Below, in pieces: positions 1-64,000 of a stretch of DNA of 64,000 nucleotides (its first letter is position 1; the number at the start of each line of letters is the position of its first letter). The translations under genes and the position numbers were made by a program. The stretch comes from Ensifer adhaerens. Lineage in GTDB: Bacteria > Pseudomonadota > Alphaproteobacteria > Rhizobiales > Rhizobiaceae. The notes under the pieces are model-generated. The model worked only from the letters and a program-made list of their open reading frames with translations, ran no database searches and was not told where the DNA came from. The stretch spans positions 442,994-506,993 of the forward strand of contig NZ_JABEKT010000003.1 in NCBI RefSeq assembly GCF_013283195.1, in the 5' to 3' direction.

Positions 1-30
1 ATGGCGCGCGAGTCACTAAGAACTGGCGGC

Positions 31-54
31 AAACCCTGACAGCTGTCAGGGTTT
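31..54. promoter_or_regulatory. parS-like 24-bp perfect palindrome, copy 1
   Basis: A perfect palindrome built from the half-site AAACCCTGACAG and its reverse complement. An identical copy lies at 176-199, and a third site with the same 16-bp core (CCTGACAGCTGTCAGG) overlaps the repB stop codon at 5402-5425. The match to a site inside the repABC cassette suggests a RepB (ParB) binding centromere; that role is inferred. Confidence 0.65.
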
Positions 55-175
55 TCGGCGTGGACTGACGCTTCCAGCTCGTCCTAATCACCGGACGTTG
101 CGCCCAAATAAAGCTGTCAGGCAACAGATCATTCCAAGTGGGGCACTACATGAAACGCGCCCGCGGCTTCCTGCG

Positions 176-199
176 AAACCCTGACAGCTGTCAGGGTTT
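176..199. promoter_or_regulatory. parS-like 24-bp perfect palindrome, copy 2
   Basis: Identical over all 24 bp to the palindrome at 31-54, with centres 145 bp apart. A further half-site (AGCTGTCAGG) sits between them near 112-121. In other repABC plasmids parS may lie inside the cassette or downstream of repC, and these copies lie about 3.8 kb beyond the repC end. Confidence 0.65.
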
Positions 200-745
200 T
201 TCTCTCCATACGGCCGCTGGCGGGAGCCGCATCGCAGCACAACCGTGACCTGCGCACCGTTCGTATGATCACCGCAAGTTCTTGGCGCTGGGCGAGGGGA
301 GGGCAAAGGGTGCCGCGGCATAACGCGAGCACCAACGATCTCGTCCTTCCAAACAGATTTGAGGTTCGAGCCGAAAGCACCAATGCGGTATCACCCCATC
401 CAACCGGCAAATCCAACGCTGGTGATTTCAGAAGCGGGCTTCACTCGCTTGCCCTTTGAGGTGCGGCGATCATTGGTAAAAGGCGTCGAGGCTCGACCTC
501 ACTCAGCTCAGCCCAAAGGGCAAGCTTCTACATCGGCAACTGGCTGCCGCCAGCTTGGCACACACGTCGCATCGCCCGCAGAGTGGACGGAACTGCGCTG
601 CTGGCAATCGCGCGTCGAAATAGACCTCCTTCGCGAAGAAATCCAGTTCGATGATCTTCCGCATCAAGGAGAGCATGAACCGGGTCCACAAAAGAAATAA
701 GGCCGCGCAGACTTGTGGCGATTACTTTACTCAGCCCGGACAGCA
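200..745. other. No recognisable gene
   Basis: Only overlapping open frames on both strands with no ribosome binding site and no recognisable family. It separates the palindromes from the DUF982 gene. Confidence 0.4.
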
Positions 746-1066
746 TCAACACTTTCGCAGGATGCCGGCATCCTTCGCTGCTGCTTCAATCGCCGCTCTC
801 ACTTCCGCGTTAGGGGCAGTTCCGTTTGCAGCATCCAGGCAGGCCTTCCGCGCCGTAGCGTCACTCGCGCACTTCGTGTTGGACCACAATTTCATGAGGC
901 ATGCAACCGCCTTCCGGGCGCTCCTGATGACGTCAAAACGATCATTGATCGTTACCTCGATATTCGCCTCCCAGATGGTGATCGTCGCATCCTCCTTGGG
1001 ATTGGCACTTGATAAATGGATATCTGCCCTTCTGTTCCACGAGCGATTGCCAGGCTGGCAGCTCAA
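746..1066 (-). CDS. DUF982 family protein
   Basis: The C-terminal 75 residues fit the rhizobial DUF982 pattern: a short beta-strand start (ITIWEANIEVTI), then RSARKAVACLMKLW, a middle Cys (RKACLDAANG), and a helical end (EVRAAIEAAAKDAGI). The function of the family is unknown. The start is unclear. The listed frame opens with TTG at 1066, and no ATG in frame has a good ribosome binding site. An AAGGAGG lies at about 1000 but is followed by an ATG in another frame. The 5' end may therefore be damaged. It lies downstream of the proline-rich gene on the same strand. Confidence 0.5.
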   Translation of the reverse strand: MSCQPGNRSWNRRADIHLSSANPKEDATITIWEANIEVTINDRFDVIRSARKAVACLMKLWSNTKCASDATARKACLDAANGTAPNAEVRAAIEAAAKDAGILRKC

Positions 1067-1401
1067 CCACCCATCTTCGCCGGAATTTCCTCTCCTGGCA
1101 CAGGCGTGATGTCAGGCGCCTCTGCCGGCACGTCGTCCGGCCCGGGCTCCTCGATGGGCCGCTCTGGCTCGGGCAACGTATCAGGTGTTTCCCGGGGAAA
1201 AACTTCCACGGGCCGTTTCGGGTCCTTGGGGCCCATGTACTTCGGCGGCTTGTCGTTTTCATCCGGGTTCGGATTGGGAGCCTCGTCGGGAAGGAGATCG
1301 GGCTCCGGCTCCTCTATCGGCGGCTGCGGCATGTCCGGCGGCAGACCGGACGGGACTTCTGGCGGTGGGTTGGGGATTGGTTCAGTCGGTATCGTGTTCA
1401 T
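1063..1401 (-). CDS. Acidic proline-rich small protein
   Basis: 112 residues made almost entirely of Pro, Glu, Asp and Gly blocks such as PNPPPEVPSGLPPDMPQPP and PDLLPDEAPNPNPDEN. There is no signal peptide, membrane segment or domain, so it is probably disordered. The start is well supported: AGGAG sits six bases before ATG at 1401. Similar Pro/Glu-rich small proteins are common in rhizobial accessory DNA, with no known function. It overlaps the candidate TTG start of the DUF982 gene by 4 bp, so the two may be co-transcribed. Confidence 0.6.
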   Translation of the reverse strand: MNTIPTEPIPNPPPEVPSGLPPDMPQPPIEEPEPDLLPDEAPNPNPDENDKPPKYMGPKDPKRPVEVFPRETPDTLPEPERPIEEPGPDDVPAEAPDITPVPGEEIPAKMGG

Positions 1402-1499
1402 CTTGGGCTCCTAGTTCAGGGACCAACTGACACCGGGCGGTCTTTGTTCCGCATTGCGACACAATGAGCTTCGTGACCCACCCATCCTCGATGGCCGCT

Positions 1500-1872
1500 C
1501 CACCAATCATGTCGACGATTGCCTTCATGCTATTCGGTCCATGCCCTCCAGTTCGGTCGATTACATCGTGACGACCCCCGCTTGATATGGGCCCACGACG
1601 ACTTTGTCCTTCGAAGAGCAAATCGGCCTCGATGAACAGATCGACGTGATGATCAACGTATTCTGCGAGATCCGCCGCGTCCTGAAGGAACCACGGCACG
1701 GTATGGATGAATCACGGCGACTGGTGCGCGGCTCAGCACAACAGCAACGCTGCGTCGCCCCGCAGGACGATGGCTGGTGGGTCCGCTCTGAAATCATCGG
1801 GAGCGGGACGACGCAGGAATCGGTCGACGATCGACAATTCTGCGCGCCGCAAGTCTGCGCCCCCAGCTGACC
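1500..1872 (+). pseudogene. Decayed DNA methyltransferase fragment
   Basis: Joined plus-strand frames spell a fragment of an N6/N4 DNA methyltransferase. One piece reads DCLHAIRSMPSSSVDYIVTTP, as in the segment before the catalytic (S/T)PPY motif. After a frame change comes SFEEQIGLDEQIDVMINVFC then EIRRVLK, and then DDGWWVRSEII, the segment that normally precedes W(S/H)KPNP. The catalytic PPY is lost to a stop (TTPA*), both ends are missing, and at least two frameshifts are needed. It is a relic, perhaps of a prophage or restriction-modification gene. Confidence 0.6.
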
Positions 1873-2732
1873 CTTTACCAAAGTGCCCGAATTGAATGTC
1901 AAGTTAACTTCTGTTATCGCTGGTAAGGCATTTTTTTCCAGATAGTTAACTCAATCCTAAAAGGCCCAACGTCTAGTAAGACATGGTACCTGGGGCAGAT
2001 TTGGGGGCGGCGCTGATGAGAGAGGCAAAAGCTCCATATGCGGTCCCTTGCACAGACGTTGAATCGCGGAAGCACGGCGGTGTTCGGTCATCGAAATGGG
2101 AGCAGTCTCGCGGCATCTGGCGATGCTGATGAACTAGGCGCGACATCACGAAGATCCCTTCCCGGAGCCTGGATCAGCTGGATAGCGGGTCGGCGTGCTC
2201 GGGTGAGTGGAGGCGCTTCTTCGGCATGACCGAAGCGAATCTGATTTGCGCCCAAGGCGGAATCCTTGACCCATCGCCGACGGCGCATATCGCCCGCTTA
2301 TGCACAGGTCTTACATCGCGGCCGCGAAAGGTCGCCACCAAATGCGCCCCGGTTACTTCGTGGGGCAGATTTGAGAACGGCGCTGGGTTTTGATTCCCCG
2401 GGCGGGGCAGGGGAGGGACTTTTGAAACCAAGACGCCTTGGCGAGATTGCCACGGAAGCGGTCGCAACGCCGGAGATGTTTGCGCGTCAACTCAGCCGCT
2501 GCGTGCCCCGGTTGTTTTAGCCCACATTCGAAGTTTGTGTATTTCGACCAGTCGAACATAGCGGCGGTCGATTGGGCCGCACCGCCGCCGCCGTGATGGG
2601 TGATGCGCGTCGCGATCGGAATCATACAATAGGCGAACAAGCACAAACACCCGATCGGTGAGGGAAGGGGCACCTTTGGCATTGGTCGCGACAGGTACGG
2701 TCCACAGCGCAATAGCCTTCTAATCGACGCCG
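1873..2732. other. Gene-poor stretch with a 25-bp imperfect direct repeat
   Basis: No supported gene. A repeat starting TGGGGCAGATTTG and ending CGGCGCTG occurs at 1991-2015 and 2361-2385 (22 of 25 bases identical). The start of the stretch (about 1890-1980) is AT-rich and holds two GTTAAC sites (1903 and 1945). It may be the scar of a lost insertion sequence, but no transposase remnant is recognisable. Confidence 0.35.
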
Positions 2733-3908
2733 ATGGCAATCACCGAAATGCCGTCGAAGGGAAACTTCTATCACTTTCCGGAGTTCCATCAGACCGTGGC
2801 TTCACGCGCACATGCCGTATATTCTTCCCAGAAATTCTTTCGTTTGGGGATGGATTACCAGGCACGCCGCCGACATGACGAGGATGAAAGTGCTGGCCTT
2901 TGTCCACTTCCCCCTCAGCCGCCCAACCGCTCTGCGCCGATGAGGGAAGGGAGCTGTGGTCCATTGCCGAGGCGTCGCCGACGTCAATTTTGCACACATC
3001 GTCGGGGTGAAGGTTTTGTCGACTGTCAAAGCCCCTTATGGACGACAATTTCGGCTGAGCTATTGGCAGAGCCTGCCGACGTCTACGGCACCTGGTCTCG
3101 GCCACTGGATCATGAGACCCTCTTTCGATGGCATAAAATGTTGATGACTGGAAACCGTCACCTCGGAACGATTGGTGCTTACCGAACGCACCAAGATGCC
3201 ATGCAGATCGTATCCGGTCGCCTCGACAAACCGATAGTCCACTTTGAAGCTCCGCCGTCACCACGAGTACCTGAGCAGATGACCGCCTACGTCGATTGGT
3301 TCAACAAATCGGCAACTCACGGTGAGACACCGCTTCCTGCTTTGACGCGAGCCGGTATCGGTCATATCTATTTTGAGAGGATCCACCCCTTCGAGGACGG
3401 CAACGGCCGGCTCGGGCGAGCGATTGCCGAAAAATCACTTGCGCAGAATATCGGACAACCAAGTCTGATCGCACTCGCATTCACAATCGAGCGTGCCCGA
3501 AAGGACTACTACAGCCAGTTGGAAAAAAATCAGCGCACGTTGGATATCACTGAATGGCTGATCTATTTCGCACGCACCATCCTGGAGGCTCAACAGAATA
3601 CCTTGAAGCGCGTCGCCTTTTACCTCGCCAAGGCGCAATTCTATGATCAGTTCCGCGGACAATTTAACGAACGGCAGGCAAAGGCGATCGCTGGTATGTT
3701 CCGAGAAGGCCCTTCGGGATTTCGGGGCGGTTTGAGTGCCGAGAACTACATCTCGATCACACAGACCTCGCGAGCGACAGCCACTCGCGATCTTCACGAC
3801 CTCGTGGAAAAAGGCGCGCTCGTGCGAACCGGTGAACGGCGCCACACCCGATATTACCTGAGCGTAGCCGCCACGATGCACGACCAGAGCGAGAGAAGCT
3901 CAAGCTGA
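2733..3908 (+). CDS. Fic family protein, N-terminus probably decayed
   Basis: Fic proteins transfer AMP or similar groups onto target proteins, often as toxins. From about residue 105 the protein matches the family: ETLFRWHKMLMTG, then VHFEAPPSPRVPEQM, then the complete active-site motif HPFEDGNGRLGR (His near residue 218), ending in a winged-helix segment (DLVEKGALVRTGERRHTRYY). The first 100 or so residues, with basic runs such as RRRRRQF, do not resemble the usual N-terminal part, and the auto-inhibitory (S/T)xxxE(G/N) helix expected before the core is not visible. No ribosome binding site precedes the ATG at 2733. It may be a pseudogene, or the true start may be internal. Confidence 0.6.
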   Translation: MAITEMPSKGNFYHFPEFHQTVASRAHAVYSSQKFFRLGMDYQARRRHDEDESAGLCPLPPQPPNRSAPMREGSCGPLPRRRRRQFCTHRRGEGFVDCQSPLWTTISAELLAEPADVYGTWSRPLDHETLFRWHKMLMTGNRHLGTIGAYRTHQDAMQIVSGRLDKPIVHFEAPPSPRVPEQMTAYVDWFNKSATHGETPLPALTRAGIGHIYFERIHPFEDGNGRLGRAIAEKSLAQNIGQPSLIALAFTIERARKDYYSQLEKNQRTLDITEWLIYFARTILEAQQNTLKRVAFYLAKAQFYDQFRGQFNERQAKAIAGMFREGPSGFRGGLSAENYISITQTSRATATRDLHDLVEKGALVRTGERRHTRYYLSVAATMHDQSERSSS

Positions 3909-4006
3909 GTTTTCCTCGTCCCTCCTGATCCAACCTCGGGCAGAGGGCGCCCAAGGCTTGAGTTCGAATCCCCGCAGAAGTCCCTCCAGTAGAGCTCTGC
4001 AATACA

Positions 4007-5221
4007 CTACCCGACGGCTCGCGCTGCAACCCCGTTTGCTCGCAACAACGCCATCAACACCGGCCCGAGCGAAAACTCACCTCGCTGCGCTTTGGTCGTC
4101 AGGTTCCTGAGATAGCCGCCAGCCGAATTGATGTGCGCTGCACGCTCCAAGATGCACGCCATCGTCGCCGCTGCATTCTCCGGCCCCATCGCGTCGCAGG
4201 CATCCTGATAGGCACTCGGACTGACCCCGAGCATCGATCGCACCACGACGGCCGCAGCCATAAGCTCGCGCCAGCTCGAAATCACTCCGCCCGGCCCGTA
4301 CATCGCGATCTCAGGGCAGGCCTGCAACACCATGCCCAATGGAAACGCCTTTATCGGCTCGCGCTTCGGCTCCGGTTTGACCTCAGGTTTCGCCCCCAGC
4401 TCGGTTCTAGAGCTAGGTTCAAGTTCATTGATGGTTTCGGTATTTGAATTCTGTATGTGACGCTCATCTGGAGCGGCATTGCTGCTCATTTTTTCAGAAA
4501 CTACCAGCATTTCCAACCGATTGAGGATCTCAGCCCGCAGCATCTCCATCTCTTCGAGGATCGCCAGCAGGTCGCTCATAAGAGGCGTGCGGGGAATGCG
4601 GCCGACCAGTTGAACATAAATCGCCTCTATCGCTGCCCAGTCGCCTGAAACACCCTCCTCCATCGCAGCTGAGATGAGCTTTCGAACATCTCGGCGGCAC
4701 ACCGTGAGCGTTTCCTTGGTCCGACGGAACTGCGCACGATCGGCAGCCACCTGCTGTGCCATTTGAGCGAGTTCGTCGGCCCGTGCGAGCAAAGGCGACA
4801 GATCGAAACCGTAGGCTTCCTCGATATCTCCCTCTCGATCCTTGCGAGCGTAGCGCTTCCCGTTGGCGCTGTCCTTGCGGTTGATCAGGCCGGCGTTGAC
4901 CAGAGCTGCCAATTGACGCCGCAGTGTTGCACCAGCAATCCCATGCGCGCGGACAGAAAGCTGTGCGTTCGATGGGAAGACAATCATAGCCTTATCGTGA
5001 GACAACTCGGCCTGCGGATAGAACGTCAACAGGGCATCGAGAACTGCGAGCGCCCGATCCTGGATGCCAAGCAATATCCTGGCTTCCGAGGCATCCCGGA
5101 AAACCTTCCACTTCTCTGCTGATTTGCCCGGACTGATTTCAGCGGTGGTGAACTGCCTCTTTACCAAGGCAAGCGTCATCGGCCGCCGCCCGAACGGCGT
5201 CGTCACACTTCCAACCTGCAT
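4007..5221 (-). CDS. repC: Plasmid replication initiator RepC
   Basis: 404 residues, the usual RepC length. The N-terminus (TTPFGRRPMTLALVKRQ) is characteristic of the family. A winged-helix DNA-binding N-domain is followed by a polar linker (about residues 255-290, rich in Pro, Glu and Lys) and a C-terminal domain. RepC initiates replication at an origin that in studied repABC plasmids lies inside repC itself. It is the last gene of repABC, separated from repB by a 195-bp leader that holds the antisense ctRNA. ATG at 5221. Confidence 0.95.
   Translation of the reverse strand: MQVGSVTTPFGRRPMTLALVKRQFTTAEISPGKSAEKWKVFRDASEARILLGIQDRALAVLDALLTFYPQAELSHDKAMIVFPSNAQLSVRAHGIAGATLRRQLAALVNAGLINRKDSANGKRYARKDREGDIEEAYGFDLSPLLARADELAQMAQQVAADRAQFRRTKETLTVCRRDVRKLISAAMEEGVSGDWAAIEAIYVQLVGRIPRTPLMSDLLAILEEMEMLRAEILNRLEMLVVSEKMSSNAAPDERHIQNSNTETINELEPSSRTELGAKPEVKPEPKREPIKAFPLGMVLQACPEIAMYGPGGVISSWRELMAAAVVVRSMLGVSPSAYQDACDAMGPENAAATMACILERAAHINSAGGYLRNLTTKAQRGEFSLGPVLMALLRANGVAARAVG
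4430..4510. other. Possible oriV within repC
   Basis: A locally AT-richer stretch in the linker-coding part of repC. In characterised repABC plasmids the origin maps to the central, AT-rich part of repC. The placement rests on that precedent and on base composition, not on a recognised motif. Confidence 0.3.
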
Positions 5222-5282
5222 TTCCTCTACCTCTCAAAAGGCAAAAGAAATCCGCTCACCAAATTTACGGTGCCAAAGACTC

Positions 5283-5372
5283 TTGACTGGGATTCGGGGA
5301 AATGCGATTCTCTAGTTGTCACACAGAGAGAGAGGCTTCCACGACGGCAACGTTTGGGGGCCTTTTTCTTTT
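5283..5372 (+). ncRNA. Counter-transcribed RNA (ctRNA/incA) with promoter and terminator
   Basis: Antisense to the repB-repC leader. A -35 box TTGACT (5283-5288) and a -10 box GATTCT (5306-5311, spacing 17) put the start near 5318. Transcription should stop at an intrinsic terminator: AGGCTTCC (5333-5340) pairs with GGGGGCCT (5356-5363) and is followed by TTTTTCTTTT. The product would be about 55 nt, the usual size of repABC ctRNAs, which limit RepC synthesis and set incompatibility. Confidence 0.75.
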
Positions 5373-5401
5373 GCTTCAGTTCCTTTCGTCGGCTTCATAC
5401 G

Positions 5402-5425
5402 GAAACCTGACAGCTGTCAGGTTTC
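5402..5425. promoter_or_regulatory. parS-like palindrome at the repB-repC junction
   Basis: A perfect 24-bp palindrome (GAAACCTGACAG plus its complement) containing the repB stop codon (5417-5419). It shares the 16-bp core with the sites at 31-54 and 176-199. It is a probable RepB binding site for partition or for autoregulation. Confidence 0.7.
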
Positions 5426-6433
5426 ACTGCTCTTCCGTTGACGAGTGAACTGCTCGGCCAGCGCCGGCAACTGTTCCTCGACATATCTTATGAATTCGGC
5501 CCCAAGGGCACCCTCGGCTGAGATGCGCACCTCTTTGGGCGACCGCCGATAAGCGCCCACTCGTGTTCCAAGGCCGTTGGAAATTGGCGTCACCTCGGAT
5601 TGTCGCGCGACCACCGGCTTGACGACATTAGAAATGCGCTGAAACCGCTGGTCAGAAGGTCCGGTCACTTTCGCCAACTCAATCCGGGCTGCTTCAAGTG
5701 CATCTGGTTCGTTGAGGATCGTCTTGGCCAGCTCCATCCAGCGCGGTCTACCTACCTTTGGTGCGCGCCCGATGGCCTCGATGATATCCGTTGGAATAGC
5801 CCGATAGACGCTCCTCATCCGAGCTAGCTCGGCATCTTCGATCGATAGTGCGGCGTAGATATCCCGTGGCTTTATGCCTGCATCATCCATACGGGAGGCA
5901 AAGAGAGCACGCTCAATCCAGGTGAGGTCCTGGCGGCTTGCATTCTCGATCCCCTGTGCCACCACCAAATCGAGGTCGGAAATGTCAACCTGAAGGGCCC
6001 GTACCGGTGTGCCGAGCTCTCGGGCGGCCCGCCAACGCCGATGGCCGAATACTATCTGGTATCGGTCGGCTGAAGACGGATGCCGCCGCACCTGGATAGG
6101 AACCTTTTGCCCTTCGTTCTCGATAGACCGCTTAAAGACTTCGAACTCGCCGGCATCGTCGTCAGGAAGTCGATCCGGATAAGGCGAGGGATCAATAGAA
6201 TTCGGATCCAGTTCCAGGATCGCCCCCCCACCGGCCTCGAAAATCGCCCGCAAGCGATCCCGTTCAGCCCTAATGTCGTCAATTGCGCGATGGGCCGCAC
6301 CGATAACGCCAGCGCCGACGCGCGCGACGGGAGCAGGGGAGGGGCTCTCCAACGCAGACGCCTGGTCGTTTTCGAGTTCGGCCGACAAAAGGCCAAAGTT
6401 GGCGACGATCGATTTACGGGGTGACTTGCTCAT
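5417..6433 (-). CDS. repB: Plasmid partitioning protein RepB (ParB family)
   Basis: 338 residues. The ParB N-terminal domain starts near LELDPNSIDPSPYPDR and contains the GHRRWRAA arginine patch needed for nucleotide binding and spreading. A central helix-turn-helix region follows (LTWIERALFASRMDDAGI). RepB binds parS and works with RepA to segregate the plasmid. Its start overlaps the repA stop by 4 bp (ATGA), so the two are translationally coupled. The stop codon lies inside a parS-like palindrome. Confidence 0.95.
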   Translation of the reverse strand: MSKSPRKSIVANFGLLSAELENDQASALESPSPAPVARVGAGVIGAAHRAIDDIRAERDRLRAIFEAGGGAILELDPNSIDPSPYPDRLPDDDAGEFEVFKRSIENEGQKVPIQVRRHPSSADRYQIVFGHRRWRAARELGTPVRALQVDISDLDLVVAQGIENASRQDLTWIERALFASRMDDAGIKPRDIYAALSIEDAELARMRSVYRAIPTDIIEAIGRAPKVGRPRWMELAKTILNEPDALEAARIELAKVTGPSDQRFQRISNVVKPVVARQSEVTPISNGLGTRVGAYRRSPKEVRISAEGALGAEFIRYVEEQLPALAEQFTRQRKSSET

Positions 6434-7653
6434 TCACGCCCCCAACTTGAATTGATGAGACGTATGATTGCTTCATTGACCGCTTCAACAGCTTCACGTG
6501 CGCGTTTGTGCGTGTCACGCCCAATCTGACCCATCTCAAGCTCATAAATCGACCGCTTCGCAAGACCTGCGGCCTCGACCGCGGTGCTCTCGATTGCCGT
6601 CGGAAGGAGCACGTCGGAACCGAACAGGTGACGGAGCATGGCAACAACCTGCGACTGCGGTCCATCGTTGGGGTCATGCCGCGTTATAAGATACCGGATA
6701 AAATCCTGATCGAGTTGCGCGCCACTTTCGTTCAGCACGCTGATAAGATCTCCCATCATCAACAGAAACTGGCTCATCGAAGCCACATCCAACATGGCCG
6801 GATGGACGGTGATGATCATGCTTGTTGCTGCGTAGATCGCGCTAAGAGTGAGAAATCCCAGAGACGGAGGCGTATCGAGAATGACGACATCGTAGTCGTT
6901 CTCGACTTCTGCCAGCGCAAGCTTGAGACGCTCGAAGAATATAGCTCCCGAACCCGACTTGCTGGCGAGGATGCGAGGTGTCTCGTGCTCATACTCCATG
7001 ACCTCCAGATTTCCGGGGATCAAGTCGACGCCGTCGAAGTATGTCTTGCGAATGATATCGCGAATTGGACGCCTTTCGGAGTCATCGTAGCGCAACGCTG
7101 CGTAGATCGTTTCGTTGGCTCCAACATCCATCTCCGGCTGGGCCCCGAAGAGCGCGGAGAGCGAGGCCTGCGGATCGAGATCGAGCGCGAGAACACGATA
7201 GCCGTGGAGAGCCAGGTGATGCGCAAGATGCACAGCCGTAGTCGTCTTGGCGCTTCCACCTTTGAAATTGGCAATAGCGAGAACCTGGAGATGTTCACCT
7301 GGCCGACGTCGAGGAAGAAAACGAAGTGCCTCGGTCGGTTTTTGCTGGGCAAATAGTTCGCGCAATTCGTTGATCTGCTGGAGAGTATAGACGCGATGGT
7401 TATTCTCCAACCGGCTCGGAACGGGCCCGCGCCCTTCGCTGGACATCAGCTTCAACGTGGAATCTGGAATAGATGTGAGCTTGGAGACTTCATTCGTCAG
7501 GAACTGACGAAGCGTCTTTTCAGACTTCGGCGGATACATACGGGTTCTGAGCTGCTGTAACTGACCCGATAAAAGACCAGCATGGCGCGCAATTTTGCTG
7601 CCTGCATCTTCCTTTGTCGAACCAATCGTCTCTGCTCGTTGTGCTATCGCCAT
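6430..7653 (-). CDS. repA: Plasmid partitioning ATPase RepA (ParA family)
   Basis: 407 residues from the chosen ATG at 7653, which has AGAGGGA five bases upstream. A longer frame reaches 7692 but without a ribosome binding site. The deviant Walker A motif KGGSAKTTTAVHLAHHL and the segment VVILDTPPSLGFLTLSAIYA identify a ParA ATPase with the N-terminal regulatory domain usual in RepA. It drives partition with RepB and normally represses repABC. A GTTAAC pair at 7744-7760 lies in its upstream region. Confidence 0.95.
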   Translation of the reverse strand: MAIAQRAETIGSTKEDAGSKIARHAGLLSGQLQQLRTRMYPPKSEKTLRQFLTNEVSKLTSIPDSTLKLMSSEGRGPVPSRLENNHRVYTLQQINELRELFAQQKPTEALRFLPRRRPGEHLQVLAIANFKGGSAKTTTAVHLAHHLALHGYRVLALDLDPQASLSALFGAQPEMDVGANETIYAALRYDDSERRPIRDIIRKTYFDGVDLIPGNLEVMEYEHETPRILASKSGSGAIFFERLKLALAEVENDYDVVILDTPPSLGFLTLSAIYAATSMIITVHPAMLDVASMSQFLLMMGDLISVLNESGAQLDQDFIRYLITRHDPNDGPQSQVVAMLRHLFGSDVLLPTAIESTAVEAAGLAKRSIYELEMGQIGRDTHKRAREAVEAVNEAIIRLINSSWGRE

Positions 7654-7743
7654 GTGTCCCTCTTGTCGGCCTACGACCGGTTTACCGGCCATTGCCCGCC
7701 AAAAGCTAGAACACGATTCTCTCCAGGCGTCCAGAACATTAGA

Positions 7744-7760
7744 GTTAACAGAAGGTTAAC
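7744..7760. promoter_or_regulatory. GTTAAC pair upstream of repA, possible operator
   Basis: Two GTTAAC hexamers whose starts are 11 bp apart (about one helical turn) lie in the 383-bp region between divergent repA and traI. The spacing suits a dimeric repressor such as RepA, TraR or a host factor. This is inferred only. No canonical 18-bp tra box was found in the region. Confidence 0.3.
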
Positions 7761-8036
7761 GATGGGAGGGGGAAATAGAACGCATCCATCACTACAACAC
7801 TGCTTTTGCTAACCAATCTCGATGTTTGCGCGGACGTCGCCAAGCCAATTGCCAACATTTCTGCAGTAGAGCCGGCATTAAAGGTTGGGGATGACGAGAG
7901 AGGCATCGGCAACATCTCCTCTTGTCGGCGACATCCGGCGTCCGATTCGACAAAAATCCTTGCTGCATTTCTGCGACTAGAACCAGCGATCGTTCTGCCT
8001 CACTCCTGCAAGACCAAGAGGCAAGGAGGAAAACAG

Positions 8037-8672
8037 GTGGCCAGGATTACAGCGATCAAGATCGGAGACATCGGGTCGGACACCTATCTAGATCAGATGT
8101 TCCAACTGCGAGCCCGTGTCTTCTGCGAACGTCTGGGCTGGAACGTCACCATCACGAACGGCCGGGAACGAGATGCCTTCGACGACCTTCGCCCAGCCTA
8201 CGTGATTGCCTTTGACGAGGAGGACAACGTCGTCGCCTGCACGCGTCTGCTGCCGGCGAGTGGGCCGATGATGGTCACGACGGTCTTTTCAAAGCTCCTG
8301 GGTAATCACGCTCTTACCCGCGAATGCCGGATGGTCGAGAGCTCCCGCTTTTGTGTGGATACAGCTGCTTGCCGGCCAGGGAACGGGACGATCCACGAAA
8401 TCACTCGTTGCATGTTTGCCGGTATCGTCGAGTGGTGCGTGATCAACGGCTTTGGCGAGATCGTCACTGCAACTGACGTTATGGTCGAGCGAATTCTCAA
8501 AAGGGCAGGGTGGCCACTTGATCGGCTCGGCGATCCTTGCCTTGTCGGCCAGACACTTGCCGTCGCGGGCATTCTGCCTGCTACACAAGAGATCTTCGAG
8601 CGCCTGCGCCCACCCGGATATATCTCCGAATTCACCCCTCCCATGACCCTGCGGGCACGTGTGCGGACATGA
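8037..8672 (+). CDS. traI: Acyl-homoserine-lactone synthase TraI (LuxI family)
   Basis: 211 residues, the normal TraI length. LuxI landmarks are present: RARVFCERLGW near the N-terminus, the acidic and Arg positions in CRMVESSRFCVD, and the C-terminal acyl-binding region. It makes the AHL signal that activates TraR. The GTG start at 8037 is set by an excellent AAGGAGGA six bases upstream. It is the first gene of the traI-trb operon and overlaps trbB by 4 bp (ATGA). It is divergent from repA, the order seen in Ti-type and related rhizobial plasmids. Confidence 0.93.
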   Translation: MARITAIKIGDIGSDTYLDQMFQLRARVFCERLGWNVTITNGRERDAFDDLRPAYVIAFDEEDNVVACTRLLPASGPMMVTTVFSKLLGNHALTRECRMVESSRFCVDTAACRPGNGTIHEITRCMFAGIVEWCVINGFGEIVTATDVMVERILKRAGWPLDRLGDPCLVGQTLAVAGILPATQEIFERLRPPGYISEFTPPMTLRARVRT

Positions 8673-9634
8673 TCGCGGAGCGTTCCCGTAACCGCCTTGA
8701 GCGCAAACTCAAGGATGCGCTCGGCGAGGTGATCTGCCGAGCGCTGGAAGAACCAACCGTCGTCGAGATCATGATGAACCCGGATGGGCGGCTTTATGTT
8801 GAACGCCTCGGCGAGACGGTTGTCCCGCTTGGGAGAATGGACCGCATCGCCGTCGAGATCGTCATTGGCAGTGTCGCGCACGCAATTGGTCGTGAAGTCG
8901 ATGAGCAAAGCCCAATTGTCTCCGGCGAACTGCCAATCGGCGGCCACCGATTTGAAGGACTGCTGCCGCCGGTCGTGGCTGCCCCCTCGTTTTCGATCAG
9001 GAAGAAGGCAGTCAGGCTGATACCACTCGAAGATTACGTGGCAGCGGGCGTCATGACCGCGCGGCAGGCGTCGGTTCTAACGCACGCTGTGAAGGCAAGG
9101 CGCAACATCGTCGTCTCCGGGGGCACCGGATCCGGCAAAACTACGCTTGCAAACGCGTTGATCGCCGAAATCGCAAGGCACGCGCCGGCGGACCGGTTGG
9201 TCGTGCTCGAAGACACTGCAGAACTGCGTATCGTTTCGGAAAACGCAATTGCGCTTCGCTCCACCGACGACGTTGATTTGGCCCGCTTGCTCAAGAGCAC
9301 GATGCGGCTCAGACCCGATCGGATCATCGTCGGAGAGGTCCGTGACGGCGCAGCGCTTTCTCTGCTCAAGGCATGGAACACCGGACATCCTGGAGGGATA
9401 GCGACCGTTCACGCCAACTCGGCGCGCGCTGCCTTGAGGCGTCTTGAACAACTGACGGCCGAAGTCAGCCAGCAATCGATGCATGCCGTTATCGGCGATG
9501 CCGTCGACCTCGTGGTCCAGATTGAGCGTGTGCCGACCGGCCGTCGGGTCGCGGAACTCCTGAATGTCGTCGGCCATGACGGTACGGCCTATCAGTTCAC
9601 CTCAGACGACGGAGAGAAGCGCCATGCAGCATGA
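8669..9634 (+). CDS. trbB: Conjugal transfer ATPase TrbB
   Basis: 321 residues, a VirB11-type hexameric ATPase of the mating-pair-formation system. Walker A is [16 protein letters not shown]. The Asp box ([11 protein letters not shown]), Walker B region ([16 protein letters not shown]) and His box ([13 protein letters not shown]) follow in order. It is cytoplasmic and powers pilus assembly or switching to substrate transfer. The ATG at 8669 overlaps the traI stop, and the end overlaps trbC by 11 bp. Confidence 0.95.
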
Positions 9635-10001
9635 CAGACGCCTGCCTGGGATTGGTTGGTCGCTCCTGATCTTTGCCGCAACTATCGTACCTGCGCACGC
9701 CGGATCTGGCGGCGGCCTTCCCTGGGAAGGGCCGCTCGAGCAGATCCAGCAATCGATCACCGGTCCGGTCGCCGGTTTCATTGCGCTTGCAGCCGTTGCT
9801 GTGGCCGGTGGAATGCTGATTTTCGGCGGCGAGCTGAACGACTTCGCCAGGCGGTTGATGTACCTCGTCCTCGTCGCCGGCATCCTGCTTGGCGCCACCC
9901 AAATCGTCGGCCTCTTTGGAGCGACTGGCGCAACGATTGCCGGCGGTGTCGAACTGCCCAACCTCCACACATATTGCGGTGGAGGGCAGGCAAATGCATG
10001 A
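9624..10001 (+). CDS. trbC: Conjugal transfer pilin TrbC
   Basis: 125 residues. An N-terminal signal peptide ([14 protein letters not shown]) precedes two hydrophobic helices ([20 protein letters not shown] and [20 protein letters not shown]), as in TrbC/VirB2 propilins. It should form the mating pilus after processing. GGAG lies nine bases before ATG. The gene overlaps both trbB and trbD. Confidence 0.92.
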
Positions 10002-10293
10002 ACCCATTTGTCAGCTCGCCAGAAACCGTATCCACCGTGCACTGTCGCGACCCAACCTGCTTATTGGAGCTGACAGGGAACTCGTGCTGATTGCCGGGCT
10101 TGGAGCGGTAATCCTGATCTTCGTTGTGCTGACACTCTATTCGGCAATCATCGGGTTTGCAGCCTGGACCATAACGATCGGCGCCTTGCGGTGGATGGCA
10201 AGGATCGATCCCGCCATGCGTCGGGTCTATCTGCGCCATATATCCTTTCGCCGGACGTATCGGCCAACGTCGACCCCTTGGCGTGGTCTTTGA
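9994..10293 (+). CDS. trbD: Conjugal transfer protein TrbD
   Basis: 99 residues with two adjacent membrane segments ([20 protein letters not shown] and [16 protein letters not shown]), the VirB3-like layout of TrbD, an inner-membrane part of the mating pore. GGAGGG precedes the ATG by seven bases. The start overlaps the trbC stop and the next gene begins 6 bp downstream. Confidence 0.9.
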
Positions 10294-10299
10294 GGAACG

Positions 10300-12789
10300 A
10301 TGATGGCCACTCTGCGCCCCTTCAGAAACCGAGCACCTTCCTTTGCCGATCTGGTTCCTTACGCAGCCCTTATCGACAACGGCGTCATTCTTTTGAAAGA
10401 CGGGTCGCTGATGGCGGGGTGGTACTTCGCCGGACCTGACAGCGACAGTGCGACCGATCTCGAACGGAACGAGATTTCACGGCAGATCAATGCCGTCCTG
10501 TCGCGCCTTGGCTCGGGCTGGATGATCCAGGTCGAAGCTGTGCGCATGCAAGCGACAGACTATCCGTCAGTCGGCAGCTCGCACTTCCCCGATCCCGTAA
10601 CCAAAGCCATCGACGCCGAACGCCGGACACACTTTGAGAGTGGACAGTCACATTTCGAAAGTCGACATGCACTGATCCTGACCCAGCGGCCAGATGAGCC
10701 GCGCCGACACGGCCTCAGCCGCTACATCTACGCCGATGACAAGAGCCGGCACAGATCCTACGCCGATGGCGCACTCCAACTCTTCGGCGCGCGCATCCGC
10801 GAACTTGAGCAGTATCTCGCCAACATCATTTCCATTCGCCGAATGAGAACGCATGAGACGGTGGACAAAGGCGGTACGCGCCCCGCACGCTACGACGAAC
10901 TCTTCCAGTTCATTCGCTTTTGTATTTCAGGCGAAAACCACCCGGTCCGTCTCCCCGAGATCGCCATGTATCTGGACTGGCTGGCTACGGCCGAGCTCCA
11001 ACACGGCCTGACCCCAGTCGTTGACAACCGGCGCGTTGCGATCGTCGCGATTGATGGGCTGCCGGCTGAAAGCTGGCCTGGAATACTCAACGCACTCGAC
11101 CGGATGCCGCTATCCTATCGCTGGTCCTCTCGTTTCATTTTCCTCGACCCGCAGGAAGCGCGAGAGCGGCTCGAGCGGGCGCGAAAGAAGTGGGCTCAGA
11201 AAGTGCGCCCGTTCTTCGACCAGTTGTTCAAGACCGACAGTCATTCGATCGACCAGGATGCGCTGGCCATGGTCGCTGAAGTCGAGGACGCCATCAGTGA
11301 AGCGTCTTCCGAACTCGTCGCCTACGGCTACTACACCCCGGTGATCGTCCTGTTCGACGAGGATGAAGATCGCCTGAGGGAAAAAGCCGAAACGGTGAGG
11401 CGTATTGTTCAGGCAGAGGGTTTCGGCGCGCGTCTTGAAACGCTGAATGCGACGGATGCTTATCTCGGCAGCCTGCCGGGGAACTGGTATTCCAACGTGC
11501 GCGAACCGCTTATCAACACACGCAACCTTGCTGATCTGTTGCCCTTAAATACAGTCTGGGCAGGCAACCCTGCAGCACCATGCCCCTACTTTCCTTCCTC
11601 CTCTCCACCTCTGATGCAGGTCGCGTCAGGATCCACGCCGTTTCGCCTGAACCTGCACGTCGACGATGTCGGCCATACATTGATCTTCGGGCCGACGGGA
11701 TCGGGGAAGTCGACATTGCTCGCACTGATCGCGGCCCAGTTCCGACGGTACCAGGGAGCGCGGGTCTTCGTCTTCGACAAGGGGGGGTCGATGCTGCCGT
11801 TGACGCTCGCCGTTGGCGGAGGTCACTACGACGTCGGCGCCGACGAAGGCCAGACCAACCTGTCATTTTGCCCCCTTTTCGAGTTGGAAGGGGAAGAGGA
11901 TCGTGCCTGGGCCTGCCAATGGATCGAAATGGTCTGCGGCCTCCAGGGGGTGACGATATCGCCGGAGCAGCGAAACGCGATTGCGAGACAGATCGAGCTC
12001 ATGGCCAAGGCACCGGGCCGCAGTCTCTCTGATTTCGTCAGCGGGGTGCAGTTGAGGGCGATCAAGGATGCCTTGAGATACTACACAATCGACGGGCCTC
12101 TCGGACATCTATTGGACGCTGAGACCGATGCATTGTCGCTCGGCTCCTTCCAGACATTTGAGGTAGAACGGCTGATGACCATGGGAGAGAACGGGCTGGT
12201 TCCCGTCCTTACTCATCTATTTCGCCGGATCGAAAAGCAGCTTTCGGGTGCACCAAGCCTGATCATTATAGACGAAGCCTGGCTGATGCTCGGGCACCCG
12301 CTCTTTCGCGACCGTATCCGCGAATGGCTCAAGGTGCTGCGCAAGACCAATTGCGCCGTGGTGCTCGCGACCCAGTCAATTTCTGACGCCGAGCGCTCAG
12401 GGATCATCGACATCCTTTTGGAAAGTTGCCCCACCAAGATATGCCTTGCCAACGGAGCTGCGCGCCACCCCGGCGCACGCGAGTTCTACGAGCGCATCGG
12501 CTTCAATGAACGGCAGATCGGCATCATCGCCAATGCCGCTCCCAAACGCGAATATTATGTCACATCTCCAGAGGGACGGCGGCTGTTCGAAATGGCGCTT
12601 GGCCCACTCACCCTTTCGTTCACAGGCGCCTCAAGCAGGCAAGACCTGAAATCCGTGCGCGCCCTTCACATTGAATACGGTGCGGACTGGCCCAACCACT
12701 GGCTCAAGATGAGAGGTTTGCACGATGCGCGAATTGATCCGCGGCAGGACGATACGGCTGATCGTCATGTGTGCGATTCCGGCGGCTGA
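10300..12789 (+). CDS. trbE: Conjugal transfer ATPase TrbE
   Basis: 829 residues, a VirB4-type ATPase. Walker A is FGPTGSGKSTLLALIAAQF, Walker B is LIIIDEAWLMLG, and a conserved ATQSISDAERSG segment follows. It powers assembly of the transfer channel at the inner membrane. Two adjacent ATGs (10300 and 10303) follow GAGGAAC. The C-terminal tail overlaps the start of trbJ by 65 bp. Confidence 0.95.
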   Translation: MMATLRPFRNRAPSFADLVPYAALIDNGVILLKDGSLMAGWYFAGPDSDSATDLERNEISRQINAVLSRLGSGWMIQVEAVRMQATDYPSVGSSHFPDPVTKAIDAERRTHFESGQSHFESRHALILTQRPDEPRRHGLSRYIYADDKSRHRSYADGALQLFGARIRELEQYLANIISIRRMRTHETVDKGGTRPARYDELFQFIRFCISGENHPVRLPEIAMYLDWLATAELQHGLTPVVDNRRVAIVAIDGLPAESWPGILNALDRMPLSYRWSSRFIFLDPQEARERLERARKKWAQKVRPFFDQLFKTDSHSIDQDALAMVAEVEDAISEASSELVAYGYYTPVIVLFDEDEDRLREKAETVRRIVQAEGFGARLETLNATDAYLGSLPGNWYSNVREPLINTRNLADLLPLNTVWAGNPAAPCPYFPSSSPPLMQVASGSTPFRLNLHVDDVGHTLIFGPTGSGKSTLLALIAAQFRRYQGARVFVFDKGGSMLPLTLAVGGGHYDVGADEGQTNLSFCPLFELEGEEDRAWACQWIEMVCGLQGVTISPEQRNAIARQIELMAKAPGRSLSDFVSGVQLRAIKDALRYYTIDGPLGHLLDAETDALSLGSFQTFEVERLMTMGENGLVPVLTHLFRRIEKQLSGAPSLIIIDEAWLMLGHPLFRDRIREWLKVLRKTNCAVVLATQSISDAERSGIIDILLESCPTKICLANGAARHPGAREFYERIGFNERQIGIIANAAPKREYYVTSPEGRRLFEMALGPLTLSFTGASSRQDLKSVRALHIEYGADWPNHWLKMRGLHDARIDPRQDDTADRHVCDSGG

Positions 12790-13522
12790 TCCAACGATTG
12801 CGTCGGCTGGAAGCGCTACGGGAGCCGCAACGGAATGGACGCAGCTCGCCAATAATGCGGAGCTGATCAATCTTCTACAGAAATCGGGCGTCCAAATCGA
12901 AAATCAGATCAAGCAGATCACACAGCTTGCCGAGCAGATCCAGAACCAGTTGAGGATCTACGATAACATGCTGCAAAATACCGCTCAGCTACCAAAGCAC
13001 GTGTGGGGTGATGTTGCGGCCGACCTTGGCGCACTCCAGAAGGTCGTAACCGGCGGACAGGCCATCGCCTTTTCGATGGGCAACGCGGACGACGTTCTTC
13101 GGCAACGCTTCAAGAGCTACGCACAGTTCCAAAGTGAGCTCCCGGAGGGAGAGACCTTTTCCTCAACCTATCAGAGCTGGTCGGACACGAACCGCGAGAC
13201 ATTCGCCGGCACCTTGAGGGCAGCAAGCCTGACGTCGAAGCAGTTCGACGACGAAGAGGCAACGATGCGGTCGCTGCGCGACCTTTCCGAAACGTCCGAC
13301 GGTCAGATGAAGGCAATCCAGGTCGGCCATCAAATAGCGGCCGAACAGGTCGCCCAAATGCAAAAGCTCAGAGGGCTCGTCTCTCAGCAGATGACGATGA
13401 CGGCGACATGGTACCAGACGAGCCGCACCGACAGGGATCTCGCCCAGGCGAGACGCGAGCGCTTCTTCAACGCCCCGATCAATGGCATCCCGCCCGGCCA
13501 AAAAATGGAGCCGCGCTGGTGA
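12725..13522 (+). CDS. trbJ: Conjugal transfer protein TrbJ
   Basis: 265 residues, a VirB5-like minor pilus/adhesion component. A short hydrophobic N-terminal segment (RLIVMCAIPAADPTIASA) should act as export signal, followed by a long, mostly helical, Gln-rich body (QIENQIKQITQLAEQIQNQL). The C-terminus PPGQKMEPRW is typical of this operon position. It starts inside trbE and its stop overlaps the trbK start. Confidence 0.88.
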   Translation: MRELIRGRTIRLIVMCAIPAADPTIASAGSATGAATEWTQLANNAELINLLQKSGVQIENQIKQITQLAEQIQNQLRIYDNMLQNTAQLPKHVWGDVAADLGALQKVVTGGQAIAFSMGNADDVLRQRFKSYAQFQSELPEGETFSSTYQSWSDTNRETFAGTLRAASLTSKQFDDEEATMRSLRDLSETSDGQMKAIQVGHQIAAEQVAQMQKLRGLVSQQMTMTATWYQTSRTDRDLAQARRERFFNAPINGIPPGQKMEPRW

Positions 13523-13680
13523 GCCGACTTAGGATCGTTTCCGCGTCGGCGTCGGCGTTGACGGTGGCGAAAACCGTCTGGCGCCCTGGCGTCAACCGGG
13601 CGCACGCCACAGAACGCTGGGCTGCCTTCTCGGGCCAAATCCAACGCGAGGTTCCTCCTGACTTGGAGATGGATCCATGA
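13519..13680 (+). CDS. trbK: TrbK-like entry-exclusion protein (short)
   Basis: 53 residues from a GTG that overlaps the trbJ stop, with GGAG eight bases upstream. Position between trbJ and trbL and the segment HATERWAAFSGQ ending in EMDP fit TrbK, which blocks redundant mating. The N-terminal region (SASASALTVAKTV) is only weakly hydrophobic and has no lipobox Cys, so membrane anchoring is doubtful. The protein may have diverged or lost function. Its stop overlaps the trbL start (ATGA). Confidence 0.6.
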   Translation: MSRLRIVSASASALTVAKTVWRPGVNRAHATERWAAFSGQIQREVPPDLEMDP

Positions 13681-14861
13681 TGGAACGGATATGCAACTGC
13701 CGAGCGGGTGTGACTGTTCTCATTTACCTCATCCTATGCGTGACCTGTGACGGTGCTTTGGCTCAACAAGGTCGTGTTCTGACCGAGCTCGAGAACCAGG
13801 TGGTGACGGCCGCCCGCGGCTGGCAGGAGACGGTCATGGCGGCTGCCCGCTCACTGTTTTGGATCCTGGCTGGTATCGAGGTTGCGGTTGCGGCGATCTG
13901 GCTGGCGCTACAGACAGCGTCACTCGATAGCTGGTTTGCCGAACTTACTAGGCGCGTCCTTTTCATCGGTCTGTTCGCCTTCGCGCTCGAACAGGGACCT
14001 GATTTCGCAAAGGCAATCGTCGATAGCCTTTTTCAGCTTGGAGCACAGGGCGGGTCCGCATCTCCTGCTGCAATCTTTGATGCCGGTATTCAAGTGGCAT
14101 CCAAGATGTCGACGCAAGTCCAGTTTGGGCTTTTCGAAGACAACGCGTTGGCGATCGCCGGGGTGTTTGCAATGGTCGTGGTCGTCGTCGCCTTTTCGTT
14201 GGTGGCTGCGATCTTCGTCTCCGTGATGGTCGAGATGTATGTGGGCCTTATGGCGGGCATGATCATGCTCGGACTTGGAGGATCCTCCTACACAAAGGAT
14301 TTTGCAGTCCGCTATCTCGTCTATGCCTTCAGCGTCGGCCTGAAGCTGATGGCGCTGGTGATGATCGCGCGGATCGGATCGGATGTTTTGCTCGGACTTG
14401 CAAATGCGCCTGTCTCCCAGTCCGACCAGTTCATCACGACGCTTGCGATCGCCGGCATCTCGGTGGTTGTCTTCATCATTGCAATTTACGTGCCCAACAT
14501 CCTGCAGGGTGTGGTCCAGGGAGCCTCCGTGACCGGCGGGATGGAAGCCGTCCGCCACGGCGGGCAGGTCGCGTCCTTTGCCCTCGGAGGAGGCTTCCTT
14601 GCTGCGGGCGGGGCAGCCAAGGGACTTGCGGCAGCAAGATCGGCTCATGCTTCTGGTAGCTCGGCAACGGCCTCGATCCTTCGAGGCGTTGGATCAGCAC
14701 TCGCGACGTCGACGAGCGCTGCCGCATCTGCCGCAAGGGATAAGGCCATCGGCGCACCGGGTGCTCATGCGGCATCCCTGATGGGCCTTGCCAACGCCAA
14801 GCTCGATCAGGCGCCTGGTACATCCCAACCCGCAACGCGTCCGGCAGCAAAGCCGAATTGA
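13677..14861 (+). CDS. trbL: Conjugal transfer protein TrbL
   Basis: 394 residues, a VirB6-like polytopic inner-membrane protein. A signal-like N-terminus (TVLIYLILCVTCDGALAQ) is followed by about six membrane helices, for example FAMVVVVVAFSLVAAIFVSV and TLAIAGISVVVFIIAIYVP. The C-terminal 100 residues are soluble and rich in Ala, Gly and Ser. It forms part of the inner-membrane channel of the mating pore. Confidence 0.92.
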   Translation: MMERICNCRAGVTVLIYLILCVTCDGALAQQGRVLTELENQVVTAARGWQETVMAAARSLFWILAGIEVAVAAIWLALQTASLDSWFAELTRRVLFIGLFAFALEQGPDFAKAIVDSLFQLGAQGGSASPAAIFDAGIQVASKMSTQVQFGLFEDNALAIAGVFAMVVVVVAFSLVAAIFVSVMVEMYVGLMAGMIMLGLGGSSYTKDFAVRYLVYAFSVGLKLMALVMIARIGSDVLLGLANAPVSQSDQFITTLAIAGISVVVFIIAIYVPNILQGVVQGASVTGGMEAVRHGGQVASFALGGGFLAAGGAAKGLAAARSAHASGSSATASILRGVGSALATSTSAAASAARDKAIGAPGAHAASLMGLANAKLDQAPGTSQPATRPAAKPN

Positions 14862-14882
14862 AAGCGAAAAGGAAATCGGTCG

Positions 14883-15545
14883 ATGGTATTGAGGCATGAC
14901 CCCGAGAACCCTTATCTCGCCGCACGCCAGGAGTGGAACGAGCGCTACGGCTCCTATGTGCGTTCGGCAATCGCCTGGCGGGTGATCGGGGTCACCAGTC
15001 TGGTCATGGCAACGATCGGCTTTGGATATGCGCTCTACCAGAGCACCGAGGTGAAACTCGTTCCCTACATTGTCGAGGTAGACAAACTCGGAACGTCGGT
15101 AAACGCGGGCTTTCCTGAACAGATCGCTTACGCCGACGCTCGCGTGGTGCGGGCGACACTCGGCAGCTTTATATCCAGCTTCCGGTCGGTAACCCCCGAT
15201 GCGGTTGTGCAGAAGCAATATATAGATCGGACCTATGCGCTGCTACGCACCGCTGATCCTGCAACGGAGAAGGTCAATGCCTGGTTCCGCGGCAATTCAC
15301 CCTTCGAGCATGCCAGGCGCGCAACAGTCGCCGTTGAGGTCAACAACATCGTCGCGTTGTCGAACCAGACCTACCAGATAGATTGGACGGAGTTCGAGCG
15401 CGACCGCAAAGGCAAGGAGACCGGATCCAGGCGGTTTCGGGCAATAGCAACGGTAACCTTAACCGCGCCGCAGGACGAAAACGTCATCCGCCTCAATCCG
15501 ATTGGTCTCTACCTCAAGGATCTTGATTGGACGGCGCAGCTCTAA
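14883..15545 (+). CDS. trbF: Conjugal transfer protein TrbF
   Basis: 220 residues, VirB8-like. A cytoplasmic N-terminus ([18 protein letters not shown]) leads into one membrane helix ([17 protein letters not shown]), then a periplasmic domain ending [11 protein letters not shown]. VirB8 proteins nucleate the transfer complex in the periplasm. AAGGAA precedes the ATG. Confidence 0.93.
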
Positions 15546-15564
15546 ATATCACCGGGAGGAAAAC

Positions 15565-16368
15565 TTGGACCAAGCACGCATGATAGCAGTCACGCTTGTG
15601 GGGATCCTCACAGCCACGACAGCGGGCGCCGAGACATTGAACGCCAAGGAGGCGAAGGCCTCCTTGCTGTCTCAGAAATGGCGCGGTTCTAGTGGGGTAA
15701 TCACGAACGGGCCTGACGGGAAGGTCGTTTTCCTTTACGGCGAAACCCAGCCTTCAGTCGTCTGCTCGCCACTCCAGGTCTGCGACATCGAACTGCAGTC
15801 GGGCGAGGTCGTGCGAGACGTTCTCGTCGGTGATACGGTCCGGTGGAAGATCGAACCAGCAACGTCGGGGGCGGCCAACGGCCAGGCAATCCATCTCGTC
15901 GTCAAACCGTCGGAATCCGGCCTCACGACCTCTATGGTCGTCACCACCTCGCGCCGGACCTATCACATCCAGCTGAAATCCCATCCTACCCAGTACATGG
16001 CGCGCGTCGGGTTCGAGTATCCATTGGATATGACGGGCCGACTTGCCGACATAAATGCAAGGCTCGATGCCGGATCAGGCGGGCAGGCATCAGAGAGGCT
16101 GGATTTTGCCTACTCGATCCGGGGCCGTGCATCCTGGAAACCGACACGGGTCTATTCGGACGGCCAGAAAACCTACGTCCAGTTCCCAAAATCCATCCGG
16201 GGGATGGATGCACCGGTTCTTTTTGTCATTTCTGGAGGCACAGACAGGTTGGTCAACTACAGGATGAAGGACGCCACGATGGTCGTCGACTTCAACATCG
16301 AGCGCGCCGTTCTCGTCTCCGGCGTCGGCTGGCGGCAGGAGAAGATCACCATTGCAAGGGGAAGGTAA
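15565..16368 (+). CDS. trbG: Conjugal transfer protein TrbG
   Basis: 267 residues, VirB9-like periplasmic protein that binds the outer-membrane core. Signal peptide [20 protein letters not shown]. The body contains the family segment [21 protein letters not shown] and the C-terminal beta domain. The TTG start at 15565 is chosen because GGGAGGA lies just upstream. An ATG at 15580 would still leave a full signal peptide. Confidence 0.9.
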
Positions 16369-16372
16369 GCCG

Positions 16373-16819
16373 ATGCGCTCGTTAATCCACCTCACCATGG
16401 CCATCGCTAGCCTCAGCGCGTGCCAGCAAACGCCTGACCCCGCCCTTGTACGATCGGAAAAGCAAGAGATTTCAAGCGCTGCTCAAAGCGCAATTGCCGG
16501 CGATATGGCCCGCCACCTTGTCGACGCGTTCGGCACCAAGCCAACGGATATCTACTACGTCGCAGAAAACGGGAGCGATCGTGCCGTCGCAATTGAGACC
16601 GCTTTGCGTCCCTGGGGTTTTAAGTTCCTTGCCGTTACCGGCACGCTCAGTGAGCGGAAAAACGCGGTACCGATCACTTACGACATCTATCGCTTCGAAA
16701 GCACCCTACTCGTGCGTCTCATGACGCCACAAACCACGTTGAGCCGGACCTACGAGGTATCTCTTACCGGCGCTCGTCCCTCAAGCCCAATTGCTATCTC
16801 GCGTTCGGTTGAAGGGTAA
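16373..16819 (+). CDS. trbH: Conjugal transfer lipoprotein TrbH
   Basis: 148 residues. The N-terminus has a lipobox (SLSAC, Cys at residue 17), so it should be an outer-membrane lipoprotein, the VirB7-like role of TrbH. AAGGGGAAGG precedes the ATG, and the gene starts 4 bp after the trbG stop. Confidence 0.88.
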   Translation: MRSLIHLTMAIASLSACQQTPDPALVRSEKQEISSAAQSAIAGDMARHLVDAFGTKPTDIYYVAENGSDRAVAIETALRPWGFKFLAVTGTLSERKNAVPITYDIYRFESTLLVRLMTPQTTLSRTYEVSLTGARPSSPIAISRSVEG

Positions 16820-16825
16820 ATTCTG

Positions 16826-18103
16826 ATGGTCCAATCACTTCAACTGACGTCGAGAGAGCCTGCTGGTGTGCAGCGCGTCAACCGATTACCGCTTGTTGTC
16901 ATTGCCGTTCTGTTGGTGACCTTCCTGGCGGTGATTTTCTACGGACTTTCTTCGCGCGGTCTTTCCAAAATCGGCAACGTCGGCATCGAGGGCGCCTCCG
17001 ACGGATCAGCCTCGTCGTATGCCGAGCAACTCAAGAAGGGCATCAGCGATGGGATCATCGGCGAGCCAGCGGTAATGCTGCCGGCTCAAGCGCCGCCGCT
17101 TCAATCCCCCGAAATCGCGCAGTCCGATGAAGGAATGGTTGCACGACATAAGGCCGGCGCGGACATGAGGCCGGAAGTCGAACGCGAGACCGAGCAAGAC
17201 TGGTTACAGCGACTTGCCCGCGAGCACAGGCAACAGCGGTTGCGCGAACGCCAGAGACACGAAATGGCCCGTCTACAGGCACATCAGGCTGCGTTCGATT
17301 CTCCACTCACTGTCGACATCGCACAGCGATCCTCGCAGCAGTTTGAGCAAGGAACAGACCTTGCGGCAGGCAACGCCGCAGGTAGCAGCGCGAAGGATCT
17401 CTATTCGGCAGCCCTGGACGCGGCAATCGGAGATGATCGCAATCGTCAGTCTTCAAAGCAGGCGTTCCTCAACGCCGACATAAAGGAACTCGGTTACCTG
17501 CCAAACCAGGTCGTTCCCGCCCAATCTCCCTACGAGCTCAAGCGCGGATCGGTCATACCCGCCACTTTGATAACCGGCATAGTCTCGGACCTGCCCGGAC
17601 GCATCAGTGCTCAGGTCAGCCAGCCAGTCTTTGACAGTGCCACGGGTCGCCATCTCCTCATACCGCAGGGCGCTCGGCTGTTCGGCCGTTATGATTCGGA
17701 TGTTACGTTCGGGCAGTCGCGCGTCCTGGTGGTTTGGACCGACCTCATCTTTCCGAACGGTTCGACCTTGCAGATCGGGGGCATGGCCGGAACAGATGCC
17801 GCGGGCAATGGAGGTTTCAGGGACAAGGTTGATCGGCACCTGCTGCGCACGTTCGGATCGGCGGCGTTGATCGCAATGATTGGCGCGGGCATGGATATGT
17901 CAATGCCCCAGGATAGGACCGAACATCGGCGCGACAGCGCTTCTGATGCTGTACGGCGCAGTTTTTCGGAAACCTTCGGGCGCATGGCAGAACGAACGAT
18001 CGGCAAGAACCTCGACGTCCAGCCGACGCTTCGTATTCGCCCGGGCTACCGTTTCAATGTCCTTGTCGACCAGGACATCGTTTTCCCCGGGGCCTTCCGC
18101 TAA
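16826..18103 (+). CDS. trbI: Conjugal transfer protein TrbI
   Basis: 425 residues, VirB10-like. One membrane helix near the N-terminus (LPLVVIAVLLVTFLAVIFYG), a long Gln/Arg-rich periplasmic linker (about residues 100-160), then the conserved C-domain with YELKRGSVIPATLITGIVSD and GYRFNVLVDQDIVFPGAF. It spans inner and outer membranes and couples energy to the pore. Last gene of the trb operon, ending 14 bp from convergent traR. Confidence 0.94.
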   Translation: MVQSLQLTSREPAGVQRVNRLPLVVIAVLLVTFLAVIFYGLSSRGLSKIGNVGIEGASDGSASSYAEQLKKGISDGIIGEPAVMLPAQAPPLQSPEIAQSDEGMVARHKAGADMRPEVERETEQDWLQRLAREHRQQRLRERQRHEMARLQAHQAAFDSPLTVDIAQRSSQQFEQGTDLAAGNAAGSSAKDLYSAALDAAIGDDRNRQSSKQAFLNADIKELGYLPNQVVPAQSPYELKRGSVIPATLITGIVSDLPGRISAQVSQPVFDSATGRHLLIPQGARLFGRYDSDVTFGQSRVLVVWTDLIFPNGSTLQIGGMAGTDAAGNGGFRDKVDRHLLRTFGSAALIAMIGAGMDMSMPQDRTEHRRDSASDAVRRSFSETFGRMAERTIGKNLDVQPTLRIRPGYRFNVLVDQDIVFPGAFR

Positions 18104-18117
18104 CGCGCCCAACGTCG

Positions 18118-18834
18118 TCATATCAGAAGATTGCGAGCAGCGGCCGCCGTCGCCTGCGAAAGCTTGTAGACGCCGAGCTTCAACTTTGCAGAGTCCACAT
18201 GAAACCGCACGGTCCCATATTTTATGCCCAGTATTTCGGCGATCTCAGAGAAGGTCTTACCGTCCGCTGACCAACGCAGACATGCCGTCTCAACGCAACT
18301 CAAGTCGAAGAGGTGACGGCCCTCGCCAAGTCGATCACGGGTGGCAATCCTTGCGTGAACGTAGGCTGCTGCAGTGGTGGCCAGTGCCGCCGTCTCCCCC
18401 ATAAGAAAACCGTCCGGCGACTTCTGAGAGGAGGACGCGAATGTCACGATTGCGATCCGACCGAAACCTGTCGAGATGGAAACGGATAGTCCAGATTTCA
18501 GATCGAAATCGGCGGCCTCGGTGTAAAAGCGTCGCAGCTGCGGGCAGGCACGCGATCGCACCGCGTCGAGCGACCACCGAAAAGCTTTCGTCCCACGCTT
18601 TGCAGCGGTGATGACCGGATCGATTGTCATATAGCCGCACGAGAAATAGCGCCTTTGCCACTCCATCGGATAATTGCTGATTGCGTAGTTGTCCGTTTGA
18701 TGAGAATGGAAATAGGCATAGCAGTCAAACCCGGCCGATCGGGCCAGGTGAATGAGTGCCTCGCGGAGTGCCTCGTCACTTGTGGCGGCCTCACAGACAT
18801 CAATCAGGCGTTCAAAAATCCTACGTTCATTCAT
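18118..18834 (-). CDS. traR: Quorum-sensing transcriptional activator TraR
   Basis: 238 residues, LuxR family. The AHL-binding pocket residues are visible in MEWQRRYFSCGYMTIDPV and KAFRW (Trp, Tyr, Asp, Trp pattern), followed by the C-terminal HTH (TFSEIAEILGIKYGTVRFHV). It should bind the TraI signal and switch on conjugation. ATG 18834 is preferred over an upstream TTG at 18864. No traM anti-activator gene is adjacent. Just upstream is ATCTGCACA (18855-18863), which looks like half a tra box. Confidence 0.93.
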   Translation of the reverse strand: MNERRIFERLIDVCEAATSDEALREALIHLARSAGFDCYAYFHSHQTDNYAISNYPMEWQRRYFSCGYMTIDPVITAAKRGTKAFRWSLDAVRSRACPQLRRFYTEAADFDLKSGLSVSISTGFGRIAIVTFASSSQKSPDGFLMGETAALATTAAAYVHARIATRDRLGEGRHLFDLSCVETACLRWSADGKTFSEIAEILGIKYGTVRFHVDSAKLKLGVYKLSQATAAAARNLLI

Positions 18835-19087
18835 GGGATGCTGACTCCGTTTCAATCTGCACAAACGGGGTGGGTCGCATCCGAGGGTCTGAAATTTGGA
18901 TCAGGCTTGGATTTGCGCCCATCAAGAACTGAACTGCCAACCCGGGCGAAACAAAAACGAGCCGAGGCTGCGACACACGATTTAGGTGCTACGCGAAATT
19001 GCTGCAACCTCTTGTATTGTGATCGCAATAAAACTTAACATTCACGCGCCGCTCATACCGGCGAAGCCATGATGAGCAGTCATCGAG

Positions 19088-19807
19088 TTATTGCTCGGGA
19101 TCTACGGGTACGGCGAGCAGGTAGCCGCCAAGCCTGACGGTTTTGATCAAAGCCGGGGCCCTCGGATCAGTCTCGATCTTGGCACGCAGCCGGGCAATAT
19201 GCACATCGATGCTGCGCTCGACTGGACGCGCAACCCCGAAAAACGTTGATGCCAACAGTTGCTTGCGGGACACCACTGTTCCCGCATTGCGCGCGAGGGC
19301 AACAAGAAGGTCGAACTCGGCAGCCGTTAGCGAAACTGTTGTGCCTTTTGGATCCAGAAGCAGACGATTGCGCGGATCGACGCGCCAGCCGGCAAAACGC
19401 ATGGGCTGCATATCCACGGGCACAATAAGCGTTCCCATGGCACGCCGGAGGACGCATTGCAGGCGTGCCAGCATATCAATCGGCCGGTCGTTGCGAAGCA
19501 CGTAGGCATCGGCGCCCGCATTTAGGCCAACAAGGATGACCGGGTCGTCGTGGCTCTCGACCACCAGCACGATCACAAGATTGCTGATTGTTCTCACCAG
19601 ATGGCAAAGCGCACAACACTCCCTGCATCGGAGTTTTGCATCGAGGATCAGCAGGTCAAAATGGCGGCAATTGAGAAGGGTCTGCATCGCCAGTACGTCA
19701 TTGCTACAGGAGGCTCGAAACCGCGCGTCTGCAAACAGGTCCATAAGGCCTCGACGCGTGTTCTTATCGTCCGTCATGACCAGAACGCTGACGGGCCGTT
19801 TGGGCAT
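19088..19807 (-). CDS. OmpR-like response regulator with atypical receiver
   Basis: 239 residues from ATG 19807 (GAGG upstream). The N-terminal receiver begins VSVLVMTDDKNTRRGL and keeps the Asp pair and a phospho-acceptor-like Asp (LLILDAKL). The switch-Lys position is replaced: YVLRNDRPID where KPF is expected. The C-terminal winged helix is complete (LTAAEFDLLVALARNAGTVV through RSIDVHIARLRAKIE). No sensor kinase is adjacent. It lies downstream of traR on the same strand but 250 bp away. Its target is unknown. Confidence 0.75.
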   Translation of the reverse strand: MPKRPVSVLVMTDDKNTRRGLMDLFADARFRASCSNDVLAMQTLLNCRHFDLLILDAKLRCRECCALCHLVRTISNLVIVLVVESHDDPVILVGLNAGADAYVLRNDRPIDMLARLQCVLRRAMGTLIVPVDMQPMRFAGWRVDPRNRLLLDPKGTTVSLTAAEFDLLVALARNAGTVVSRKQLLASTFFGVARPVERSIDVHIARLRAKIETDPRAPALIKTVRLGGYLLAVPVDPEQ

Positions 19808-20479
19808 TTTTATCGTCCTCGGCAATGGCATTCCTCGCAAACTGTGGCTTTGGACAACAGTTGAGAAACAAGTGAGCCGGAAGGACGCCCTTCTGGCTTA
19901 CACAACCAGTTGGGGAGCTAGCGCGACTGAAGGACGCGCGCAAGTCGCAGAAATGCAACTTTACGGTATGTTCGGGTCGATGGTCGACTTTGATGGTATC
20001 TGAGTTTGCCGCGGGATGGCGGCTGACACGGTTCGCTAAAATGCGGTTACGCGGCTATCGATCCTTTGTGTCGCGCGTGGCCGCGATGCGACCGACGCAG
20101 TCTCCCGCCAGAAGCCGCGGGCAAGTCAAACAGGACCGCGGCTTGGCGGCTCGGCCGTCATCATCGTTGGCTTTCAAAGCAGCAGCTGTTTTTTCAGTGC
20201 GCTCGCACAAATGAGCGGTGAGATGCCGTTGATCGGCCATGAACGCTAGCCTCCGCAGTGGGTTCCCACCAGCTTGCGCAGACGCACCCGACAAGGCCAT
20301 TTCTTGCGTAACTGCATTCATATGGCAAGGCAATCAATCGAGGCACCATTTTGCGTGTCAGAGCTGCGGCGCAACAAATCTTAACGCCTCGGCCGCCCAT
20401 TCAGGGTTGAGGATGTGACTTTCGCATGTAAAGTTTGATGCTTGAGACTGTCGCTACCAAACGCCAGGAATGCGATCTG
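19808..20479. other. No recognisable gene between two regulators
   Basis: No frame with a ribosome binding site or recognisable family. A hairpin (AGCCGGAAGG/CCTTCTGGCT, about 19874-19896) precedes the regulator at 19807 on the minus strand and may be regulatory. Confidence 0.35.
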
Positions 20480-21241
20480 ATGACGGTCGCCGAATGCACC
20501 TTCAAACGCTTGATCGTGATCAGTTCGTGTGATGCCGAGTTCTGTTTGTCGCACCAGCATATTCTCGCCGCCGCCGGTCATGATACGGAACTGAGTACGC
20601 GAATTGAGGACATCATGACGATCGCAAGCCAACGCAGCGTGGGCGGCGTGCTGCTTGATGCCCGCACTGTTGCGACCGCAAAACTGTGCGAAGAGCTGAA
20701 GGGCTCCGACGAGACCCGCGACGCAAAGGTGATCGGATTGCTGAGTACGCGGGCGGCCGCCGAGTACCCGGCGTTCCTCAAGGCCGGCATCGACGTGGCT
20801 TTCGTCCGGCCGGTCGAACCCGCGCGATATCTCAGGGCTTTTCGTCGATTGCTCGGACTGCCATCTGGCACCGACCAGACGTCCGTCCAGACCGGTGTCG
20901 AAGGGTTGACGATTGATCGAGAGCGCCACCAGGTGTCGTTTGAAGGTTGTCCATTTCACATCGGCCTGATCGAGTTCCGCATTCTTCTCAATCTCGCGTG
21001 TGAGCCGGGCAAGGTGCTCTCGCGCAAGCAATTGATCGCCAGCGCCTGGCCAAGTGGCATCTTTGTCGATGCACGCACGGTCAATGTTCACATTGCCAGG
21101 CTCAGAAGAAGCCTGCTCACCATGACGGGCGTGGACCCGATCCGTACGGTCAGAGGCGTCGGATATGCCATTGCGGTCGAAGACCAGCAGGGTGACGGCG
21201 CCTTCGCGCGTCCTCAACTGGGCAAAAGGGGGGAACACTAG
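20480..21241 (+). CDS. OmpR-like response regulator, degenerate receiver
   Basis: 253 residues from ATG 20480, chosen because AGGAA lies nine bases upstream; an ATG at 20438 lacks a binding site. The receiver keeps an Asp (GVLLDARTV) but the switch Lys is Arg (VAFVRPVEP) and the acidic pocket is altered (VISSCDAEF). The C-terminal winged helix is intact (IEFRILLNLACEPGKVLSRK, then RTVNVHIARLRRSL). The stop codon overlaps the GTG of the amidohydrolase by one base, so it probably controls that enzyme or the neighbouring catabolic genes, perhaps without phosphorylation. Confidence 0.75.
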   Translation: MTVAECTFKRLIVISSCDAEFCLSHQHILAAAGHDTELSTRIEDIMTIASQRSVGGVLLDARTVATAKLCEELKGSDETRDAKVIGLLSTRAAAEYPAFLKAGIDVAFVRPVEPARYLRAFRRLLGLPSGTDQTSVQTGVEGLTIDRERHQVSFEGCPFHIGLIEFRILLNLACEPGKVLSRKQLIASAWPSGIFVDARTVNVHIARLRRSLLTMTGVDPIRTVRGVGYAIAVEDQQGDGAFARPQLGKRGEH

Positions 21242-22599
21242 TGGAAACTCAGCCCATATTCATCGCGAATGCGAGCCTGATCACGGGAGATGGGGTCACC
21301 TTCATCGAAAGGGCCGCCATCCGGCTTGACGGCAACAAGATCACCGACGTCTCCTACGCCGGCAATCTTTCTCCCAACGCAGACGACCTGGTGCTCGATG
21401 CCGCAGGTACCACGATTATCCCCGGTATCATCAACGCGCATGCCCATGGCTGTATTTCGGGGCCCTCGATGCCCTCGGGCTCGCCTCCGCTTCATTCTTT
21501 CGAAGTCGCCTATCAGCGCAATCGCCACCTGACGTCAGGGACCACCACGCTTTTGAACGTATGCGGGCTTGCATGTCCAGAAGAGATTGCCGGCAAGGAC
21601 GACAAACCTCATGCAATCGACATCTACGTTTCGACCGCTCACACGCCAATGAATGTCGCAGCCGCGTTGCAGGTCGATGGAAGGGGACTTTTCGACCGTC
21701 ACCTCAACACAACGGTCGACGAAATGATAGCACGCGGAGCCAAGGCACTCGGTGAAGCAGGCGGCGGCCAAACCCTGGGCGGGGGCGCCCAGGATTACCG
21801 GTTCCTGCCACAAGCGATCGAGGCAGCCTGCGGCATTTGCGTCCATCCGAATGTCGCGCGCGCCTTCAAGGATGCTGTTGTTGGCAGGCGCCTCGACGGA
21901 ATGGGGACAATTGATGACGATGAGCTCGATCAGCTTATCGGCAGCTTTGCGCTTAACCAGCACCTCACCGCCCGCACCCTCCGCAAGATAGTGGTCGACA
22001 CGGTCGTGCCTCCCGTGCGCCTTGCCCTTGTGGGCATTGAAGAGATCGCCGCGCAATCCCACCGCTTGAGGTTGCCGGCGATTTTCCACAACGCCGCGCC
22101 CACGGCGGATTTGCTGGTGAGGCTTGCAGAAAGATACCCGCGGGCAAGGATGATCGCAGGGCATTCCAACCATCCGATGTTTTCGGCTGACGAAGCCGTT
22201 CACGCCGCTCGTTTGCTGCGTGATAGGGGCGTCACGATCGACGTGTCGACGCTTGATTGTATCGTGACGCGCTGGCGAAACGAACCCGGAAACCTCGACG
22301 CCCTGGTCGAAGAGGGCGTCATCGATACCCTCTCGACCGACTTTGCGGGCGGGGACTGGGATAGCATTCTTGCAGCGATCCATCGCATGATCGTCAAAGG
22401 GCAGATGGTGCCGGCGCGCGCCGTTGCACTCGCCACCGGCAACGTCGCTCGCGCCTTTCCGGAGTTTGCACACGATCGCGGACTTCTCGAGAAAGGTAAA
22501 CGAGCCGATCTCGCCATTTGCGACGCGCACAACCTTTCGCGGGTTCGCCATGTCATCGCCAACGGCCGCTTCGTGGTGGAAAACGCGGTAATCCTCTAA
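21241..22599 (+). CDS. Metal-dependent amidohydrolase
   Basis: 452 residues of the amidohydrolase superfamily, which hydrolyses C-N bonds with one or two bound metals. Visible ligands: HAHG (about residue 66), GHSNHPMF (about 302) and STDFAGGDW (about 366). A C-terminal beta-sandwich segment (GLLEKGKRADLAICDAHNL) is typical of deaminase/enamidase-like members. The substrate cannot be read from sequence; similarity of layout to enamidases is only suggestive. GTG start after AGGGGGGAA, coupled to the regulator upstream. It ends 10 bp before the convergent MmgE/PrpD gene. Confidence 0.75.
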   Translation: METQPIFIANASLITGDGVTFIERAAIRLDGNKITDVSYAGNLSPNADDLVLDAAGTTIIPGIINAHAHGCISGPSMPSGSPPLHSFEVAYQRNRHLTSGTTTLLNVCGLACPEEIAGKDDKPHAIDIYVSTAHTPMNVAAALQVDGRGLFDRHLNTTVDEMIARGAKALGEAGGGQTLGGGAQDYRFLPQAIEAACGICVHPNVARAFKDAVVGRRLDGMGTIDDDELDQLIGSFALNQHLTARTLRKIVVDTVVPPVRLALVGIEEIAAQSHRLRLPAIFHNAAPTADLLVRLAERYPRARMIAGHSNHPMFSADEAVHAARLLRDRGVTIDVSTLDCIVTRWRNEPGNLDALVEEGVIDTLSTDFAGGDWDSILAAIHRMIVKGQMVPARAVALATGNVARAFPEFAHDRGLLEKGKRADLAICDAHNLSRVRHVIANGRFVVENAVIL

Positions 22600-22609
22600 A
22601 GACCAGATT

Positions 22610-23944
22610 CTACTGGAGAGCCGCCAACAGTCCTGAGCCGCCATCTGCGTCAAAGTCAAGGACACCATCTATGATCGCGCGTTGGCGTTCATACGGCAGT
22701 TGGCGACCTGTCACTTTCATGAATTTGTCCTCGATGGCATCGAACGACATCGGCCGTTGTGGATCCCCGAGAGGTCCGCGAATAGCCGAGCTTGATCGAC
22801 CGCCGGTGTGGTCAACAGTGACGCGCGCCAACGTTTCGCTGGGGAACAGCCCGTCGATATCGCTGTTGATAGTGACTTTCACTTTTTCCGCTAAGGTGGA
22901 GAGGTCCTCGCGACCAAGAAGCTCCGCCTCAATCGGGGCGAGGGCCCCACGCCCCTCCAATACGGCGATCGCCATGCAATAGGGCAGGCTGTACTGGATA
23001 TCGACGATCGTTAAAGGACGTGTCTTGTTCCCAAGCTTCAAAGCCCAAGAGAAGGTTTCAACCTCGATCCCGGCTATGGAGCACTCGTCAATCTGGTGCT
23101 CCTCGACCAAGTCAAAATACGCGTCGAGCGCAGCGTGGATGTAGCGACAGCAGGCGTAGCGTTTGAAGTATGTACCAGAAAGATGGGAGTGCCGGCCGAG
23201 CCCCGATAAAATCGCGTCGCGGTCATAGTAATCGGGATGATCGAACACGTCCTGTGGACCCGTATAGCCGTTGGCACCAAGATAGTGCGCATTCAGCCCG
23301 AGAAGACAACTCCAAGCAATTCCCTCCTTCACATCATTGCCGGTCATCCGTGAATAGCCCGAACTTCCGTTGGCCAACTGATTGGGCGCCAGGACGGCGG
23401 AGATCGTGAGGGAGCGAGCGATCTCATCGGCATTGCTCCTGAACAGCCGACCTGTAGCCGCCGCCGCGGCGACGGCTGCCCAGCGCCCCGTCTGACGGGT
23501 TCTGATTGTCGCTGGCATTTGGGCACTGGCAACCCGAACACCGACATCATAGCCAACCGAGATTGCAGAATAGACATCGGCGGCGCTAGCATTGCAGGTG
23601 GGCAGAAGTGTCAAGACCGTCGGGATGACACAAGCTCCGGCGTGGCCACGTGCGAGCCGGTTGCCATCATCAAGATCAAGCGCGCAGGCAGCTGAGGCAT
23701 TGGCTATCAACGCTCCGCCAGCAGACACAGACATTCCAGTCGCCCAGATAGAAGCGTTTCCTGGTCCGTAGATGTTCGAAACCGTACGCCTGACGGCAGC
23801 GGGACCTGGCAGGTTTCGACCGGCGATCGCCGTCCCGACCAGATCAAGCATACATTTCAGCGCCATTTCCCGATCAACGACTGAACTTGGTTCACGAGAC
23901 AACCGAGCAATATGCTGTCCAAGAATTTCAGCAATGAAGGGCAT
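22610..23944 (-). CDS. MmgE/PrpD family protein
   Basis: 444 residues. Family hallmarks: DLVGTAIAGRNLPGP, ACALDLDDGNRLARGHAGAC, a GYDVGVRVASA helix, and YFKRYACCRYIHAALDA. Relatives include 2-methylcitrate dehydratase and cis-aconitate decarboxylase, but many members in catabolic clusters have unknown substrates. ATG 23944 is chosen for GGAG seven bases upstream. It lies 29 bp downstream of the ornithine-cyclodeaminase-like gene and is probably co-transcribed. Confidence 0.8.
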   Translation of the reverse strand: MPFIAEILGQHIARLSREPSSVVDREMALKCMLDLVGTAIAGRNLPGPAAVRRTVSNIYGPGNASIWATGMSVSAGGALIANASAACALDLDDGNRLARGHAGACVIPTVLTLLPTCNASAADVYSAISVGYDVGVRVASAQMPATIRTRQTGRWAAVAAAAATGRLFRSNADEIARSLTISAVLAPNQLANGSSGYSRMTGNDVKEGIAWSCLLGLNAHYLGANGYTGPQDVFDHPDYYDRDAILSGLGRHSHLSGTYFKRYACCRYIHAALDAYFDLVEEHQIDECSIAGIEVETFSWALKLGNKTRPLTIVDIQYSLPYCMAIAVLEGRGALAPIEAELLGREDLSTLAEKVKVTINSDIDGLFPSETLARVTVDHTGGRSSSAIRGPLGDPQRPMSFDAIEDKFMKVTGRQLPYERQRAIIDGVLDFDADGGSGLLAALQ

Positions 23945-23973
23945 CGCGCGCTCCGTAATTCTCTCCCGGGTCG

Positions 23974-25041
23974 TCAGGCAATCTGCGCGCGATCCTGAAG
24001 GGCTCGGCAATATTTTTTCCAGGTCATTTCCGCGACGTAGAGATCAAGCATTGGCAAGCCCACGCATGTGATGCAGACCGGACCTGGCTGAAAGCTGGAA
24101 AACTGCGTCCCCGATGACAACTCACCTACGCCCAGCAGCGGTCCGATCGTCTCGAGGCTCAGTCCCTTTGAAGAAAAATAGAGTGGGAGGCTCTGTGAGT
24201 TGCGCCGCGACACCGTGGCGATATCGTCACAGACAACGACCCCCGATCGAAGGACGCGTTGTAGATAGGCAATCGGCGCCTCGTTCCCGCCGAGATGCAG
24301 GGTAACTGCATCTGGAGCGAGCTCGTGATCTTTGAAAACCGGGTAGCGCGAGTTCGAGGCGGTTACGACGAGCGCACACTCGCAAAGTCGCTGGTTATCA
24401 TCGACTGCGATGAGCGAGACTGGCCCAGCTGGCACTGTCTCTTCCACAAACCGAACTGCGCTTTCGAGCGTCCGGCTGCGGACATAAATTCTTTCCAACT
24501 GACCTGCGCCCGTCAACGATAGGCAGTCGACCACACTCCTTGCGACCGGACCCGCTCCGAACAGAAAGAGCGAGAACGTAGCTTGATGCTGCAGGAAGAG
24601 CTGCGTCACCACACTAGCGTAGGTGCCGGTCCGCATGGCGGAGATCGCCGTCCCGTCGAGGATGGCGACTGGACGCAAAGTGGGTTTGTCGAGAAGCACG
24701 TACGTTGAGGTAGAGCGCGGGTACCCACGACGGCGATTGAAAGCATTTGCGCCAATGATCTTGACCCCGCCAAAGCGGGGGTTCGCGCTGAACAGCGACG
24801 AAAGCTTCCAGCCAAGACGCTCGTCGCGAAAGTCGTCCTTGAACCTGGTGAATTCAGGCATTGCCCAGAACTCGTCTTCCGGCAGGCTGAGTACGGCTTT
24901 CCCTCCGATTGCATGCCCTTGCCTGATATCATGCCATGCAGCCTCGACCGCGTCGTGGGTTTCGCGGATCGTCAGTTCCGCACCAAGCGCACGCATTTCA
25001 TCAATTGATACGACATTCACGCTGTCAGCTTGCTGTTCCAT
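23974..25041 (-). CDS. Ornithine cyclodeaminase / mu-crystallin family enzyme
   Basis: 355 residues. The N-terminal substrate domain includes the conserved AILDGTAISAMRTGTYASVV; the nucleotide-binding fold begins LFLFGAGPVARSVVDCLSL. The family comprises NAD(P)-dependent enzymes acting on amino acids and imines (ornithine cyclodeaminase, alanine dehydrogenase, ketimine reductase). The exact substrate is open. GGGAG precedes ATG 25041. It forms a two-gene unit with the MmgE/PrpD gene. Confidence 0.82.
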   Translation of the reverse strand: MEQQADSVNVVSIDEMRALGAELTIRETHDAVEAAWHDIRQGHAIGGKAVLSLPEDEFWAMPEFTRFKDDFRDERLGWKLSSLFSANPRFGGVKIIGANAFNRRRGYPRSTSTYVLLDKPTLRPVAILDGTAISAMRTGTYASVVTQLFLQHQATFSLFLFGAGPVARSVVDCLSLTGAGQLERIYVRSRTLESAVRFVEETVPAGPVSLIAVDDNQRLCECALVVTASNSRYPVFKDHELAPDAVTLHLGGNEAPIAYLQRVLRSGVVVCDDIATVSRRNSQSLPLYFSSKGLSLETIGPLLGVGELSSGTQFSSFQPGPVCITCVGLPMLDLYVAEMTWKKYCRALQDRAQIA

Positions 25042-25206
25042 CCCATTCTCCCGGGCTCGAGTTTGACCGGGTCGAGCTTACGCAATCGCTGATAAGTACG
25101 ATGCGAAGTTTCGGATAAGCTTCTGGCTGTCTCATTGCATGAGCATCAAGAAACGATGACGGATAGGCGTGCGGACAAAGGCGATTTGCCGCTCCAAACC
25201 TGCGGG

Positions 25207-25605
25207 CTATCGCTCACGATCGTTGCCTGCCGCCAAAATCAGCGCAAGAACACAACGCCGCAGGCGAGGGTCACGAATTCTTTGAAATGCGGTATTCAAC
25301 GCCATGCCCTCGGTCGTGCCTAGGAAGGCATAGAGTTCTGTCTCACCTGCAACGGATTGTGGGGCGTCGGCCGCTTGCCCGCCCTCATAAAAGAAGGCCG
25401 CGGAAACCCCAAGAGCGCCGGCCATCGTGCTCAGGCGCCCGGCGCCGATCCGTATCTGGCCGGTCTCGTATTTTTGGATGAGCTGGCAGGAGACGCTAAG
25501 CTTTGCGGCAAGCTCCTGCTGAAGCATTCCCATGGCCTTTCGGCGACGGCGCAGTCGCCGGCCGATCTCCAGGTCCGTGGATGTCGCTTTACGCACGTTC
25601 CGCAT
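25207..25605 (-). CDS. XRE family transcriptional regulator
   Basis: 132 residues. An N-terminal Cro/CI-type HTH (IGRRLRRRRKAMGMLQQELA then KLSVSCQLIQKYETGQIRIG) is followed by a C-terminal region of unknown role (FLGTTEGMALNTAFQRIRDP). Divergent from a second XRE gene across 130 bp, so the two may share a control region. Probably regulates the flanking catabolic genes. Confidence 0.8.
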   Translation of the reverse strand: MRNVRKATSTDLEIGRRLRRRRKAMGMLQQELAAKLSVSCQLIQKYETGQIRIGAGRLSTMAGALGVSAAFFYEGGQAADAPQSVAGETELYAFLGTTEGMALNTAFQRIRDPRLRRCVLALILAAGNDRER

Positions 25606-25735
25606 CAGATGTTTTCTTCTTCGCCTCGTCGATCAGCTTTCGGGAACTTGCCAATCGACGTCTAAGTGCGCTCGAACATTCATTTACATATTATAGTTGA
25701 TAAACTCAAAGTTTCGGGACTGCCATCAGTGGCGC

Positions 25736-25972
25736 ATGGACATGCGCAGGTTGGTCGGTCGGAATTTTGCGCGCCTGCGTCTGGAAAAAGGGATGACGCA
25801 GGAAGAAATCGCTGCGTCGGCGAATATCAGCCAGCAGTATGTCAGCGGGCTGGAACGCGGCCAACGCAACCCGACCGTCGTCTCGCTGTACAAGATCGCA
25901 CAGGCCCTTGGTGTCAGTCACATGGAACTCGTACGGCCGCAGGCCAGTGACGAAACTCCTGACCGGCGATAG
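25736..25972 (+). CDS. Small XRE family transcriptional regulator
   Basis: 78 residues, almost only an HTH domain: NFARLRLEKGMTQEEIAASA, ISQQYVSGLERGQRNPTVVS, LYKIAQALGV. It resembles minimal phage-type or controller regulators. The start may be ATG 25736 or ATG 25742, since neither has a strong binding site and an upstream TTG at 25697 is less likely. It ends 15 bp before the convergent nitrilase gene. Confidence 0.78.
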   Translation: MDMRRLVGRNFARLRLEKGMTQEEIAASANISQQYVSGLERGQRNPTVVSLYKIAQALGVSHMELVRPQASDETPDRR

Positions 25973-25987
25973 CACTGCCTCCCATGC

Positions 25988-26833
25988 TCAACAGGAAATC
26001 AGCTTGATGTTGCTGACGTCAACTCTGTGGGCAGTCATGGGAATGAGGCCGGAGACCGCAACAAGTCGCTCCCGCTCAAGTTCGGCGGTGAGCACGCAAA
26101 TCTCATCGCCGCCGCGTGCAATAAGCGCCCCCCACGGATCGCAGACGAGCGAGTGTCCGTACATGAAGCGCCGTTCGCCTCCGGGCGCCTCATAGGAGCC
26201 GCATTGACCGCAGGCGACGAAATAGGCCTGGAATTCGATCGCGCGAGCACGGCAAAGGACCTCCCAATGATCCTGGCCGGTCTGTCGTGTAAAGGCGGCG
26301 GGCAGGATGAAGATGTCGACGCGCTCGGACGAAAGCCGGTCAAACAACCGCGAGAAGCGTAGGTCGTAGCAAATGCAGCACGCGACGCGAAAACCGTCGA
26401 TCTCGTAAATCAAAAGATGGTCGCCAGGCGCCACCGTCTCCGACTCGCAGTAACGTTTTCCATCTGGCGCAATAATGTCGAACAGGTGGATCTTGCGATA
26501 TGTGCCCACCTCGATGCCGTGCCGATCGAAGACAACCGTCGTATTGAAGATACGATCGTCGGCCTGAGACACTTCGAGCATGCTTCCGGCATGAATGGCA
26601 ACGCGGTGCTTTTTGGCAAACTGCTGAACCATGACGTACGCCTCGCCTCCAGGCACGAGATCCGCTGCCTCGCGCTTCTGCTCACGGGTTCCGCCAGTCC
26701 AGTCGAAATGTTCCGGCAGCACGATGAGGTCAGGGCGATCGTTCACCACTGCCTGCAACATCAGCCGCTTTGCCTCATTCAGGTTGAAAGCACGGTCGGG
26801 CTGGGAACTCATCTGGATCAAAGAGACCTTCAT
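25988..26833 (-). CDS. Carbon-nitrogen hydrolase (nitrilase superfamily)
   Basis: 281 residues. The catalytic triad is complete: Glu in VLPEHFDW, Lys in YRKIHLFD, Cys in CCICYDLRF. The size and motifs fit Nit/omega-amidase-type amidases that release ammonia from small amides. Last gene of the transporter operon; its ATG overlaps the stop of the RraA-like gene (ATGA), so the two are translationally coupled. Confidence 0.85.
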   Translation of the reverse strand: MKVSLIQMSSQPDRAFNLNEAKRLMLQAVVNDRPDLIVLPEHFDWTGGTREQKREAADLVPGGEAYVMVQQFAKKHRVAIHAGSMLEVSQADDRIFNTTVVFDRHGIEVGTYRKIHLFDIIAPDGKRYCESETVAPGDHLLIYEIDGFRVACCICYDLRFSRLFDRLSSERVDIFILPAAFTRQTGQDHWEVLCRARAIEFQAYFVACGQCGSYEAPGGERRFMYGHSLVCDPWGALIARGGDEICVLTAELERERLVAVSGLIPMTAHRVDVSNIKLISC

Positions 26834-27483
26834 CTTCCTGCCTCCGGATTGAATTCAAAGACCGATCGACCTGCGGCCAGGTGCGTGCGCAGTTTCGCAG
26901 AGCGTCGCTGACGTTCGATGCCGAGGCGGCAGAGTGTTTCCATTCGCTCGGCCGGCGCAGCAAACACGCCTTCATCGTCGGCGAGGACGGCAAAGCCCGG
27001 AAGTATCGCTGCACGCCCGCAGGCAATCGGTTCGTTGACGGAGCCGCCGATCTGGAAAACGCGGTTGGTCGTCTTGGCCGAGTGGCCTCGGCACCAGACG
27101 GGCAGGCCAACAGCAACAATCTCGGCCACATCGGTACAAGGTCCGTCGATGACGATCCCAGCGCCGCCCTTCGCCTTGACCGCGGTCGCCACCCCGCCAC
27201 CCACACAGGCAATATCGTCACCGTCGACACGGGAAATCACAAGAATGTCGCCGGGCCCGAGAACGTCGACGGCCTTGTAGATGATGGTTCCGTCGCGGCC
27301 CGGGGCCGCGACGGTGACGGCGGAGCCGGCCACCTTTCCAGGAAAGACCGGGCGAACGTCACTCGAAACGAACCCCGTATGTTCGACGTGGCCGATCGTC
27401 GCCGTCTCAGTCAGCATCATGAGACCGATCAGTTCGGTGCTGAGGGACGGGCATCGGTCTTCGGTCCGATAGAACTGCATCAT
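26830..27483 (-). CDS. RraA-like protein (aldolase/decarboxylase fold)
   Basis: 217 residues from ATG 27483. Matches the RraA/HMG-aldolase family: GHVEHTGFVSSDVRPVFPGK, GDILVISRVDGDDIACVGGG, and GAGIVIDGPCTDVAEI. Members cleave or decarboxylate hydroxy-keto acids, or inhibit RNase E. In active aldolases the last motif reads G-x-x-R-D; here the Arg is Thr (GPCTD), so catalysis may differ or be lost. Between TauD-type and nitrilase genes in one operon. Confidence 0.75.
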   Translation of the reverse strand: MMQFYRTEDRCPSLSTELIGLMMLTETATIGHVEHTGFVSSDVRPVFPGKVAGSAVTVAAPGRDGTIIYKAVDVLGPGDILVISRVDGDDIACVGGGVATAVKAKGGAGIVIDGPCTDVAEIVAVGLPVWCRGHSAKTTNRVFQIGGSVNEPIACGRAAILPGFAVLADDEGVFAAPAERMETLCRLGIERQRRSAKLRTHLAAGRSVFEFNPEAGR

Positions 27484-27520
27484 ACTTCGGTTTCTCCGCC
27501 TGACTTGTTCTTGGATTGGT

Positions 27521-28387
27521 TCAGACCGGGCGTTCGCCCGAGGTCGTCGTGCGATGCATGATGCGGATCGTGACGGGATCGAAACCATCACGGCGATGCA
27601 TCGTGCAGCGATTGTCCCACATCATGATGTCACCGACCTCCCATTGCTGAACGAACACCTGGTTGGAATTGGTCGTGTGATCCCACAGCTCCGAGAGAAG
27701 TGCTTCGCTTTCGTCGAGCGGCATGCCGACGATCCAGGCACCCTCGCATGTGCCGCCAAGGTAAAGCGCCTTGCGTCCGGTTTCGCCGTGCCGGCGCACC
27801 AGCGGATGTACGATCCCACTCCACTCCCTGAAATCCCGGCTCGACGGCGTCGCTTTTCCAAGGCGCAGTTTTCCGGTCTTGTCGTAAACGTTCTGGAAGA
27901 AGATCTGTCGACCGTCGACCGCCGTCTTCAAGGCGTCAGGCAGGGTTTCATAGGCGATATAGCTGGACAGGAAGTAGGTATCGCCACCTTCCTCCGGTAC
28001 GGCCACCGCACGCAGGATCGCGCCAGCCGGCGGACGCTCATAAAACCAGGTGTCCGTGTGCCAGGTTGCCTCGCTGTTGCCCATGGCGCCGCTCGGCTTT
28101 CCGTCCTTCATCGCATTGCTGATGACCAGGATCTCCTTGTGGGTCGGATGTCCGCCCTCCTGAAGCTGCTTGGGATGGATCACGAACTCGCCGAAATGCC
28201 TGGAGAAGGCGACCTGTTGCTCATCGCTCATTGTCGTGTTCTTGAAGCGCAGAACACCGTACTGCAGCCAGTAATGTCTCACCTGTGCAATGTCGTCTGC
28301 CGTATAGTCGTCGAAGTTGAAACCTTCGATGTCGGCGCAGACATTGCTGTCGTGTTGGATGGCATGAAGCCGTTGTTTATCAAGCAT
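27521..28387 (-). CDS. TauD/TfdA family Fe(II)/2-oxoglutarate dioxygenase
   Basis: 288 residues. The iron facial triad is visible: His and Asp in ATWHTDTWF, distal His in CTMHRRDGFDP, and the 2-oxoglutarate Arg in IRIMHRTT. These enzymes hydroxylate substrates such as taurine, herbicides or carnitine precursors, often releasing a leaving group. Start at ATG 28387, six bases after AAAGGAG; the ATG at 28393 abuts the binding site. The N-terminal FDDYTADDIAQVRHYWLQYG is typical. Confidence 0.85.
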   Translation of the reverse strand: MLDKQRLHAIQHDSNVCADIEGFNFDDYTADDIAQVRHYWLQYGVLRFKNTTMSDEQQVAFSRHFGEFVIHPKQLQEGGHPTHKEILVISNAMKDGKPSGAMGNSEATWHTDTWFYERPPAGAILRAVAVPEEGGDTYFLSSYIAYETLPDALKTAVDGRQIFFQNVYDKTGKLRLGKATPSSRDFREWSGIVHPLVRRHGETGRKALYLGGTCEGAWIVGMPLDESEALLSELWDHTTNSNQVFVQQWEVGDIMMWDNRCTMHRRDGFDPVTIRIMHRTTTSGERPV

Positions 28388-28498
28388 TCTCATCTCCTTT
28401 ACGGTGACCTTCTGGAGGTCCCTCCAATCCTAGGTTGGGCGCCAGGGCGTGTTCCAATATCGAGTGCGCCGGATTGATTGCCTGGCGCTATCGATCCC

Positions 28499-29581
28499 TC
28501 ATTCCGCAAGCGTCTGGATGTCGGCAGCATCGATGCCAAGCGCCACGGTCTCGCCGACGGCGGGCGCAACAGTAGAGCGTGACGATCGGACAAGGATATG
28601 CAGGTGGAGCTCCTCGCTCAGTTGCGCGAGGACCTCGAGACTGCCGCCGAGATTGATCACCCTGCGCACAACCGCATTGATCCGGTTAGATTTATCTTCA
28701 CCAGACGCGGTAACTGCGCCAAGCGAGACGCTCTCCGGCCGAATGGAGCAGTATCTGATCGGTCTATCGTCATCGGGCGCCCGGGCAATGAGACGAACAT
28801 CGTTCCCCACGACGATTTCCGCAGTCTTCCCGTTCGGCTTGACGTCACTCACGGCAAGAATGTTGGACTTACCGATGAAATCGGCGACAAAGCGTGATTT
28901 CGGATCTCGATAGATCTGGGCGGGTGTGCCCTCCTGGGCAATTGAACCCTGGCTCATGACGACGATGCGATCAGACATTGCCATCGCCTCTTCCTGATCA
29001 TGCGTGACATAGACGAACGTCATCCCGAGCTGCTCGTGAATTTCCTTCAGTTCGATACGCATGGCCTCGCGCAGCTTGAGGTCGAGATTGGATAGTGGTT
29101 CATCGAGCAGAAGGACGGATGGACGAGGCGCGATCGCACGGGCAAGAGCGACGCGCTGCTGTTGCCCACCGGAGAGCTCTCTTGGGTAACGCTCGCCATA
29201 GCCCTCAAGATGCACGCTTCGCAGAGCATCCTTGACGGTTAGAGCAATCTCATTGCTCCCCGCGCCTTTCATCTTCAGACCGAAGGCAACATTTTCATTG
29301 ACGGTCATATGAGGGAAAAGGGCGTAATTCTGAAACACCAGACCGATATTGCGTCGTTCAGGTGGCACGCGGATCTGGCTTCGTCCTCGCACACGGATAT
29401 CGCCGCAAGAGGGCGCGTTGAACCCTGCGATCATGTTCAGGGTTGTTGTCTTTCCGCAGCCAGAGGGACCAAGAATACTGACGAATTCGCCTTGAGGAAC
29501 GGCCAGGTTGATGTCCTTCACCACGGACATGTTGGCAAAGGTTTTGCTGACGGAAACAAGTTCGATGTCGAGGAGGTTCAT
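28499..29581 (-). CDS. ABC transporter ATP-binding protein (PotA-like)
   Basis: 360 residues. Walker A GPSGCGKTTTLNMI, Q-loop FQNYALFPHMTV, signature LSGGQQQRVALARAI, Walker B VLLLDEPLSNLD, His switch VTHDQEEA, then a C-terminal TOBE-type domain from about residue 270. Belongs to the spermidine/putrescine/iron(III) importer group. The start overlaps the permease stop (ATGA). Confidence 0.93.
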   Translation of the reverse strand: MNLLDIELVSVSKTFANMSVVKDINLAVPQGEFVSILGPSGCGKTTTLNMIAGFNAPSCGDIRVRGRSQIRVPPERRNIGLVFQNYALFPHMTVNENVAFGLKMKGAGSNEIALTVKDALRSVHLEGYGERYPRELSGGQQQRVALARAIAPRPSVLLLDEPLSNLDLKLREAMRIELKEIHEQLGMTFVYVTHDQEEAMAMSDRIVVMSQGSIAQEGTPAQIYRDPKSRFVADFIGKSNILAVSDVKPNGKTAEIVVGNDVRLIARAPDDDRPIRYCSIRPESVSLGAVTASGEDKSNRINAVVRRVINLGGSLEVLAQLSEELHLHILVRSSRSTVAPAVGETVALGIDAADIQTLAE

Positions 29582-30381
29582 TTGCTGCCACCATGGATTT
29601 GTGCAGAGAAGCCGCCGATCTTCTCAAAGAGGAAGATGACGACGAGGATGAAGGCCATCGAGGCGACGTTGACAGCCGCCATGACCGGGTCGAGGCTGTA
29701 TTCGAGGTAGTTGATAACCGTGATTGGAAGCGTCGAGTCGCCGGGGCGCACCAGGAAGACCGACAGCGGGATATTGTTGAACGAGATAATGAAAGCGAAG
29801 GTCACGCCGGACAGAACGCCTGGTTTGATCATCGGCAATAGCACGTGGCGTATGCGTTGCAGCTTGCCTGCACCCAGAATTTGCGCTGCCCGGTCGAGAT
29901 TGGCATCGAAGTTGGCAAGCGAGGTCGCGACCATGCGGGTGACGAATGGAAGGGCCAGGACGACGTGGGCCGCGATCAGCGCGGGTGTTCCAAGAAAGCC
30001 CTGAAACCCGATCATCGACAGGAAGAGGACGATCGCCACCCCCTTGACGATCTGCGGTACAGACAAGGGAGAAAGCAGGTAGGACATCAGCACGTCGCTT
30101 CCCGGCAACCGCTCATAGACAATGCAGTATGCAGCCAAGAGACCAAGTACACCGCTTGTTGCCGCAACAACGGTTGCAATCTTCAAGCTTGTCAGGAACG
30201 GGTCCAGCCATCGGTTCGACAGAAGATCTCCGTACCAGCGGAACGTCCACTCAAAGGGCTGGAAGGTAACGGTCGCCGTCGGGCTGAACGAGGCGGCCAC
30301 CACGACGAGGAGCGGCAGGGTGATAAAGGCGAGCACAGCCGCAAGCGAAAGCCAGAACAGGATCGATATAACTCTGGTCAT
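29578..30381 (-). CDS. ABC transporter permease (PotC-like)
   Basis: 267 residues with about six membrane helices. The EAA-type loop for ATPase contact is DRAAQILGAGKLQRIRHVLLP. Pairs with the permease upstream, and their coordinates overlap by one base. Inner-membrane channel of the importer. Confidence 0.92.
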   Translation of the reverse strand: MTRVISILFWLSLAAVLAFITLPLLVVVAASFSPTATVTFQPFEWTFRWYGDLLSNRWLDPFLTSLKIATVVAATSGVLGLLAAYCIVYERLPGSDVLMSYLLSPLSVPQIVKGVAIVLFLSMIGFQGFLGTPALIAAHVVLALPFVTRMVATSLANFDANLDRAAQILGAGKLQRIRHVLLPMIKPGVLSGVTFAFIISFNNIPLSVFLVRPGDSTLPITVINYLEYSLDPVMAAVNVASMAFILVVIFLFEKIGGFSAQIHGGSK

Positions 30382-31280
30382 CAGTTGTCTCCCTTGGCGC
30401 CCGCGGTCCGCAACCGGCGCCGGCTTTCGTAGCGGACGCCTGCAAACGAGATCGCAAGCATCATCACGAGAAGCGATATCGCCATCACGGACGCGAACGG
30501 CCAGTTGATGTAGAAAAGGACCTGCTCGTAGATCATCGTCGCCAGAACCTTGAAGCCGGCACCGCCCAGAAGGGCAGGGGTCGCGTAGGCGCTGGCCGCC
30601 ATCGTGAAGGCGATCAGCATCGAACTGACGATGCCCGGCACCGAGAGCGGCAGGACGATGAAGCGAATGACCGAAAGCCGCGAGGCGCCTAGCATCTGCG
30701 CGGCCCGCTCGAGGTTTGGATCGATGCCCTGGATGCTGGTCATCAGGGACAGGATGCCAAAGGGCAAGACCACATGCGTGAGACCGACCACCACCGCAAA
30801 CAGGTTCTTCGACAGCGGTAAGGGCGACGCGATCAGCCCCAGATACAGCAGCACGTCGTTGATGAAGCCGCGGTCTTCCAGGATGATCAGCCAGCCATAG
30901 GTTCTAAGGACGACACCTGCCAGTTCGGGAGAGAGGGCAAGCGCGAATACGACGGCACGCCAGCGTGTCCGAGACCGCGCCAGGAAATAGGCGACGGGAT
31001 AACCAAGCGCCGTGACACACACTGCAACCAGCAGCGACATGATCGCTGTGCGACAGAACCCCGCAAGCGATAGGCCGTCGGTCAGAAAGCGATGATAATT
31101 GTCGAGAGTAGGTGAAAGCGTCTGCGGGTCGGCAAAGCTCATCCCGATCATTATGCCCATAGGAAGTGCAAAGAAGATCGCAAGCACGACAAGTGAAGGC
31201 GAAAGGGCAAGATAGGAAAACCATCCGGTAAAGCGTCGGCGCGTGCGCGGCGGCGAACTGTCGAGGGCAAGGCTGCTCAT
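30381..31280 (-). CDS. ABC transporter permease (PotB-like)
   Basis: 299 residues from ATG 31280. N-terminal helix YLALSPSLVVLAIFFALPMG, several further helices, and the EAA loop ERAAQMLGASRLSVIRFIVL. First permease of the importer, 13 bp downstream of the binding-protein gene. Confidence 0.92.
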   Translation of the reverse strand: MSSLALDSSPPRTRRRFTGWFSYLALSPSLVVLAIFFALPMGIMIGMSFADPQTLSPTLDNYHRFLTDGLSLAGFCRTAIMSLLVAVCVTALGYPVAYFLARSRTRWRAVVFALALSPELAGVVLRTYGWLIILEDRGFINDVLLYLGLIASPLPLSKNLFAVVVGLTHVVLPFGILSLMTSIQGIDPNLERAAQMLGASRLSVIRFIVLPLSVPGIVSSMLIAFTMAASAYATPALLGGAGFKVLATMIYEQVLFYINWPFASVMAISLLVMMLAISFAGVRYESRRRLRTAGAKGDN

Positions 31281-31293
31281 CAATCCGCACCTT

Positions 31294-32340
31294 TCAGTTG
31301 GCATGGGGAACGACGTCGCGCTCCCAGCGCTCGGCCCACTCGGGAAGCTTTGCCTGCAGGAGCATCAGGTCGGGCAGGTGCAGACTTTTGTCACCAGCCA
31401 CACTTTGCACCTGGCGCCTTTGAAGCTCGGCTGGCACGTCGATATCTGTACGCGCGCTTCCAACTCGGTAACCGGTGACCCAGCCTTCCTGGCTCGACTT
31501 CTCCAGGAAAAAATCGATGAACTTGACGGCCGCGTCCTTGTTTGCCGCGCCGACCGGGATGTTGAGGGTGGCGATGAGGGGGATTGTCCCCTCCCTCGGC
31601 CTGATGTAGTCGACCGGTACGCCTTCATCGACCAGGAGCTGCGCGCGCCCGTTCCAGAAAGGCATCGCCCAGACGGATCCATCCCGCACATAGCTTTCAA
31701 GGATCGCCGACGATTGCTCGAAGCCGACAGACTGGGCCGAAACTTTTGCCATGGCATCGAAGCCCGGATCGATGTTGTCGATAAGATCACCGCCATTGCT
31801 GAGCGACATCATCTCCAGCAGGTAGACCGCCATGATGTTCTGGAACGTCGGCAGAATGATCTTGCCCGTCAGCTGCGGGTCGAGCAGGTCAGCCCAGGAT
31901 ACCGGGGCTGAGGTGAGTTTGTCCGTCCGGTAGAGCAATGAAAGATATTGAACTTCGTGCACCGCGCCGCATGGTCCGGCAGCGGAAGACAGACCTGGCG
32001 AGAGCGAAGCGAGGTTGGGGATCTCCGCGACTGCGAGTTTTTCAAGCAATCCATCCTTACATCCCTGAAGTGACTGAGATGCGGTCATGACCGCGACATC
32101 GAAGCCCGGCCTGCCGTTTGTCGCCTTGATCTTAGCGTAGTCCTGCTGAGCGGATCCGACAGCATCATAGACGACGTCGATGCCGTGGCGTTCTTCGAAG
32201 GGCTTGATGATCCGCTCCTGGATGATCGCCTCGTAAGGCCCGCCGTAACTGTTGAGGACCAGCGTTTCGGCGCCGGCGACATTGGCCTGCGTGACGAAAG
32301 CCGCTGACAGGATCAATGCAAAGCATCGCTTTGTTCCCAC
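31294..32340 (-). CDS. Extracellular solute-binding protein (PotD/AfuA type)
   Basis: 348 residues. A signal peptide (CFALILSAAFVTQANVAGAE) precedes the mature domain that starts LVLNSYGGPYEAIIQERII. Family segments include EVQYLSLLYRTDKL and WAMPFWNGRAQLLVDEG. It captures a small, probably nitrogenous ligand in the periplasm. The GTG start at 32340 has GGAG seven bases upstream. First gene of the operon 32340-25988. Confidence 0.9.
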   Translation of the reverse strand: MGTKRCFALILSAAFVTQANVAGAETLVLNSYGGPYEAIIQERIIKPFEERHGIDVVYDAVGSAQQDYAKIKATNGRPGFDVAVMTASQSLQGCKDGLLEKLAVAEIPNLASLSPGLSSAAGPCGAVHEVQYLSLLYRTDKLTSAPVSWADLLDPQLTGKIILPTFQNIMAVYLLEMMSLSNGGDLIDNIDPGFDAMAKVSAQSVGFEQSSAILESYVRDGSVWAMPFWNGRAQLLVDEGVPVDYIRPREGTIPLIATLNIPVGAANKDAAVKFIDFFLEKSSQEGWVTGYRVGSARTDIDVPAELQRRQVQSVAGDKSLHLPDLMLLQAKLPEWAERWERDVVPHAN

Positions 32341-32852
32341 GGTTCTTCTCCCATTGGTGTTTTATCCACGGCAATGGTGCGGGGTGGGCAAGCGGGGGTC
32401 TAATACGCATTGGCTAGGATTATTGTCCTGTCACGATCAATATGATGCCCGGCCAAAGACGGGATAGGCAGCAATTCCCTGAGGGAGGCCGACCGGAAGG
32501 ACCCTGCCGAAATCATTGCGGCTGCCTTCCTCGAATAAAGATCGATAATGGTGGCAGCATACCATCGAAATATTGGCGCAAGCGTGCGACCCGCGTTGTC
32601 CGTTTTCATAGCGCGCAGGCCTGAGCGCTTCCATGAACACGAACGAGCTCACCGACGGTTTGTCCACAGACCGCAATTACGCATTTGATCAAGGCGCCAT
32701 GGCCCCATGTCAGAGCCTGTCCGAAGATATCCACGTTCAAGGACATCTCCATGGTATCTGTCGCCGGCGGCTAAACGGAGAGAAGGTCTCCAATCGAAAA
32801 GGGCCGCCCGAGTTGAACAATCCGTAAGTTGGCCTGGCTCGGTGGGTCGACT
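32341..32852. other. Upstream region of the catabolic operon, no gene seen
   Basis: Should contain the promoter for the transporter operon on the minus strand, but I could not pick out a convincing -35/-10 pair. Small frames here lack binding sites. Confidence 0.4.
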
Positions 32853-33056
32853 TTAACGGTTGGTTTCTTCGAATTCCTCGTTGCGTGTTGCGGCAATGCT
32901 TTTTGCGCGCGAACTGAGCCAGGACGTATCTACGGCAAGCAAGCTGCGCGTGTCGCTCGAGCGCACGAATTCTGCTGAGCCGAGAATCACGACGGCGGCG
33001 GTGACGAATAGCCAGCCGCATTTCAGCTTCATGCCGCAATAAAAGCTGTATACCAC
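32853..33056 (-). CDS. Small membrane or exported protein
   Basis: 67 residues with an N-terminal hydrophobic stretch (CGWLFVTAAVVILGSAEFV) after a basic start, then a polar tail. Start uncertain: GTG 33056 or ATG 33032, neither with a strong binding site. No family recognised. Confidence 0.42.
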   Translation of the reverse strand: MVYSFYCGMKLKCGWLFVTAAVVILGSAEFVRSSDTRSLLAVDTSWLSSRAKSIAATRNEEFEETNR

Positions 33057-33101
33057 CTCGACGTTCCATTGCTTTGGGCGCGACGATCACCGAGCAAGTC
33101 C

Positions 33102-33365
33102 TTACGACAGCTGGGAGAGGTCAAGCGAACTCTCCGAGGAGCTGTCCGCAGGATCGGGATCTTCCGCGTATTCGCGCCCTAGTCTCTCGATAATCGTCCC
33201 GGCTGCTTGTAGGATCGCACGTTGATCCCAGCCTGCCATGCCGGCCTTGTCGCACAAGGCGCGAAGGTGAGCATCGAGGGCTGCCTGACACTCCACATCA
33301 TAGTCCGGATCAGCGGCCTGCCGGGTTGGCGCAGGGACATCGAGCCCAAGGGTTCCGGAGCTCAT
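33102..33365 (-). CDS. Small conserved-type hypothetical protein
   Basis: 87 residues, acidic, with a central helical segment (AALDAHLRALCDKAGMAGW) and a Ser/Asp-rich tail. GGAG six bases before ATG 33365 supports it. It begins 3 bp downstream of the DUF1236 stop codon and should be translated from the same, stress-promoter-driven transcript. Function unknown. Confidence 0.65.
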   Translation of the reverse strand: MSSGTLGLDVPAPTRQAADPDYDVECQAALDAHLRALCDKAGMAGWDQRAILQAAGTIIERLGREYAEDPDPADSSSESSLDLSQLS

Positions 33366-33368
33366 GGG

Positions 33369-33659
33369 CTACTCCAGCACCTCGATGACGGCGTGAGTGC
33401 GCGGATCGATGATCACTCGCCGTTCGTTAACAATCGCATAGCTGTAATCCTGCTCGGGAACCGGGTAAAGCTTAACGGTATCCGGCAACCGCTGCCCTAC
33501 AACCACTTCGCCTTCATATACAACGGAGGGTGCCTGTTGCTGAAGCACGTAGGTGCGGACCTCACCCGGGAGCACGACAGTTGTCGTCGACTGAGCGAAA
33601 GCTGGTACCGCGAGCGGAATGGAAAGCGCCAGCGCTGTAGCTGTCAAGAAAATGCGCAT
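33369..33659 (-). CDS. DUF1236 family exported protein
   Basis: 96 residues. Signal peptide FLTATALALSIPLAVPAFAQ, then the DUF1236 core: LPGEVRTYVL, VVYEGEVVVGQRLPDTVKLY, and VNERRVIIDPRTHAVIEVLE. A periplasmic family of unknown function common in rhizobia. AGGAG lies nine bases before the ATG. An EcfG-type promoter lies upstream (33693-33717). Confidence 0.85.
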   Translation of the reverse strand: MRIFLTATALALSIPLAVPAFAQSTTTVVLPGEVRTYVLQQQAPSVVYEGEVVVGQRLPDTVKLYPVPEQDYSYAIVNERRVIIDPRTHAVIEVLE

Positions 33660-33692
33660 GAGGATGGTCTCCTGGTTTCACGATGCCTGACA

Positions 33693-33717
33693 AACCGCCT
33701 GAACGCTGATTGGTTCC
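33693..33717 (-). promoter_or_regulatory. EcfG-type promoter for the DUF1236 gene
   Basis: GGAAC-N17-GTT on the minus strand, 34 bp upstream of the start codon. Divergent from the promoter at 33749-33773. Confidence 0.72.
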
Positions 33718-33748
33718 GATCGACTTACCGCTTTGGCTCTCGGATTTC

Positions 33749-33773
33749 GGAACAATAAAATCGGGTCATCGTT
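33749..33773 (+). promoter_or_regulatory. EcfG-type promoter for the gene at 33817
   Basis: GGAAC-N17-GTT (cGTT form) on the plus strand, 43 bp upstream of the ATG. Confidence 0.72.
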
Positions 33774-33816
33774 TGAAACCGCACCTCCTTTTGGCAAAGG
33801 TAGATCGGAGCTTTTT

Positions 33817-34518
33817 ATGTTTAACAACGCTCGAGACCCAGACAGACGCACGTGTACCATGACTGCGTTCTTTGATAGCCGCTCGCTTGCAGAAGCAGTC
33901 GTCGAGCGATTGCGAGAACTGGAGCTTGGATCCGCTAGTGTCCAACTGGTGATGGGGTCTGGCTCTCAACAGGATATTGAGGCAATCACACCGTTCTGGT
34001 CGGCGCTGGAGAATTTCTTCTTTCCAGCCGAGGACCGCAAGATCTACGCCGAAGGGCTCAACCGCGGCGGATATCTGGTGGCGGTAGCAGGGATTGGCGG
34101 CGACGAGTATGCCGCTGTCCGCGAGATCCTCGATGATGACGGTGCAATCAATCTCGATGAGAGGGTCGATGTCTGGTTTGACGAAGGTTGGTCGGGAATG
34201 AGTCCAGGTGACCGCGACCCGCTCCTTGCGCATGGGAGCGCTCTGCAGGCTATTGCGCCCTCATCAGCCGCTCCAGCCGCCGAGCAAATGTACAGGGACC
34301 ATTCCCGCAGCAGCAACCGACTTAGGGCCTATTCAGGCCGACAGACGCCTGTGCCGATGGGTAACGATTTGACACCCTCGGATGTGAGGACACAATCAGA
34401 GGCGGCCGGGCAGGCGGGTGCCCCTCTCCCCACCGTATCAACGCCAACCGAACACGAGGTGCAGTCTGCGGACGAAGCCCAATTAGGACTGTGGGAGGAG
34501 CCCGGCACCAAACAATAG
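33817..34518 (+). CDS. Stress-associated protein of the YflT/YsnF-like type
   Basis: 233 residues from ATG 33817 (GGAG six bases upstream). The N-terminal 115 residues begin TMTAFFDSRSLAEAVVERLR and contain a glycine loop (GGYLVAVAGIGGDEYAAV) as in general-stress ferredoxin-like domains found with DUF2382/YsnF proteins. The C-terminal half is low-complexity (Ser, Ala, Pro, Gln) and probably disordered. Function unknown. The EcfG-type promoter supports a stress role. Confidence 0.65.
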   Translation: MFNNARDPDRRTCTMTAFFDSRSLAEAVVERLRELELGSASVQLVMGSGSQQDIEAITPFWSALENFFFPAEDRKIYAEGLNRGGYLVAVAGIGGDEYAAVREILDDDGAINLDERVDVWFDEGWSGMSPGDRDPLLAHGSALQAIAPSSAAPAAEQMYRDHSRSSNRLRAYSGRQTPVPMGNDLTPSDVRTQSEAAGQAGAPLPTVSTPTEHEVQSADEAQLGLWEEPGTKQ

Positions 34519-34647
34519 AAAGCGATGTTCAGGCGCCGCCAACTGCACTGTCTCCCCGAAACGATGAGAAGACGAGCTCAGTCATCATCCTGATACGATA
34601 CGCGGGGCGGAGATCAACACCGAACTGGAGCACCAAACCCTGTGTGA

Positions 34648-34871
34648 TCCTACGGTGGCCAACTGGATGCGACCTGGAAGACGGATATGGACCACAAGTT
34701 CCTTCATTTTATCTGGCGTGAGACCGGCCTTGAGAAAATAGCTGAACAGCGAAGCTTCGGGGGTTCGGCACGCATTTGATCGAACGGGACATACCGCGCG
34801 AGTTCGCGGGATCAGTAGAGCAAGATTTCCTGCCCGATGGGCTTTGTCTGAAAATGGTGCTGCCACTTTGA
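34648..34871 (+). pseudogene. C-terminal relic of an HWE-type histidine kinase
   Basis: One frame reads GGQLDATWKTDMDHKF and LHFIWRETG, the strand with the W-x-E motif of HWE kinases. After a frameshift near 34755 the next frame gives RGFGTHLIERDIPREFAGSV and ends in the usual C-terminus LCLKMVLPL plus stop at 34869. The phospho-acceptor and most of the ATPase domain are gone. It lies 82 bp upstream of a single-domain response regulator, its probable former partner. Confidence 0.6.
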
Positions 34872-34953
34872 GCAGATTTGGCATCTCGAAAGCGACCGGA
34901 AGGTAACCTCTCCCGGCTTCTGGCTGATCGAAAGGAGGGGAGAAGGAGGTTAA

Positions 34954-35358
34954 ATGACTGGTCCGCGTTCTGCGGCGCGTTCACTCGAGCGACGACGGAT
35001 CTTGCTTGTGGAAGATCAGTATCTCTTGGCGGAGGAATTAAAGCGGACGCTTGAGAACGCCGGTGCCACCGTCATAGGACCCGCCGGAAGCGCTAGCGAT
35101 GCCCTTGGAATGATTGTTTCTGAAAATCCTGAAGCGGCGATTTTGGACGTCAACCTCAACAACGAGATAGTGTTCCCCGTTGCAGATAAGCTGACAGAAA
35201 CTGGCGTCCCGTTCATTTTCACAACCGGTTACAATCAATCGATCATCCCACAGCGCTTCGACGCTATCCCGCGCTGCGAAAAACCGATCGATGATGTAGC
35301 GGTCCTTCAACTGCTGAGCGGCCTCTGCCAGGCGAGGAGCAGGCCTGAAGCATTTTAA
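34954..35358 (+). CDS. Single-domain response regulator
   Basis: 134 residues, one receiver domain: acidic pair in ILLVEDQYLLAEEL, phospho-acceptor Asp in AAILDVNLNN, Thr in FIFTTGYN, switch Lys in RCEKPID. No output domain. Paralogue of the receivers at 46956 and 53132. GGAGG lies four bases before the ATG. The adjacent HWE kinase is broken, so it must be phosphorylated by another kinase or act as a phosphate sink. Confidence 0.85.
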   Translation: MTGPRSAARSLERRRILLVEDQYLLAEELKRTLENAGATVIGPAGSASDALGMIVSENPEAAILDVNLNNEIVFPVADKLTETGVPFIFTTGYNQSIIPQRFDAIPRCEKPIDDVAVLQLLSGLCQARSRPEAF

Positions 35359-35434
35359 CCCCAGCCGTGAAATATCACGCGAAGGTGTTGACGGGACCTG
35401 CACGTAGTCGACAGCTCGTGTGGAACAAATCTGC

Positions 35435-36448
35435 ATGTTGTTTCTTGTAGCCAACATGAACAACACAATCATGTCTACTGTCATCGTCATGGCGACGTTC
35501 ACCTGCGCTCCTGTTCACGCAGAAGAAATGGCTGATATGGTCAACACCACGGCGCTTTTGGAGATTTTGACAGCCAAGCCAAAACCCTTTCATTCTAGGC
35601 AATCCGAGGCGCCCGATCCCGCCATCATCCGTCTTCAAGTGCTTCTCGATCGCGCGGGTGCGTCGCCAGGCGTCATCGACGGCCATGCCGGCGATAACGT
35701 CCAGAAGGCGATTACCGCATTTGAGGCGATGCAGGGGCTGCCTGTCGACGGCGATCTGGACCGCGAAACCATTGCGCGTCTCGAGACGAGGGAACCAATT
35801 ATCATTACCTATGTCGTTTCGGATGCCGACCTGGAGAATTTGACAGAAAGCATTCCGCACGACTTCGCTAAAATGGCGAGAATGGACCACCTGGGGTTCA
35901 CAAGTGTCGCAGAACGGCTTTCCGAACGGTTCCATATGGACATAGACCTGTTTCACGCGCTCAATCCGCACGCGACCTTGGCCGTTGGCGGAAAAGTACG
36001 CGTGACAGGCACCGGGTCCCCAAAGACGGGACAGGTCGCCCGCATCGAGGTTGACAGTCGAAGGGGGCAAGCCCGCGCCTTCGAGGCGGACGGTCTATTG
36101 ATCGCTGCCTATCCTGCCACGATCGGCAGCGAAGAGACGCCTGCGCCCACGGGCAACCATAAGGTAAAGGGAGTGGCGCACTTACCTGACTACACCTACA
36201 ACCCCAAGGTAAACTTCCAACAGGGAAAGAATGCCGACGTTCTGACGCTGCCAAGCGGCCCTAACAATCCGGTTGGCACGGTCTGGATCGACCTTACGAA
36301 ACCAACCTACGGCATTCACGGGACACCCGAACCTTCGTTGATCGACAAGGTCGGCTCTCACGGATGCGTACGATTGACAAACTGGGATGCAGAGGAACTC
36401 GCCTCGATGGTGAAGCCAGGTGTCGCTGTTATATTCGTGCATGAATGA
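35435..36448 (+). CDS. L,D-transpeptidase with peptidoglycan-binding domain
   Basis: 337 residues. Signal peptide ending APVHA, a PG_binding_1 domain (RLQVLLDRAGASPGVIDGHA then AITAFEAMQGLPVDGDLD), a LysM-like middle segment (FHMDIDLFHALNPHATLAVG), and a C-terminal YkuD domain with the catalytic motif GIHGTPEPSLIDKVGSHGCV. Such enzymes make 3-3 cross-links or anchor proteins to peptidoglycan in the periplasm. Start could be ATG 35435 or ATG 35456; both leave the signal peptide. No clear EcfG-type promoter. Confidence 0.85.
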   Translation: MLFLVANMNNTIMSTVIVMATFTCAPVHAEEMADMVNTTALLEILTAKPKPFHSRQSEAPDPAIIRLQVLLDRAGASPGVIDGHAGDNVQKAITAFEAMQGLPVDGDLDRETIARLETREPIIITYVVSDADLENLTESIPHDFAKMARMDHLGFTSVAERLSERFHMDIDLFHALNPHATLAVGGKVRVTGTGSPKTGQVARIEVDSRRGQARAFEADGLLIAAYPATIGSEETPAPTGNHKVKGVAHLPDYTYNPKVNFQQGKNADVLTLPSGPNNPVGTVWIDLTKPTYGIHGTPEPSLIDKVGSHGCVRLTNWDAEELASMVKPGVAVIFVHE

Positions 36449-36537
36449 CGGCAGACGCGCTCACCCTAGCCCCCGAATTTGCTCACTTTTTTTAACTATC
36501 GCTTATAGCGCACGAAGAACGACCACGGAGGATTTCC

Positions 36538-36681
36538 ATGCGGAAGGATGGTGAGGAACGTTCCCACGATGATTTCGAGGGCGTCCTTTTGCGAGAGAGC
36601 AATCAGCCGGGCGGCGGCGGCATATCTACCTTTCGACCGACCTTCGCGGGGCCTGCTAGTCAACGGCTCATCACGCGGTGA
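36538..36681 (+). CDS. Possible 47-residue protein
   Basis: A short frame with a strong GGAGG six bases before ATG 36538. Charged N-terminus (MRKDGEERSHDDFEG) and a Gly run (GGGG). No family recognised and no promoter seen. Confidence 0.35.
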   Translation: MRKDGEERSHDDFEGVLLRESNQPGGGGISTFRPTFAGPASQRLITR

Positions 36682-37269
36682 GCACACCTGACCGGACGCA
36701 ATATCCAAGACATATCGCATGGTGGTAATGGCCCCGGCAATGCTCGCTGAAACGCCCGGTCTTGGGGTCGATTTTCATCGTCTTCAGTCGCATTACTTGC
36801 GAGTATGGTAGGCACATATGCTGCGCGCCACGACGCCGCTTGCACACGACGAGAGGCGGTCCTCACCACTCGATCAGGCAAGCAGGTGGCGGCGGGCGCG
36901 CAGTTGGATCAACTCGATCGAAATATCATCGACGCGCCTGATATCGAAAACTAGACAGCATGCGCGACGTCGGGTCATCCCAAGAAGATGGCCTCTCCTG
37001 CGAGAGGCCATCCTGCACTCGATTCGGAGAGATCAATCATCGGAACCGATTTGCGCGTGCATAGGTAAAACTGGGCTGGCCGATTTTGGTTCCACTCGCA
37101 AGCCAAACTCGCACTTATCCTCGGCCTGCGGTTTCTGAAGGATTCGGAAGCGGCCGTGTGCAGCCCGTGTTTCGGTGTCTGCGAATTCCACGTGCTCGCG
37201 ATACACCTTCCCCATAGGGTGCGCATTAAGCGTCATTGACGGTAACCAGAAAGACATTCTCATCATCAA
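36682..37269. other. No supported gene
   Basis: Short overlapping frames only. It adjoins the decayed sugar dehydrogenase and may include more of its remains, but no matching segment could be assigned. Confidence 0.3.
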
Positions 37270-37649
37270 AGGCGATGCCGTGCACGCCGGGGCGCCTTGC
37301 CACCGTTGTTATCAGCTTCGACATCCCCGTTTCCATCCTTGAGCATGATGACATCACCGATGGACCGTCGGGTCGCGTTGATAATACCGCTCCTGGAAGC
37401 GGCAAGCATCCTTGGATTGAGCACCTTGGCAAAACGTCTACCTTGAAGCCCTGTGGTGCCGTGATCATCCCAACCAGTTCATTTGTTATCATCAATGACC
37501 ATTCTTTCAGGTTCGATCACAGGCCCTTGGATCACGACATCGGAAAACTTTGCGGCAGTGCCCTTCAGTTGTGCCACGCTGCCCGAGGGAAAGAGAGCGA
37601 GGAGCAGGATTGCGGCACCAGACTGGCAGGAAAGGAATCGCTTCGACAT
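37270..37649 (-). pseudogene. Decayed secreted sugar-dehydrogenase-like (sorbosone dehydrogenase type) gene
   Basis: An intact start (ATG 37649 with GGAGGAAC) and signal peptide (GAAILLLALFPSGSVAQ) lead into AQLKGTAA. The reading frame must then change several times to give APQGFKVDV, then FAKVLNPRMLAASRSG, DVIMLKDGNGDVEAD, and finally RPGVHGIAFDDENVFLVTVN. These are beta-propeller segments of secreted PQQ-dependent/sorbosone dehydrogenases. The catalytic C-terminal two thirds are missing. Confidence 0.6.
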
Positions 37650-37927
37650 CTGCGTTCCTCCGGTTGAACCGGGCAACAAGCCTTCGGGACCGATAGATGT
37701 TCTCTGTCACATTCTCTGGAAGCTTCGTCTACCCGCGTAAGCCCGCCGACGCGAACAGAAACTGGTGTCCGAATTTCCTAAAGACCAGAAAACCGGACGG
37801 TTCGCGGGGGGCTAACGCGGGTGGGACAATGAACCGTCCGGCTCACTTGCTATCGTCAAACCTTTGCGTGAGACATATGTTCCGCCGACGGCAAGAAATT
37901 ATCGGCGGGACTAGGCGATAAGCGTAA

Positions 37928-38122
37928 TTAATGGATGCTTGTAAGCCCGATGGTCGGACCAAGCTCCTCTGCTGTCAGCTCGCTAATAGCGACCAAAACT
38001 TCGTGCGGAGCGTAAGCTGATTTCAAGGCGTTCGCTATCAACTCTCGCAGTTCGTCCTCCACCATGTCCCGGCAGTCAGCCAGGCGGTCAGGGTTGATAA
38101 AGAGAGTGCCGACCGTTTCCAT
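37928..38122 (-). CDS. Small hypothetical protein, stress promoter
   Basis: 64 residues, acidic, with helical segments DRLADCRDMVEDELRELIAN and LVAISELTAEELG. GAGGAAC lies five bases before ATG 38122, and an EcfG-type promoter is 65 bp upstream. No family recognised. Confidence 0.68.
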   Translation of the reverse strand: METVGTLFINPDRLADCRDMVEDELRELIANALKSAYAPHEVLVAISELTAEELGPTIGLTSIH

Positions 38123-38186
38123 TTAAGTTCCTCTAGTCGTGCGCCCGCTCCTTGTCGACGAAAGACAACGCGGTGTTCTTTCTTCC

Positions 38187-38211
38187 AACGTCCGCAGCCA
38201 TCGGATGTTCC
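38187..38211 (-). promoter_or_regulatory. EcfG-type promoter for the gene at 38122
   Basis: GGAAC-N17-GTT (cGTT form) on the minus strand. Confidence 0.7.
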
Positions 38212-38232
38212 CGGATGGCGCTGAGAAGGCAA

Positions 38233-38743
<511 letters not shown>

Positions 38744-38754
38744 GGTCGGTCCTT

Positions 38755-39274
38755 CAAATGATGGGACGAGGTTAGCTATAGGGTAGCAACTGGAATAATT
38801 TGATGATGTGCATGCTGGAGTAACCTGTCTGCAGCACATAGGTTCCAAAGCCAAGGAAATCCAAAATTGACAGGATTGCGATGGTGATTGATCGCTGAGA
38901 TGGTGTAGTGACGAGACGCCGAGCTACGGCTTGACAACCGGACAGTGCGCTGGAGCCTTGCCTGAGGCAAATCCATTGTGACGGCGAATGACGGGACTGC
39001 CTTCGTAAACACGCACTCAGGTTTTGCGCAACAGGGCGTCTTATGATTGGCCAAAAGGTCCAGCCAGTTCATGACCCTTTGGAACGATCGGCTGTCGATC
39101 TTCCCAGTTCTGGTCTGCGGCTGAGCTAGCCCAAATGACGCTTGCCACTGAAAAACGCGAATGCCGAACCACTTCCCTGCCGCCACTGCTAGCAGTCGCA
39201 GATCTCACTTGAAGCGGATCCGCACGGACTTGGTATTTCCCGTCCCCCACCAAGGCAGTTTCCAACACGATCCA
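38755..39274. other. Gene-free stretch containing a stress promoter
   Basis: Holds the EcfG-type promoter at 38822-38846. The rest shows no gene with a binding site. Confidence 0.35.
38822..38846 (-). promoter_or_regulatory. EcfG-type promoter for the DUF6894 unit
   Basis: GGAAC-N17-GTT on the minus strand. Confidence 0.72.
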
Positions 39275-39574
39275 TCATCCGCGTGGCTCCTCACTACCGG
39301 CAGGCGGTGGGCTTGGCTCGCATATCAGGGGCTCCCCAGCATCCAGGTTACCATTGCTCAAGGCGTCATAGGCGTTCAGGCTTCCTCCGCCATCCCTGGT
39401 GCCGAAGGCGGTCAAGTGGACCATCGCCGCTTTGGCGCGCTCGATCATTTTTTCATCATCACACGGTCGCGCGTCATCACGCAGAGCGACATCTACATAT
39501 TCGCCACCCTCACCAGTGAATCGAACCGTTGCCAGCCCCGCCTGGCGGGTAACTGTCGTGCCAATATGCTGCAT
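39275..39574 (-). CDS. Hypothetical protein, stress promoter
   Basis: 99 residues from ATG 39574 with AGGAGG nine bases upstream. Segments GEYVDVALRDDARPCDDEKM and IERAKAAMVHLTAFGTRDG suggest a small globular N-terminal domain; the C-terminus is Pro/Ser/Glu-rich (PSPPPAGSEEPRG). No family recognised. Confidence 0.68.
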   Translation of the reverse strand: MQHIGTTVTRQAGLATVRFTGEGGEYVDVALRDDARPCDDEKMIERAKAAMVHLTAFGTRDGGGSLNAYDALSNGNLDAGEPLICEPSPPPAGSEEPRG

Positions 39575-39628
39575 TTTTGAAGACCTCCTATTTCGGCAGT
39601 TCATGAAAGCAACGAGGCATCATCAAAC

Positions 39629-39653
39629 AACACTTCCAAGCGTTCGATGTTCC
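39629..39653 (-). promoter_or_regulatory. EcfG-type promoter for the gene at 39574
   Basis: GGAAC-N17-GTT on the minus strand, back to back with the promoter at 39686. Confidence 0.72.
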
Positions 39654-39685
39654 CGATCCCTGTAACTGGGGCTTTCTCGCGACCC

Positions 39686-39711
39686 GGAACAAATTTTGGG
39701 GTCTCGAGGTT
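39686..39711 (+). promoter_or_regulatory. EcfG-type promoter for the DUF6766 gene
   Basis: GGAAC-N18-GTT on the plus strand, 62 bp upstream of the ATG. Confidence 0.68.
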
Positions 39712-39773
39712 CGATCCTTTGCGTTGCCAACGGGACGCTGCATGAACTCAAAGGTTCGAAAGGATTATGAGGA

Positions 39774-40430
39774 ATGAACTGGCGTGATCACGGGTTAACC
39801 ATCGTCCTCCTGCTTGCAACGGGCGTGACGGTCGCAGGTATGGTTCTGTCGGGGTTCTCCGTTCACAACACCGAACTCGCGCAACATAGTACCGAACCAT
39901 TATCTTTTCCCGCCTATCTCGCCAGCGGACATTTTCTCTCGGCGCTCTTTGAAAACTGGGAAAGTGAGTTCCTGCAAATGTCGGCCTATGTCGTGTTGAC
40001 CGCCTTCTTGTTCCAAAGGGGCTCTGCCGAATCGCGAGATCCTGACCAAGAGAAAGAAGCAGACCTCGTAGCGAGCCCGAGCCATATCGCTTTACCACAC
40101 AGTCCAGAGAGGAAAGGAGGCATGCTGAAAACCATCTATGCCTATTCGCTTGGTTTGGCTCTGATGGGCCTCTTCATTCTCAGTTTCGTCCTCCACCTCA
40201 AATTCAGCCAAGCCGCCCACAATGTGGAAGCCGCCACTCACGGAAACGAAGGGGTCAGCCTCGTGGCGCACATTGCAAGCGCGGAATTCTGGTTCGAGTC
40301 GTTTCAAAACTGGCAATCGGAATTTCTTTCGACTGCAGTGCTTGTCGTGCTCTCGATTTTTCTGCGCTTCAGAGGCTCGCCGGAATCAAAATCGGTCGAG
40401 GCGCCGAACTCGGAGACCGGGTCGTCGTAA
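39774..40430 (+). CDS. DUF6766 family membrane protein
   Basis: 218 residues made of two similar halves. Each half has a membrane helix (LTIVLLLATGVTVAGMVLSG; LGLALMGLFILSFVLHLKF), then a (G/E)-F-x(4)-F-x-N-W-x-SEFL element (ALFENWESEFL; ESFQNWQSEFL), then a second helix ending in (Q/R)RGSAES or RGSPES. It is an inner-membrane protein of unknown function. AAGGA precedes the ATG. Confidence 0.8.
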   Translation: MNWRDHGLTIVLLLATGVTVAGMVLSGFSVHNTELAQHSTEPLSFPAYLASGHFLSALFENWESEFLQMSAYVVLTAFLFQRGSAESRDPDQEKEADLVASPSHIALPHSPERKGGMLKTIYAYSLGLALMGLFILSFVLHLKFSQAAHNVEAATHGNEGVSLVAHIASAEFWFESFQNWQSEFLSTAVLVVLSIFLRFRGSPESKSVEAPNSETGSS

Positions 40431-41039
40431 AGTTCTGCATAAGCGATCGTCATTGATGATGGGGCGATCGCCAGATCACCCATTGAACTCTGGTTCAGGG
40501 GGCTTTCGGGTTCGGCGATTGAGTTCCCGGTCGTTCTTTCCTGCAGTCAGGGGCGCATTGGTTGCTTCATCCTGGCAGGTAGTGACGCGTGGTTTTGCAC
40601 TCGCGATACGGCACGGTCAGCGGAACAATGTTCTTTCGTCATGGCTTTCTCCTCCTTCGTGTTATCCTGACCAACCTTGGCCGCTGGATGTGTGTTTGCG
40701 TCGGCATGCGACGACTATTCAACGAACAGACCCTGTGGAGGTGGAGTAGATGACACGCTTACAAACGTGGAAGATATCGCCAACCGCCCCCCGAACTCGG
40801 CTGATTTCACAGCCAGGAATCCTCGACAAACGGACCGTTCGTCTCGGATCGCGATCGGGAGAGAATGGAGATGGGCACCGACCTGATGGTAGTTGATATC
40901 GGGATCGGATTTTGTTGGATGATGCGATTTGCACCGGCGCTGACGCTGCGTATGAAGCGGCGCATCGCTCCCTTGGAGATCGCTTCGTCACCCAATTGAC
41001 GCTTCTATCGACCTCGGTCTTAAAACACCTCTGGAGGCG
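40431..41039. other. No convincing gene
   Basis: The only notable signal is AAGGAGGAG eight bases before a minus-strand ATG at 40642, opening a 31-codon frame (40547-40642). It may be the stub of a lost gene. Confidence 0.3.
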
Positions 41040-41067
41040 ACGTGGGGCGGGAAATCCCGCCCCACGT
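41040..41067 (-). terminator. Strong inverted repeat after the gene at 41076
   Basis: ACGTGGGGCGGGA and its complement separated by two bases form a 13-bp GC-rich stem just beyond the stop of the minus-strand gene. The T-tract is poor (GTGTTTTAAG lies about 10 bases later), so termination may be partial or the hairpin may stabilise the mRNA. Confidence 0.55.
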
Positions 41068-41075
41068 CTCACAGG

Positions 41076-41330
41076 CTACATAGCATCCATGCCCTTGACG
41101 GCATTGCCCAGGTGCGACTTGCATTTTTCCAGGTCATTCGCGGACATGGCATCCTTCGCCATCGTGAGCTCTTTTGACGCTTCGATCTTCTTTGCACCGT
41201 CGGAGATTTGCCCGATCTGCTGTTCAGTCTTCGTCATCGTCGCAGCATCACAGACCAGATCGGTCTGCGCCAGGGCGGGAGCGGCCAGAGCTGCGGCGAA
41301 GGTCAAGGCGGTCAGGGTTCTCAGAAACAT
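41076..41330 (-). CDS. Small secreted helical protein
   Basis: 84 residues from ATG 41330 (AAAGGAG upstream). Signal peptide FLRTLTALTFAAALAAPALA, then a mature helical domain (TKTEQQIGQISDGAKKIEAS) with two Cys (LVCDAAT, LEKCKSH) that could form a disulfide. Periplasmic; function unknown. EcfG-type promoter 49 bp upstream. Confidence 0.78.
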   Translation of the reverse strand: MFLRTLTALTFAAALAAPALAQTDLVCDAATMTKTEQQIGQISDGAKKIEASKELTMAKDAMSANDLEKCKSHLGNAVKGMDAM

Positions 41331-41378
41331 CTTCGTTCTCCTTTCAAACGGCCCAAGTGCCGTTATTGACACGCACAA

Positions 41379-41403
41379 AACCGCGCTGGAGTGCTTCCGT
41401 TCC
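41379..41403 (-). promoter_or_regulatory. EcfG-type promoter for the gene at 41330
   Basis: GGAAC-N17-GTT on the minus strand. Confidence 0.72.
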
Positions 41404-41674
41404 CGGAAAAACCGGCTTTAGCAGTTGGAACCTCGGGGTTGCTGCCGCGTGAGGCGACGCATCACTTGATCACTGGTGCCTACCTGGTGGGGGCGATATT
41501 CGATCTTGATCAAAAGCAAGCACATGGCATTGCCGGCGATCCTGCCCATGTGCAATGTGTATCGACACGGTGGTCGAGGCATTGGAGGCATGCAGAGCGA
41601 CGACAACTCCTGCGACTGCCGCACCGTGCGCTGATCTAACCGACGCTCGGCTCAAAGCCAGCCTCTGGGTTTCC

Positions 41675-41700
41675 GGAACAATATCCCCACAAACCTGGTT
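41675..41700 (+). promoter_or_regulatory. EcfG-type promoter upstream of the phospholipase D gene
   Basis: GGAAC-N18-GTT on the plus strand, 214 bp before the chosen start. The long leader leaves room for a small upstream frame (ATG 41741). Confidence 0.6.
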
Positions 41701-41914
41701 GGGTAGCAGATCCAGCGATGTGTTACCGAGGTGTTGGTTTTATGAGAGATGAGGCAGACCGTTGCCGGACGAAGAAGCAGCCCGCCGACCACGCACGAGG
41801 GGGGTGCTCGCGTCGTTCATTTACCCAATGCCTTGCGGGTGCTATCCGCCTGCGTACAACTCATGCCGTGGCAACTGTGCTCGGAGCAGAACTCGAACAG
41901 CTACGGCATTTTTC

Positions 41915-43429
41915 ATGACATCCGAACACTTTGCCCCCCAGAAGCGGACGATACCTATTGGCGCGCTTGGCTCCTCTCAGGATTCCTCGTTCTTTAATCT
42001 CGGACATAACGTGTGGAAGACGGCGAGGGCCGAAAAGGTGGCTATACTTGTCGACGCTGCTGCGTATTTTCGCCAGATACAGATGGCCTTTGAACAGGCG
42101 CAACGAGAGATCTGGATTGTGGGATGGGACTTTGATCCGGATATTCTGATTGATCCTGCTGCCCACGATCCGCAGACGCTGTCGCATCTGCTCGAACGTG
42201 CCCTGGACAGAACTCCCGATTTACGGGTCCGGATCCTCGTTTGGGCGTTTGGACCTCTCTACTCCGGAAAATCACTGAAATTGTTTCGCAAGCGCGGGAT
42301 ACTCTCCCATGAGCGCGTGACAATCGCTTTCGATCTGCGTCACCCATTTTTCGGGTCCCACCATCAAAAACTTGTCACAATCGATGCAGGCCTTGGCTTC
42401 GTGGGCGGGATGGATCTGACCGCTAGACGATGGGATGACAGCGATCACCGGCCTGACAATCCGATGCGTGTTACACCAGATGGCAAACCCTATGACCCTG
42501 TGCACGATGTACAGGCTGCGGTTTCAGGACCGGCAACGCAGATGATCCGCGCGTTGGTACGCCGGCGCTGGTATCATGCGACGGGAGAGGTCGTTGAGCC
42601 TGTTGAAACCAACGCGGACCAGTGGCCCGCATCCCTGCCTGCGGACTTTAGCGGCTGCCAGACCGCTTTGTCGCGTACCGAGCCGCACCGCGATCGGCTG
42701 CGCTCACGCCGCGAATCGATAAACCTCATCCACGACGTTTTGCGCCAAGCCCGAAAGCATATCTACATCGAAGCTCAATATCTTGCGTCGTTCGGGCTCG
42801 CCGAGGTTTTGCTCAAGCGGCTTTATGAGGAAGATGGACCTGAAATCGTAGTGGTGGTGACCCGCTCCTCGCATGGCCTAATCGAGAAGCTTGTCATGGG
42901 CGATAACCGGGACCGCTTGATCCGAAAGCTCAAGCGCGCCGACCGCCATGATCGTTTGTGGGTCATGTACCCCGTTGTTCCTGACACGGCCGGGGCCGAA
43001 AGAGAGATCCTTGTCCATTCAAAGGTCCTCATCGTCGATGATCTGTTCCTGCGCGTGGGCTCTTCCAACCTCAATCGCCGATCGGAAGGACTTGATACGG
43101 AAGCCGACTTTTCGATTGAAGGTCGCGATGATGGATGTCGGAAAGGAATTGCCAGTGTTTGCGCGCGCCTTCTTGCCGAACATCTCGCCTCGACACCGAG
43201 CGAGGTGCACAATGTGCTTGAGGCCACGGGGTCATTGAGGGAGACAATTCGACGGTTGAACAGATCCACGCGTGGGCTTCGCCATTTCGACATCGACCTT
43301 GCACGTGGACCAACGCAGGCCGTCGCGGGCACTGCCCTAGCCGACCCCCGCCGCCCATTTCACCCCATCGCGACGGTGCGCGGATTTGTAGAACGTGTGA
43401 TCTCACGCTTGTTTGGCCTTGGGGCCTGA
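41915..43429 (+). CDS. Phospholipase D / cardiolipin synthase family protein
   Basis: 504 residues from ATG 41915. Two HKD motifs: HHQKLVTIDAGLGFVGGMDL and HSKVLIVDDLFLRVGSSNLN. The N-terminal segment AILVDAAAYFRQIQMAFEQA followed by IWIVGWDFDPDI is typical of ClsB-like enzymes. It should catalyse phosphatidyl transfer at the membrane. A longer frame opens at 41762 but is Arg-rich and unlike the family. Its 3' end overlaps the convergent flippase gene by 27 bp. Confidence 0.88.
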   Translation: MTSEHFAPQKRTIPIGALGSSQDSSFFNLGHNVWKTARAEKVAILVDAAAYFRQIQMAFEQAQREIWIVGWDFDPDILIDPAAHDPQTLSHLLERALDRTPDLRVRILVWAFGPLYSGKSLKLFRKRGILSHERVTIAFDLRHPFFGSHHQKLVTIDAGLGFVGGMDLTARRWDDSDHRPDNPMRVTPDGKPYDPVHDVQAAVSGPATQMIRALVRRRWYHATGEVVEPVETNADQWPASLPADFSGCQTALSRTEPHRDRLRSRRESINLIHDVLRQARKHIYIEAQYLASFGLAEVLLKRLYEEDGPEIVVVVTRSSHGLIEKLVMGDNRDRLIRKLKRADRHDRLWVMYPVVPDTAGAEREILVHSKVLIVDDLFLRVGSSNLNRRSEGLDTEADFSIEGRDDGCRKGIASVCARLLAEHLASTPSEVHNVLEATGSLRETIRRLNRSTRGLRHFDIDLARGPTQAVAGTALADPRRPFHPIATVRGFVERVISRLFGLGA

Positions 43430-44335
43430 CGCGTCGCGTTCCTTGATCACAAGTTCGCTCACGCCTAGAAGGGGCAACCCGATCATGATCGGCACGAAGT
43501 AGTAGATGGTACGGAACGCGATAACCGCTGCAACGGATTCAGCGCCCGGTAGGATCTGAACGACTGTCGCCTCCAGCACGCCTATTCCCCCGGGCACATG
43601 GCTGATGATTGCCGCCACGTTGGCGACAATCGAAACTGTGGCGACCTTCAGGTAACTGGCTTCGGCAAAGGCGGAGAGCGTCTGATGAAGGCAGGCGGCT
43701 ACAAACGCAAAGTTGAGCACACCAACCACGATCTGGAGAGCCGCAGTCATCAGAGGAGGAAACCTGAAGCTCCATCGCAGTACCGTCAATGGCGTACGCG
43801 ATGTAGCGGAGAATACCAGATAAACGACTGGAAAGAGCCCGGCGGCGATCGCCAAGGCATAAACCGTTCCTTCCCCGACCCCTATCATCGAGGCTGCGTC
43901 CCCCGGGCGCAGGAGGAGCGCGACGCTACCCAGCGCTGCAAGCCCGAGGGCGACGGTCGTGCCGCAAAACACGACGACCACGGCCACGTCGGCGGTCGAA
44001 AGCCCCCATCTCGAATAGTAGCGGTAGCGCACGGCAGCGCTGCTCAAGGCGGCCACGCCCACATTGTGACCGATCGACAAGCTGACAAACGAGGCTAGCA
44101 TGGTTTGATGCAACGCAAGCGGCTTTCTCACGTAGCGAACCGCGAGCGCATCGAAACATGATAGGCACGCGTAGGACGCAGCAGCAAAGACGAGTGCGAA
44201 CGTGATATTCCTGCCTGGGAGCGAAAAAAGGGCTGAGCTGATGTCGGTGTAGCGATATTCGCGAAGCGTTCGGTAGAGGAGGAAGATCGCTCCGCAAAAC
44301 GCCACGGCGAGTATTATCCTGAAAAACAATCGCAT
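43403..44335 (-). CDS. YbhN/UPF0104-type membrane protein (MprF-like flippase domain)
   Basis: 310 residues with eight or so membrane helices. Family motifs: SLSIGHNVGVAALSSAAVRY, RYYSRWGLSTADVAVVVVF and SHVPGGIGVLEATVVQILPG. In E. coli ybhN lies beside the cardiolipin synthase gene clsB (ybhO); here too it pairs with a phospholipase D gene, but convergently. A role in moving or modifying phospholipids is inferred. EcfG-type promoter upstream. Confidence 0.82.
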   Translation of the reverse strand: MRLFFRIILAVAFCGAIFLLYRTLREYRYTDISSALFSLPGRNITFALVFAAASYACLSCFDALAVRYVRKPLALHQTMLASFVSLSIGHNVGVAALSSAAVRYRYYSRWGLSTADVAVVVVFCGTTVALGLAALGSVALLLRPGDAASMIGVGEGTVYALAIAAGLFPVVYLVFSATSRTPLTVLRWSFRFPPLMTAALQIVVGVLNFAFVAACLHQTLSAFAEASYLKVATVSIVANVAAIISHVPGGIGVLEATVVQILPGAESVAAVIAFRTIYYFVPIMIGLPLLGVSELVIKERDASGPKAKQA

Positions 44336-44366
44336 GAGAACCGTCCGTCAAGCCTCGTAGGGGCCC

Positions 44367-44391
44367 AACGAAAGGCAGGCAAACTGGTTCC
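44367..44391 (-). promoter_or_regulatory. EcfG-type promoter for the YbhN-like gene
   Basis: GGAAC-N17-GTT (cGTT form) on the minus strand, 32 bp from the start codon. Confidence 0.75.
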
Positions 44392-44428
44392 AATTTTTCT
44401 GAAGGGTTTCAATCAAGACGCGCCAGAC

Positions 44429-44453
44429 GGAACCTTTAGGAGCCTTGTCTCTT
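44429..44453 (+). promoter_or_regulatory. Looser EcfG-type promoter for treY
   Basis: GGAAC-N18-TT on the plus strand; fits the GGAAC-N18/19-TT form of the consensus but lacks the G of GTT. Lies 35 bp before the ATG. Confidence 0.45.
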
Positions 44454-44487
44454 ATACCCGCTTTCACCGTTAAGCGGACACTTCGCC

Positions 44488-46965
44488 ATGGCCTTGCCCA
44501 CGTCAACGTATCGACTTCAGTTTCGCCAGGGGATGACTTTCAGGCGCGCGAGCAAGCTTGTTCCATATCTGGCGCGTATGGGCGTCAGCCATGTTTATAC
44601 CTCCCCCATCATGAAAGCGGTAAAGGGTTCGACACACGGCTATGATGTGGTCGACTTCAACATGATCGAGCCAGCTTTGGGCGGGATGGAAGGCTTCAAC
44701 GTCTTTTGTGATGTCCTTAGGCGCCACGGCCTCGAAATCATCGTCGACATCGTGCCGAACCATATGGCTGCTTCGGTCGAAAACCCCTGGTGGCATGATG
44801 TCCTGGCACACGGGATGGCAAGCCCATATTCTCAATGTTTCGATATCGATTGGCGTCGGCGCCTGACACTTCCAGTCCTGCGGCAACAGTATTGCGACGA
44901 GGTTTCCCGCGGCGCTTTCACGCTGACGATCGAACGAGATTGCCCGTGTATCCGATATGGTGATGTGTCCTACCCCTTATGTTCCGGCAGCGAATTGTCC
45001 TCAGCAGTCATGAGCGGGTCCGATCTCGACACACTGGCGCGATCGAAGGAATTTATGATTCAGCTTCATGCTGCCCAAGCTTACGAAATGATCCCATGGA
45101 GGGATGCCTCCCGCGCGCTGTCATATCGACGCTTCTTCGAAATCAGCGGACTTGTAGGGTTAAGGGTGGAAGAGCGGCAAGTGTTCGAGGACGTGCATCG
45201 GCTTGTCCTTGAAATGGTAAACTCCGGCCAGGTAGGGGGCCTGCGCATCGACCACGTCGACGGGCTTGTCGATCCGGCGGGATACCTTGATCGGCTGCGC
45301 GCGGCCACAGGCCCCGATATTTTCATCGTCGTGGAGAAGATCCTGGTCAAGGGTGAGCGTTTGCCGCAATGGTCGATTGCGGGCACGACCGGGTACGAAT
45401 TCATCGATGCATCGAGCGGAGTATTTGTTTCAAGAGAGGGGCTTCGCGAACTTGGCGATGCCTATGAACGGATAGCACCGGAGACGTCTGACCTCGAACT
45501 GGCAAGAAGAAAGGCGCAAAGCGAGATGGTGCGAAGGCACTTCGTTGGTGAAGTTGAACGCCTTGTCGAAATCGCCGAAACAGCGTCTGGACAAACGGGC
45601 CTGAAACCAGCGATCGAGGAAGTGCTGATCGGCTTTCCGCGCTACAGGACCTACCTGAGCGATACCGTTTCATCGACCGCCGATCAACGCATTCTCGCTC
45701 AGGCTGTCGCAAGCGCATTACGCGAAGTAGATGACGCAGCGCTCTTGGATACAGTTGCTGAACTCCTTCTGGCGCCTGCCGGGCAAGAAGGCGTTAAGTT
45801 TCGCAATCGGTTCCAACAGCTTACCGGTCCTGTGCTCGCCAAGGCGGTCGAGGATACCCTCTTTTATCGATATACATGCTGTCTTGCCCTAAACGAGGTC
45901 GGATGCGAGGCTGAACTTCCGTCAGGAGGGATCGACGGCTTTCACGCCAAGATGCTTGAACGCCTTTCAGCACAGCCATCGGGTCTGTCGGCCACGAGCA
46001 CCCATGACACCAAATGGAGCGAGGATGCGCGTTGCAGGCTGTGGGCGATCACCGAGGACGCTGGATCCTGGTCATCGCAATTCGAAAGATGGAAAGGCCG
46101 CGCCCTGTCCCACCTTGAGGATCGGCTTGATGCGAATACCGAGTGGACGCTGTTCCAGGCGCTGCTTGCCGTTTTGCCGGCCGAGCTTTCTTCGGCCTCG
46201 CTCGCCAGCCTATATCAACGCTTCTTAACCTATGCCGTGAAGGCGGCGCGCGAGGCGAAGATGGGGACGTCCTGGCTGGCTGTAAATGAGGAATACGAGA
46301 CGCGGTTGCGACGCTTCGTCGAGGGGATATTCTCGCCGCAGGGAATATCCCATCTTCAAGAGTTCCACACTTTTTCAACACCGTTCATGCTGGCTGGCCT
46401 TGTCAATTCACAGGTGTTGACGTTGCTGAAGTTAGTGGCGCCCGGCATTCCCGATTTCTATCAGGGATGCGAAAATTTAAAATTCGAACTTGTTGATCCG
46501 GACAATCGGCAGCCTCTCCAGGCGAACTACCCCGATGGGTCGACAGACAATTCTCCGGCCTCCCTCGCCAAGTACCGGTTAATAAAAGAAGGCCTGAATC
46601 TACGTCGCGCTTGGCCTCAGCTGTTTGCACGAGGCGATTACGTCCCCTTGCGCGCGATGGGTAGGCGAGCGGAAAAAGTCATCGCATTTGCTCGATACGA
46701 TCGGCACCAGCAGGTGGTAGCAATCGGTTCCACGCAGATGTTACGTCATGTCCATTCCCATACACTCTGCGCGGAGCGGGATTTCTGGCAAGATACCATC
46801 GTGGAACTCCCTGAGGGCCTCAGCCACCAAAACATCGATCTCCTGACAGGCCGAACCTTTCTGAAGCGGACGATTAGACTTGATCGCGCGCTGGAAGGTG
46901 GACCGACTGCAATTCTGGTTGCCTTGCCTCACGAACCGCATGAACGCCTCTCAAATCAATGTTGA
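44488..46965 (+). CDS. treY: Malto-oligosyltrehalose synthase TreY
   Basis: 825 residues, GH13 family. The N-terminus STYRLQFRQGMTFRRASKLV followed by YLARMGVSHVYTSPI is diagnostic. Catalytic region: GLEIIVDIVPNHMA, GLRIDHVDGLVDP, FIVVEKILVKGE. It converts the reducing end of glucan chains to a trehalosyl unit, which TreZ (57055-58848) then releases. Cytosolic. Convergent with the receiver gene at 46956 (10-bp overlap). Confidence 0.95.
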   Translation: MALPTSTYRLQFRQGMTFRRASKLVPYLARMGVSHVYTSPIMKAVKGSTHGYDVVDFNMIEPALGGMEGFNVFCDVLRRHGLEIIVDIVPNHMAASVENPWWHDVLAHGMASPYSQCFDIDWRRRLTLPVLRQQYCDEVSRGAFTLTIERDCPCIRYGDVSYPLCSGSELSSAVMSGSDLDTLARSKEFMIQLHAAQAYEMIPWRDASRALSYRRFFEISGLVGLRVEERQVFEDVHRLVLEMVNSGQVGGLRIDHVDGLVDPAGYLDRLRAATGPDIFIVVEKILVKGERLPQWSIAGTTGYEFIDASSGVFVSREGLRELGDAYERIAPETSDLELARRKAQSEMVRRHFVGEVERLVEIAETASGQTGLKPAIEEVLIGFPRYRTYLSDTVSSTADQRILAQAVASALREVDDAALLDTVAELLLAPAGQEGVKFRNRFQQLTGPVLAKAVEDTLFYRYTCCLALNEVGCEAELPSGGIDGFHAKMLERLSAQPSGLSATSTHDTKWSEDARCRLWAITEDAGSWSSQFERWKGRALSHLEDRLDANTEWTLFQALLAVLPAELSSASLASLYQRFLTYAVKAAREAKMGTSWLAVNEEYETRLRRFVEGIFSPQGISHLQEFHTFSTPFMLAGLVNSQVLTLLKLVAPGIPDFYQGCENLKFELVDPDNRQPLQANYPDGSTDNSPASLAKYRLIKEGLNLRRAWPQLFARGDYVPLRAMGRRAEKVIAFARYDRHQQVVAIGSTQMLRHVHSHTLCAERDFWQDTIVELPEGLSHQNIDLLTGRTFLKRTIRLDRALEGGPTAILVALPHEPHERLSNQC

Positions 46966-47348
46966 CCACCCGGGGGCACGAACAGACCCCGTGCGATATT
47001 TTCAAGCTCGAGTGGTTTGTCACACAAGACATACCCTCTGAAACGATCCGGGATGGCCGATGATCCGAAAGCACTTGCAAAGACGAAAGGGATCCCGCGC
47101 TCCTTTAGCCTCTCGGCAACCGGGAACACCTCGCTGCCGTCCAGTAAGATATCAAGGATTGCCGCGTCAATCGTGTTACGGTCGATGAGCAAAAGAGCAT
47201 CGTCAACACGCGCAGTTGGACCAATTACGACCGCGCCGAGCCTTTCCAGCTTTCCGCGTGCTTCATCGGCGAGCAAGAACTCATCCTCCACCACAAGCAC
47301 GCGCTTGCCGGCGAAATTCGAACTCCAGGACATTTCGAGATTGCTCAA
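46956..47348 (-). CDS. Single-domain response regulator
   Basis: 130 residues, one receiver: RVLVVEDEFLLADEARGKLE, phospho-acceptor Asp in AAILDILLDG, Ser in FVFASAFG, switch Lys in LCDKPLE. No output domain. It lies back to back with an HWE kinase (47625) across about 275 bp, its likely partner. No EcfG-type promoter: a GGAAC at 47406 on the minus strand has no GTT or TT at the right distance. Confidence 0.85.
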   Translation of the reverse strand: MSNLEMSWSSNFAGKRVLVVEDEFLLADEARGKLERLGAVVIGPTARVDDALLLIDRNTIDAAILDILLDGSEVFPVAERLKERGIPFVFASAFGSSAIPDRFRGYVLCDKPLELENIARGLFVPPGGQH

Positions 47349-47539
47349 TATGCACTCCTTCCGGGATTTGTCGCTGCCGCTAAGTTAGCGACCGCCACGT
47401 CACAAGTTCCCGATCAGACCCGGCCCACCAGCCAGTTAAAACCATTCGCCTTGCATTTTGTTTCCCTCCGGCTGGCTGTTCAAGGCTGGACGAGCGTGAG
47501 CGTGGCGGCGCCATCGCCCCGACGACAGACCTGATGCGT

Positions 47540-47565
47540 GGAACATTTGGGCCTCTTTGGTCGTT
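47540..47565 (+). promoter_or_regulatory. EcfG-type promoter for the HWE kinase
   Basis: GGAAC-N18-GTT on the plus strand. Its position inside the longest open frame argues that the kinase starts downstream, at 47601 or later. Confidence 0.62.
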
Positions 47566-47624
47566 TAGGCCGCGTCGAACGATCCCCAGCTTTCCGGGGG
47601 ATGATTGGGGCGGACACAAAATCA

Positions 47625-48647
47625 ATGAAAAGACAGAGGGAAATGGCGAAGTCCGATGCTCACGAGCTTGATCGTGCCAGATTGGCGGCAATCGTCGATT
47701 CTTCGTTCGATCCGATCATCAGCAAGGATCTGGATGGTACGGTTCGAACCTGGAACCGGGCGGCGGAACAGGTGTTCGGTTACAGCGCGAAGGAGATGAT
47801 CGGGGCGCCGATCTTCAAGATAGTTCCGCCGCATCTTGAAAATGAGGAACGGGAAATCCTCGCCAGGGTTGGCGTCGGAGACCATATACCCGCTTTCGAG
47901 ACTGTCAGGCAACTCAAGGATTTGAGCTATATCACGGTATCGTTGACGCTCTCCCCCATCAAGAACGCTCAGGGCCATATCGTGGGGGCTTCGGCGATCA
48001 CGCGCGATATCACGGCCTCTAGGGACCGCGAAAGGCGGATCCGAGTACTGCTTAGAGAAGTCAACCACCGCGTCAAAAATCAATATGCAATCATTCTCTC
48101 GATGATAAGACAGATGCGATGGACCGAGACGGATCCGCAAACCTTCGAGCGTCACATCGCGGAACGGATCATGGCGCTATCCGCCTCGCATGACCTCATC
48201 GTGTCTGCGGATTGGGAGGGTGCGGCACTTGCCGACCTGGTTGCGATACAGCTCAAACCCTTTGGTCATGACGACGTCATAGCATTTCGTGGGCCTGCCG
48301 TGATGCTGACACCGAAAGCTGTCGAGAACCTCGGCATGGCATTTCATGAATTGGCACTAAACTCCTCAAGGCACGGCGTCTTGAGCGGAAAGCCGGGCAC
48401 GATCACGATTTCTTGGAACGTGGGACAAGCAGCGGACCCGAAGACATTCTTTGTCCAATGGGACGAGAAGACGTCTGACCCATTTCCTGCTGCCGGGGAG
48501 CCAAGCTCGGGGTTTGGATCGGTGATCTTGAGAAGAGTCGCGCCGCAAGCGCTCGGGTCGGCGGGTGAGATCATTCGCGAGAAGTTTCGCTTAAACTGGA
48601 CGTTGCAGGGCCAGCTTTCCGGTTTTACGACAGACATCGAACAATAA
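47625..48647 (+). CDS. PAS-domain HWE sensor histidine kinase
   Basis: 340 residues from ATG 47625; ATG 47643 with GAGGG just upstream is equally possible. PAS domain first (AIVDSSFDPIISKDLDGTVR then WNRAAEQVFGYSAKEMIGAP). The DHp helix has the phospho-acceptor His (REVNHRVKNQYAIILSMIRQ). The ATPase domain has the HWE features: His in HELALNSSRHG and Trp-x-Glu in FVQWDEKT, then SGFGSVILRRVAP. No membrane helix, so a cytosolic sensor. HWE kinases commonly feed PhyR-type stress regulators. Confidence 0.88.
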   Translation: MKRQREMAKSDAHELDRARLAAIVDSSFDPIISKDLDGTVRTWNRAAEQVFGYSAKEMIGAPIFKIVPPHLENEEREILARVGVGDHIPAFETVRQLKDLSYITVSLTLSPIKNAQGHIVGASAITRDITASRDRERRIRVLLREVNHRVKNQYAIILSMIRQMRWTETDPQTFERHIAERIMALSASHDLIVSADWEGAALADLVAIQLKPFGHDDVIAFRGPAVMLTPKAVENLGMAFHELALNSSRHGVLSGKPGTITISWNVGQAADPKTFFVQWDEKTSDPFPAAGEPSSGFGSVILRRVAPQALGSAGEIIREKFRLNWTLQGQLSGFTTDIEQ

Positions 48648-48675
48648 TCACAATCAGCGCAATTGGCGAGCGCCT

Positions 48676-48933
48676 TTAGTCTTCTCGGGCCGGCTGCAGG
48701 GTGCCATCATTGCATTTCATGGTCATATGAAGATCCAGGTCATCGCGACGTGGGCCGATTTCCACAAAGATCTTTCGCCCTTCGAGCGGTGTCAGGCGAT
48801 AGGCGCTTATGAACTCTTCAAGATCGTAATGGAGAAAATGAATTGTATCGAGTGAATGCCCGGCGCTCGCACCGATTTTCACTTCTCTGCGGCCAGTGGC
48901 ATCGATGGGCCGCTTGTCACCGTTTTCATTCAT
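48676..48933 (-). CDS. Small hypothetical protein
   Basis: 85 residues with YRLTPLEGRKIFVEIGPRRD and a Cys in MTMKCND. The start overlaps the preceding gene's stop by 8 bp, which suggests translational coupling. The ribosome binding site is weak (AGAAG). No family recognised. Confidence 0.55.
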   Translation of the reverse strand: MNENGDKRPIDATGRREVKIGASAGHSLDTIHFLHYDLEEFISAYRLTPLEGRKIFVEIGPRRDDLDLHMTMKCNDGTLQPARED

Positions 48934-49120
48934 CTAACTTCTGCCGTCTTGAGGGGACATTCGCTTCCAATTCATGCCGGCTCGCATAGGCGCCGAGTAA
49001 AGCAACCACGCGTCGCCTGACCTCGCTTGGAAGACCTTGCTGTCGGCAATATTGCACAACGTCATAGACCGGCCGGTTCGGACTTTTGATGACATCGGTA
49101 CCCTTGGCGTGCCTGGACAT
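48926..49120 (-). CDS. Small hypothetical protein, stress promoter
   Basis: 64 residues, basic, probably helical (YDVVQYCRQQGLPSEVRRRV then VALLGAYASRHELEANV). First gene of a two-gene unit with 48676-48933 under an EcfG-type promoter 30 bp upstream. Function unknown. Confidence 0.62.
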   Translation of the reverse strand: MSRHAKGTDVIKSPNRPVYDVVQYCRQQGLPSEVRRRVVALLGAYASRHELEANVPSRRQKLDE

Positions 49121-49150
49121 ATTCGCCTGCGCCTCCCTGGCACGGTGTCA

Positions 49151-49175
49151 AACCAGCAGACGGCGCAAAGGTTCC
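49151..49175 (-). promoter_or_regulatory. EcfG-type promoter for the unit at 49120
   Basis: GGAAC-N17-GTT on the minus strand, back to back with the promoter at 49246. Confidence 0.72.
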
Positions 49176-49245
49176 CTCCTTTGCAGGGCTCATCGAGAAA
49201 TATCTCCCCTACGCCACGTTAGTACCGATACCGATGCAGCAATTT

Positions 49246-49270
49246 GGAACACTTTGGTCATCGGCTGGTT
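49246..49270 (+). promoter_or_regulatory. EcfG-type promoter for the flavodoxin-like reductase
   Basis: GGAAC-N17-GTT on the plus strand, 52 bp before the ATG. Confidence 0.72.
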
Positions 49271-49322
49271 GAAGAGGCACTTGAATTGCCCGTGACATGT
49301 TCGCCACTCAGAGGAACCCCAA

Positions 49323-49937
49323 ATGCCGCTGCAAGCCGTAGCACTGAATTGCACCCTCAAGACCCGCTCTGGGGAGCCATCGTCCACCGATCGGATGCTG
49401 AAACTGGTTGCCAGCGAATTGAAGAAAAGCGGTGTCAAGACCAAGTACCTCCGTCTTGCCAATCTTGCAATCCTGCCCGGTGTGACATCAGATGAAGGAG
49501 AAGGCGACGACTGGCCGGACGTCCGTAAAGAGATCCTCACCGCCGACATTCTGATCCTGGGAACTCCCATTTGGCTTGGCCAGCCCTCCAGCGTCGCCAA
49601 AAGGGTGCTTGAGCGTATGGACGCCTTCCTGGACGAAACAGACGAGCAGGGCCGCATGATCTCTTATGGCCGCGTGGCAGCTGTCGCAGTCGTCGGAAAC
49701 GAGGATGGTGCGCACCATGTATCAGCCGAGATTTTTCAGGCGCTGAACGATGTGGGGTTCTCCATCCCCGCCAATGCAGTCTGCTACTGGGTTGGCGAGG
49801 CCATGGGAGAAACAAATTTTGCCGATCTCAAGCAAGTGCCCGAGCCTGTTGAGAAGATGGCCAGCATGTTGGCCCGCAACGCCAGCCACCTCGCAAGGCT
49901 GCTTGCGGATGCCCCTTATCCGGGGGAGGCCGTTTAA
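49323..49937 (+). CDS. Flavodoxin-fold NAD(P)H-dependent FMN reductase
   Basis: 204 residues. The FMN-binding fold is visible: ALNCTLKTRSGEPSSTDRML (phosphate loop), ADILILGTPIWLGQPSSVAK, and AAVAVVGNEDGAHHVSAEIF. The family includes quinone and azo-dye reductases with stress functions. GAGGAAC lies eight bases before the ATG. A broken SDR gene follows immediately and may once have been in the same operon. Confidence 0.82.
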   Translation: MPLQAVALNCTLKTRSGEPSSTDRMLKLVASELKKSGVKTKYLRLANLAILPGVTSDEGEGDDWPDVRKEILTADILILGTPIWLGQPSSVAKRVLERMDAFLDETDEQGRMISYGRVAAVAVVGNEDGAHHVSAEIFQALNDVGFSIPANAVCYWVGEAMGETNFADLKQVPEPVEKMASMLARNASHLARLLADAPYPGEAV

Positions 49938-50811
49938 GTAAAGGACGCGACAGAGAACGAAAATAAGAAACGACCCGTCGTCGTGATCACTGCCGCATCA
50001 TCAGGTATCGGGCAAGCGAACGCTGAAGCATTCTCTCGCCAAAGCGCCAGACTGCTGATTACGGCACGGAATGCTTCGGCATTCCATCCGGTCGCCGTGC
50101 GATGCCGGGAACGAGCCGAAGTGCTGGTGGTCCCCACCGACGTCACCAAGCCCCATTCGACGAAACGCCCCAAGATGTCCATAAGCACGTGATCCGAACG
50201 AACCTCATTGGACATCTCAACGACGAGTATGCTGTTACTCCGATATTCAAACGTCAGAAACATGGCGCATGATTTCCTTTGGCGGCTTGCCTGCGCCCCT
50301 TTCGCGGCTACCTATTCTGCAATTAAGTTCGGCCTCACGGTGTTCAGCCAATCCCTTCGCGCCGAGCTTTGATCCTATCGCGACATTCACATCTACGATG
50401 ATATCCAACGTTTATGGAAGCGGCAGGGATAGCGCACGGGGAGCGAACTATACCGGTCACAGGCTGACAGCACCTCCGCCGGTCTATGATGCGCCGCGCC
50501 GTCCGCGCCATCCTTCATCTGGCAAAAGTTTCTCTCGCGTCGCTTACACTGGACGCGATGGCGTTCGCGGCGCGCCTTGGCCACTTTGTGGCGCTCAAGC
50601 TTTCAGCGTGGATCCTGGCGAAAATCGTGGCTAGATATTTTCAACGCGTAGCCCTGGCCAGCATCAGTCATGGCAATCTCTTTGAGGCTGCCGCAAAACC
50701 AGGTGGAGTGAGTGCGGCCTTCCCGCCGTATGAGCAACGCCGGTCACAGCTGGGATCGCGATCGCCGTTCTCGGCTTGGCGATGTTGGTTTATGCTCGGA
50801 GGCTACGATAA
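49938..50811 (+). pseudogene. Frameshifted short-chain dehydrogenase
   Basis: Pieces of one SDR protein appear in order in different frames: PVVVITAASSGIGQANAEAF (nucleotide-binding loop), AEVLVVPTDVTK, VIRTNLIGHLNDEYAVTPIF, ISFGG, then GANYTGHRLTAPPPVYD, DAMAFAARLGHFVALKLSAW, SHGNLFE, and a C-terminal membrane helix VLGLAMLVYARRLR ending at 50811. At least four frame changes are needed, and the Tyr-x-x-x-Lys region is disrupted. It directly follows the FMN reductase gene. Confidence 0.7.
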
Positions 50812-51168
50812 GTGGGAACCTGCATGAAACGGAAGACAGGGCGCGCTCCTTCAGTCAACGAGCGCAGCTCCGCCGCTTCGTATTCGCCCGCCAAGGCCAC
50901 GAGGGCAACCCCGATGCCTTCAGGTTCCCATCCAGCCGCTCGGGCGCATTGGACGGAAATCATCGCCGATGTATCCGGCCGGTTCCGCACCAAGAGAGTC
51001 AGGTTTGCCGGTGAAGTCCGCTAGCAATGGCCCGAGAGCCGCCAAGCAATTCTGCATCCGGCCGCTGCATTGGCTAGTTCGCGAGGGTGTAAATTTCGTG
51101 GATGAGCGGCATCAGCGACTCCCTTCAAACTATCGCAACAAATGTTAGGACACGGTACCACTGACATA
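50812..51168. other. No supported gene
   Basis: Overlapping frames on both strands between the SDR relic and the HARP-like gene. None has a clear binding site or recognisable family. Confidence 0.35.
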
Positions 51169-52032
51169 CTAACGGCGCTCGCGGGCGCGTGCCTTCCGCC
51201 GGGCCTCAGTGAGTTCGGGGCGCAGTGGACGCCACCATCCTCGCCGCATTTGCTGAATGGTCGGAGGGTCTCGTGCGGGCCATTCGCGGACAAGCTCCGC
51301 CAATGACGGTCGTCGCCATTTTCCCCACACGTAATGGCCAGCCCCAGCAAGACGATAAAGGTCGGGATAAAGGCTCTCCAAGACATCCGTGCCCACCACC
51401 TCTCCGGTCACCTTCTCAAACGAGACCATGCCCCATGTTGCGGTATCCACGGGGCGCCCGAGGGCTGGCAACGCGGCTGCCAGCAGGGGATGGCGCCTTC
51501 TTGCAAGCTCCGATGCCCTTTTCCTGGCGAGCATCGCCTTGTTGGTTCCACGTTCCACTTCGCGCCGGCGGCGCCTCTCTCCTGGCTCGGCGCGGTGAGC
51601 CTCCTCTTCGAGGCTCGGCCATAGGGCCTTTAGTGCTTCGAAAGAACGGAAAGGCAAATGCCAAGCGCGCTCCACTCGATCCCATCGAGCAAGAGGCAGC
51701 GAACGCAGGAGTTTCACCACCCCGTGCGAAAAGGGCGTTTTTACAATCAGATCGGATGATGCTTCCAGATACGGACTGACGATGGGCTCAAATGAGAAAC
51801 CGTCACGACCCTTTTCATCGGCAAAGCGGTCGCTGCGCGTGGCTTCGAACTCGAGGAAGCTCGCCACCCGCCGAGCCGCGGTGGTGCCCGGTACGAACCA
51901 ACTTTTTTCCTCAGGGCGCCAACGAGCGCGTGGAAACTTCTGACGGAACCTCTCCAAAGTTCCACGATCATATTCAAGTTCCACCGCGAACCCAGGTTGG
52001 TCGGCTCCCGGCTTGACGAATACGCCACGCAT
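51169..52032 (-). CDS. HARP-like repeat protein
   Basis: 287 residues. Two repeats resemble the HARP/SMARCAL1 strand-annealing motif: GTLERFRQKFPRARWRPEEK plus SWFVPGT, and VVKLLRSLPLARWDRVERAW plus HLPFRSFEALKALWP. They lie near residues 24-50 and 105-140. No helicase or nuclease domain is attached. The rest is Arg-rich, with WGKWRRPSLAELVREWPARD near the C-terminus. A nucleic-acid-binding role is inferred. GGAG eight bases before ATG 52032. No stress promoter seen. Confidence 0.6.
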   Translation of the reverse strand: MRGVFVKPGADQPGFAVELEYDRGTLERFRQKFPRARWRPEEKSWFVPGTTAARRVASFLEFEATRSDRFADEKGRDGFSFEPIVSPYLEASSDLIVKTPFSHGVVKLLRSLPLARWDRVERAWHLPFRSFEALKALWPSLEEEAHRAEPGERRRRREVERGTNKAMLARKRASELARRRHPLLAAALPALGRPVDTATWGMVSFEKVTGEVVGTDVLESLYPDLYRLAGAGHYVWGKWRRPSLAELVREWPARDPPTIQQMRRGWWRPLRPELTEARRKARARERR

Positions 52033-52131
52033 CCTGTGCGCTCCATACCATGCTTAAGCAGGTAACGCGTGAGCGCGCGATGCGTTCACTCCGCGGTCAA
52101 CTGGCGGACGACATTCTCGATTCGAGGGTGG

Positions 52132-52392
52132 TCAGCGCTCGAACCAAATATCGATACACTCACCTTGCATGAACGTAGGATGGAACCTGTTATGCAACCA
52201 CCATATGGCACAGGCACTCAGCGTCGTTTCGTTGATGTTGCCTTGCCGATACTGCTCAAGGATAAACCTCACAAGGCGTTCAGCGTCGTCTTTACGGACT
52301 TGCCTGTTTGCAAGGAGGCACGCACGCTGGAAGACTCGATCAAGAACTTCCAGCTCAGATCTGTACAGATCCAATTGTACTTCTTCTTCCAT
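52132..52392 (-). CDS. Small hypothetical protein, stress promoter
   Basis: 86 residues from ATG 52392, chosen for GGGAGG five bases upstream. Helical N-terminal part (DLYRSELEVLDRVFQRACLL) and a Trp/Cys-containing C-terminal part (SACAIWWLHNRFHPTFMQGE). No family recognised. EcfG-type promoter 36 bp upstream. Confidence 0.68.
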   Translation of the reverse strand: MEEEVQLDLYRSELEVLDRVFQRACLLANRQVRKDDAERLVRFILEQYRQGNINETTLSACAIWWLHNRFHPTFMQGECIDIWFER

Positions 52393-52427
52393 GTCGCCCT
52401 CCCGGAATGCGAAACGAAATGGGACCG

Positions 52428-52452
52428 AACTGGAAGATGGACGCCATGTTCC
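52428..52452 (-). promoter_or_regulatory. EcfG-type promoter for the gene at 52392
   Basis: GGAAC-N17-GTT on the minus strand. Confidence 0.72.
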
Positions 52453-52542
52453 GCAATTTCCGGCTATAGGCGGCATTGGCGTTTCTGCTCAGATTTGTGC
52501 GCTAGGACCGCTGGAAACATGCTGGCCGGCCGGCAGACGTCG

Positions 52543-52756
52543 TCAGGAAAGACCAATATCTTCACCGCACCTGGACCTGAATTCATTGCGAACATGGTCA
52601 TTGATGAATCGACCCTGGGCAAAGGCTGACTGAAAGCCTCAAAAATCTCGCTGGGCACTTCAAGGTAATCGTAGCGCCGCCGGGAAGGCAAAGCCAAACC
52701 GACGGGATTTCCTCGGCTGGGTCATAGGTAGACTTATGTGCCAGGGAAGACGGCAT
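52543..52756 (-). pseudogene. Frameshifted KTSC-domain gene
   Basis: Read in three successive frames it gives STYDPAEEIPSVWLCLPGG, then RRYDYLEVPSEIFEAFSQ, then AFAQGRFINDHVRNEF. This is a complete KTSC domain broken by two frameshifts. KTSC domains are small RNA-associated or phage-related domains of unclear function. Its EcfG-type promoter (52798-52822) is still perfect, so the inactivation looks recent. Confidence 0.65.
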
Positions 52757-52797
52757 TTCATTAGGGCCTCAAGTGCGAACGTTCGTTTCGTCGTTTC

Positions 52798-52822
52798 AAC
52801 GTTCAGCGGAGGTCGCCGTTCC
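52798..52822 (-). promoter_or_regulatory. EcfG-type promoter for the KTSC relic
   Basis: GGAAC-N17-GTT (cGTT form) on the minus strand. Confidence 0.68.
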
Positions 52823-52915
52823 ACGCGCCCCGAAAAGTTTTCTTGGCTTGTAAGCGAGGAAATCATATCGTGATGGAATGGCGGTAAGGACGCGATCAAG
52901 AAAACTCAGGCGAGT

Positions 52916-53107
52916 GTGATGGTATCGGAAAAAAAGGGCGATTATGGCGTTGAAGCGGATTCCGGCTCCCTGAGCGAAGAAGATCGCGGCGTCGCTATCG
53001 ATGACACGCCTGACGCGCTTTTGCTACTTGCAAACCGTCTACAGAAGGCGCTTGACGCGCGTTCGACGCCCGCGCCCATAAAAAAGAGCCGCGCAACCGA
53101 ACATTGA
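52916..53107 (+). CDS. Small acidic protein upstream of the receiver-sigma fusion
   Basis: 62-63 residues (GTG 52916 or ATG 52919). Acidic N-terminus (DSGSLSEEDRGVAIDDT), one amphipathic helix (DALLLLANRLQKALDARS), basic tail (IKKSRATEH). It ends 24 bp before the response regulator and is probably co-transcribed. Size and position recall NepR, the anti-sigma factor encoded beside phyR, but the NepR core motif is not recognisable. Function unknown. Confidence 0.55.
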   Translation: MMVSEKKGDYGVEADSGSLSEEDRGVAIDDTPDALLLLANRLQKALDARSTPAPIKKSRATEH

Positions 53108-53131
53108 ACGTCAGCCCAGGAAGGTGCAGGA

Positions 53132-53740
53132 ATGTCAGATCGCCATCCGATGCGCGTGTTGATCGCGGAGGACGAGTTCCTGTTGGCGGACGACATAGCA
53201 TCGTGGCTAGAACGCGCGGGTGCTACCGTTGTCGGTCCTTTGCCTTCGGTTGAGCGGACACTGGCACGACTCAAGGGGGCGCCCGAGATCGATGTTGCCG
53301 TTCTCGACATCAATTTGAACGGCGAGCTCATCTATCCCGTTGCAGACGAGCTCGCGAGACGGGACGTCCCGGTGGTCTTTTATACCGGTTATGACCTCGA
53401 AGTTCCGAAGCGGTTCTCGAGCGCAATGAAGATCAGCAAGTCGGCAAGCTCCGGCGATCTCGTGAATGCAGTGTTTGAACAGCGTCTCAGGAGCCTGGCG
53501 ACCTTACCTCCAATGAGGCGCGAGGGACTTGAGGAATGCGTTCTTCAACTCGTGCCTGCGCTTCGATTGCGTGCTCGTTTGCTCTTGCCCTCTCCGCGCG
53601 CGGCGGACGCCTTGGTTGAGAGGACGCTTGAGAGGGCGATTTGCGAGGTGTCAGCCAGAGCTGAGGGCCAAGACCTGGATACATGGCTCCACCAGATCAT
53701 GCTCGCCGTCTTTGCCCAGAGCCCCTTCGGACCAAACTAG
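53132..53740 (+). CDS. Response regulator fused to a sigma-region-2-like domain
   Basis: 202 residues. Receiver at about residues 8-118: RVLIAEDEFLLADDI, phospho-acceptor Asp59 in VAVLDINLNG, Thr85 in VFYTGYD, Lys103 in KISKS (the usual Pro after Lys is Ser). Residues about 136-196 align with region 2 of the ECF sigma factor at 61450: LVPALRLRARLLLPSPRAAD, LVERTLERAI and LDTWLHQIMLAVF match LIPALRAFARTFVSSRYESD, LVQETLFRAL and LKSWLFTIMHNTF. Region 4 is absent. PhyR has the opposite order (sigma-like domain first). It may act as an anti-sigma or a sigma mimic. Confidence 0.8.
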   Translation: MSDRHPMRVLIAEDEFLLADDIASWLERAGATVVGPLPSVERTLARLKGAPEIDVAVLDINLNGELIYPVADELARRDVPVVFYTGYDLEVPKRFSSAMKISKSASSGDLVNAVFEQRLRSLATLPPMRREGLEECVLQLVPALRLRARLLLPSPRAADALVERTLERAICEVSARAEGQDLDTWLHQIMLAVFAQSPFGPN

Positions 53741-53820
53741 GCTCCAAACTCCATAGTCACGATCGACTTGCACACTGCGGGACGCACCCGCCTCACGTGG
53801 AAGCCGGGCCCGATGTGGCG

Positions 53821-53845
53821 GGAACAAACGTCGTCCCTAAAGGTT
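53821..53845 (+). promoter_or_regulatory. EcfG-type promoter for the gene at 53872
   Basis: GGAAC-N17-GTT on the plus strand, 26 bp before the ATG. Confidence 0.72.
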
Positions 53846-53871
53846 CGATTGCCGCAACAATGGAGGATGCA

Positions 53872-54135
53872 ATGAGCGAAGCGGTTGCCACAAAGGATCA
53901 TGAAACCATCAGGACGTGGGTGGAAAAGCGAAAAGGCCGTCCATCCCGCGTCAAGGGTGCGTCGAGCGACGGCGTGTTGCGCATAGACTTTGGTGAGCGG
54001 GAGGAAAACCTCGAAACCATTTCTTGGGATGAGTTCTTCACGATCTTCGATCACAACAAACTGCAATTCCTGCACCAGGAAAAGACGTCGGACGGAAAGC
54101 TCAGCCGTTTCAACAAGTTTATCGACCGGGATTAG
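53872..54135 (+). CDS. Small hypothetical protein, stress promoter
   Basis: 87 residues from ATG 53872 (GGAGG five bases upstream). Charged, soluble: HETIRTWVEKRKGRPSRVKG, then LRIDFGEREENLETISWDEF and FHx-type loops ending FNKFIDRD. The layout suggests a small beta-rich domain. No family assigned with confidence. Confidence 0.7.
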   Translation: MSEAVATKDHETIRTWVEKRKGRPSRVKGASSDGVLRIDFGEREENLETISWDEFFTIFDHNKLQFLHQEKTSDGKLSRFNKFIDRD

Positions 54136-54886
54136 TCGAGGACGCAGGACCTGCCCCGATCCAGCCATTTCAAAGCAACGCCGGCACCAGCGTGCTCTCG
54201 TTTTGCCCCTGCAATGCTCTCGTCCTTCGCCTTTGTCGATTTTACGGCCCGTGCCCCATATTCCGGTTTCACGTCTGTTTTTCCGCCGTCAGATCATGGG
54301 CATGGATGTGAGGACCGGGATGAGCCGTCACGCGCTCGTCGCCTCGAAAGCCAAAACCTTGCGCCCACTTTCCCGACAGTGACGTGACGTGATTGGCGAT
54401 GGCAGCCGCCTTTGCAACTCAAGGCCATGGTTGTGATCGGGGTGTTCCAGGTCGTGGAGTTTGGCGCCATGAGGTAAAGACAATCCTTGGTCAGCAGCTC
54501 CGTTTCGAAGAGATGATGGAGCGAGACGAGAAGCATGATCCCCGCTGCGATCTCCTGCAATGTTCCGTGGACTGCCAGACCGACCGGCAGGCCTGCCGCG
54601 CACTGCCACTACAATCGATGTCGTCTGCACCCGAACTGGCCAAACAGCGTGACGAACACCAAAACAAGCAGCGCATAGCGAGCAGGACGACCACGCCCGG
54701 GGTCGAAAGGCCGTAATGGATTAACAGTGAGAGGGGTTCAGAAGAGCGGACACCGCAGCGAAGTCAGCAAGACGACTTTCCATCAACAACAACCGGTTTG
54801 TTAGTGTGGCCAACGGGGCACGGGGTACGCTTGTTCCATGGGATCAACTTCGACCGGCGCCCCACACACCCCTCAGGGTGCAAGCG
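54136..54886. other. No confident gene; possible membrane-protein relic
   Basis: On the minus strand broken frames give hydrophobic pieces such as QEIAAGIMLLVSLHHLFETE and VVLLAMRCLFW, which may be debris of a membrane protein. No binding site or continuous frame supports a gene. Confidence 0.3.
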
Positions 54887-56353
54887 TCAGGCAGTGCGCC
54901 GAAACTCCTCCTCCTTGCTCAGCAGTCGGGAATAGAGTTGGCAATATTGACTAGCGCTTCGCTCCCAGGAACTGTCGGCCTTCATCGCTTGTCGTCTAAG
55001 CCTGTCCCAGGATCGGTGTCTGCGATATAGCTTGAAGGCCCTCCTCAAGGCATGCCTTAGTCCGGCGTGGTCTATGGGCAGGAATTGAATGCCAGTCGCG
55101 GCCTGCGCGTGAACTGCGGCGTCGTTGGCATCAATGATCGTTTCGGAAAGGCCGCCCGTACGCGCGACAATCGGAACGCAACCGTACCGCATCGCGTATA
55201 ACTGCGTGAGGCCACAGGGCTCGAAGCGTGACGGGACCAGCATCGCGTCGGAACCGGCATGGATAAGATGGGCGAGCCTTTCGTCATAGCCGATGCGAAC
55301 GGAGACATGGTCGGGGTACCTCTGGGCAGCGTTGATAAATTTCCGTTCAATGGCGGGATCTCCCTGTCCATGAACGACCAGCATTCCACCCCGCGTGGCA
55401 AACTCATCGACGACATCGGCAAGGAGGTCCATTCCCTTTTGCCAAGTCAGGCGATTGACGCTTGCAAACACTGGGCCGTTGCGGTCCGCAAGATCGAAAT
55501 GGTCCAGCAGGTCTTTACGATTACCAAGGCGCTTCAGGGGAGTGCGAGACGAAAACGGGTAGTTGATATGGGGATCGCGGGACGGATCCCAAACGTCGAG
55601 GTCAATCCCGTTGACAATCCCCACGACATCGTCATGGCGTGCGTTCATCACGCCATCAAGGCCCATCCCTCCCTCCGGCGACATAACCTCGCGCGCGTAG
55701 GTGGGGCTGACCACTGTGATAGTGTGAGCACTCATCACGCCCGCCTTGAGGTAACCGAGCTCGCCGTAGTATTCCAGCACCTCGGCGTAAGCTTCGTCTG
55801 GCAGCCCTAGCCGGGCAAAGTGGCAGGCGGGGAACTGACCTTGGAACGCCAGGTTGTGAACGGTAAGCACTCGAGGGATATCGGGCTGTCGCCCATATTT
55901 GAGATAAACCAGCGACAGCGCCGAATGCCAGTCATGCGCATGAACGATGCATGGCCTCCAACCGGCGACGCCGTTTTCCCCGATATCCGACCCAACGGCG
56001 GAGAGTGCGGCGAAGCGTTTCCAGTTATCGGCGTAGTCCTTTCCATGAACATCAAGATACGGCCCTCCCGTCCTGTCAAAGAACGCTGGAGCGTCGAGTA
56101 TCAGAAGCTCCAGTCCATCGAATTGAGCGGAAAGGAGTTTTGCCCGTTCGCCAAAAAGATCATCGTACTTCCTCACAACCGATGCTTCAGGCAAGGCGCG
56201 AAGGATTGTCGGATATCCAGGGACGAGCGTTCTCACGCGCACTCCAAATGCCGCCAAGGCTTTCGGTAAAGAACCCGCGACATCGGCCAGTCCACCGGTC
56301 TTCACCAAGGGGAAGATTTCTGCTGTCACGGCAAGAATGTTCATATCCGCCAT
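54887..56353 (-). CDS. glgA: Glycogen synthase GlgA
   Basis: 488 residues, GT5 family. The ADP-glucose-binding KTGGLADVAGSLPKAL is near the N-terminus, the middle has HDWHSALSLVYLK, and the C-domain has VNRLTWQKGMDLL and SRFEPCGLTQLYAMRYG. It extends alpha-1,4-glucan from ADP-glucose in the cytosol. Start may be ATG 56353 or ATG 56344. EcfG-type promoter 40 bp upstream. The glucan it makes feeds GlgX, TreY and TreZ encoded nearby. Confidence 0.95.
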   Translation of the reverse strand: MADMNILAVTAEIFPLVKTGGLADVAGSLPKALAAFGVRVRTLVPGYPTILRALPEASVVRKYDDLFGERAKLLSAQFDGLELLILDAPAFFDRTGGPYLDVHGKDYADNWKRFAALSAVGSDIGENGVAGWRPCIVHAHDWHSALSLVYLKYGRQPDIPRVLTVHNLAFQGQFPACHFARLGLPDEAYAEVLEYYGELGYLKAGVMSAHTITVVSPTYAREVMSPEGGMGLDGVMNARHDDVVGIVNGIDLDVWDPSRDPHINYPFSSRTPLKRLGNRKDLLDHFDLADRNGPVFASVNRLTWQKGMDLLADVVDEFATRGGMLVVHGQGDPAIERKFINAAQRYPDHVSVRIGYDERLAHLIHAGSDAMLVPSRFEPCGLTQLYAMRYGCVPIVARTGGLSETIIDANDAAVHAQAATGIQFLPIDHAGLRHALRRAFKLYRRHRSWDRLRRQAMKADSSWERSASQYCQLYSRLLSKEEEFRRTA

Positions 56354-56392
56354 CCCTTCTTATGCTCCGGTCACCACTCCAGACCGAGGTCC

Positions 56393-56418
56393 AACCCAGC
56401 GCGGGGGCGGAATGTTCC
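56393..56418 (-). promoter_or_regulatory. EcfG-type promoter for glgA
   Basis: GGAAC-N18-GTT on the minus strand. Confidence 0.65.
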
Positions 56419-56454
56419 AGGTAAAAAGGCCTGAAAGGAATATTGGCGATTCCG

Positions 56455-56479
56455 GGAACAAACGGTTGAATCGCTTGTT
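56455..56479 (+). promoter_or_regulatory. EcfG-type promoter for the small gene at 56582
   Basis: GGAAC-N17-GTT on the plus strand; divergent from the glgA promoter. Confidence 0.65.
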
Positions 56480-56581
56480 CGTTAAGGAACCGTAGACGGG
56501 ACCGACGAGACACTGTTTCCGTCGCGCATTGCCCTTTAACCGGGCAACGGGTCGAGGCTCCAGGGAGTGTGAGGGACTTCG

Positions 56582-56767
56582 ATGCCATGGATTTTGACGG
56601 GTAACCAGAACGTGATTGGTCGTTCTCGTGAAAAGAGCGCCGAACGGGAGGATCCCATCCCGCCGCGCACTGACCGATTGGACCGTCTGGAGGCCGCCGG
56701 TCAGCTGGAAAAAATGGAGGATCCCAACTCACTTTTTTGGCGAGGTATCTGGATGACGGTATTTTGA
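56582..56767 (+). CDS. Possible small protein, stress promoter
   Basis: 61 residues from ATG 56582 with AGGGA about five bases upstream. Charged middle (SREKSAEREDPIPPRTDRLD) and an aromatic C-terminus (LFWRGIWMTVF) that could insert into a membrane. The promoter and the binding site are the main reasons to accept it; no family recognised. Confidence 0.45.
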   Translation: MPWILTGNQNVIGRSREKSAEREDPIPPRTDRLDRLEAAGQLEKMEDPNSLFWRGIWMTVF

Positions 56768-56772
56768 GCGGC

Positions 56773-56797
56773 GGAACTTTCGCGACTGGTCGCTGTT
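56773..56797 (+). promoter_or_regulatory. EcfG-type promoter for the gene at 56820
   Basis: GGAAC-N17-GTT on the plus strand, 22 bp before the ATG. Confidence 0.73.
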
Positions 56798-56819
56798 GAG
56801 GATACGAAGGAGATTGGAC

Positions 56820-57035
56820 ATGGATACCGCCGACAAGCTGCAGCTGCACTTCGACCTGCTAAGTCACCGCGCGTTGCTGTCGTGCGGATCGAGGGACTAT
56901 GTCCTGCCCGACCAATATCCAGACCGCGACGCTGCGCGGCGGGCAGCCCAGGAGTTCGCCTGGGAAACCCTTGGCTATAAGGGGCGTAACCGACAACTTG
57001 TCGACTGCTCTCAGCTGCCGGTATGGCTGCGGTAG
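56820..57035 (+). CDS. Small hypothetical protein, stress promoter
   Basis: 71 residues from ATG 56820 (AAGGAG seven bases upstream). Segments LQLHFDLLSHRALLSCGSRD and YPDRDAARRAAQEFAWETLG. Soluble, helical, no family recognised. Convergent with treZ, 19 bp apart. Confidence 0.7.
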   Translation: MDTADKLQLHFDLLSHRALLSCGSRDYVLPDQYPDRDAARRAAQEFAWETLGYKGRNRQLVDCSQLPVWLR

Positions 57036-57054
57036 TGCGATAGGTTGCGGCCAA

Positions 57055-58848
57055 TCAGCGGTCGGACCTTGGGCTTTTGCTATCTACCGCTATCAAGAGT
57101 GACATCGGTGGCATTTCTGGACCATGGAATTTGCCACCGCACCGCCATATGGTCGAACCACTGACTGGCGTGGCGTTGCACGGCATTTCGGAAAAATTTG
57201 CACGCAACTGCAGACAGTCATCACCGAATTGCCAGTCAACAGCGATGATACCCGCACGGGTAGCTGCAACCTGTACGAGCGGTGGCCCCATCGGAAGGAG
57301 CGGCACCACATGCTTGAACCGTAGATGTGTTAGTTCGCGAATTAGCTTGCGCGTCCTGCGCCCCGAGGCACTCTCCGCTTTCTGCCAGTCCAATTTGGAT
57401 GAAAGGAAGGTTTCGCGCCCAATGGGGTCTGGCAGGTCCTCGATCTTCAGATCGCGCGGGACGTTACCAAAGTTACGTGCCTCTTGCGGGCGCTCCATTC
57501 TAATGGACGTCGCCATCTCTCCACCATAATCGGCAAAGAAGTGAAACGGACTTGTTTCCCCATATTCATCACCCATGAACAGCAACGGGATGTGAGGAGT
57601 GAGAAGCAGCAAAGATGTGAGGACATCCATCTTGTCCTGACCGATAAGGCTCACGAGCCTGTCGCCCAGCAAACGGTTGCCGACCTGATCATGGTTTTGC
57701 AGGAAACTGACGCGGGCATAGAGCGGAACTCGCGCCTTTTTGCCAGTTGACGTGCGAGAGTTGAAGCCGGTGGCCAGCACCTCCTTGAGAACTTCCGTCG
57801 GCTCGGCGGCGAACGGTTTATAGTGACCATGGTGTTCGTGCGTCAGCAGAACGTGCAAAGCGTGGTGGAAGTCATCGTTCCATCCCGCCGAAAACAATAA
57901 AGGTCTGTCTTCGTCATGGGCCACCAACCGCGGTCGCCGCTCGGCATCCTCCACGATCAGATGCAATTTTCGATCGGGAAAGCTTTCACGCAATGATACA
58001 GCGAGGTGTTCCAGGAAAGGCGGCTTTCCTGTGTCGGTGATATGTTCCACCGCGTCGAACCGCAGACCGTCAATACGAAACCGGCCCAGCCAATGGCATG
58101 CATTGTCAAGAAAATATCGACGGACCTCGGGACGATCGAAATCGATGCCAGCGCCCCACGGTGTATCTCGATCGCCATTGAAGAATGCGGAGGCATAGCG
58201 TGACAACTTATTTCCTCGCGCACCGAAATGATTGTACACCACGTCAAGAATGACCATCATGCCAAGTCCGTGGGCGGCGTCCACGAGTGCTTTGAGATCA
58301 TCCGGGGTGCCGTAGGCGTTGTGGGGTGCGAAGTGGAGGACACCATCATACCCCCATCCGCGATCTCCCGGAAAATGTCCCACCGGCATGAGCTGGATTG
58401 CCGAGATACCGATCTCGGCAAGTTCGGCAAGTCGAGGTATCGCCGCAAGGAACGTTCCTTCCGGCGAAAACGTTCCGACGTGTATCTCCGAAATGATAGC
58501 ATCGGTCCAAGGGCGCCCACGCCAGTCGTCATGCTTCCATTGGTAGATCGAATGATCGACCAGGAGCGAAGGACCTTCAAGCGAGCCCACTTGGGCGTGC
58601 GAGGCAGGATCAGCTACCATTGTTCCGTCGGCTAGAACAAACTGATACTCGGCTCCTGCTTGCACATCGCAGTGCAAGGAAAACCAACCGTCCCCAGCGT
58701 GCGACATCTCCAGCTCCTGCCCACACAAGGCAAGGCCCACCCGCTGCTCGTCAGGCGCCCAGATGCGAAACAATGTCTTGCCGGGCGGCGACGTTATGGA
58801 CGTTCCCCAGACTGGGGAAAGATTGTCTTCAACTTTTTGGATAAGCAT
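57055..58848 (-). CDS. treZ: Malto-oligosyltrehalose trehalohydrolase TreZ
   Basis: 597 residues from ATG 58848. N-terminal beta-domain (KTLFRIWAPDEQRVGLALCG), then the GH13 barrel: SEIHVGTFSPEGTFLAAIPR, MMVILDVVYNHFGARGN, RIDGLRFDAVEHI, LHLIVEDAERR and SFLQNHDQVGNR. It releases free trehalose from the product of TreY. Cytosolic. Divergent from glgX, each with its own EcfG-type promoter in the 158-bp gap. Confidence 0.95.
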   Translation of the reverse strand: MLIQKVEDNLSPVWGTSITSPPGKTLFRIWAPDEQRVGLALCGQELEMSHAGDGWFSLHCDVQAGAEYQFVLADGTMVADPASHAQVGSLEGPSLLVDHSIYQWKHDDWRGRPWTDAIISEIHVGTFSPEGTFLAAIPRLAELAEIGISAIQLMPVGHFPGDRGWGYDGVLHFAPHNAYGTPDDLKALVDAAHGLGMMVILDVVYNHFGARGNKLSRYASAFFNGDRDTPWGAGIDFDRPEVRRYFLDNACHWLGRFRIDGLRFDAVEHITDTGKPPFLEHLAVSLRESFPDRKLHLIVEDAERRPRLVAHDEDRPLLFSAGWNDDFHHALHVLLTHEHHGHYKPFAAEPTEVLKEVLATGFNSRTSTGKKARVPLYARVSFLQNHDQVGNRLLGDRLVSLIGQDKMDVLTSLLLLTPHIPLLFMGDEYGETSPFHFFADYGGEMATSIRMERPQEARNFGNVPRDLKIEDLPDPIGRETFLSSKLDWQKAESASGRRTRKLIRELTHLRFKHVVPLLPMGPPLVQVAATRAGIIAVDWQFGDDCLQLRANFSEMPCNATPVSGSTIWRCGGKFHGPEMPPMSLLIAVDSKSPRSDR

Positions 58849-58877
58849 TCCGTAGATTCCCTGCGTTGCACCACACA

Positions 58878-58902
58878 AACCCGGGAAGCACTCCAACGTT
58901 CC
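58878..58902 (-). promoter_or_regulatory. EcfG-type promoter for treZ
   Basis: GGAAC-N17-GTT on the minus strand, 30 bp from the start codon. Confidence 0.72.
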
Positions 58903-58926
58903 TGACAAAAGAGAAAAATGCCGCCG

Positions 58927-58951
58927 GGAACAAAGGGGGTGGATCAGCGTT
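58927..58951 (+). promoter_or_regulatory. EcfG-type promoter for glgX
   Basis: GGAAC-N17-GTT (cGTT form) on the plus strand, 56 bp from the start codon. Confidence 0.75.
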
Positions 58952-59006
58952 CAAGCCTCGCCAGCTGGTCTCGTACTGGGCTGCATTTTTGAGCCGCGGG
59001 GTCACA

Positions 59007-61082
59007 ATGGATCTGACTTTTTCTAAGCTCGATTTTCTCAAGCCGGAACTCGGGGCCGAATACACCGGCCAAGGGACTCATTTCGCCCTCTTTTCCGCAC
59101 ATGCCGAGAAGGTTGAGTTGTGCCTCTTTTCAAACGATGGAGAAAAAGAGGTAGCGCGCATGCCACTGCCTGAGCGGGAGGGTGATATCTGGACGGGCTA
59201 CATCGAGGGGATCAAACCCGGCGTCGTCTACGGATATCGCGTTCACGGACCATACGAACCAAGAAAGGGCCACCGCTTCAATCCGAACAAGCTGCTGCTT
59301 GATCCTTACGCGAAACAGATCATCGGAAGCCTGAAGTGGGACGATGCACTTTACGGTTACACGATCGGTCACAAGAATTGCGATATGTCATTCGATCACC
59401 GCGACAGCGCTGCATTCATGCCCAAGGCCGTCGTCGAGGACCCGGAGTTTGACTGGTCGGGAGAGGAGGCAATTCGTCGACCCTGGACTGATACCATCAT
59501 CTACGAAGCGCATGTGCGCGGGCTCACCATGACTCACCCGAAAGTGCCGGACGCCATCCGCGGAACCTTCAAGGGAATGGCCCACCCCGCAACGATCGAT
59601 CATATCGCCAGCTTGGGGGTTTCAGCCATTGAGCTGCTTCCGATCCAGCATTTCATCAATGACAGGCACCTCATCGAGAAGGGCCTCACCAATTATTGGG
59701 GTTACCAGCCTCTTGGATACTTCGCGCCCGAACCTGGATATCTTTCCGAGGGCATTGGCGAGTTCAAGGCTATGGTCAAGGCATACCACGCCGCTGGCAT
59801 CGAAGTCATAATGGACGTGGTCTACAATCATACCGGCGAGGGCTCCGAACGTGGTCCGACGCTGAGCTTTCGGGGCATCGACAATCTTAGCTACTATCTG
59901 CAGTCGCCAGATGAGATGCGTCATACGTTTGACACGACTGGAACGGGCAATACCCTCAACGTCGCCCACCCGATGGTCATGCGCATGGTTCTCGACAGCC
60001 TGCGATATTGGGTCACCGTCATGCATGTGGACGGTTTCCGTTTCGATCTCGCAAGCACGCTCGGGCGGGAGGGGGATGGGTTTGACAGGAACGGCGGCTT
60101 TTTCGATGCAATCCGGCAGGATCCGGTCCTCGCGGGCGTCAAGCTTATCGCGGAGCCTTGGGATATTGGGGAGGGCGGATATCAGCTTGGCGGATTTCCC
60201 CATCCTTTCCGCGAGTGGAACGATCAGTTTCGGGATGATGTTCGTCGCTTTTGGAGACAAGACCAAGGCGTGTTGCCGACGCTGGCTGAACGCGTAGTCG
60301 GCTCCCCAATCCAGTTCGATCACTCCGGGCGGGCCGCGACTTCCTCCATCAATTTCCTCAGTGCGCATGATGGCTTCACCTTGTCCGATGTTGTGGCCTT
60401 CGATGAAAAGCACAACGACGCAAACGGTGAAGACAATCAGGACGGACATTCCAACAATAACTCGCACAATCTCGGCGCGGAGGGTGCAACGGAGGATAGG
60501 GATATTCTGGCGGCGCGAACCCGGCGTCGGCGCGCGATGATGGCCACGCTGATGTTCAGTCAAGGCGTGCCAATGCTGCTCGGGGGCGATGAGTTGAGCA
60601 ACTCCCAAAACGGCAATAACAACAGCTACTGCCAGGATAACGAAATAGGATGGATCGACTGGGACGGCGGGGACCCCGACTTTTTTTCATTCTGTCGCGC
60701 CGCGATCGAGTTTCGAGGCCGCTTTCAGTTGCTTCGCCACGACCGGTTTATGACCGGCGAGGTCGGCGATCCACACAGTGTGACTGTCCAGTGGCTGGGT
60801 CTGGATGGGCGGCCGCTGAAGGAGGAGAACTGGCATGAAATGGACAGGCACCATCTGGTCGTTTTGTTGACCGGACATCAAGAACTGACAGGCACCCAGA
60901 TTCTACTGGTCTTCAATGCGGGTGACGCGTGTGAGCTGAAGCTGCCTGAACCGGCCCATCGCTCGTGGCAGCGTGCATTCGACAGTTCTGGCAAGACCAG
61001 TACAATACCGGAATGTGGCGAGGTCGATATGATAGAGGGCCAGTCTGTGTCCGTCTTCCTGTCGCAAGCCGCGGGGTCCTAA
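59007..61082 (+). CDS. glgX: Glycogen debranching enzyme GlgX
   Basis: 691 residues from ATG 59007. N-terminal CBM48-like domain (GTHFALFSAHAEKVELCLFS), then GH13_11 motifs: EAHVRGLT, IEVIMDVVYNHTGEG, MHVDGFRFDLASTLG, VKLIAEPWDIGEGGYQ and SINFLSAHDGFTLSD. It cleaves alpha-1,6 branches, giving linear chains for TreY. This gene fills the TreX position of the TreXYZ trehalose route. Confidence 0.95.
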   Translation: MDLTFSKLDFLKPELGAEYTGQGTHFALFSAHAEKVELCLFSNDGEKEVARMPLPEREGDIWTGYIEGIKPGVVYGYRVHGPYEPRKGHRFNPNKLLLDPYAKQIIGSLKWDDALYGYTIGHKNCDMSFDHRDSAAFMPKAVVEDPEFDWSGEEAIRRPWTDTIIYEAHVRGLTMTHPKVPDAIRGTFKGMAHPATIDHIASLGVSAIELLPIQHFINDRHLIEKGLTNYWGYQPLGYFAPEPGYLSEGIGEFKAMVKAYHAAGIEVIMDVVYNHTGEGSERGPTLSFRGIDNLSYYLQSPDEMRHTFDTTGTGNTLNVAHPMVMRMVLDSLRYWVTVMHVDGFRFDLASTLGREGDGFDRNGGFFDAIRQDPVLAGVKLIAEPWDIGEGGYQLGGFPHPFREWNDQFRDDVRRFWRQDQGVLPTLAERVVGSPIQFDHSGRAATSSINFLSAHDGFTLSDVVAFDEKHNDANGEDNQDGHSNNNSHNLGAEGATEDRDILAARTRRRRAMMATLMFSQGVPMLLGGDELSNSQNGNNNSYCQDNEIGWIDWDGGDPDFFSFCRAAIEFRGRFQLLRHDRFMTGEVGDPHSVTVQWLGLDGRPLKEENWHEMDRHHLVVLLTGHQELTGTQILLVFNAGDACELKLPEPAHRSWQRAFDSSGKTSTIPECGEVDMIEGQSVSVFLSQAAGS

Positions 61083-61117
61083 AGCACCATCGCGCGTCGG
61101 GTGAGGTTAGGACATCT

Positions 61118-61142
61118 GGAACATGAGCGGTCGATGGCGGTT
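61118..61142 (+). promoter_or_regulatory. EcfG-type promoter downstream of glgX
   Basis: GGAAC-N17-GTT on the plus strand, 36 bp after the glgX stop; it would serve the small frame at 61216. Confidence 0.55.
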
Positions 61143-61215
61143 GCCGCACCGCATGGTATGAGAGATGATAAAGCGCTTGGCGTATTGGCTTTGGGAAACC
61201 GAGGAGTCTTCCTGA

Positions 61216-61407
61216 ATGCTAGGCGACACGTCACGGCGAAACGGCGAAGAAGCGAGCCGCGGAATCGACGGACACCACTCCACTATTCGACAGGAAAGGG
61301 GAACTCCAAACGTAGCCTCGACGGTGCTTGCGCGGACTTCGGCTTCGGGCGCCAAGCGCACAAAAATCGCGACATGCCCGAACCTAAGCGTTGTGAAAAA
61401 GAACTGA
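61216..61407 (+). CDS. Possible small basic protein
   Basis: 63 residues, rich in Arg, Ser and Thr (SRRNGEEASRGIDGHH, ASGAKRTKIATC). AGGAG lies nine bases before the ATG and an EcfG-type promoter is 73 bp upstream. No family recognised; it could be spurious. Confidence 0.4.
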   Translation: MLGDTSRRNGEEASRGIDGHHSTIRQERGTPNVASTVLARTSASGAKRTKIATCPNLSVVKKN

Positions 61408-61449
61408 TATCAAAGAGATAGGGCCAGCATTGGCTCGCCTTGATCTGAC

Positions 61450-61962
61450 CTAAAGGATTGGATTGCCACTCATTTTGTTCGTGAGTTCCTCGCGAGCTCG
61501 ATTGAGGCGGCTTTTGATGGTACCGATCGCACAGTCGCATACATCAGCGGCTTCCTTGTAGCTCATTCCATACCCAGCGACGAGTACAAGGACATCACGA
61601 TGTTCTGGCGACATCGCCAGCAGCGCCGCGCGCATGTCCAGGTCCAGGACGAACCACTCCTGCGACGGCGGGATCGCGATGGGCATGTCGGCACAATCAA
61701 TGACGCCGGGAGCTTCTCGTCTGCGCACTTTGTACTGTGTCCGGAACGTATTATGCATGATCGTGAAAAGCCAGGATTTGAGGTTTGTCCCAACCTCGAA
61801 ACGGTCGATGCTGCGTAGTGCCCGAAAGAGGGTTTCCTGCACCAGATCGTCACTTTCATATCGCGAAGAAACGAAGGTACGAGCAAAGGCCCGTAAGGCC
61901 GGAATTAGATCCACCACCTGGTCCTCGATCGCAGCTGGTTCTCGTTCAGCATGTATGGTCAT
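61450..61962 (-). CDS. ECF sigma factor of the EcfG (RpoE2) type
   Basis: 170 residues from ATG 61962. Region 2: LIPALRAFARTFVSSRYESD, DLVQETLFRALRSIDRF, LKSWLFTIMHNTFRTQYK. Region 4: MRAALLAMSPEHRDVLVLVA, YGMSYKEAADVCDCAIGTIK, SRLNRAREEL. EcfG-type factors recognise GGAAC-N-GTT promoters, which crowd this half of the window. No intact nepR or phyR lies beside it, so it looks like an accessory plasmid-borne copy controlled by host components or by local regulators. Confidence 0.9.
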   Translation of the reverse strand: MTIHAEREPAAIEDQVVDLIPALRAFARTFVSSRYESDDLVQETLFRALRSIDRFEVGTNLKSWLFTIMHNTFRTQYKVRRREAPGVIDCADMPIAIPPSQEWFVLDLDMRAALLAMSPEHRDVLVLVAGYGMSYKEAADVCDCAIGTIKSRLNRAREELTNKMSGNPIL

Positions 61963-62005
61963 AAAACGCCACCTTGTCTCTTTAGGAGGGAGTGTCATCA
62001 GAAGG

Positions 62006-62030
62006 AATGCGCTCTGCTTGACAATGTTCC
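62006..62030 (-). promoter_or_regulatory. Looser EcfG-type promoter for the sigma factor gene
   Basis: GGAAC-N18-TT on the minus strand with CATT in place of cGTT, 43 bp from the start. If real, the sigma factor may amplify its own expression. Confidence 0.4.
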
Positions 62031-62109
62031 CTCGGTCGCAGATTCGAGTGGAGTTTGGTGGGGGCCCTTTCGATCCTTTCAACGATGGGAGACTTCGGCC
62101 AACTTCGCG

Positions 62110-62889
62110 TCAGCGAAGAAGCCCCTGGCCTCCATCGACCCAAAGGGGACTGCCGGTGACATGTCGTGACTGGCTTGAACACAGAAACCAGACGGCATCG
62201 GCGATGTCGGAAGGCAACCCCGGCTTCCCCCCGGTGATCGGAACGTCCCCCTCTGGCCATTCGACCGGGATGGCCGTTTCTTCCTCGCCGCGCAAGGTCG
62301 TGTTATCGCCTATCTTTGTGGTGATCGCTCCTGGACAAACGGCATTGATCCGAATGTGATGCCTGCCCAATTCAAGGGCGAGTTGCTGCACCATTGCAAC
62401 TTGGGCGGCTTTGCTTGCAACATAGGCGGTGGCGCCAGGAGTGGTGAACGTACGAGTGCCATTGATCGAGGAAATGACAACTATGGATCCGCTTCCGTTC
62501 GCCTTTAGATACGGTATGGTCAGATGGAGCGTAAGATACGTTCCGCGCAAATTGACCGCGATCGTTTCATCCCATTCATCAGGTTTAATGTCATCAATGG
62601 GCGCCCAGACCCCATTAATGCCGGCATTGGCGACAACGAAATCGAGGTGCCCTTCCTGATCGACTAATAGCTCGATAGCCGATCTCATCTGTTTTTCATC
62701 AGCTATATCTGCTTCAAGCACCATAGCCCGACCACCTTCCGCATTGATGGTGTCGACCGTTCGGCGCAAATCGGTAAGGCCACGTCCTAGCGCGCCGACA
62801 GCCACTTTCTCGCGAGCCAAACGGCGCGCTACGGCTTTGCCGATGCCGGAGCCGGCGCCGGTCACGAGCGCCACGGGTGAACGAGCCAT
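62110..62889 (-). CDS. Short-chain dehydrogenase/reductase (SDR)
   Basis: 259 residues from ATG 62889 (AAGGA six bases upstream). Nucleotide-binding VTGAGSGIGKAVARRLA, Asp in LEADIADEK, NAG motif in FVVANAGINGVW, catalytic Ser in VISSINGT and Tyr-x-x-x-Lys in TAYVASKAAQ. A classical NAD(P)-dependent oxidoreductase; substrate unknown. Divergent from a 24-residue membrane protein, each with an EcfG-type promoter. Confidence 0.9.
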   Translation of the reverse strand: MARSPVALVTGAGSGIGKAVARRLAREKVAVGALGRGLTDLRRTVDTINAEGGRAMVLEADIADEKQMRSAIELLVDQEGHLDFVVANAGINGVWAPIDDIKPDEWDETIAVNLRGTYLTLHLTIPYLKANGSGSIVVISSINGTRTFTTPGATAYVASKAAQVAMVQQLALELGRHHIRINAVCPGAITTKIGDNTTLRGEEETAIPVEWPEGDVPITGGKPGLPSDIADAVWFLCSSQSRHVTGSPLWVDGGQGLLR

Positions 62890-62918
62890 GGGAATTCCTT
62901 GTTGCGTGCGAGGACTAG

Positions 62919-62943
62919 AACAGCCCAACCGATCAAGTGTTCC
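62919..62943 (-). promoter_or_regulatory. EcfG-type promoter for the SDR gene
   Basis: GGAAC-N17-GTT on the minus strand, 30 bp from the start codon. Confidence 0.72.
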
Positions 62944-62973
62944 ACACTGATGGGCAGAAAGAGCTACCACCGG

Positions 62974-62998
62974 GGAACACACCGTCTCGCTCGTTGTT
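62974..62998 (+). promoter_or_regulatory. EcfG-type promoter for the 24-residue membrane protein
   Basis: GGAAC-N17-GTT on the plus strand, 28 bp before the ATG. Confidence 0.72.
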
Positions 62999-63025
62999 AC
63001 GACCTCACAGCAAAGGAGTGTGGAT

Positions 63026-63100
63026 ATGAACCAGATTGTCTATCTCGTCGGACTTGTCGTCATCGTGATCGCCGTTCTCTCGTTCTTCGGGTTGAGTTGA
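63026..63100 (+). CDS. 24-residue single-span membrane protein
   Basis: Only 24 residues: MNQIVYLVGL, then VVIVIAVLSFFG and a two-residue end, so nearly all one membrane helix. AAGGAG lies seven bases before the ATG and an EcfG-type promoter 28 bp upstream. Both support a real gene despite the size. It may be a stress-induced membrane peptide that modulates a larger partner; that is inference. Confidence 0.68.
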   Translation: MNQIVYLVGLVVIVIAVLSFFGLS

Positions 63101-63107
63101 GCAGGCC

Positions 63108-63602
63108 TCATCGTAACGACAGTCCCTGACCGCTGCGCACTGTAGGGGTCCCCCGACTGTGATCGCCAAGTGCAACGATAACATCGGTCACGTCGCGCGC
63201 AGCGCGCAGCCGCGCCAACAGTTCTGGGTCCCGAAAGATTCGGGAATGACGGGCAAGTGCAGGCAGAAAGCCATTCTGGCGCGACGTCGGCCAGATCAAC
63301 ATGATGACGACATCGACGGGTACATTTATGTCGTGGTTGAAGATAACGGGGTCCCGAAGAAGGATCAAAAGCTTGAGTGGTTCCGGCAGTTTGCGAAGAA
63401 AAGCATGCGGAATTGCCACGCCAGCACTATTAGCAGTGGAACCTAGCTTCTCACTTTCCCGCACTGCCTTCAAGATTTCCTCCGACGGTAGTCCGGCAGC
63501 TTTGGCAAGGACCAGTGAACCCGCCTTGAGGACCCTATCAACGTCCGTGGCGAGAAGCCCGGTGATTATCTCCTCCGGGGAAAAGAAAGGGCTCTCCAAC
63601 AT
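63108..63602 (-). CDS. PTS IIA domain protein (PtsN-like)
   Basis: 164 residues from ATG 63602, set by AAGGAGG five bases upstream. The fold starts FFSPEEIITGLLATDVDRVL, and the phospho-acceptor His lies in GVAIPHAFLRKLPEPL; the C-domain has FLPALARHSRIFRDPELLAR. In rhizobia such proteins are regulatory (nitrogen PTS) rather than sugar importers. It stands alone here, between a stress peptide and otsB. Confidence 0.82.
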   Translation of the reverse strand: MLESPFFSPEEIITGLLATDVDRVLKAGSLVLAKAAGLPSEEILKAVRESEKLGSTANSAGVAIPHAFLRKLPEPLKLLILLRDPVIFNHDINVPVDVVIMLIWPTSRQNGFLPALARHSRIFRDPELLARLRAARDVTDVIVALGDHSRGTPTVRSGQGLSLR

Positions 63603-63631
63603 ATCGACCTCCTTGCAATTGCTATCATCCA

Positions 63632-63656
63632 AATTCGCCAGATGCTTCATTGTTCC
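63632..63656 (-). promoter_or_regulatory. Looser EcfG-type promoter for the PTS IIA gene
   Basis: GGAAC-N18-TT on the minus strand with AATT in place of GTT, 30 bp from the start. Confidence 0.4.
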
Positions 63657-63740
63657 TGAGGTGCGATCGCCAAGAGACGAACGCCAAGTTTTCCGTTCAC
63701 CCCACTTGCCGGTAAGCGACACAATCCTATCTGGTAGACG

Positions 63741-64000
63741 ATGACTTCCCCTCGCAACGAAGTGCCGGTGGACCTTCAAACATCCGATCTGGATCCCGTC
63801 CTACTGCATCTACTAGGTCGCCCGGGCCACTGGGCTCTTTTTCTGGATATTGACGGCACCTTGCTCGACATCGCTGAAACGCCGGACGCTATTCGTGTTC
63901 CAGCGGAGTTAGGGGAGCACCTCCACCGACTTTCGCGGCGAATGGACGGCGCGTTGGCAATTGTAACGGGTCGCGCGCTTCTTTACGCGGAAGGTCTGTT
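63741..64000 (+). CDS. otsB: Trehalose-6-phosphate phosphatase OtsB, 5' part
   Basis: Runs off the right edge after about 86 codons. HAD motif I is clear (ALFLDIDGTLLDIAETPDAI followed by VPAEL), and the second motif begins at AIVTGRALLYAE. The phosphatase completes trehalose synthesis from trehalose-6-phosphate, so otsA may follow. Start at ATG 63741; the binding site is weak and no stress promoter was found just upstream. Divergent from the PTS IIA gene. Confidence 0.88.
   Translation, partial: MTSPRNEVPVDLQTSDLDPVLLHLLGRPGHWALFLDIDGTLLDIAETPDAIRVPAELGEHLHRLSRRMDGALAIVTGRALLYAEGL

Follow-up and report, generated by a model that had tools for sequence, protein, structure and literature searches.

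The closest described counterparts of the locus analyzed here are the PhyR-NepR-EcfG system and the plasmid-borne sigma factors RpoE5 of Sinorhizobium meliloti and EcfG2 of Rhizobium etli. According to the available excerpt of one account, S. meliloti RpoE2 appears to activate more than 100 genes and does activate rpoE5, overexpressed RpoE5 had one target, and an unannotated RsiA-like ORF was noted for RpoE5 (PMC6180224). For R. etli, the accessible sections of the literature describe the sole known NepR as chromosomal (PMC8103513) and the control of EcfG2 by NepR as unclear, with the EcfG1 motif at 1 of 19 EcfG2-dependent units (PMC3892343). No anti-sigma gene near EcfG2 is mentioned in those sections of the published paper, and none was found there in the present analysis.

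This report describes a plasmid-borne block of GGAAC-type promoter sites in Ensifer adhaerens, within a stretch of 64,000 nucleotides (the window) located on contig C14. Documented below are the promoter sites and how they are conserved, the families and co-inheritance of the genes, and a differing -10 base. With moderate confidence, these observations are read as an accessory stress island conserved between species, in which a sigma factor of the RpoE5/EcfG2 type would be governed by a second, cut-down partner switch.

Replicon and Gene Content

Contig C14 is assigned to a repABC megaplasmid on the basis of its repC gene (4,007–5,221, - strand), whose match at 4,031–5,221 (C14:447024-448214) is 58% identical to residues 1–397 of the annotated RepC of pT173c from E. 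canadensis; repA/repB are presumed at 5,417–7,653 from position only. Gene calls were crude (minimum 60 aa) and Pfam scans took in 30 window proteins, a subset of these calls.

The cargo of the island includes genes for glycogen synthase glgA (54,887–56,353, -; 77% to annotated glgA), glycogen debranching enzyme glgX (59,007–61,082, +; 76% to annotated glgX), a treY-like malto-oligosyltrehalose synthase (44,488–46,965, +; 57% to annotated treY of pT173c) and a treZ-like malto-oligosyltrehalose trehalohydrolase (57,055–58,848, -; 37% to annotated treZ of pT173c), as well as an L,D-transpeptidase (YkuD by Pfam; 35,435–36,448, +) and a phospholipase D-like protein (41,915–43,429, +; Pfam PLDc, 71% to E. 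canadensis). Pfam matches also identify a DUF1236 protein (33,369–33,659, -), a DUF6894 protein (38,492–38,743, -; 78% to E. canadensis), a membrane protein of the LPG_synthase_TM family (43,403–44,335, -; 73%), a protein resembling NAD(P)H-dependent FMN reductases (49,323–49,937, +; 80%), a PTS EIIA-2 domain protein (63,108–63,650, -) and a DUF6766 membrane protein (39,774–40,430, +; 1.8e-81); the last is also encoded at a plasmid EcfG2-type locus of A. tumefaciens. Signaling proteins comprise a PAS-HWE histidine kinase (47,643–48,647, +; HWE_HK 4.5e-21, PAS), a candidate phosphodonor whose promoter is conserved, and two single-domain response regulators related to the receiver of the Rec-sigma2 protein described below, one at 46,956–47,348 (-; 43% to that receiver at C14:490009-490299, 79% to E. 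canadensis) and the second at 34,954–35,358 (+; PF00072, 41% at C14:477986-478279).

The promoter block extends beyond the window end to about C14:530 kb, and its gene order is largely collinear, in inverted orientation, with pT173c, which makes a recent insertion unlikely. The earlier note had proposed a mobile or accessory stress regulon: a plasmid-borne EcfG-type promoter block over stress genes is upheld by repC, the cargo and promoter conservation, whereas mobility in the sense of recent transfer is not supported, and a mobile-element reading is rejected, given the shared gene order.

Promoter Sites

Positions 33,601–64,000 of the window contain 33 exact GGAAC-N17/18-GTT sites against a mean of 2.11 and a maximum of 7 in 100 dinucleotide shuffles; positions 1–33,600 contain 5 (shuffle mean 1.72, maximum 5). 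The earlier count of 23 exact and three looser sites thus caught a real density and undercounted it, 23 being close to the 24 sites that fall outside called genes of at least 60 aa (9 fall inside); equal density in randomised sequence, named there as a refuting outcome, was not what the shuffles gave. Spacing 17 accounts for 25 sites and spacing 18 for 8, other spacings from 8 to 29 giving 0–4 each. A same-strand start lies within 150 bp of 17 of the 33 sites, all 17 belonging to the 24 non-genic ones, so that placing nearly all sites 20–120 bp upstream of a start was too strong; back-to-back pairs were correctly recognized, six divergent ones being visible in the site list. Since 16 control spacings gave 22 matches, 11 of them non-genic and 7 near a start, position alone tells real from chance sites only modestly.

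The suggested comparison of the replicon with the rest of the genome yielded 46 sites in the island (C14:476-530 kb; 8.5 per 10 kb, 4.75 sites expected from control spacings) versus 289 in the 6.33 Mb outside C14 (0.46 per 10 kb). Genome-wide, the motif is not in excess (398 matches vs. 438 for the reversed pattern). Among 31 orthologue pairs with E. canadensis, counted after removal of pairs that were below 45% identity or that used an E. canadensis ORF a second time, a site precedes 14 of the window species' members, 19 of the E. canadensis members and both in 13; six control spacings applied to the same pairs gave 1 and 1.

Conserved promoter sites (strand; distance to the start in E. canadensis and here, respectively) occur at 38,187–38,211 (-; 74 and 64 bp), 38,822–38,846 (-; 73 and 78 bp), 41,379–41,403 (-; 48 and 48 bp), 41,675–41,700 (+; 228 and 214 bp), 44,367–44,391 (-; 32 and 31 bp), 49,246–49,270 (+; 131 and 124 bp), 56,393–56,418 upstream of glgA (-; 29 and 39 bp), 58,927–58,951 upstream of glgX (+; 59 and 55 bp) and 47,540–47,565 upstream of the kinase (+; 30 and 35 bp, from the start chosen in the orthologue comparison). 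Two others are conserved at differing distances, namely 49,151–49,175 (-; 94 and 217 bp) and 62,919–62,943 (-; 194 and 29 bp), the latter upstream of the SDR and sigma genes. Exact motifs also stand at 33,693–33,717 (-; 34 bp from the start), 33,749–33,773 (+; 44 bp), 37,859–37,883 (-; 210 bp), 39,629–39,653 (-; 55 bp), 39,686–39,711 (+; 63 bp), 52,428–52,452 (-; 36 bp), 56,455–56,479 (+; 103 bp), 56,773–56,797 (+; 23 bp) and, before the treZ-like gene, 58,878–58,902 (-; 30 bp). The next same-strand start is 406 bp from the site at 52,798–52,822 (-), no start is close to that at 54,812–54,837 (-), and the downstream called start is absent for those at 61,118–61,142 (+) and 62,974–62,998 (+).

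Sigma Factor of the Island

The EcfG-like sigma gene announced for this stretch is indeed an ECF sigma gene (61,450–61,962, -), with both sigma2 and sigma4 domains (PF04542 1.1e-15, PF08281 7.6e-13), of the RpoE5/EcfG2 type; the canonical EcfG, accompanied by nepR and phyR, is encoded on contig C17. Its product is 72% identical to that of S. meliloti rpoE5 (pSymB 1405336-1405833) and clusters in the tree, at bootstrap 98, with the sequences of R. etli EcfG2, Shinella and Martelella and separately from nepR-linked EcfG, three other ECFs of the same genome splitting off at 100 from the EcfG/ECF15 grouping. From identity and tree it is classified as the RpoE5 orthologue, of the plasmid-borne EcfG2 branch and not the canonical EcfG. 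Canonical nepR and phyR are not encoded with it, the two PF18557 matches of the genome being on C17 and C1; this separation is typical of the non-canonical EcfG2 branch. An SDR oxidoreductase gene (62,110–62,889, -; Pfam adh_short) lies upstream on the same strand, possibly in one operon, an order kept in E. canadensis. That this sigma factor transcribes the GGAAC-type promoters is inferred from their association.

Base Preceding GTT

Island promoters usually lack the canonical -10 C. At canonical nepR loci, 64 of 73 sites carry this base ahead of GTT, compared with 13 of 46 in the island; within the same genome the figures are 9 of 10 and 13 of 46 (p 0.0005, a value that overstates independence because genomes are related), and outside the genus they are 27 of 34 and, at plasmid loci encoding an RpoE5/EcfG2-type sigma or Rec-sigma2, 8 of 75, with four plasmid loci included that an earlier count had omitted. 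GGTT-type sites show a genome-wide excess of 17.6 in the 10 genomes carrying the module (the sigma, short NepR and Rec-sigma2 genes) vs. 8.5 (p 0.002, overstated for the same reason), and CGTT-type sites one of 18.0 vs. 15.7 (p 1.0), which is not module-linked; this 16-genome count took in the C and G forms only, A and T being left out. Neither the E. canadensis block, with 19 C, 18 G, 17 T and 14 A among 68 sites, nor the S. meliloti, S. fredii and S. medicae rpoE5 loci, with 6 C, 7 G, 4 T and 5 A among 22, favor any base, and in M. huakuii C precedes GTT in 3 of 4 sites.

These counts bear on the foremost alternative, a possible though rather unlikely one, in which canonical EcfG (RpoE2) governs the island as part of its regulon, control coming from the nepR-phyR-ecfG genes of C17 and C1 and little being added by the local sigma and its partners. 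The canonical genes are indeed in the genome, both promoter sets share the GGAAC...GTT core, and the lack of preference in E. canadensis agrees with this alternative, as do the broad apparent reach of RpoE2, rpoE5 included, and the single target of overexpressed RpoE5 in the excerpt cited above (PMC6180224). It accounts poorly for the dominance of CGTT at canonical loci and its absence from most island sites, for a GGTT-type excess that tracks the module over 16 genomes all having canonical nepR and ecfG, and for the near absence of the EcfG1 motif from EcfG2-dependent units in the accessible R. etli text (PMC3892343). The -10 difference could also explain the missing EcfG2 motif in the R. etli motif search.

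Short NepR-Like Protein and Rec-Sigma2

A two-gene operon, for which no published description was found in the literature searched, begins with an ORF of 62 aa (52,919–53,107, +). Its core, DD-x-PD-x-LLxLAxRLQxAL, is kept in 10 aligned Ensifer copies, and 16 columns of the family alignment are invariant across its 10 rows. It matches no Pfam family and is absent from the PF18557 matches of the genome; the resemblance to NepR is confined to its second half, which matches the profile of the second NepR segment rather than both helices. Homology to that segment (E-x-x-P-D-R-x-x-x-L) was obtained with hhalign at P 1.3e-4 and 1.4e-6, scores that 0 of 200 shuffles attained in either case; the second value comes from a diverse 15-row set, whose score of 35.2 compares with a shuffle maximum of 16.4. 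The NepR HMM alone does not find the Ensifer short NepRs (E 0.5–6), and their link to NepR goes via intermediates of other genera. As judged from these matches, the protein is a candidate anti-sigma that would bind an EcfG-type sigma. The first short-NepR profile was built from 13 seeds, chosen partly by eye and by pattern, and a later one from 14; matches at L021, L029, L122, L125, S. meliloti and five plasmids were in neither seed set, and L017, L118, L119 and L124 were outside the first and included in the second. In the first run, loci without a Rec-sigma2 gene never scored below E 2 and the best decoy had E 0.49 (L113).

The second gene (53,132–53,740, +) encodes a 202-aa protein, here called Rec-sigma2, with a receiver at residues 9–88 (PF00072 E 2e-6, 28.4 bits, just below the cut-off of 30.2) and a PhyR_sigma2 domain at 139–190 (PF22029 E 1.2e-7, above cut-off). 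PhyR is its best NCBIfam family, with a score far under cut-off. The domain order is the reverse of PhyR's and region 4 is missing, with no sigma4 match; a plain canonical PhyR label was rejected for these two reasons. The receiver aspartate D59, probably the phospho-acceptor, is invariant in 10 aligned Ensifer proteins, which share many invariant residues and a mean column identity of 78%. Shinella, Martelella and Mesorhizobium have two-domain proteins of like order, in which the scores of both domains are under Pfam cut-offs. Foldseek with the whole model gave mainly receivers and two-domain regulators among the best 50 matches listed, and for this reason the C-terminal domain was modelled alone (pLDDT 86); its best 35 PDB matches were all sigma-factor or PhyR structures, including RpoE-NepR 5uxx, with TM up to 0.80 and weak E-values (0.019 and up). 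The mimic domain is 36% identical to the window's own sigma (E 1e-5) and 42% over 62 aa to those of S. medicae and S. fredii, canonical EcfG genes being absent among the matches listed at E 0.001. On this evidence Rec-sigma2 is a candidate anti-anti-sigma that would bind the short NepR upon phosphorylation.

A contig search with the single Rec-sigma2 protein gave no match, and one with the alignment gave 8 loci, 5 of them Ensifer copies at nearly full length. An order-sample match with an internal stop (G123) was dropped before counts. In genome G014 a second copy appears split over two frames. In the 450 bp upstream of the window operon, EcfG sites are absent both as exact matches and with one mismatch; an exact one is present at 5 of 11 Ensifer loci (L143 left out).

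Co-Inheritance

The sigma, short NepR and Rec-sigma2 genes are all present in 10 of 16 genomes of the genus and all absent from 5, one having the sigma alone; canonical nepR and ecfG are present in 16 of 16. Short NepR and close RpoE5-type genes are equal in number (12 and 12), and at all 11 Ensifer loci a short NepR gene stands ahead of the Rec-sigma2 gene. S. meliloti and 5 of 10 further plasmids have a short NepR gene close to or convergent with an RpoE5-type sigma gene, the arrangement being convergent in S. meliloti and four of the others. For 5 of the 10 plasmids, a search up to 4 kb from the sigma revealed no short NepR, nor was one found near 3 of the 9 Rec-sigma2 loci of the order sample or across 50 kb of R. 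etli p42f. In S. meliloti, S. fredii and S. medicae, sigma and short NepR occur and Rec-sigma2 was not found in the stretch read; it is therefore not always present, or not always near.

This distribution makes it improbable that short NepR and Rec-sigma2 are decoys tuning the canonical circuit via canonical PhyR, NepR or EcfG. Such a role has a precedent in M. extorquens, where, in the available text, binding to PhyR was observed for two of the three NepR paralogues and binding to a sigma for none (PMC4814048); yet the presence of these genes tracks the RpoE5-type sigma, with matching gene numbers, across genomes none of which lacks canonical nepR or ecfG. On the five plasmids above, the short NepR and sigma genes converge, and the mimic domain matches RpoE5-type sigmas, with no canonical EcfG gene among its listed matches. 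It is highly improbable that the two genes are functionless, decaying phyR/nepR remnants, as their reduced length, the loss of sigma4 and of the first NepR segment, and the split copy in G014 might suggest, since the invariant residues of Rec-sigma2, the invariant columns of the 62-aa family and the similar proteins of other genera speak against decay. Motif density due to chance or base composition, with no promoter function, agrees with the absent genome-wide enrichment and the modest contrast to control spacings in nearness to starts, and is contradicted by the shuffles, the control-spacing counts and the cross-species conservation to the point of negligible probability.

Proposed Switch

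The favored reading, a local partner switch, would operate as follows, each binding, phosphorylation and sigma-promoter pairing being proposed from the data above. Island promoters would be read by EcfG-family sigmas, partly by the local RpoE5/EcfG2-type sigma, which the short NepR, with its second segment only, would keep inactive. Phosphorylation of the Rec-sigma2 receiver, for which the PAS-HWE kinase at 47,643–48,647 or one like it is the probable donor, would let the C-terminal region-2 mimic of Rec-sigma2 capture the short NepR and free the sigma. Transcription of the island would then supply trehalose and glycogen enzymes and envelope proteins, as well as further kinases and regulators that may provide feedback. 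The chances appear about even for the broader proposition that plasmid RpoE5/EcfG2-type sigmas have a switch of their own, in which a one-segment NepR is paired with a PhyR analogue of reversed domain order that contains region 2 only, and likewise a promoter subclass of their own (GGAAC-N17/18-GTT lacking the -10 C), constituting a separable, inheritable stress regulon beside the chromosomal response.

Comparison with Known Systems

For the control of non-canonical plasmid EcfG factors, concrete candidate partners can now be named, some of them unannotated or annotated as hypothetical only. If the model is true, a minimal partner switch would consist of sigma region 2 plus the second NepR segment, and the locus would be a natural test case for how much of the PhyR-NepR interface suffices.

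The island shares with PhyR-NepR-EcfG an ECF15-type sigma, a small NepR-type protein, a receiver-sigma mimic fusion, a nearby HWE kinase and GGAAC-type promoters. It differs in that the mimic domain is C-terminal instead of N-terminal and lacks sigma4, the Ensifer NepR-like protein is devoid of the first segment of canonical NepR, the sigma gene is, in Ensifer, apart from the two-gene operon, and most promoters do not have C in front of GTT. EcfG2 of R. etli (PF00052) and RpoE5 of S. meliloti (SMb21484) belong to the same sigma branch and are likewise plasmid-borne, although no linked Rec-sigma2 appears in the available portions of the published accounts; an ORF at the S. meliloti rpoE5 locus belongs to the short NepR family. 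The single-domain response regulators Sma0114 and SdrG are the closest PDB receivers to that of Rec-sigma2 (2lpm 4.6e-13, 5ieb 2.2e-12), but are themselves without a sigma-mimic domain. M. extorquens likewise has extra NepR-type proteins beside several EcfG paralogues; according to the accessible text, these keep most of the PhyR-contacting NepR residues (PMC4814048), whereas the Ensifer short NepRs match the second segment only.

Clustering of EcfG-Type Promoter Sites

The window (C14:442,994-506,993, C14 being a contig of 743,332 bases in a genome of 7.07 Mb and 20 contigs) carries a repC gene (4,031-5,221) matching the RepC of Ensifer canadensis plasmid pT173c (NZ_CP083373.1) at 58%, and because of this gene C14 is identified from sequence as a repABC megaplasmid or a large portion of one. 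The cluster of GGAAC-N17/18-GTT motifs described in an earlier note withstands the comparison with randomised sequence proposed there: positions 33,601-64,000 contain 33 exact sites vs. 2.11 expected (100 shuffles, maximum 7), the first half of the window contains 5 vs. 1.72 expected from shuffles, and the excess is restricted to spacings 17 and 18. According to a crude gene caller, 24 of the 33 sites fall outside called genes of at least 60 aa and 17 of these 24 have a start on the same strand no more than 150 bp away; 16 control spacings gave 22 matches, 11 of them non-genic and 7 close to a start. The block of sites (hereafter the island) continues past the window, successive 10-kb bins of C14 beginning at 470 kb containing 3, 9, 13, 11, 4, and 6 sites, and the density comparison also proposed earlier yields 46 sites in C14:476-530 kb (4.75 expected from eight control spacings) vs. 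0.46 per 10 kb in the genome minus C14. Genome-wide, the motif is not enriched (398 matches vs. 438 for a reversed-pattern control) and the clustering is therefore local. Further clusters occur on C14 at 180-260 kb (21 sites) and 560-580 kb (8 sites), and a palindromic double motif, matching on both strands, lies within a treZ-like frame (window 58449-58476).

Conservation in Ensifer canadensis

Each island gene was matched to the E. canadensis ORF most similar to it, provided that identity was at least 45% (31 pairs), and the 300 bases upstream were scanned. The motif precedes 14 of the own genes and 19 of the E. canadensis genes and occurs in both members of 13 pairs (Fisher p 0.002, for association); six control spacings applied to the same 31 pairs gave one own and one E. 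canadensis gene. For 11 of the 13 shared pairs, the two species differ by no more than 14 bp in the distance from site to start (e.g., 48/48, 31/32, 55/59), and the spacer sequences at shared sites, as compared, differ between the two species. Gene order is mostly collinear, in inverted orientation, with that of pT173c, whose 76-176 kb portion holds 68 motif sites vs. 8 expected. The island is a predicted conserved regulon, and the conserved promoters and largely collinear gene order make a recent insertion unlikely, which in this respect does not support the earlier suggestion that it may be mobile.

Within the mostly collinear island, C14:~511-521 kb is occupied by a block of genes mostly without an E. 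canadensis match, including one for an 840-aa product that by eye resembles a cytochrome oxidase subunit. Immediately beyond the island, the start of a 1102-aa ORF (C14:531937, minus strand) resembles, also by eye, a TraA-type relaxase.

The RpoE5-Type Sigma Factor

The EcfG-like sigma factor previously placed in this stretch is present as an ECF gene (61,450-61,962), but it belongs to an RpoE5/EcfG2 branch; canonical ecfG lies with phyR and nepR on another contig (C17:122.7-123.7 kb), and a second phyR/nepR set is found at C1:1.156 Mb. The product is 72% identical to that of Sinorhizobium meliloti pSymB 1,405,336-1,405,833, identified as rpoE5 (SMb21484) on the basis of its pSymB location, the similarity and an adjacent small RsiA-like ORF (PMC6180224). 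The Ensifer copies join Shinella first (bootstrap 89) in a maximum-likelihood tree, then Martelella and a Rhizobium etli p42f gene, which is taken as EcfG2/PF00052 from its position and accession order; this branch is split from nepR-linked EcfG at 98, its internal order being weak (55). Plasmid-borne EcfG2 factors are already known as a separate branch (PMC3892343).

A Short NepR and a Receiver-Sigma2 Protein

Two further genes, predicted to make up an operon, form a module with the sigma factor. The first (52,919-53,107) is a 62-aa ORF upstream of the second, and its core is kept in 10 aligned Ensifer copies, an eleventh (locus L017) being more divergent. In hhalign its profile matches the second NepR segment (P 1.3e-4, probability 54), the first segment being missing from it, and the profile of 15 diverse members matches NepR (P 1.4e-6, probability 90); in each case none of 200 column shuffles reached the score. 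The NepR HMM alone detects the Mesorhizobium (1.7e-5) and Martelella (3.8e-5) members and three more (0.003-0.007), and scores the Ensifer short NepRs at E 0.5-6 only.

The second gene (53,132-53,740) encodes a 202-aa protein, Rec-sigma2, with a receiver at residues 9-88 (E 2e-6, slightly below the Pfam cut-off) followed by a PhyR_sigma2 domain at residues 139-190 (E 1.2e-7, above the cut-off); a Pfam scan of the 202 aa found no sigma4. The receiver is nearest to Sma0114 and SdrG, with PhyR lower in the ranking. Models built from six-row alignments reached a pLDDT of 77.6 for the whole protein, with three C-terminal helices, and 86.3 for the C-terminal domain alone, whose best 35 PDB matches are all sigma-factor, initiation-complex or PhyR entries (TM to 0.80), at weak E-values from 0.019 up. 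When aligned to EcfG, the mimic has AD-x-LVE in place of DDLVQ and ends ahead of a basic stretch present in true sigmas; both features fit a loss of contacts with polymerase and DNA, given the residues that we take to make these contacts.

Other sigma2-like sequences occur on C14 past the window. A free-standing 93-aa ORF without a receiver (C14:526234-526515; ~70% to an E. canadensis ORF), which in both species has an EcfG-type site in front of it (29 and 27 bp upstream), is possibly a feedback mimic, and another sigma2-like stretch (C14:564586-564735) is part of a 164-aa ORF.

Distribution and Linkage of the Module

Full-length Rec-sigma2 is encoded in 10 of 16 genomes of the genus, and of 248 other genomes sampled from the order at least 9 have a match covering 170 or more of the 203 model positions (up to 12 candidates scored per genome; one further match, with an internal stop, was excluded). 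It is also found on plasmids of Shinella, Martelella, and Mesorhizobium, with Pfam matches below the cut-offs, and is weakly matched on a Tistrella plasmid, without a Pfam match. The short NepR adjoins Rec-sigma2 at all 11 Ensifer loci, lies within 10.5 kb of it at these four plasmid loci, and also accompanies it at six of nine order-sample loci. In Shinella zoogloeoides the sigma gene, a convergent short NepR, and Rec-sigma2 are adjacent in this order. A convergent pair of short NepR and sigma genes is present in S. meliloti, S. fredii, S. medicae, a second Shinella and M. huakuii, where the stretch examined yielded no Rec-sigma2; the Paracoccus short NepR lies 1.2 kb from the sigma gene. The S. 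meliloti ORF (pSymB ~1,405,878-1,406,054, minus strand; L136:15878-16054), convergent with rpoE5, fits the unannotated RsiA-like ORF described in PMC6180224. No short NepR was found in ~8.4 kb each from R. sophoriradicis, Chelatococcus, two Agrobacterium tumefaciens plasmids, and Phyllobacterium, or in a 50-kb stretch of R. etli p42f.

All three genes occur together in 10 of the 16 genomes, none in five, and a more distant sigma (61%) alone in one. Close sigma genes and short NepR genes number 12 each. One-sided Fisher values for the co-inheritance are 1.2e-4 and 0.0014, kinship being ignored. One genome (G014) has a second Rec-sigma2 copy (L029, C2:37428-38043), apparently split over two frames, which a short NepR gene still precedes and near which a second RpoE5-type sigma is located.

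The Base Preceding GTT

Of 73 motif sites at 31 canonical nepR loci, many belonging to closely related genomes, 64 have C ahead of GTT, as do 27 of 34 sites at 13 canonical nepR loci outside the genus; R. etli EcfG1 targets also have CGTT (PMC3892343). The island has 13 C, 20 G, 10 T, and 3 A (n = 46), and within this genome C is found in 9 of 10 canonical vs. 13 of 46 island sites (p 0.0005). The surroundings of the 11 Ensifer Rec-sigma2 loci have 5 C and 20 G (n = 37), and 13 plasmid loci of RpoE5/EcfG2-type sigmas or Rec-sigma2 outside the genus have 8 C and 42 G (n = 75). Since no preference is seen in the E. canadensis block (19 C and 18 G of 68) or in S. meliloti, S. fredii and S. medicae (three loci with 6 C and 7 G of 22 in all), and M. 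huakuii has C in 3 of 4, this base is more safely called relaxed, often G, than G-specific. Counts of GGAACA-N15/16-GGTT and -CGTT minus a reversed-pattern control in all 16 genomes gave a GGTT excess of 10-26 in the 10 module genomes vs. 6-11 in the remaining six (p 0.002, or 0.004 when counted per Mb) and a similar CGTT excess in both (p 1.0), in a test that ignores the tree of these related genomes.

Gene Content and a Putative Second Partner Switch

On the basis of Pfam or annotated E. canadensis orthologues, the island includes treY-like and treZ-like genes, glgA and glgX, and encodes a phospholipase D-like protein, an LPG-synthase-like membrane protein, an L,D-transpeptidase, an FMN reductase, and DUF6766, DUF1236, and DUF6894 proteins. 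It also has genes for one kinase of the PAS-HWE type and for a pair of single-domain response regulators.

Taken together, these genes, their joint inheritance and the altered promoter base are most simply read as a second partner switch, for the RpoE5-type sigma. The short NepR would hold this sigma by a presumed binding, Rec-sigma2, presumably when phosphorylated, would bind the short NepR and remove it, and the freed sigma, if correctly assigned to these promoters, would read the island, including the kinase and response regulators. Among the titles and abstract beginnings listed in searches of an open-access collection, with subscription journals sparsely covered, none describes a PhyR of reversed domain order, a family of short NepRs or a promoter class for plasmid EcfG2 factors.

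In PhyR, as described in PMC4598750, the mimic comprises sigma2 and sigma4 and occupies the N terminus, and the receiver is C-terminal, whereas Rec-sigma2 has the opposite domain order and is without sigma4. On the A. tumefaciens pAt plasmids (L155, L156) the EcfG2-type sigma gene adjoins treZ, and no short NepR was found within 4 kb of it; in pAt1, glgA and DUF6766 are nearby, so that this locus of a related sigma shares treZ, glgA, and DUF6766 with the island. The R. etli and R. sophoriradicis plasmid loci of related sigmas have similar gene sets, with ferritin-like and cytochrome P450 genes.
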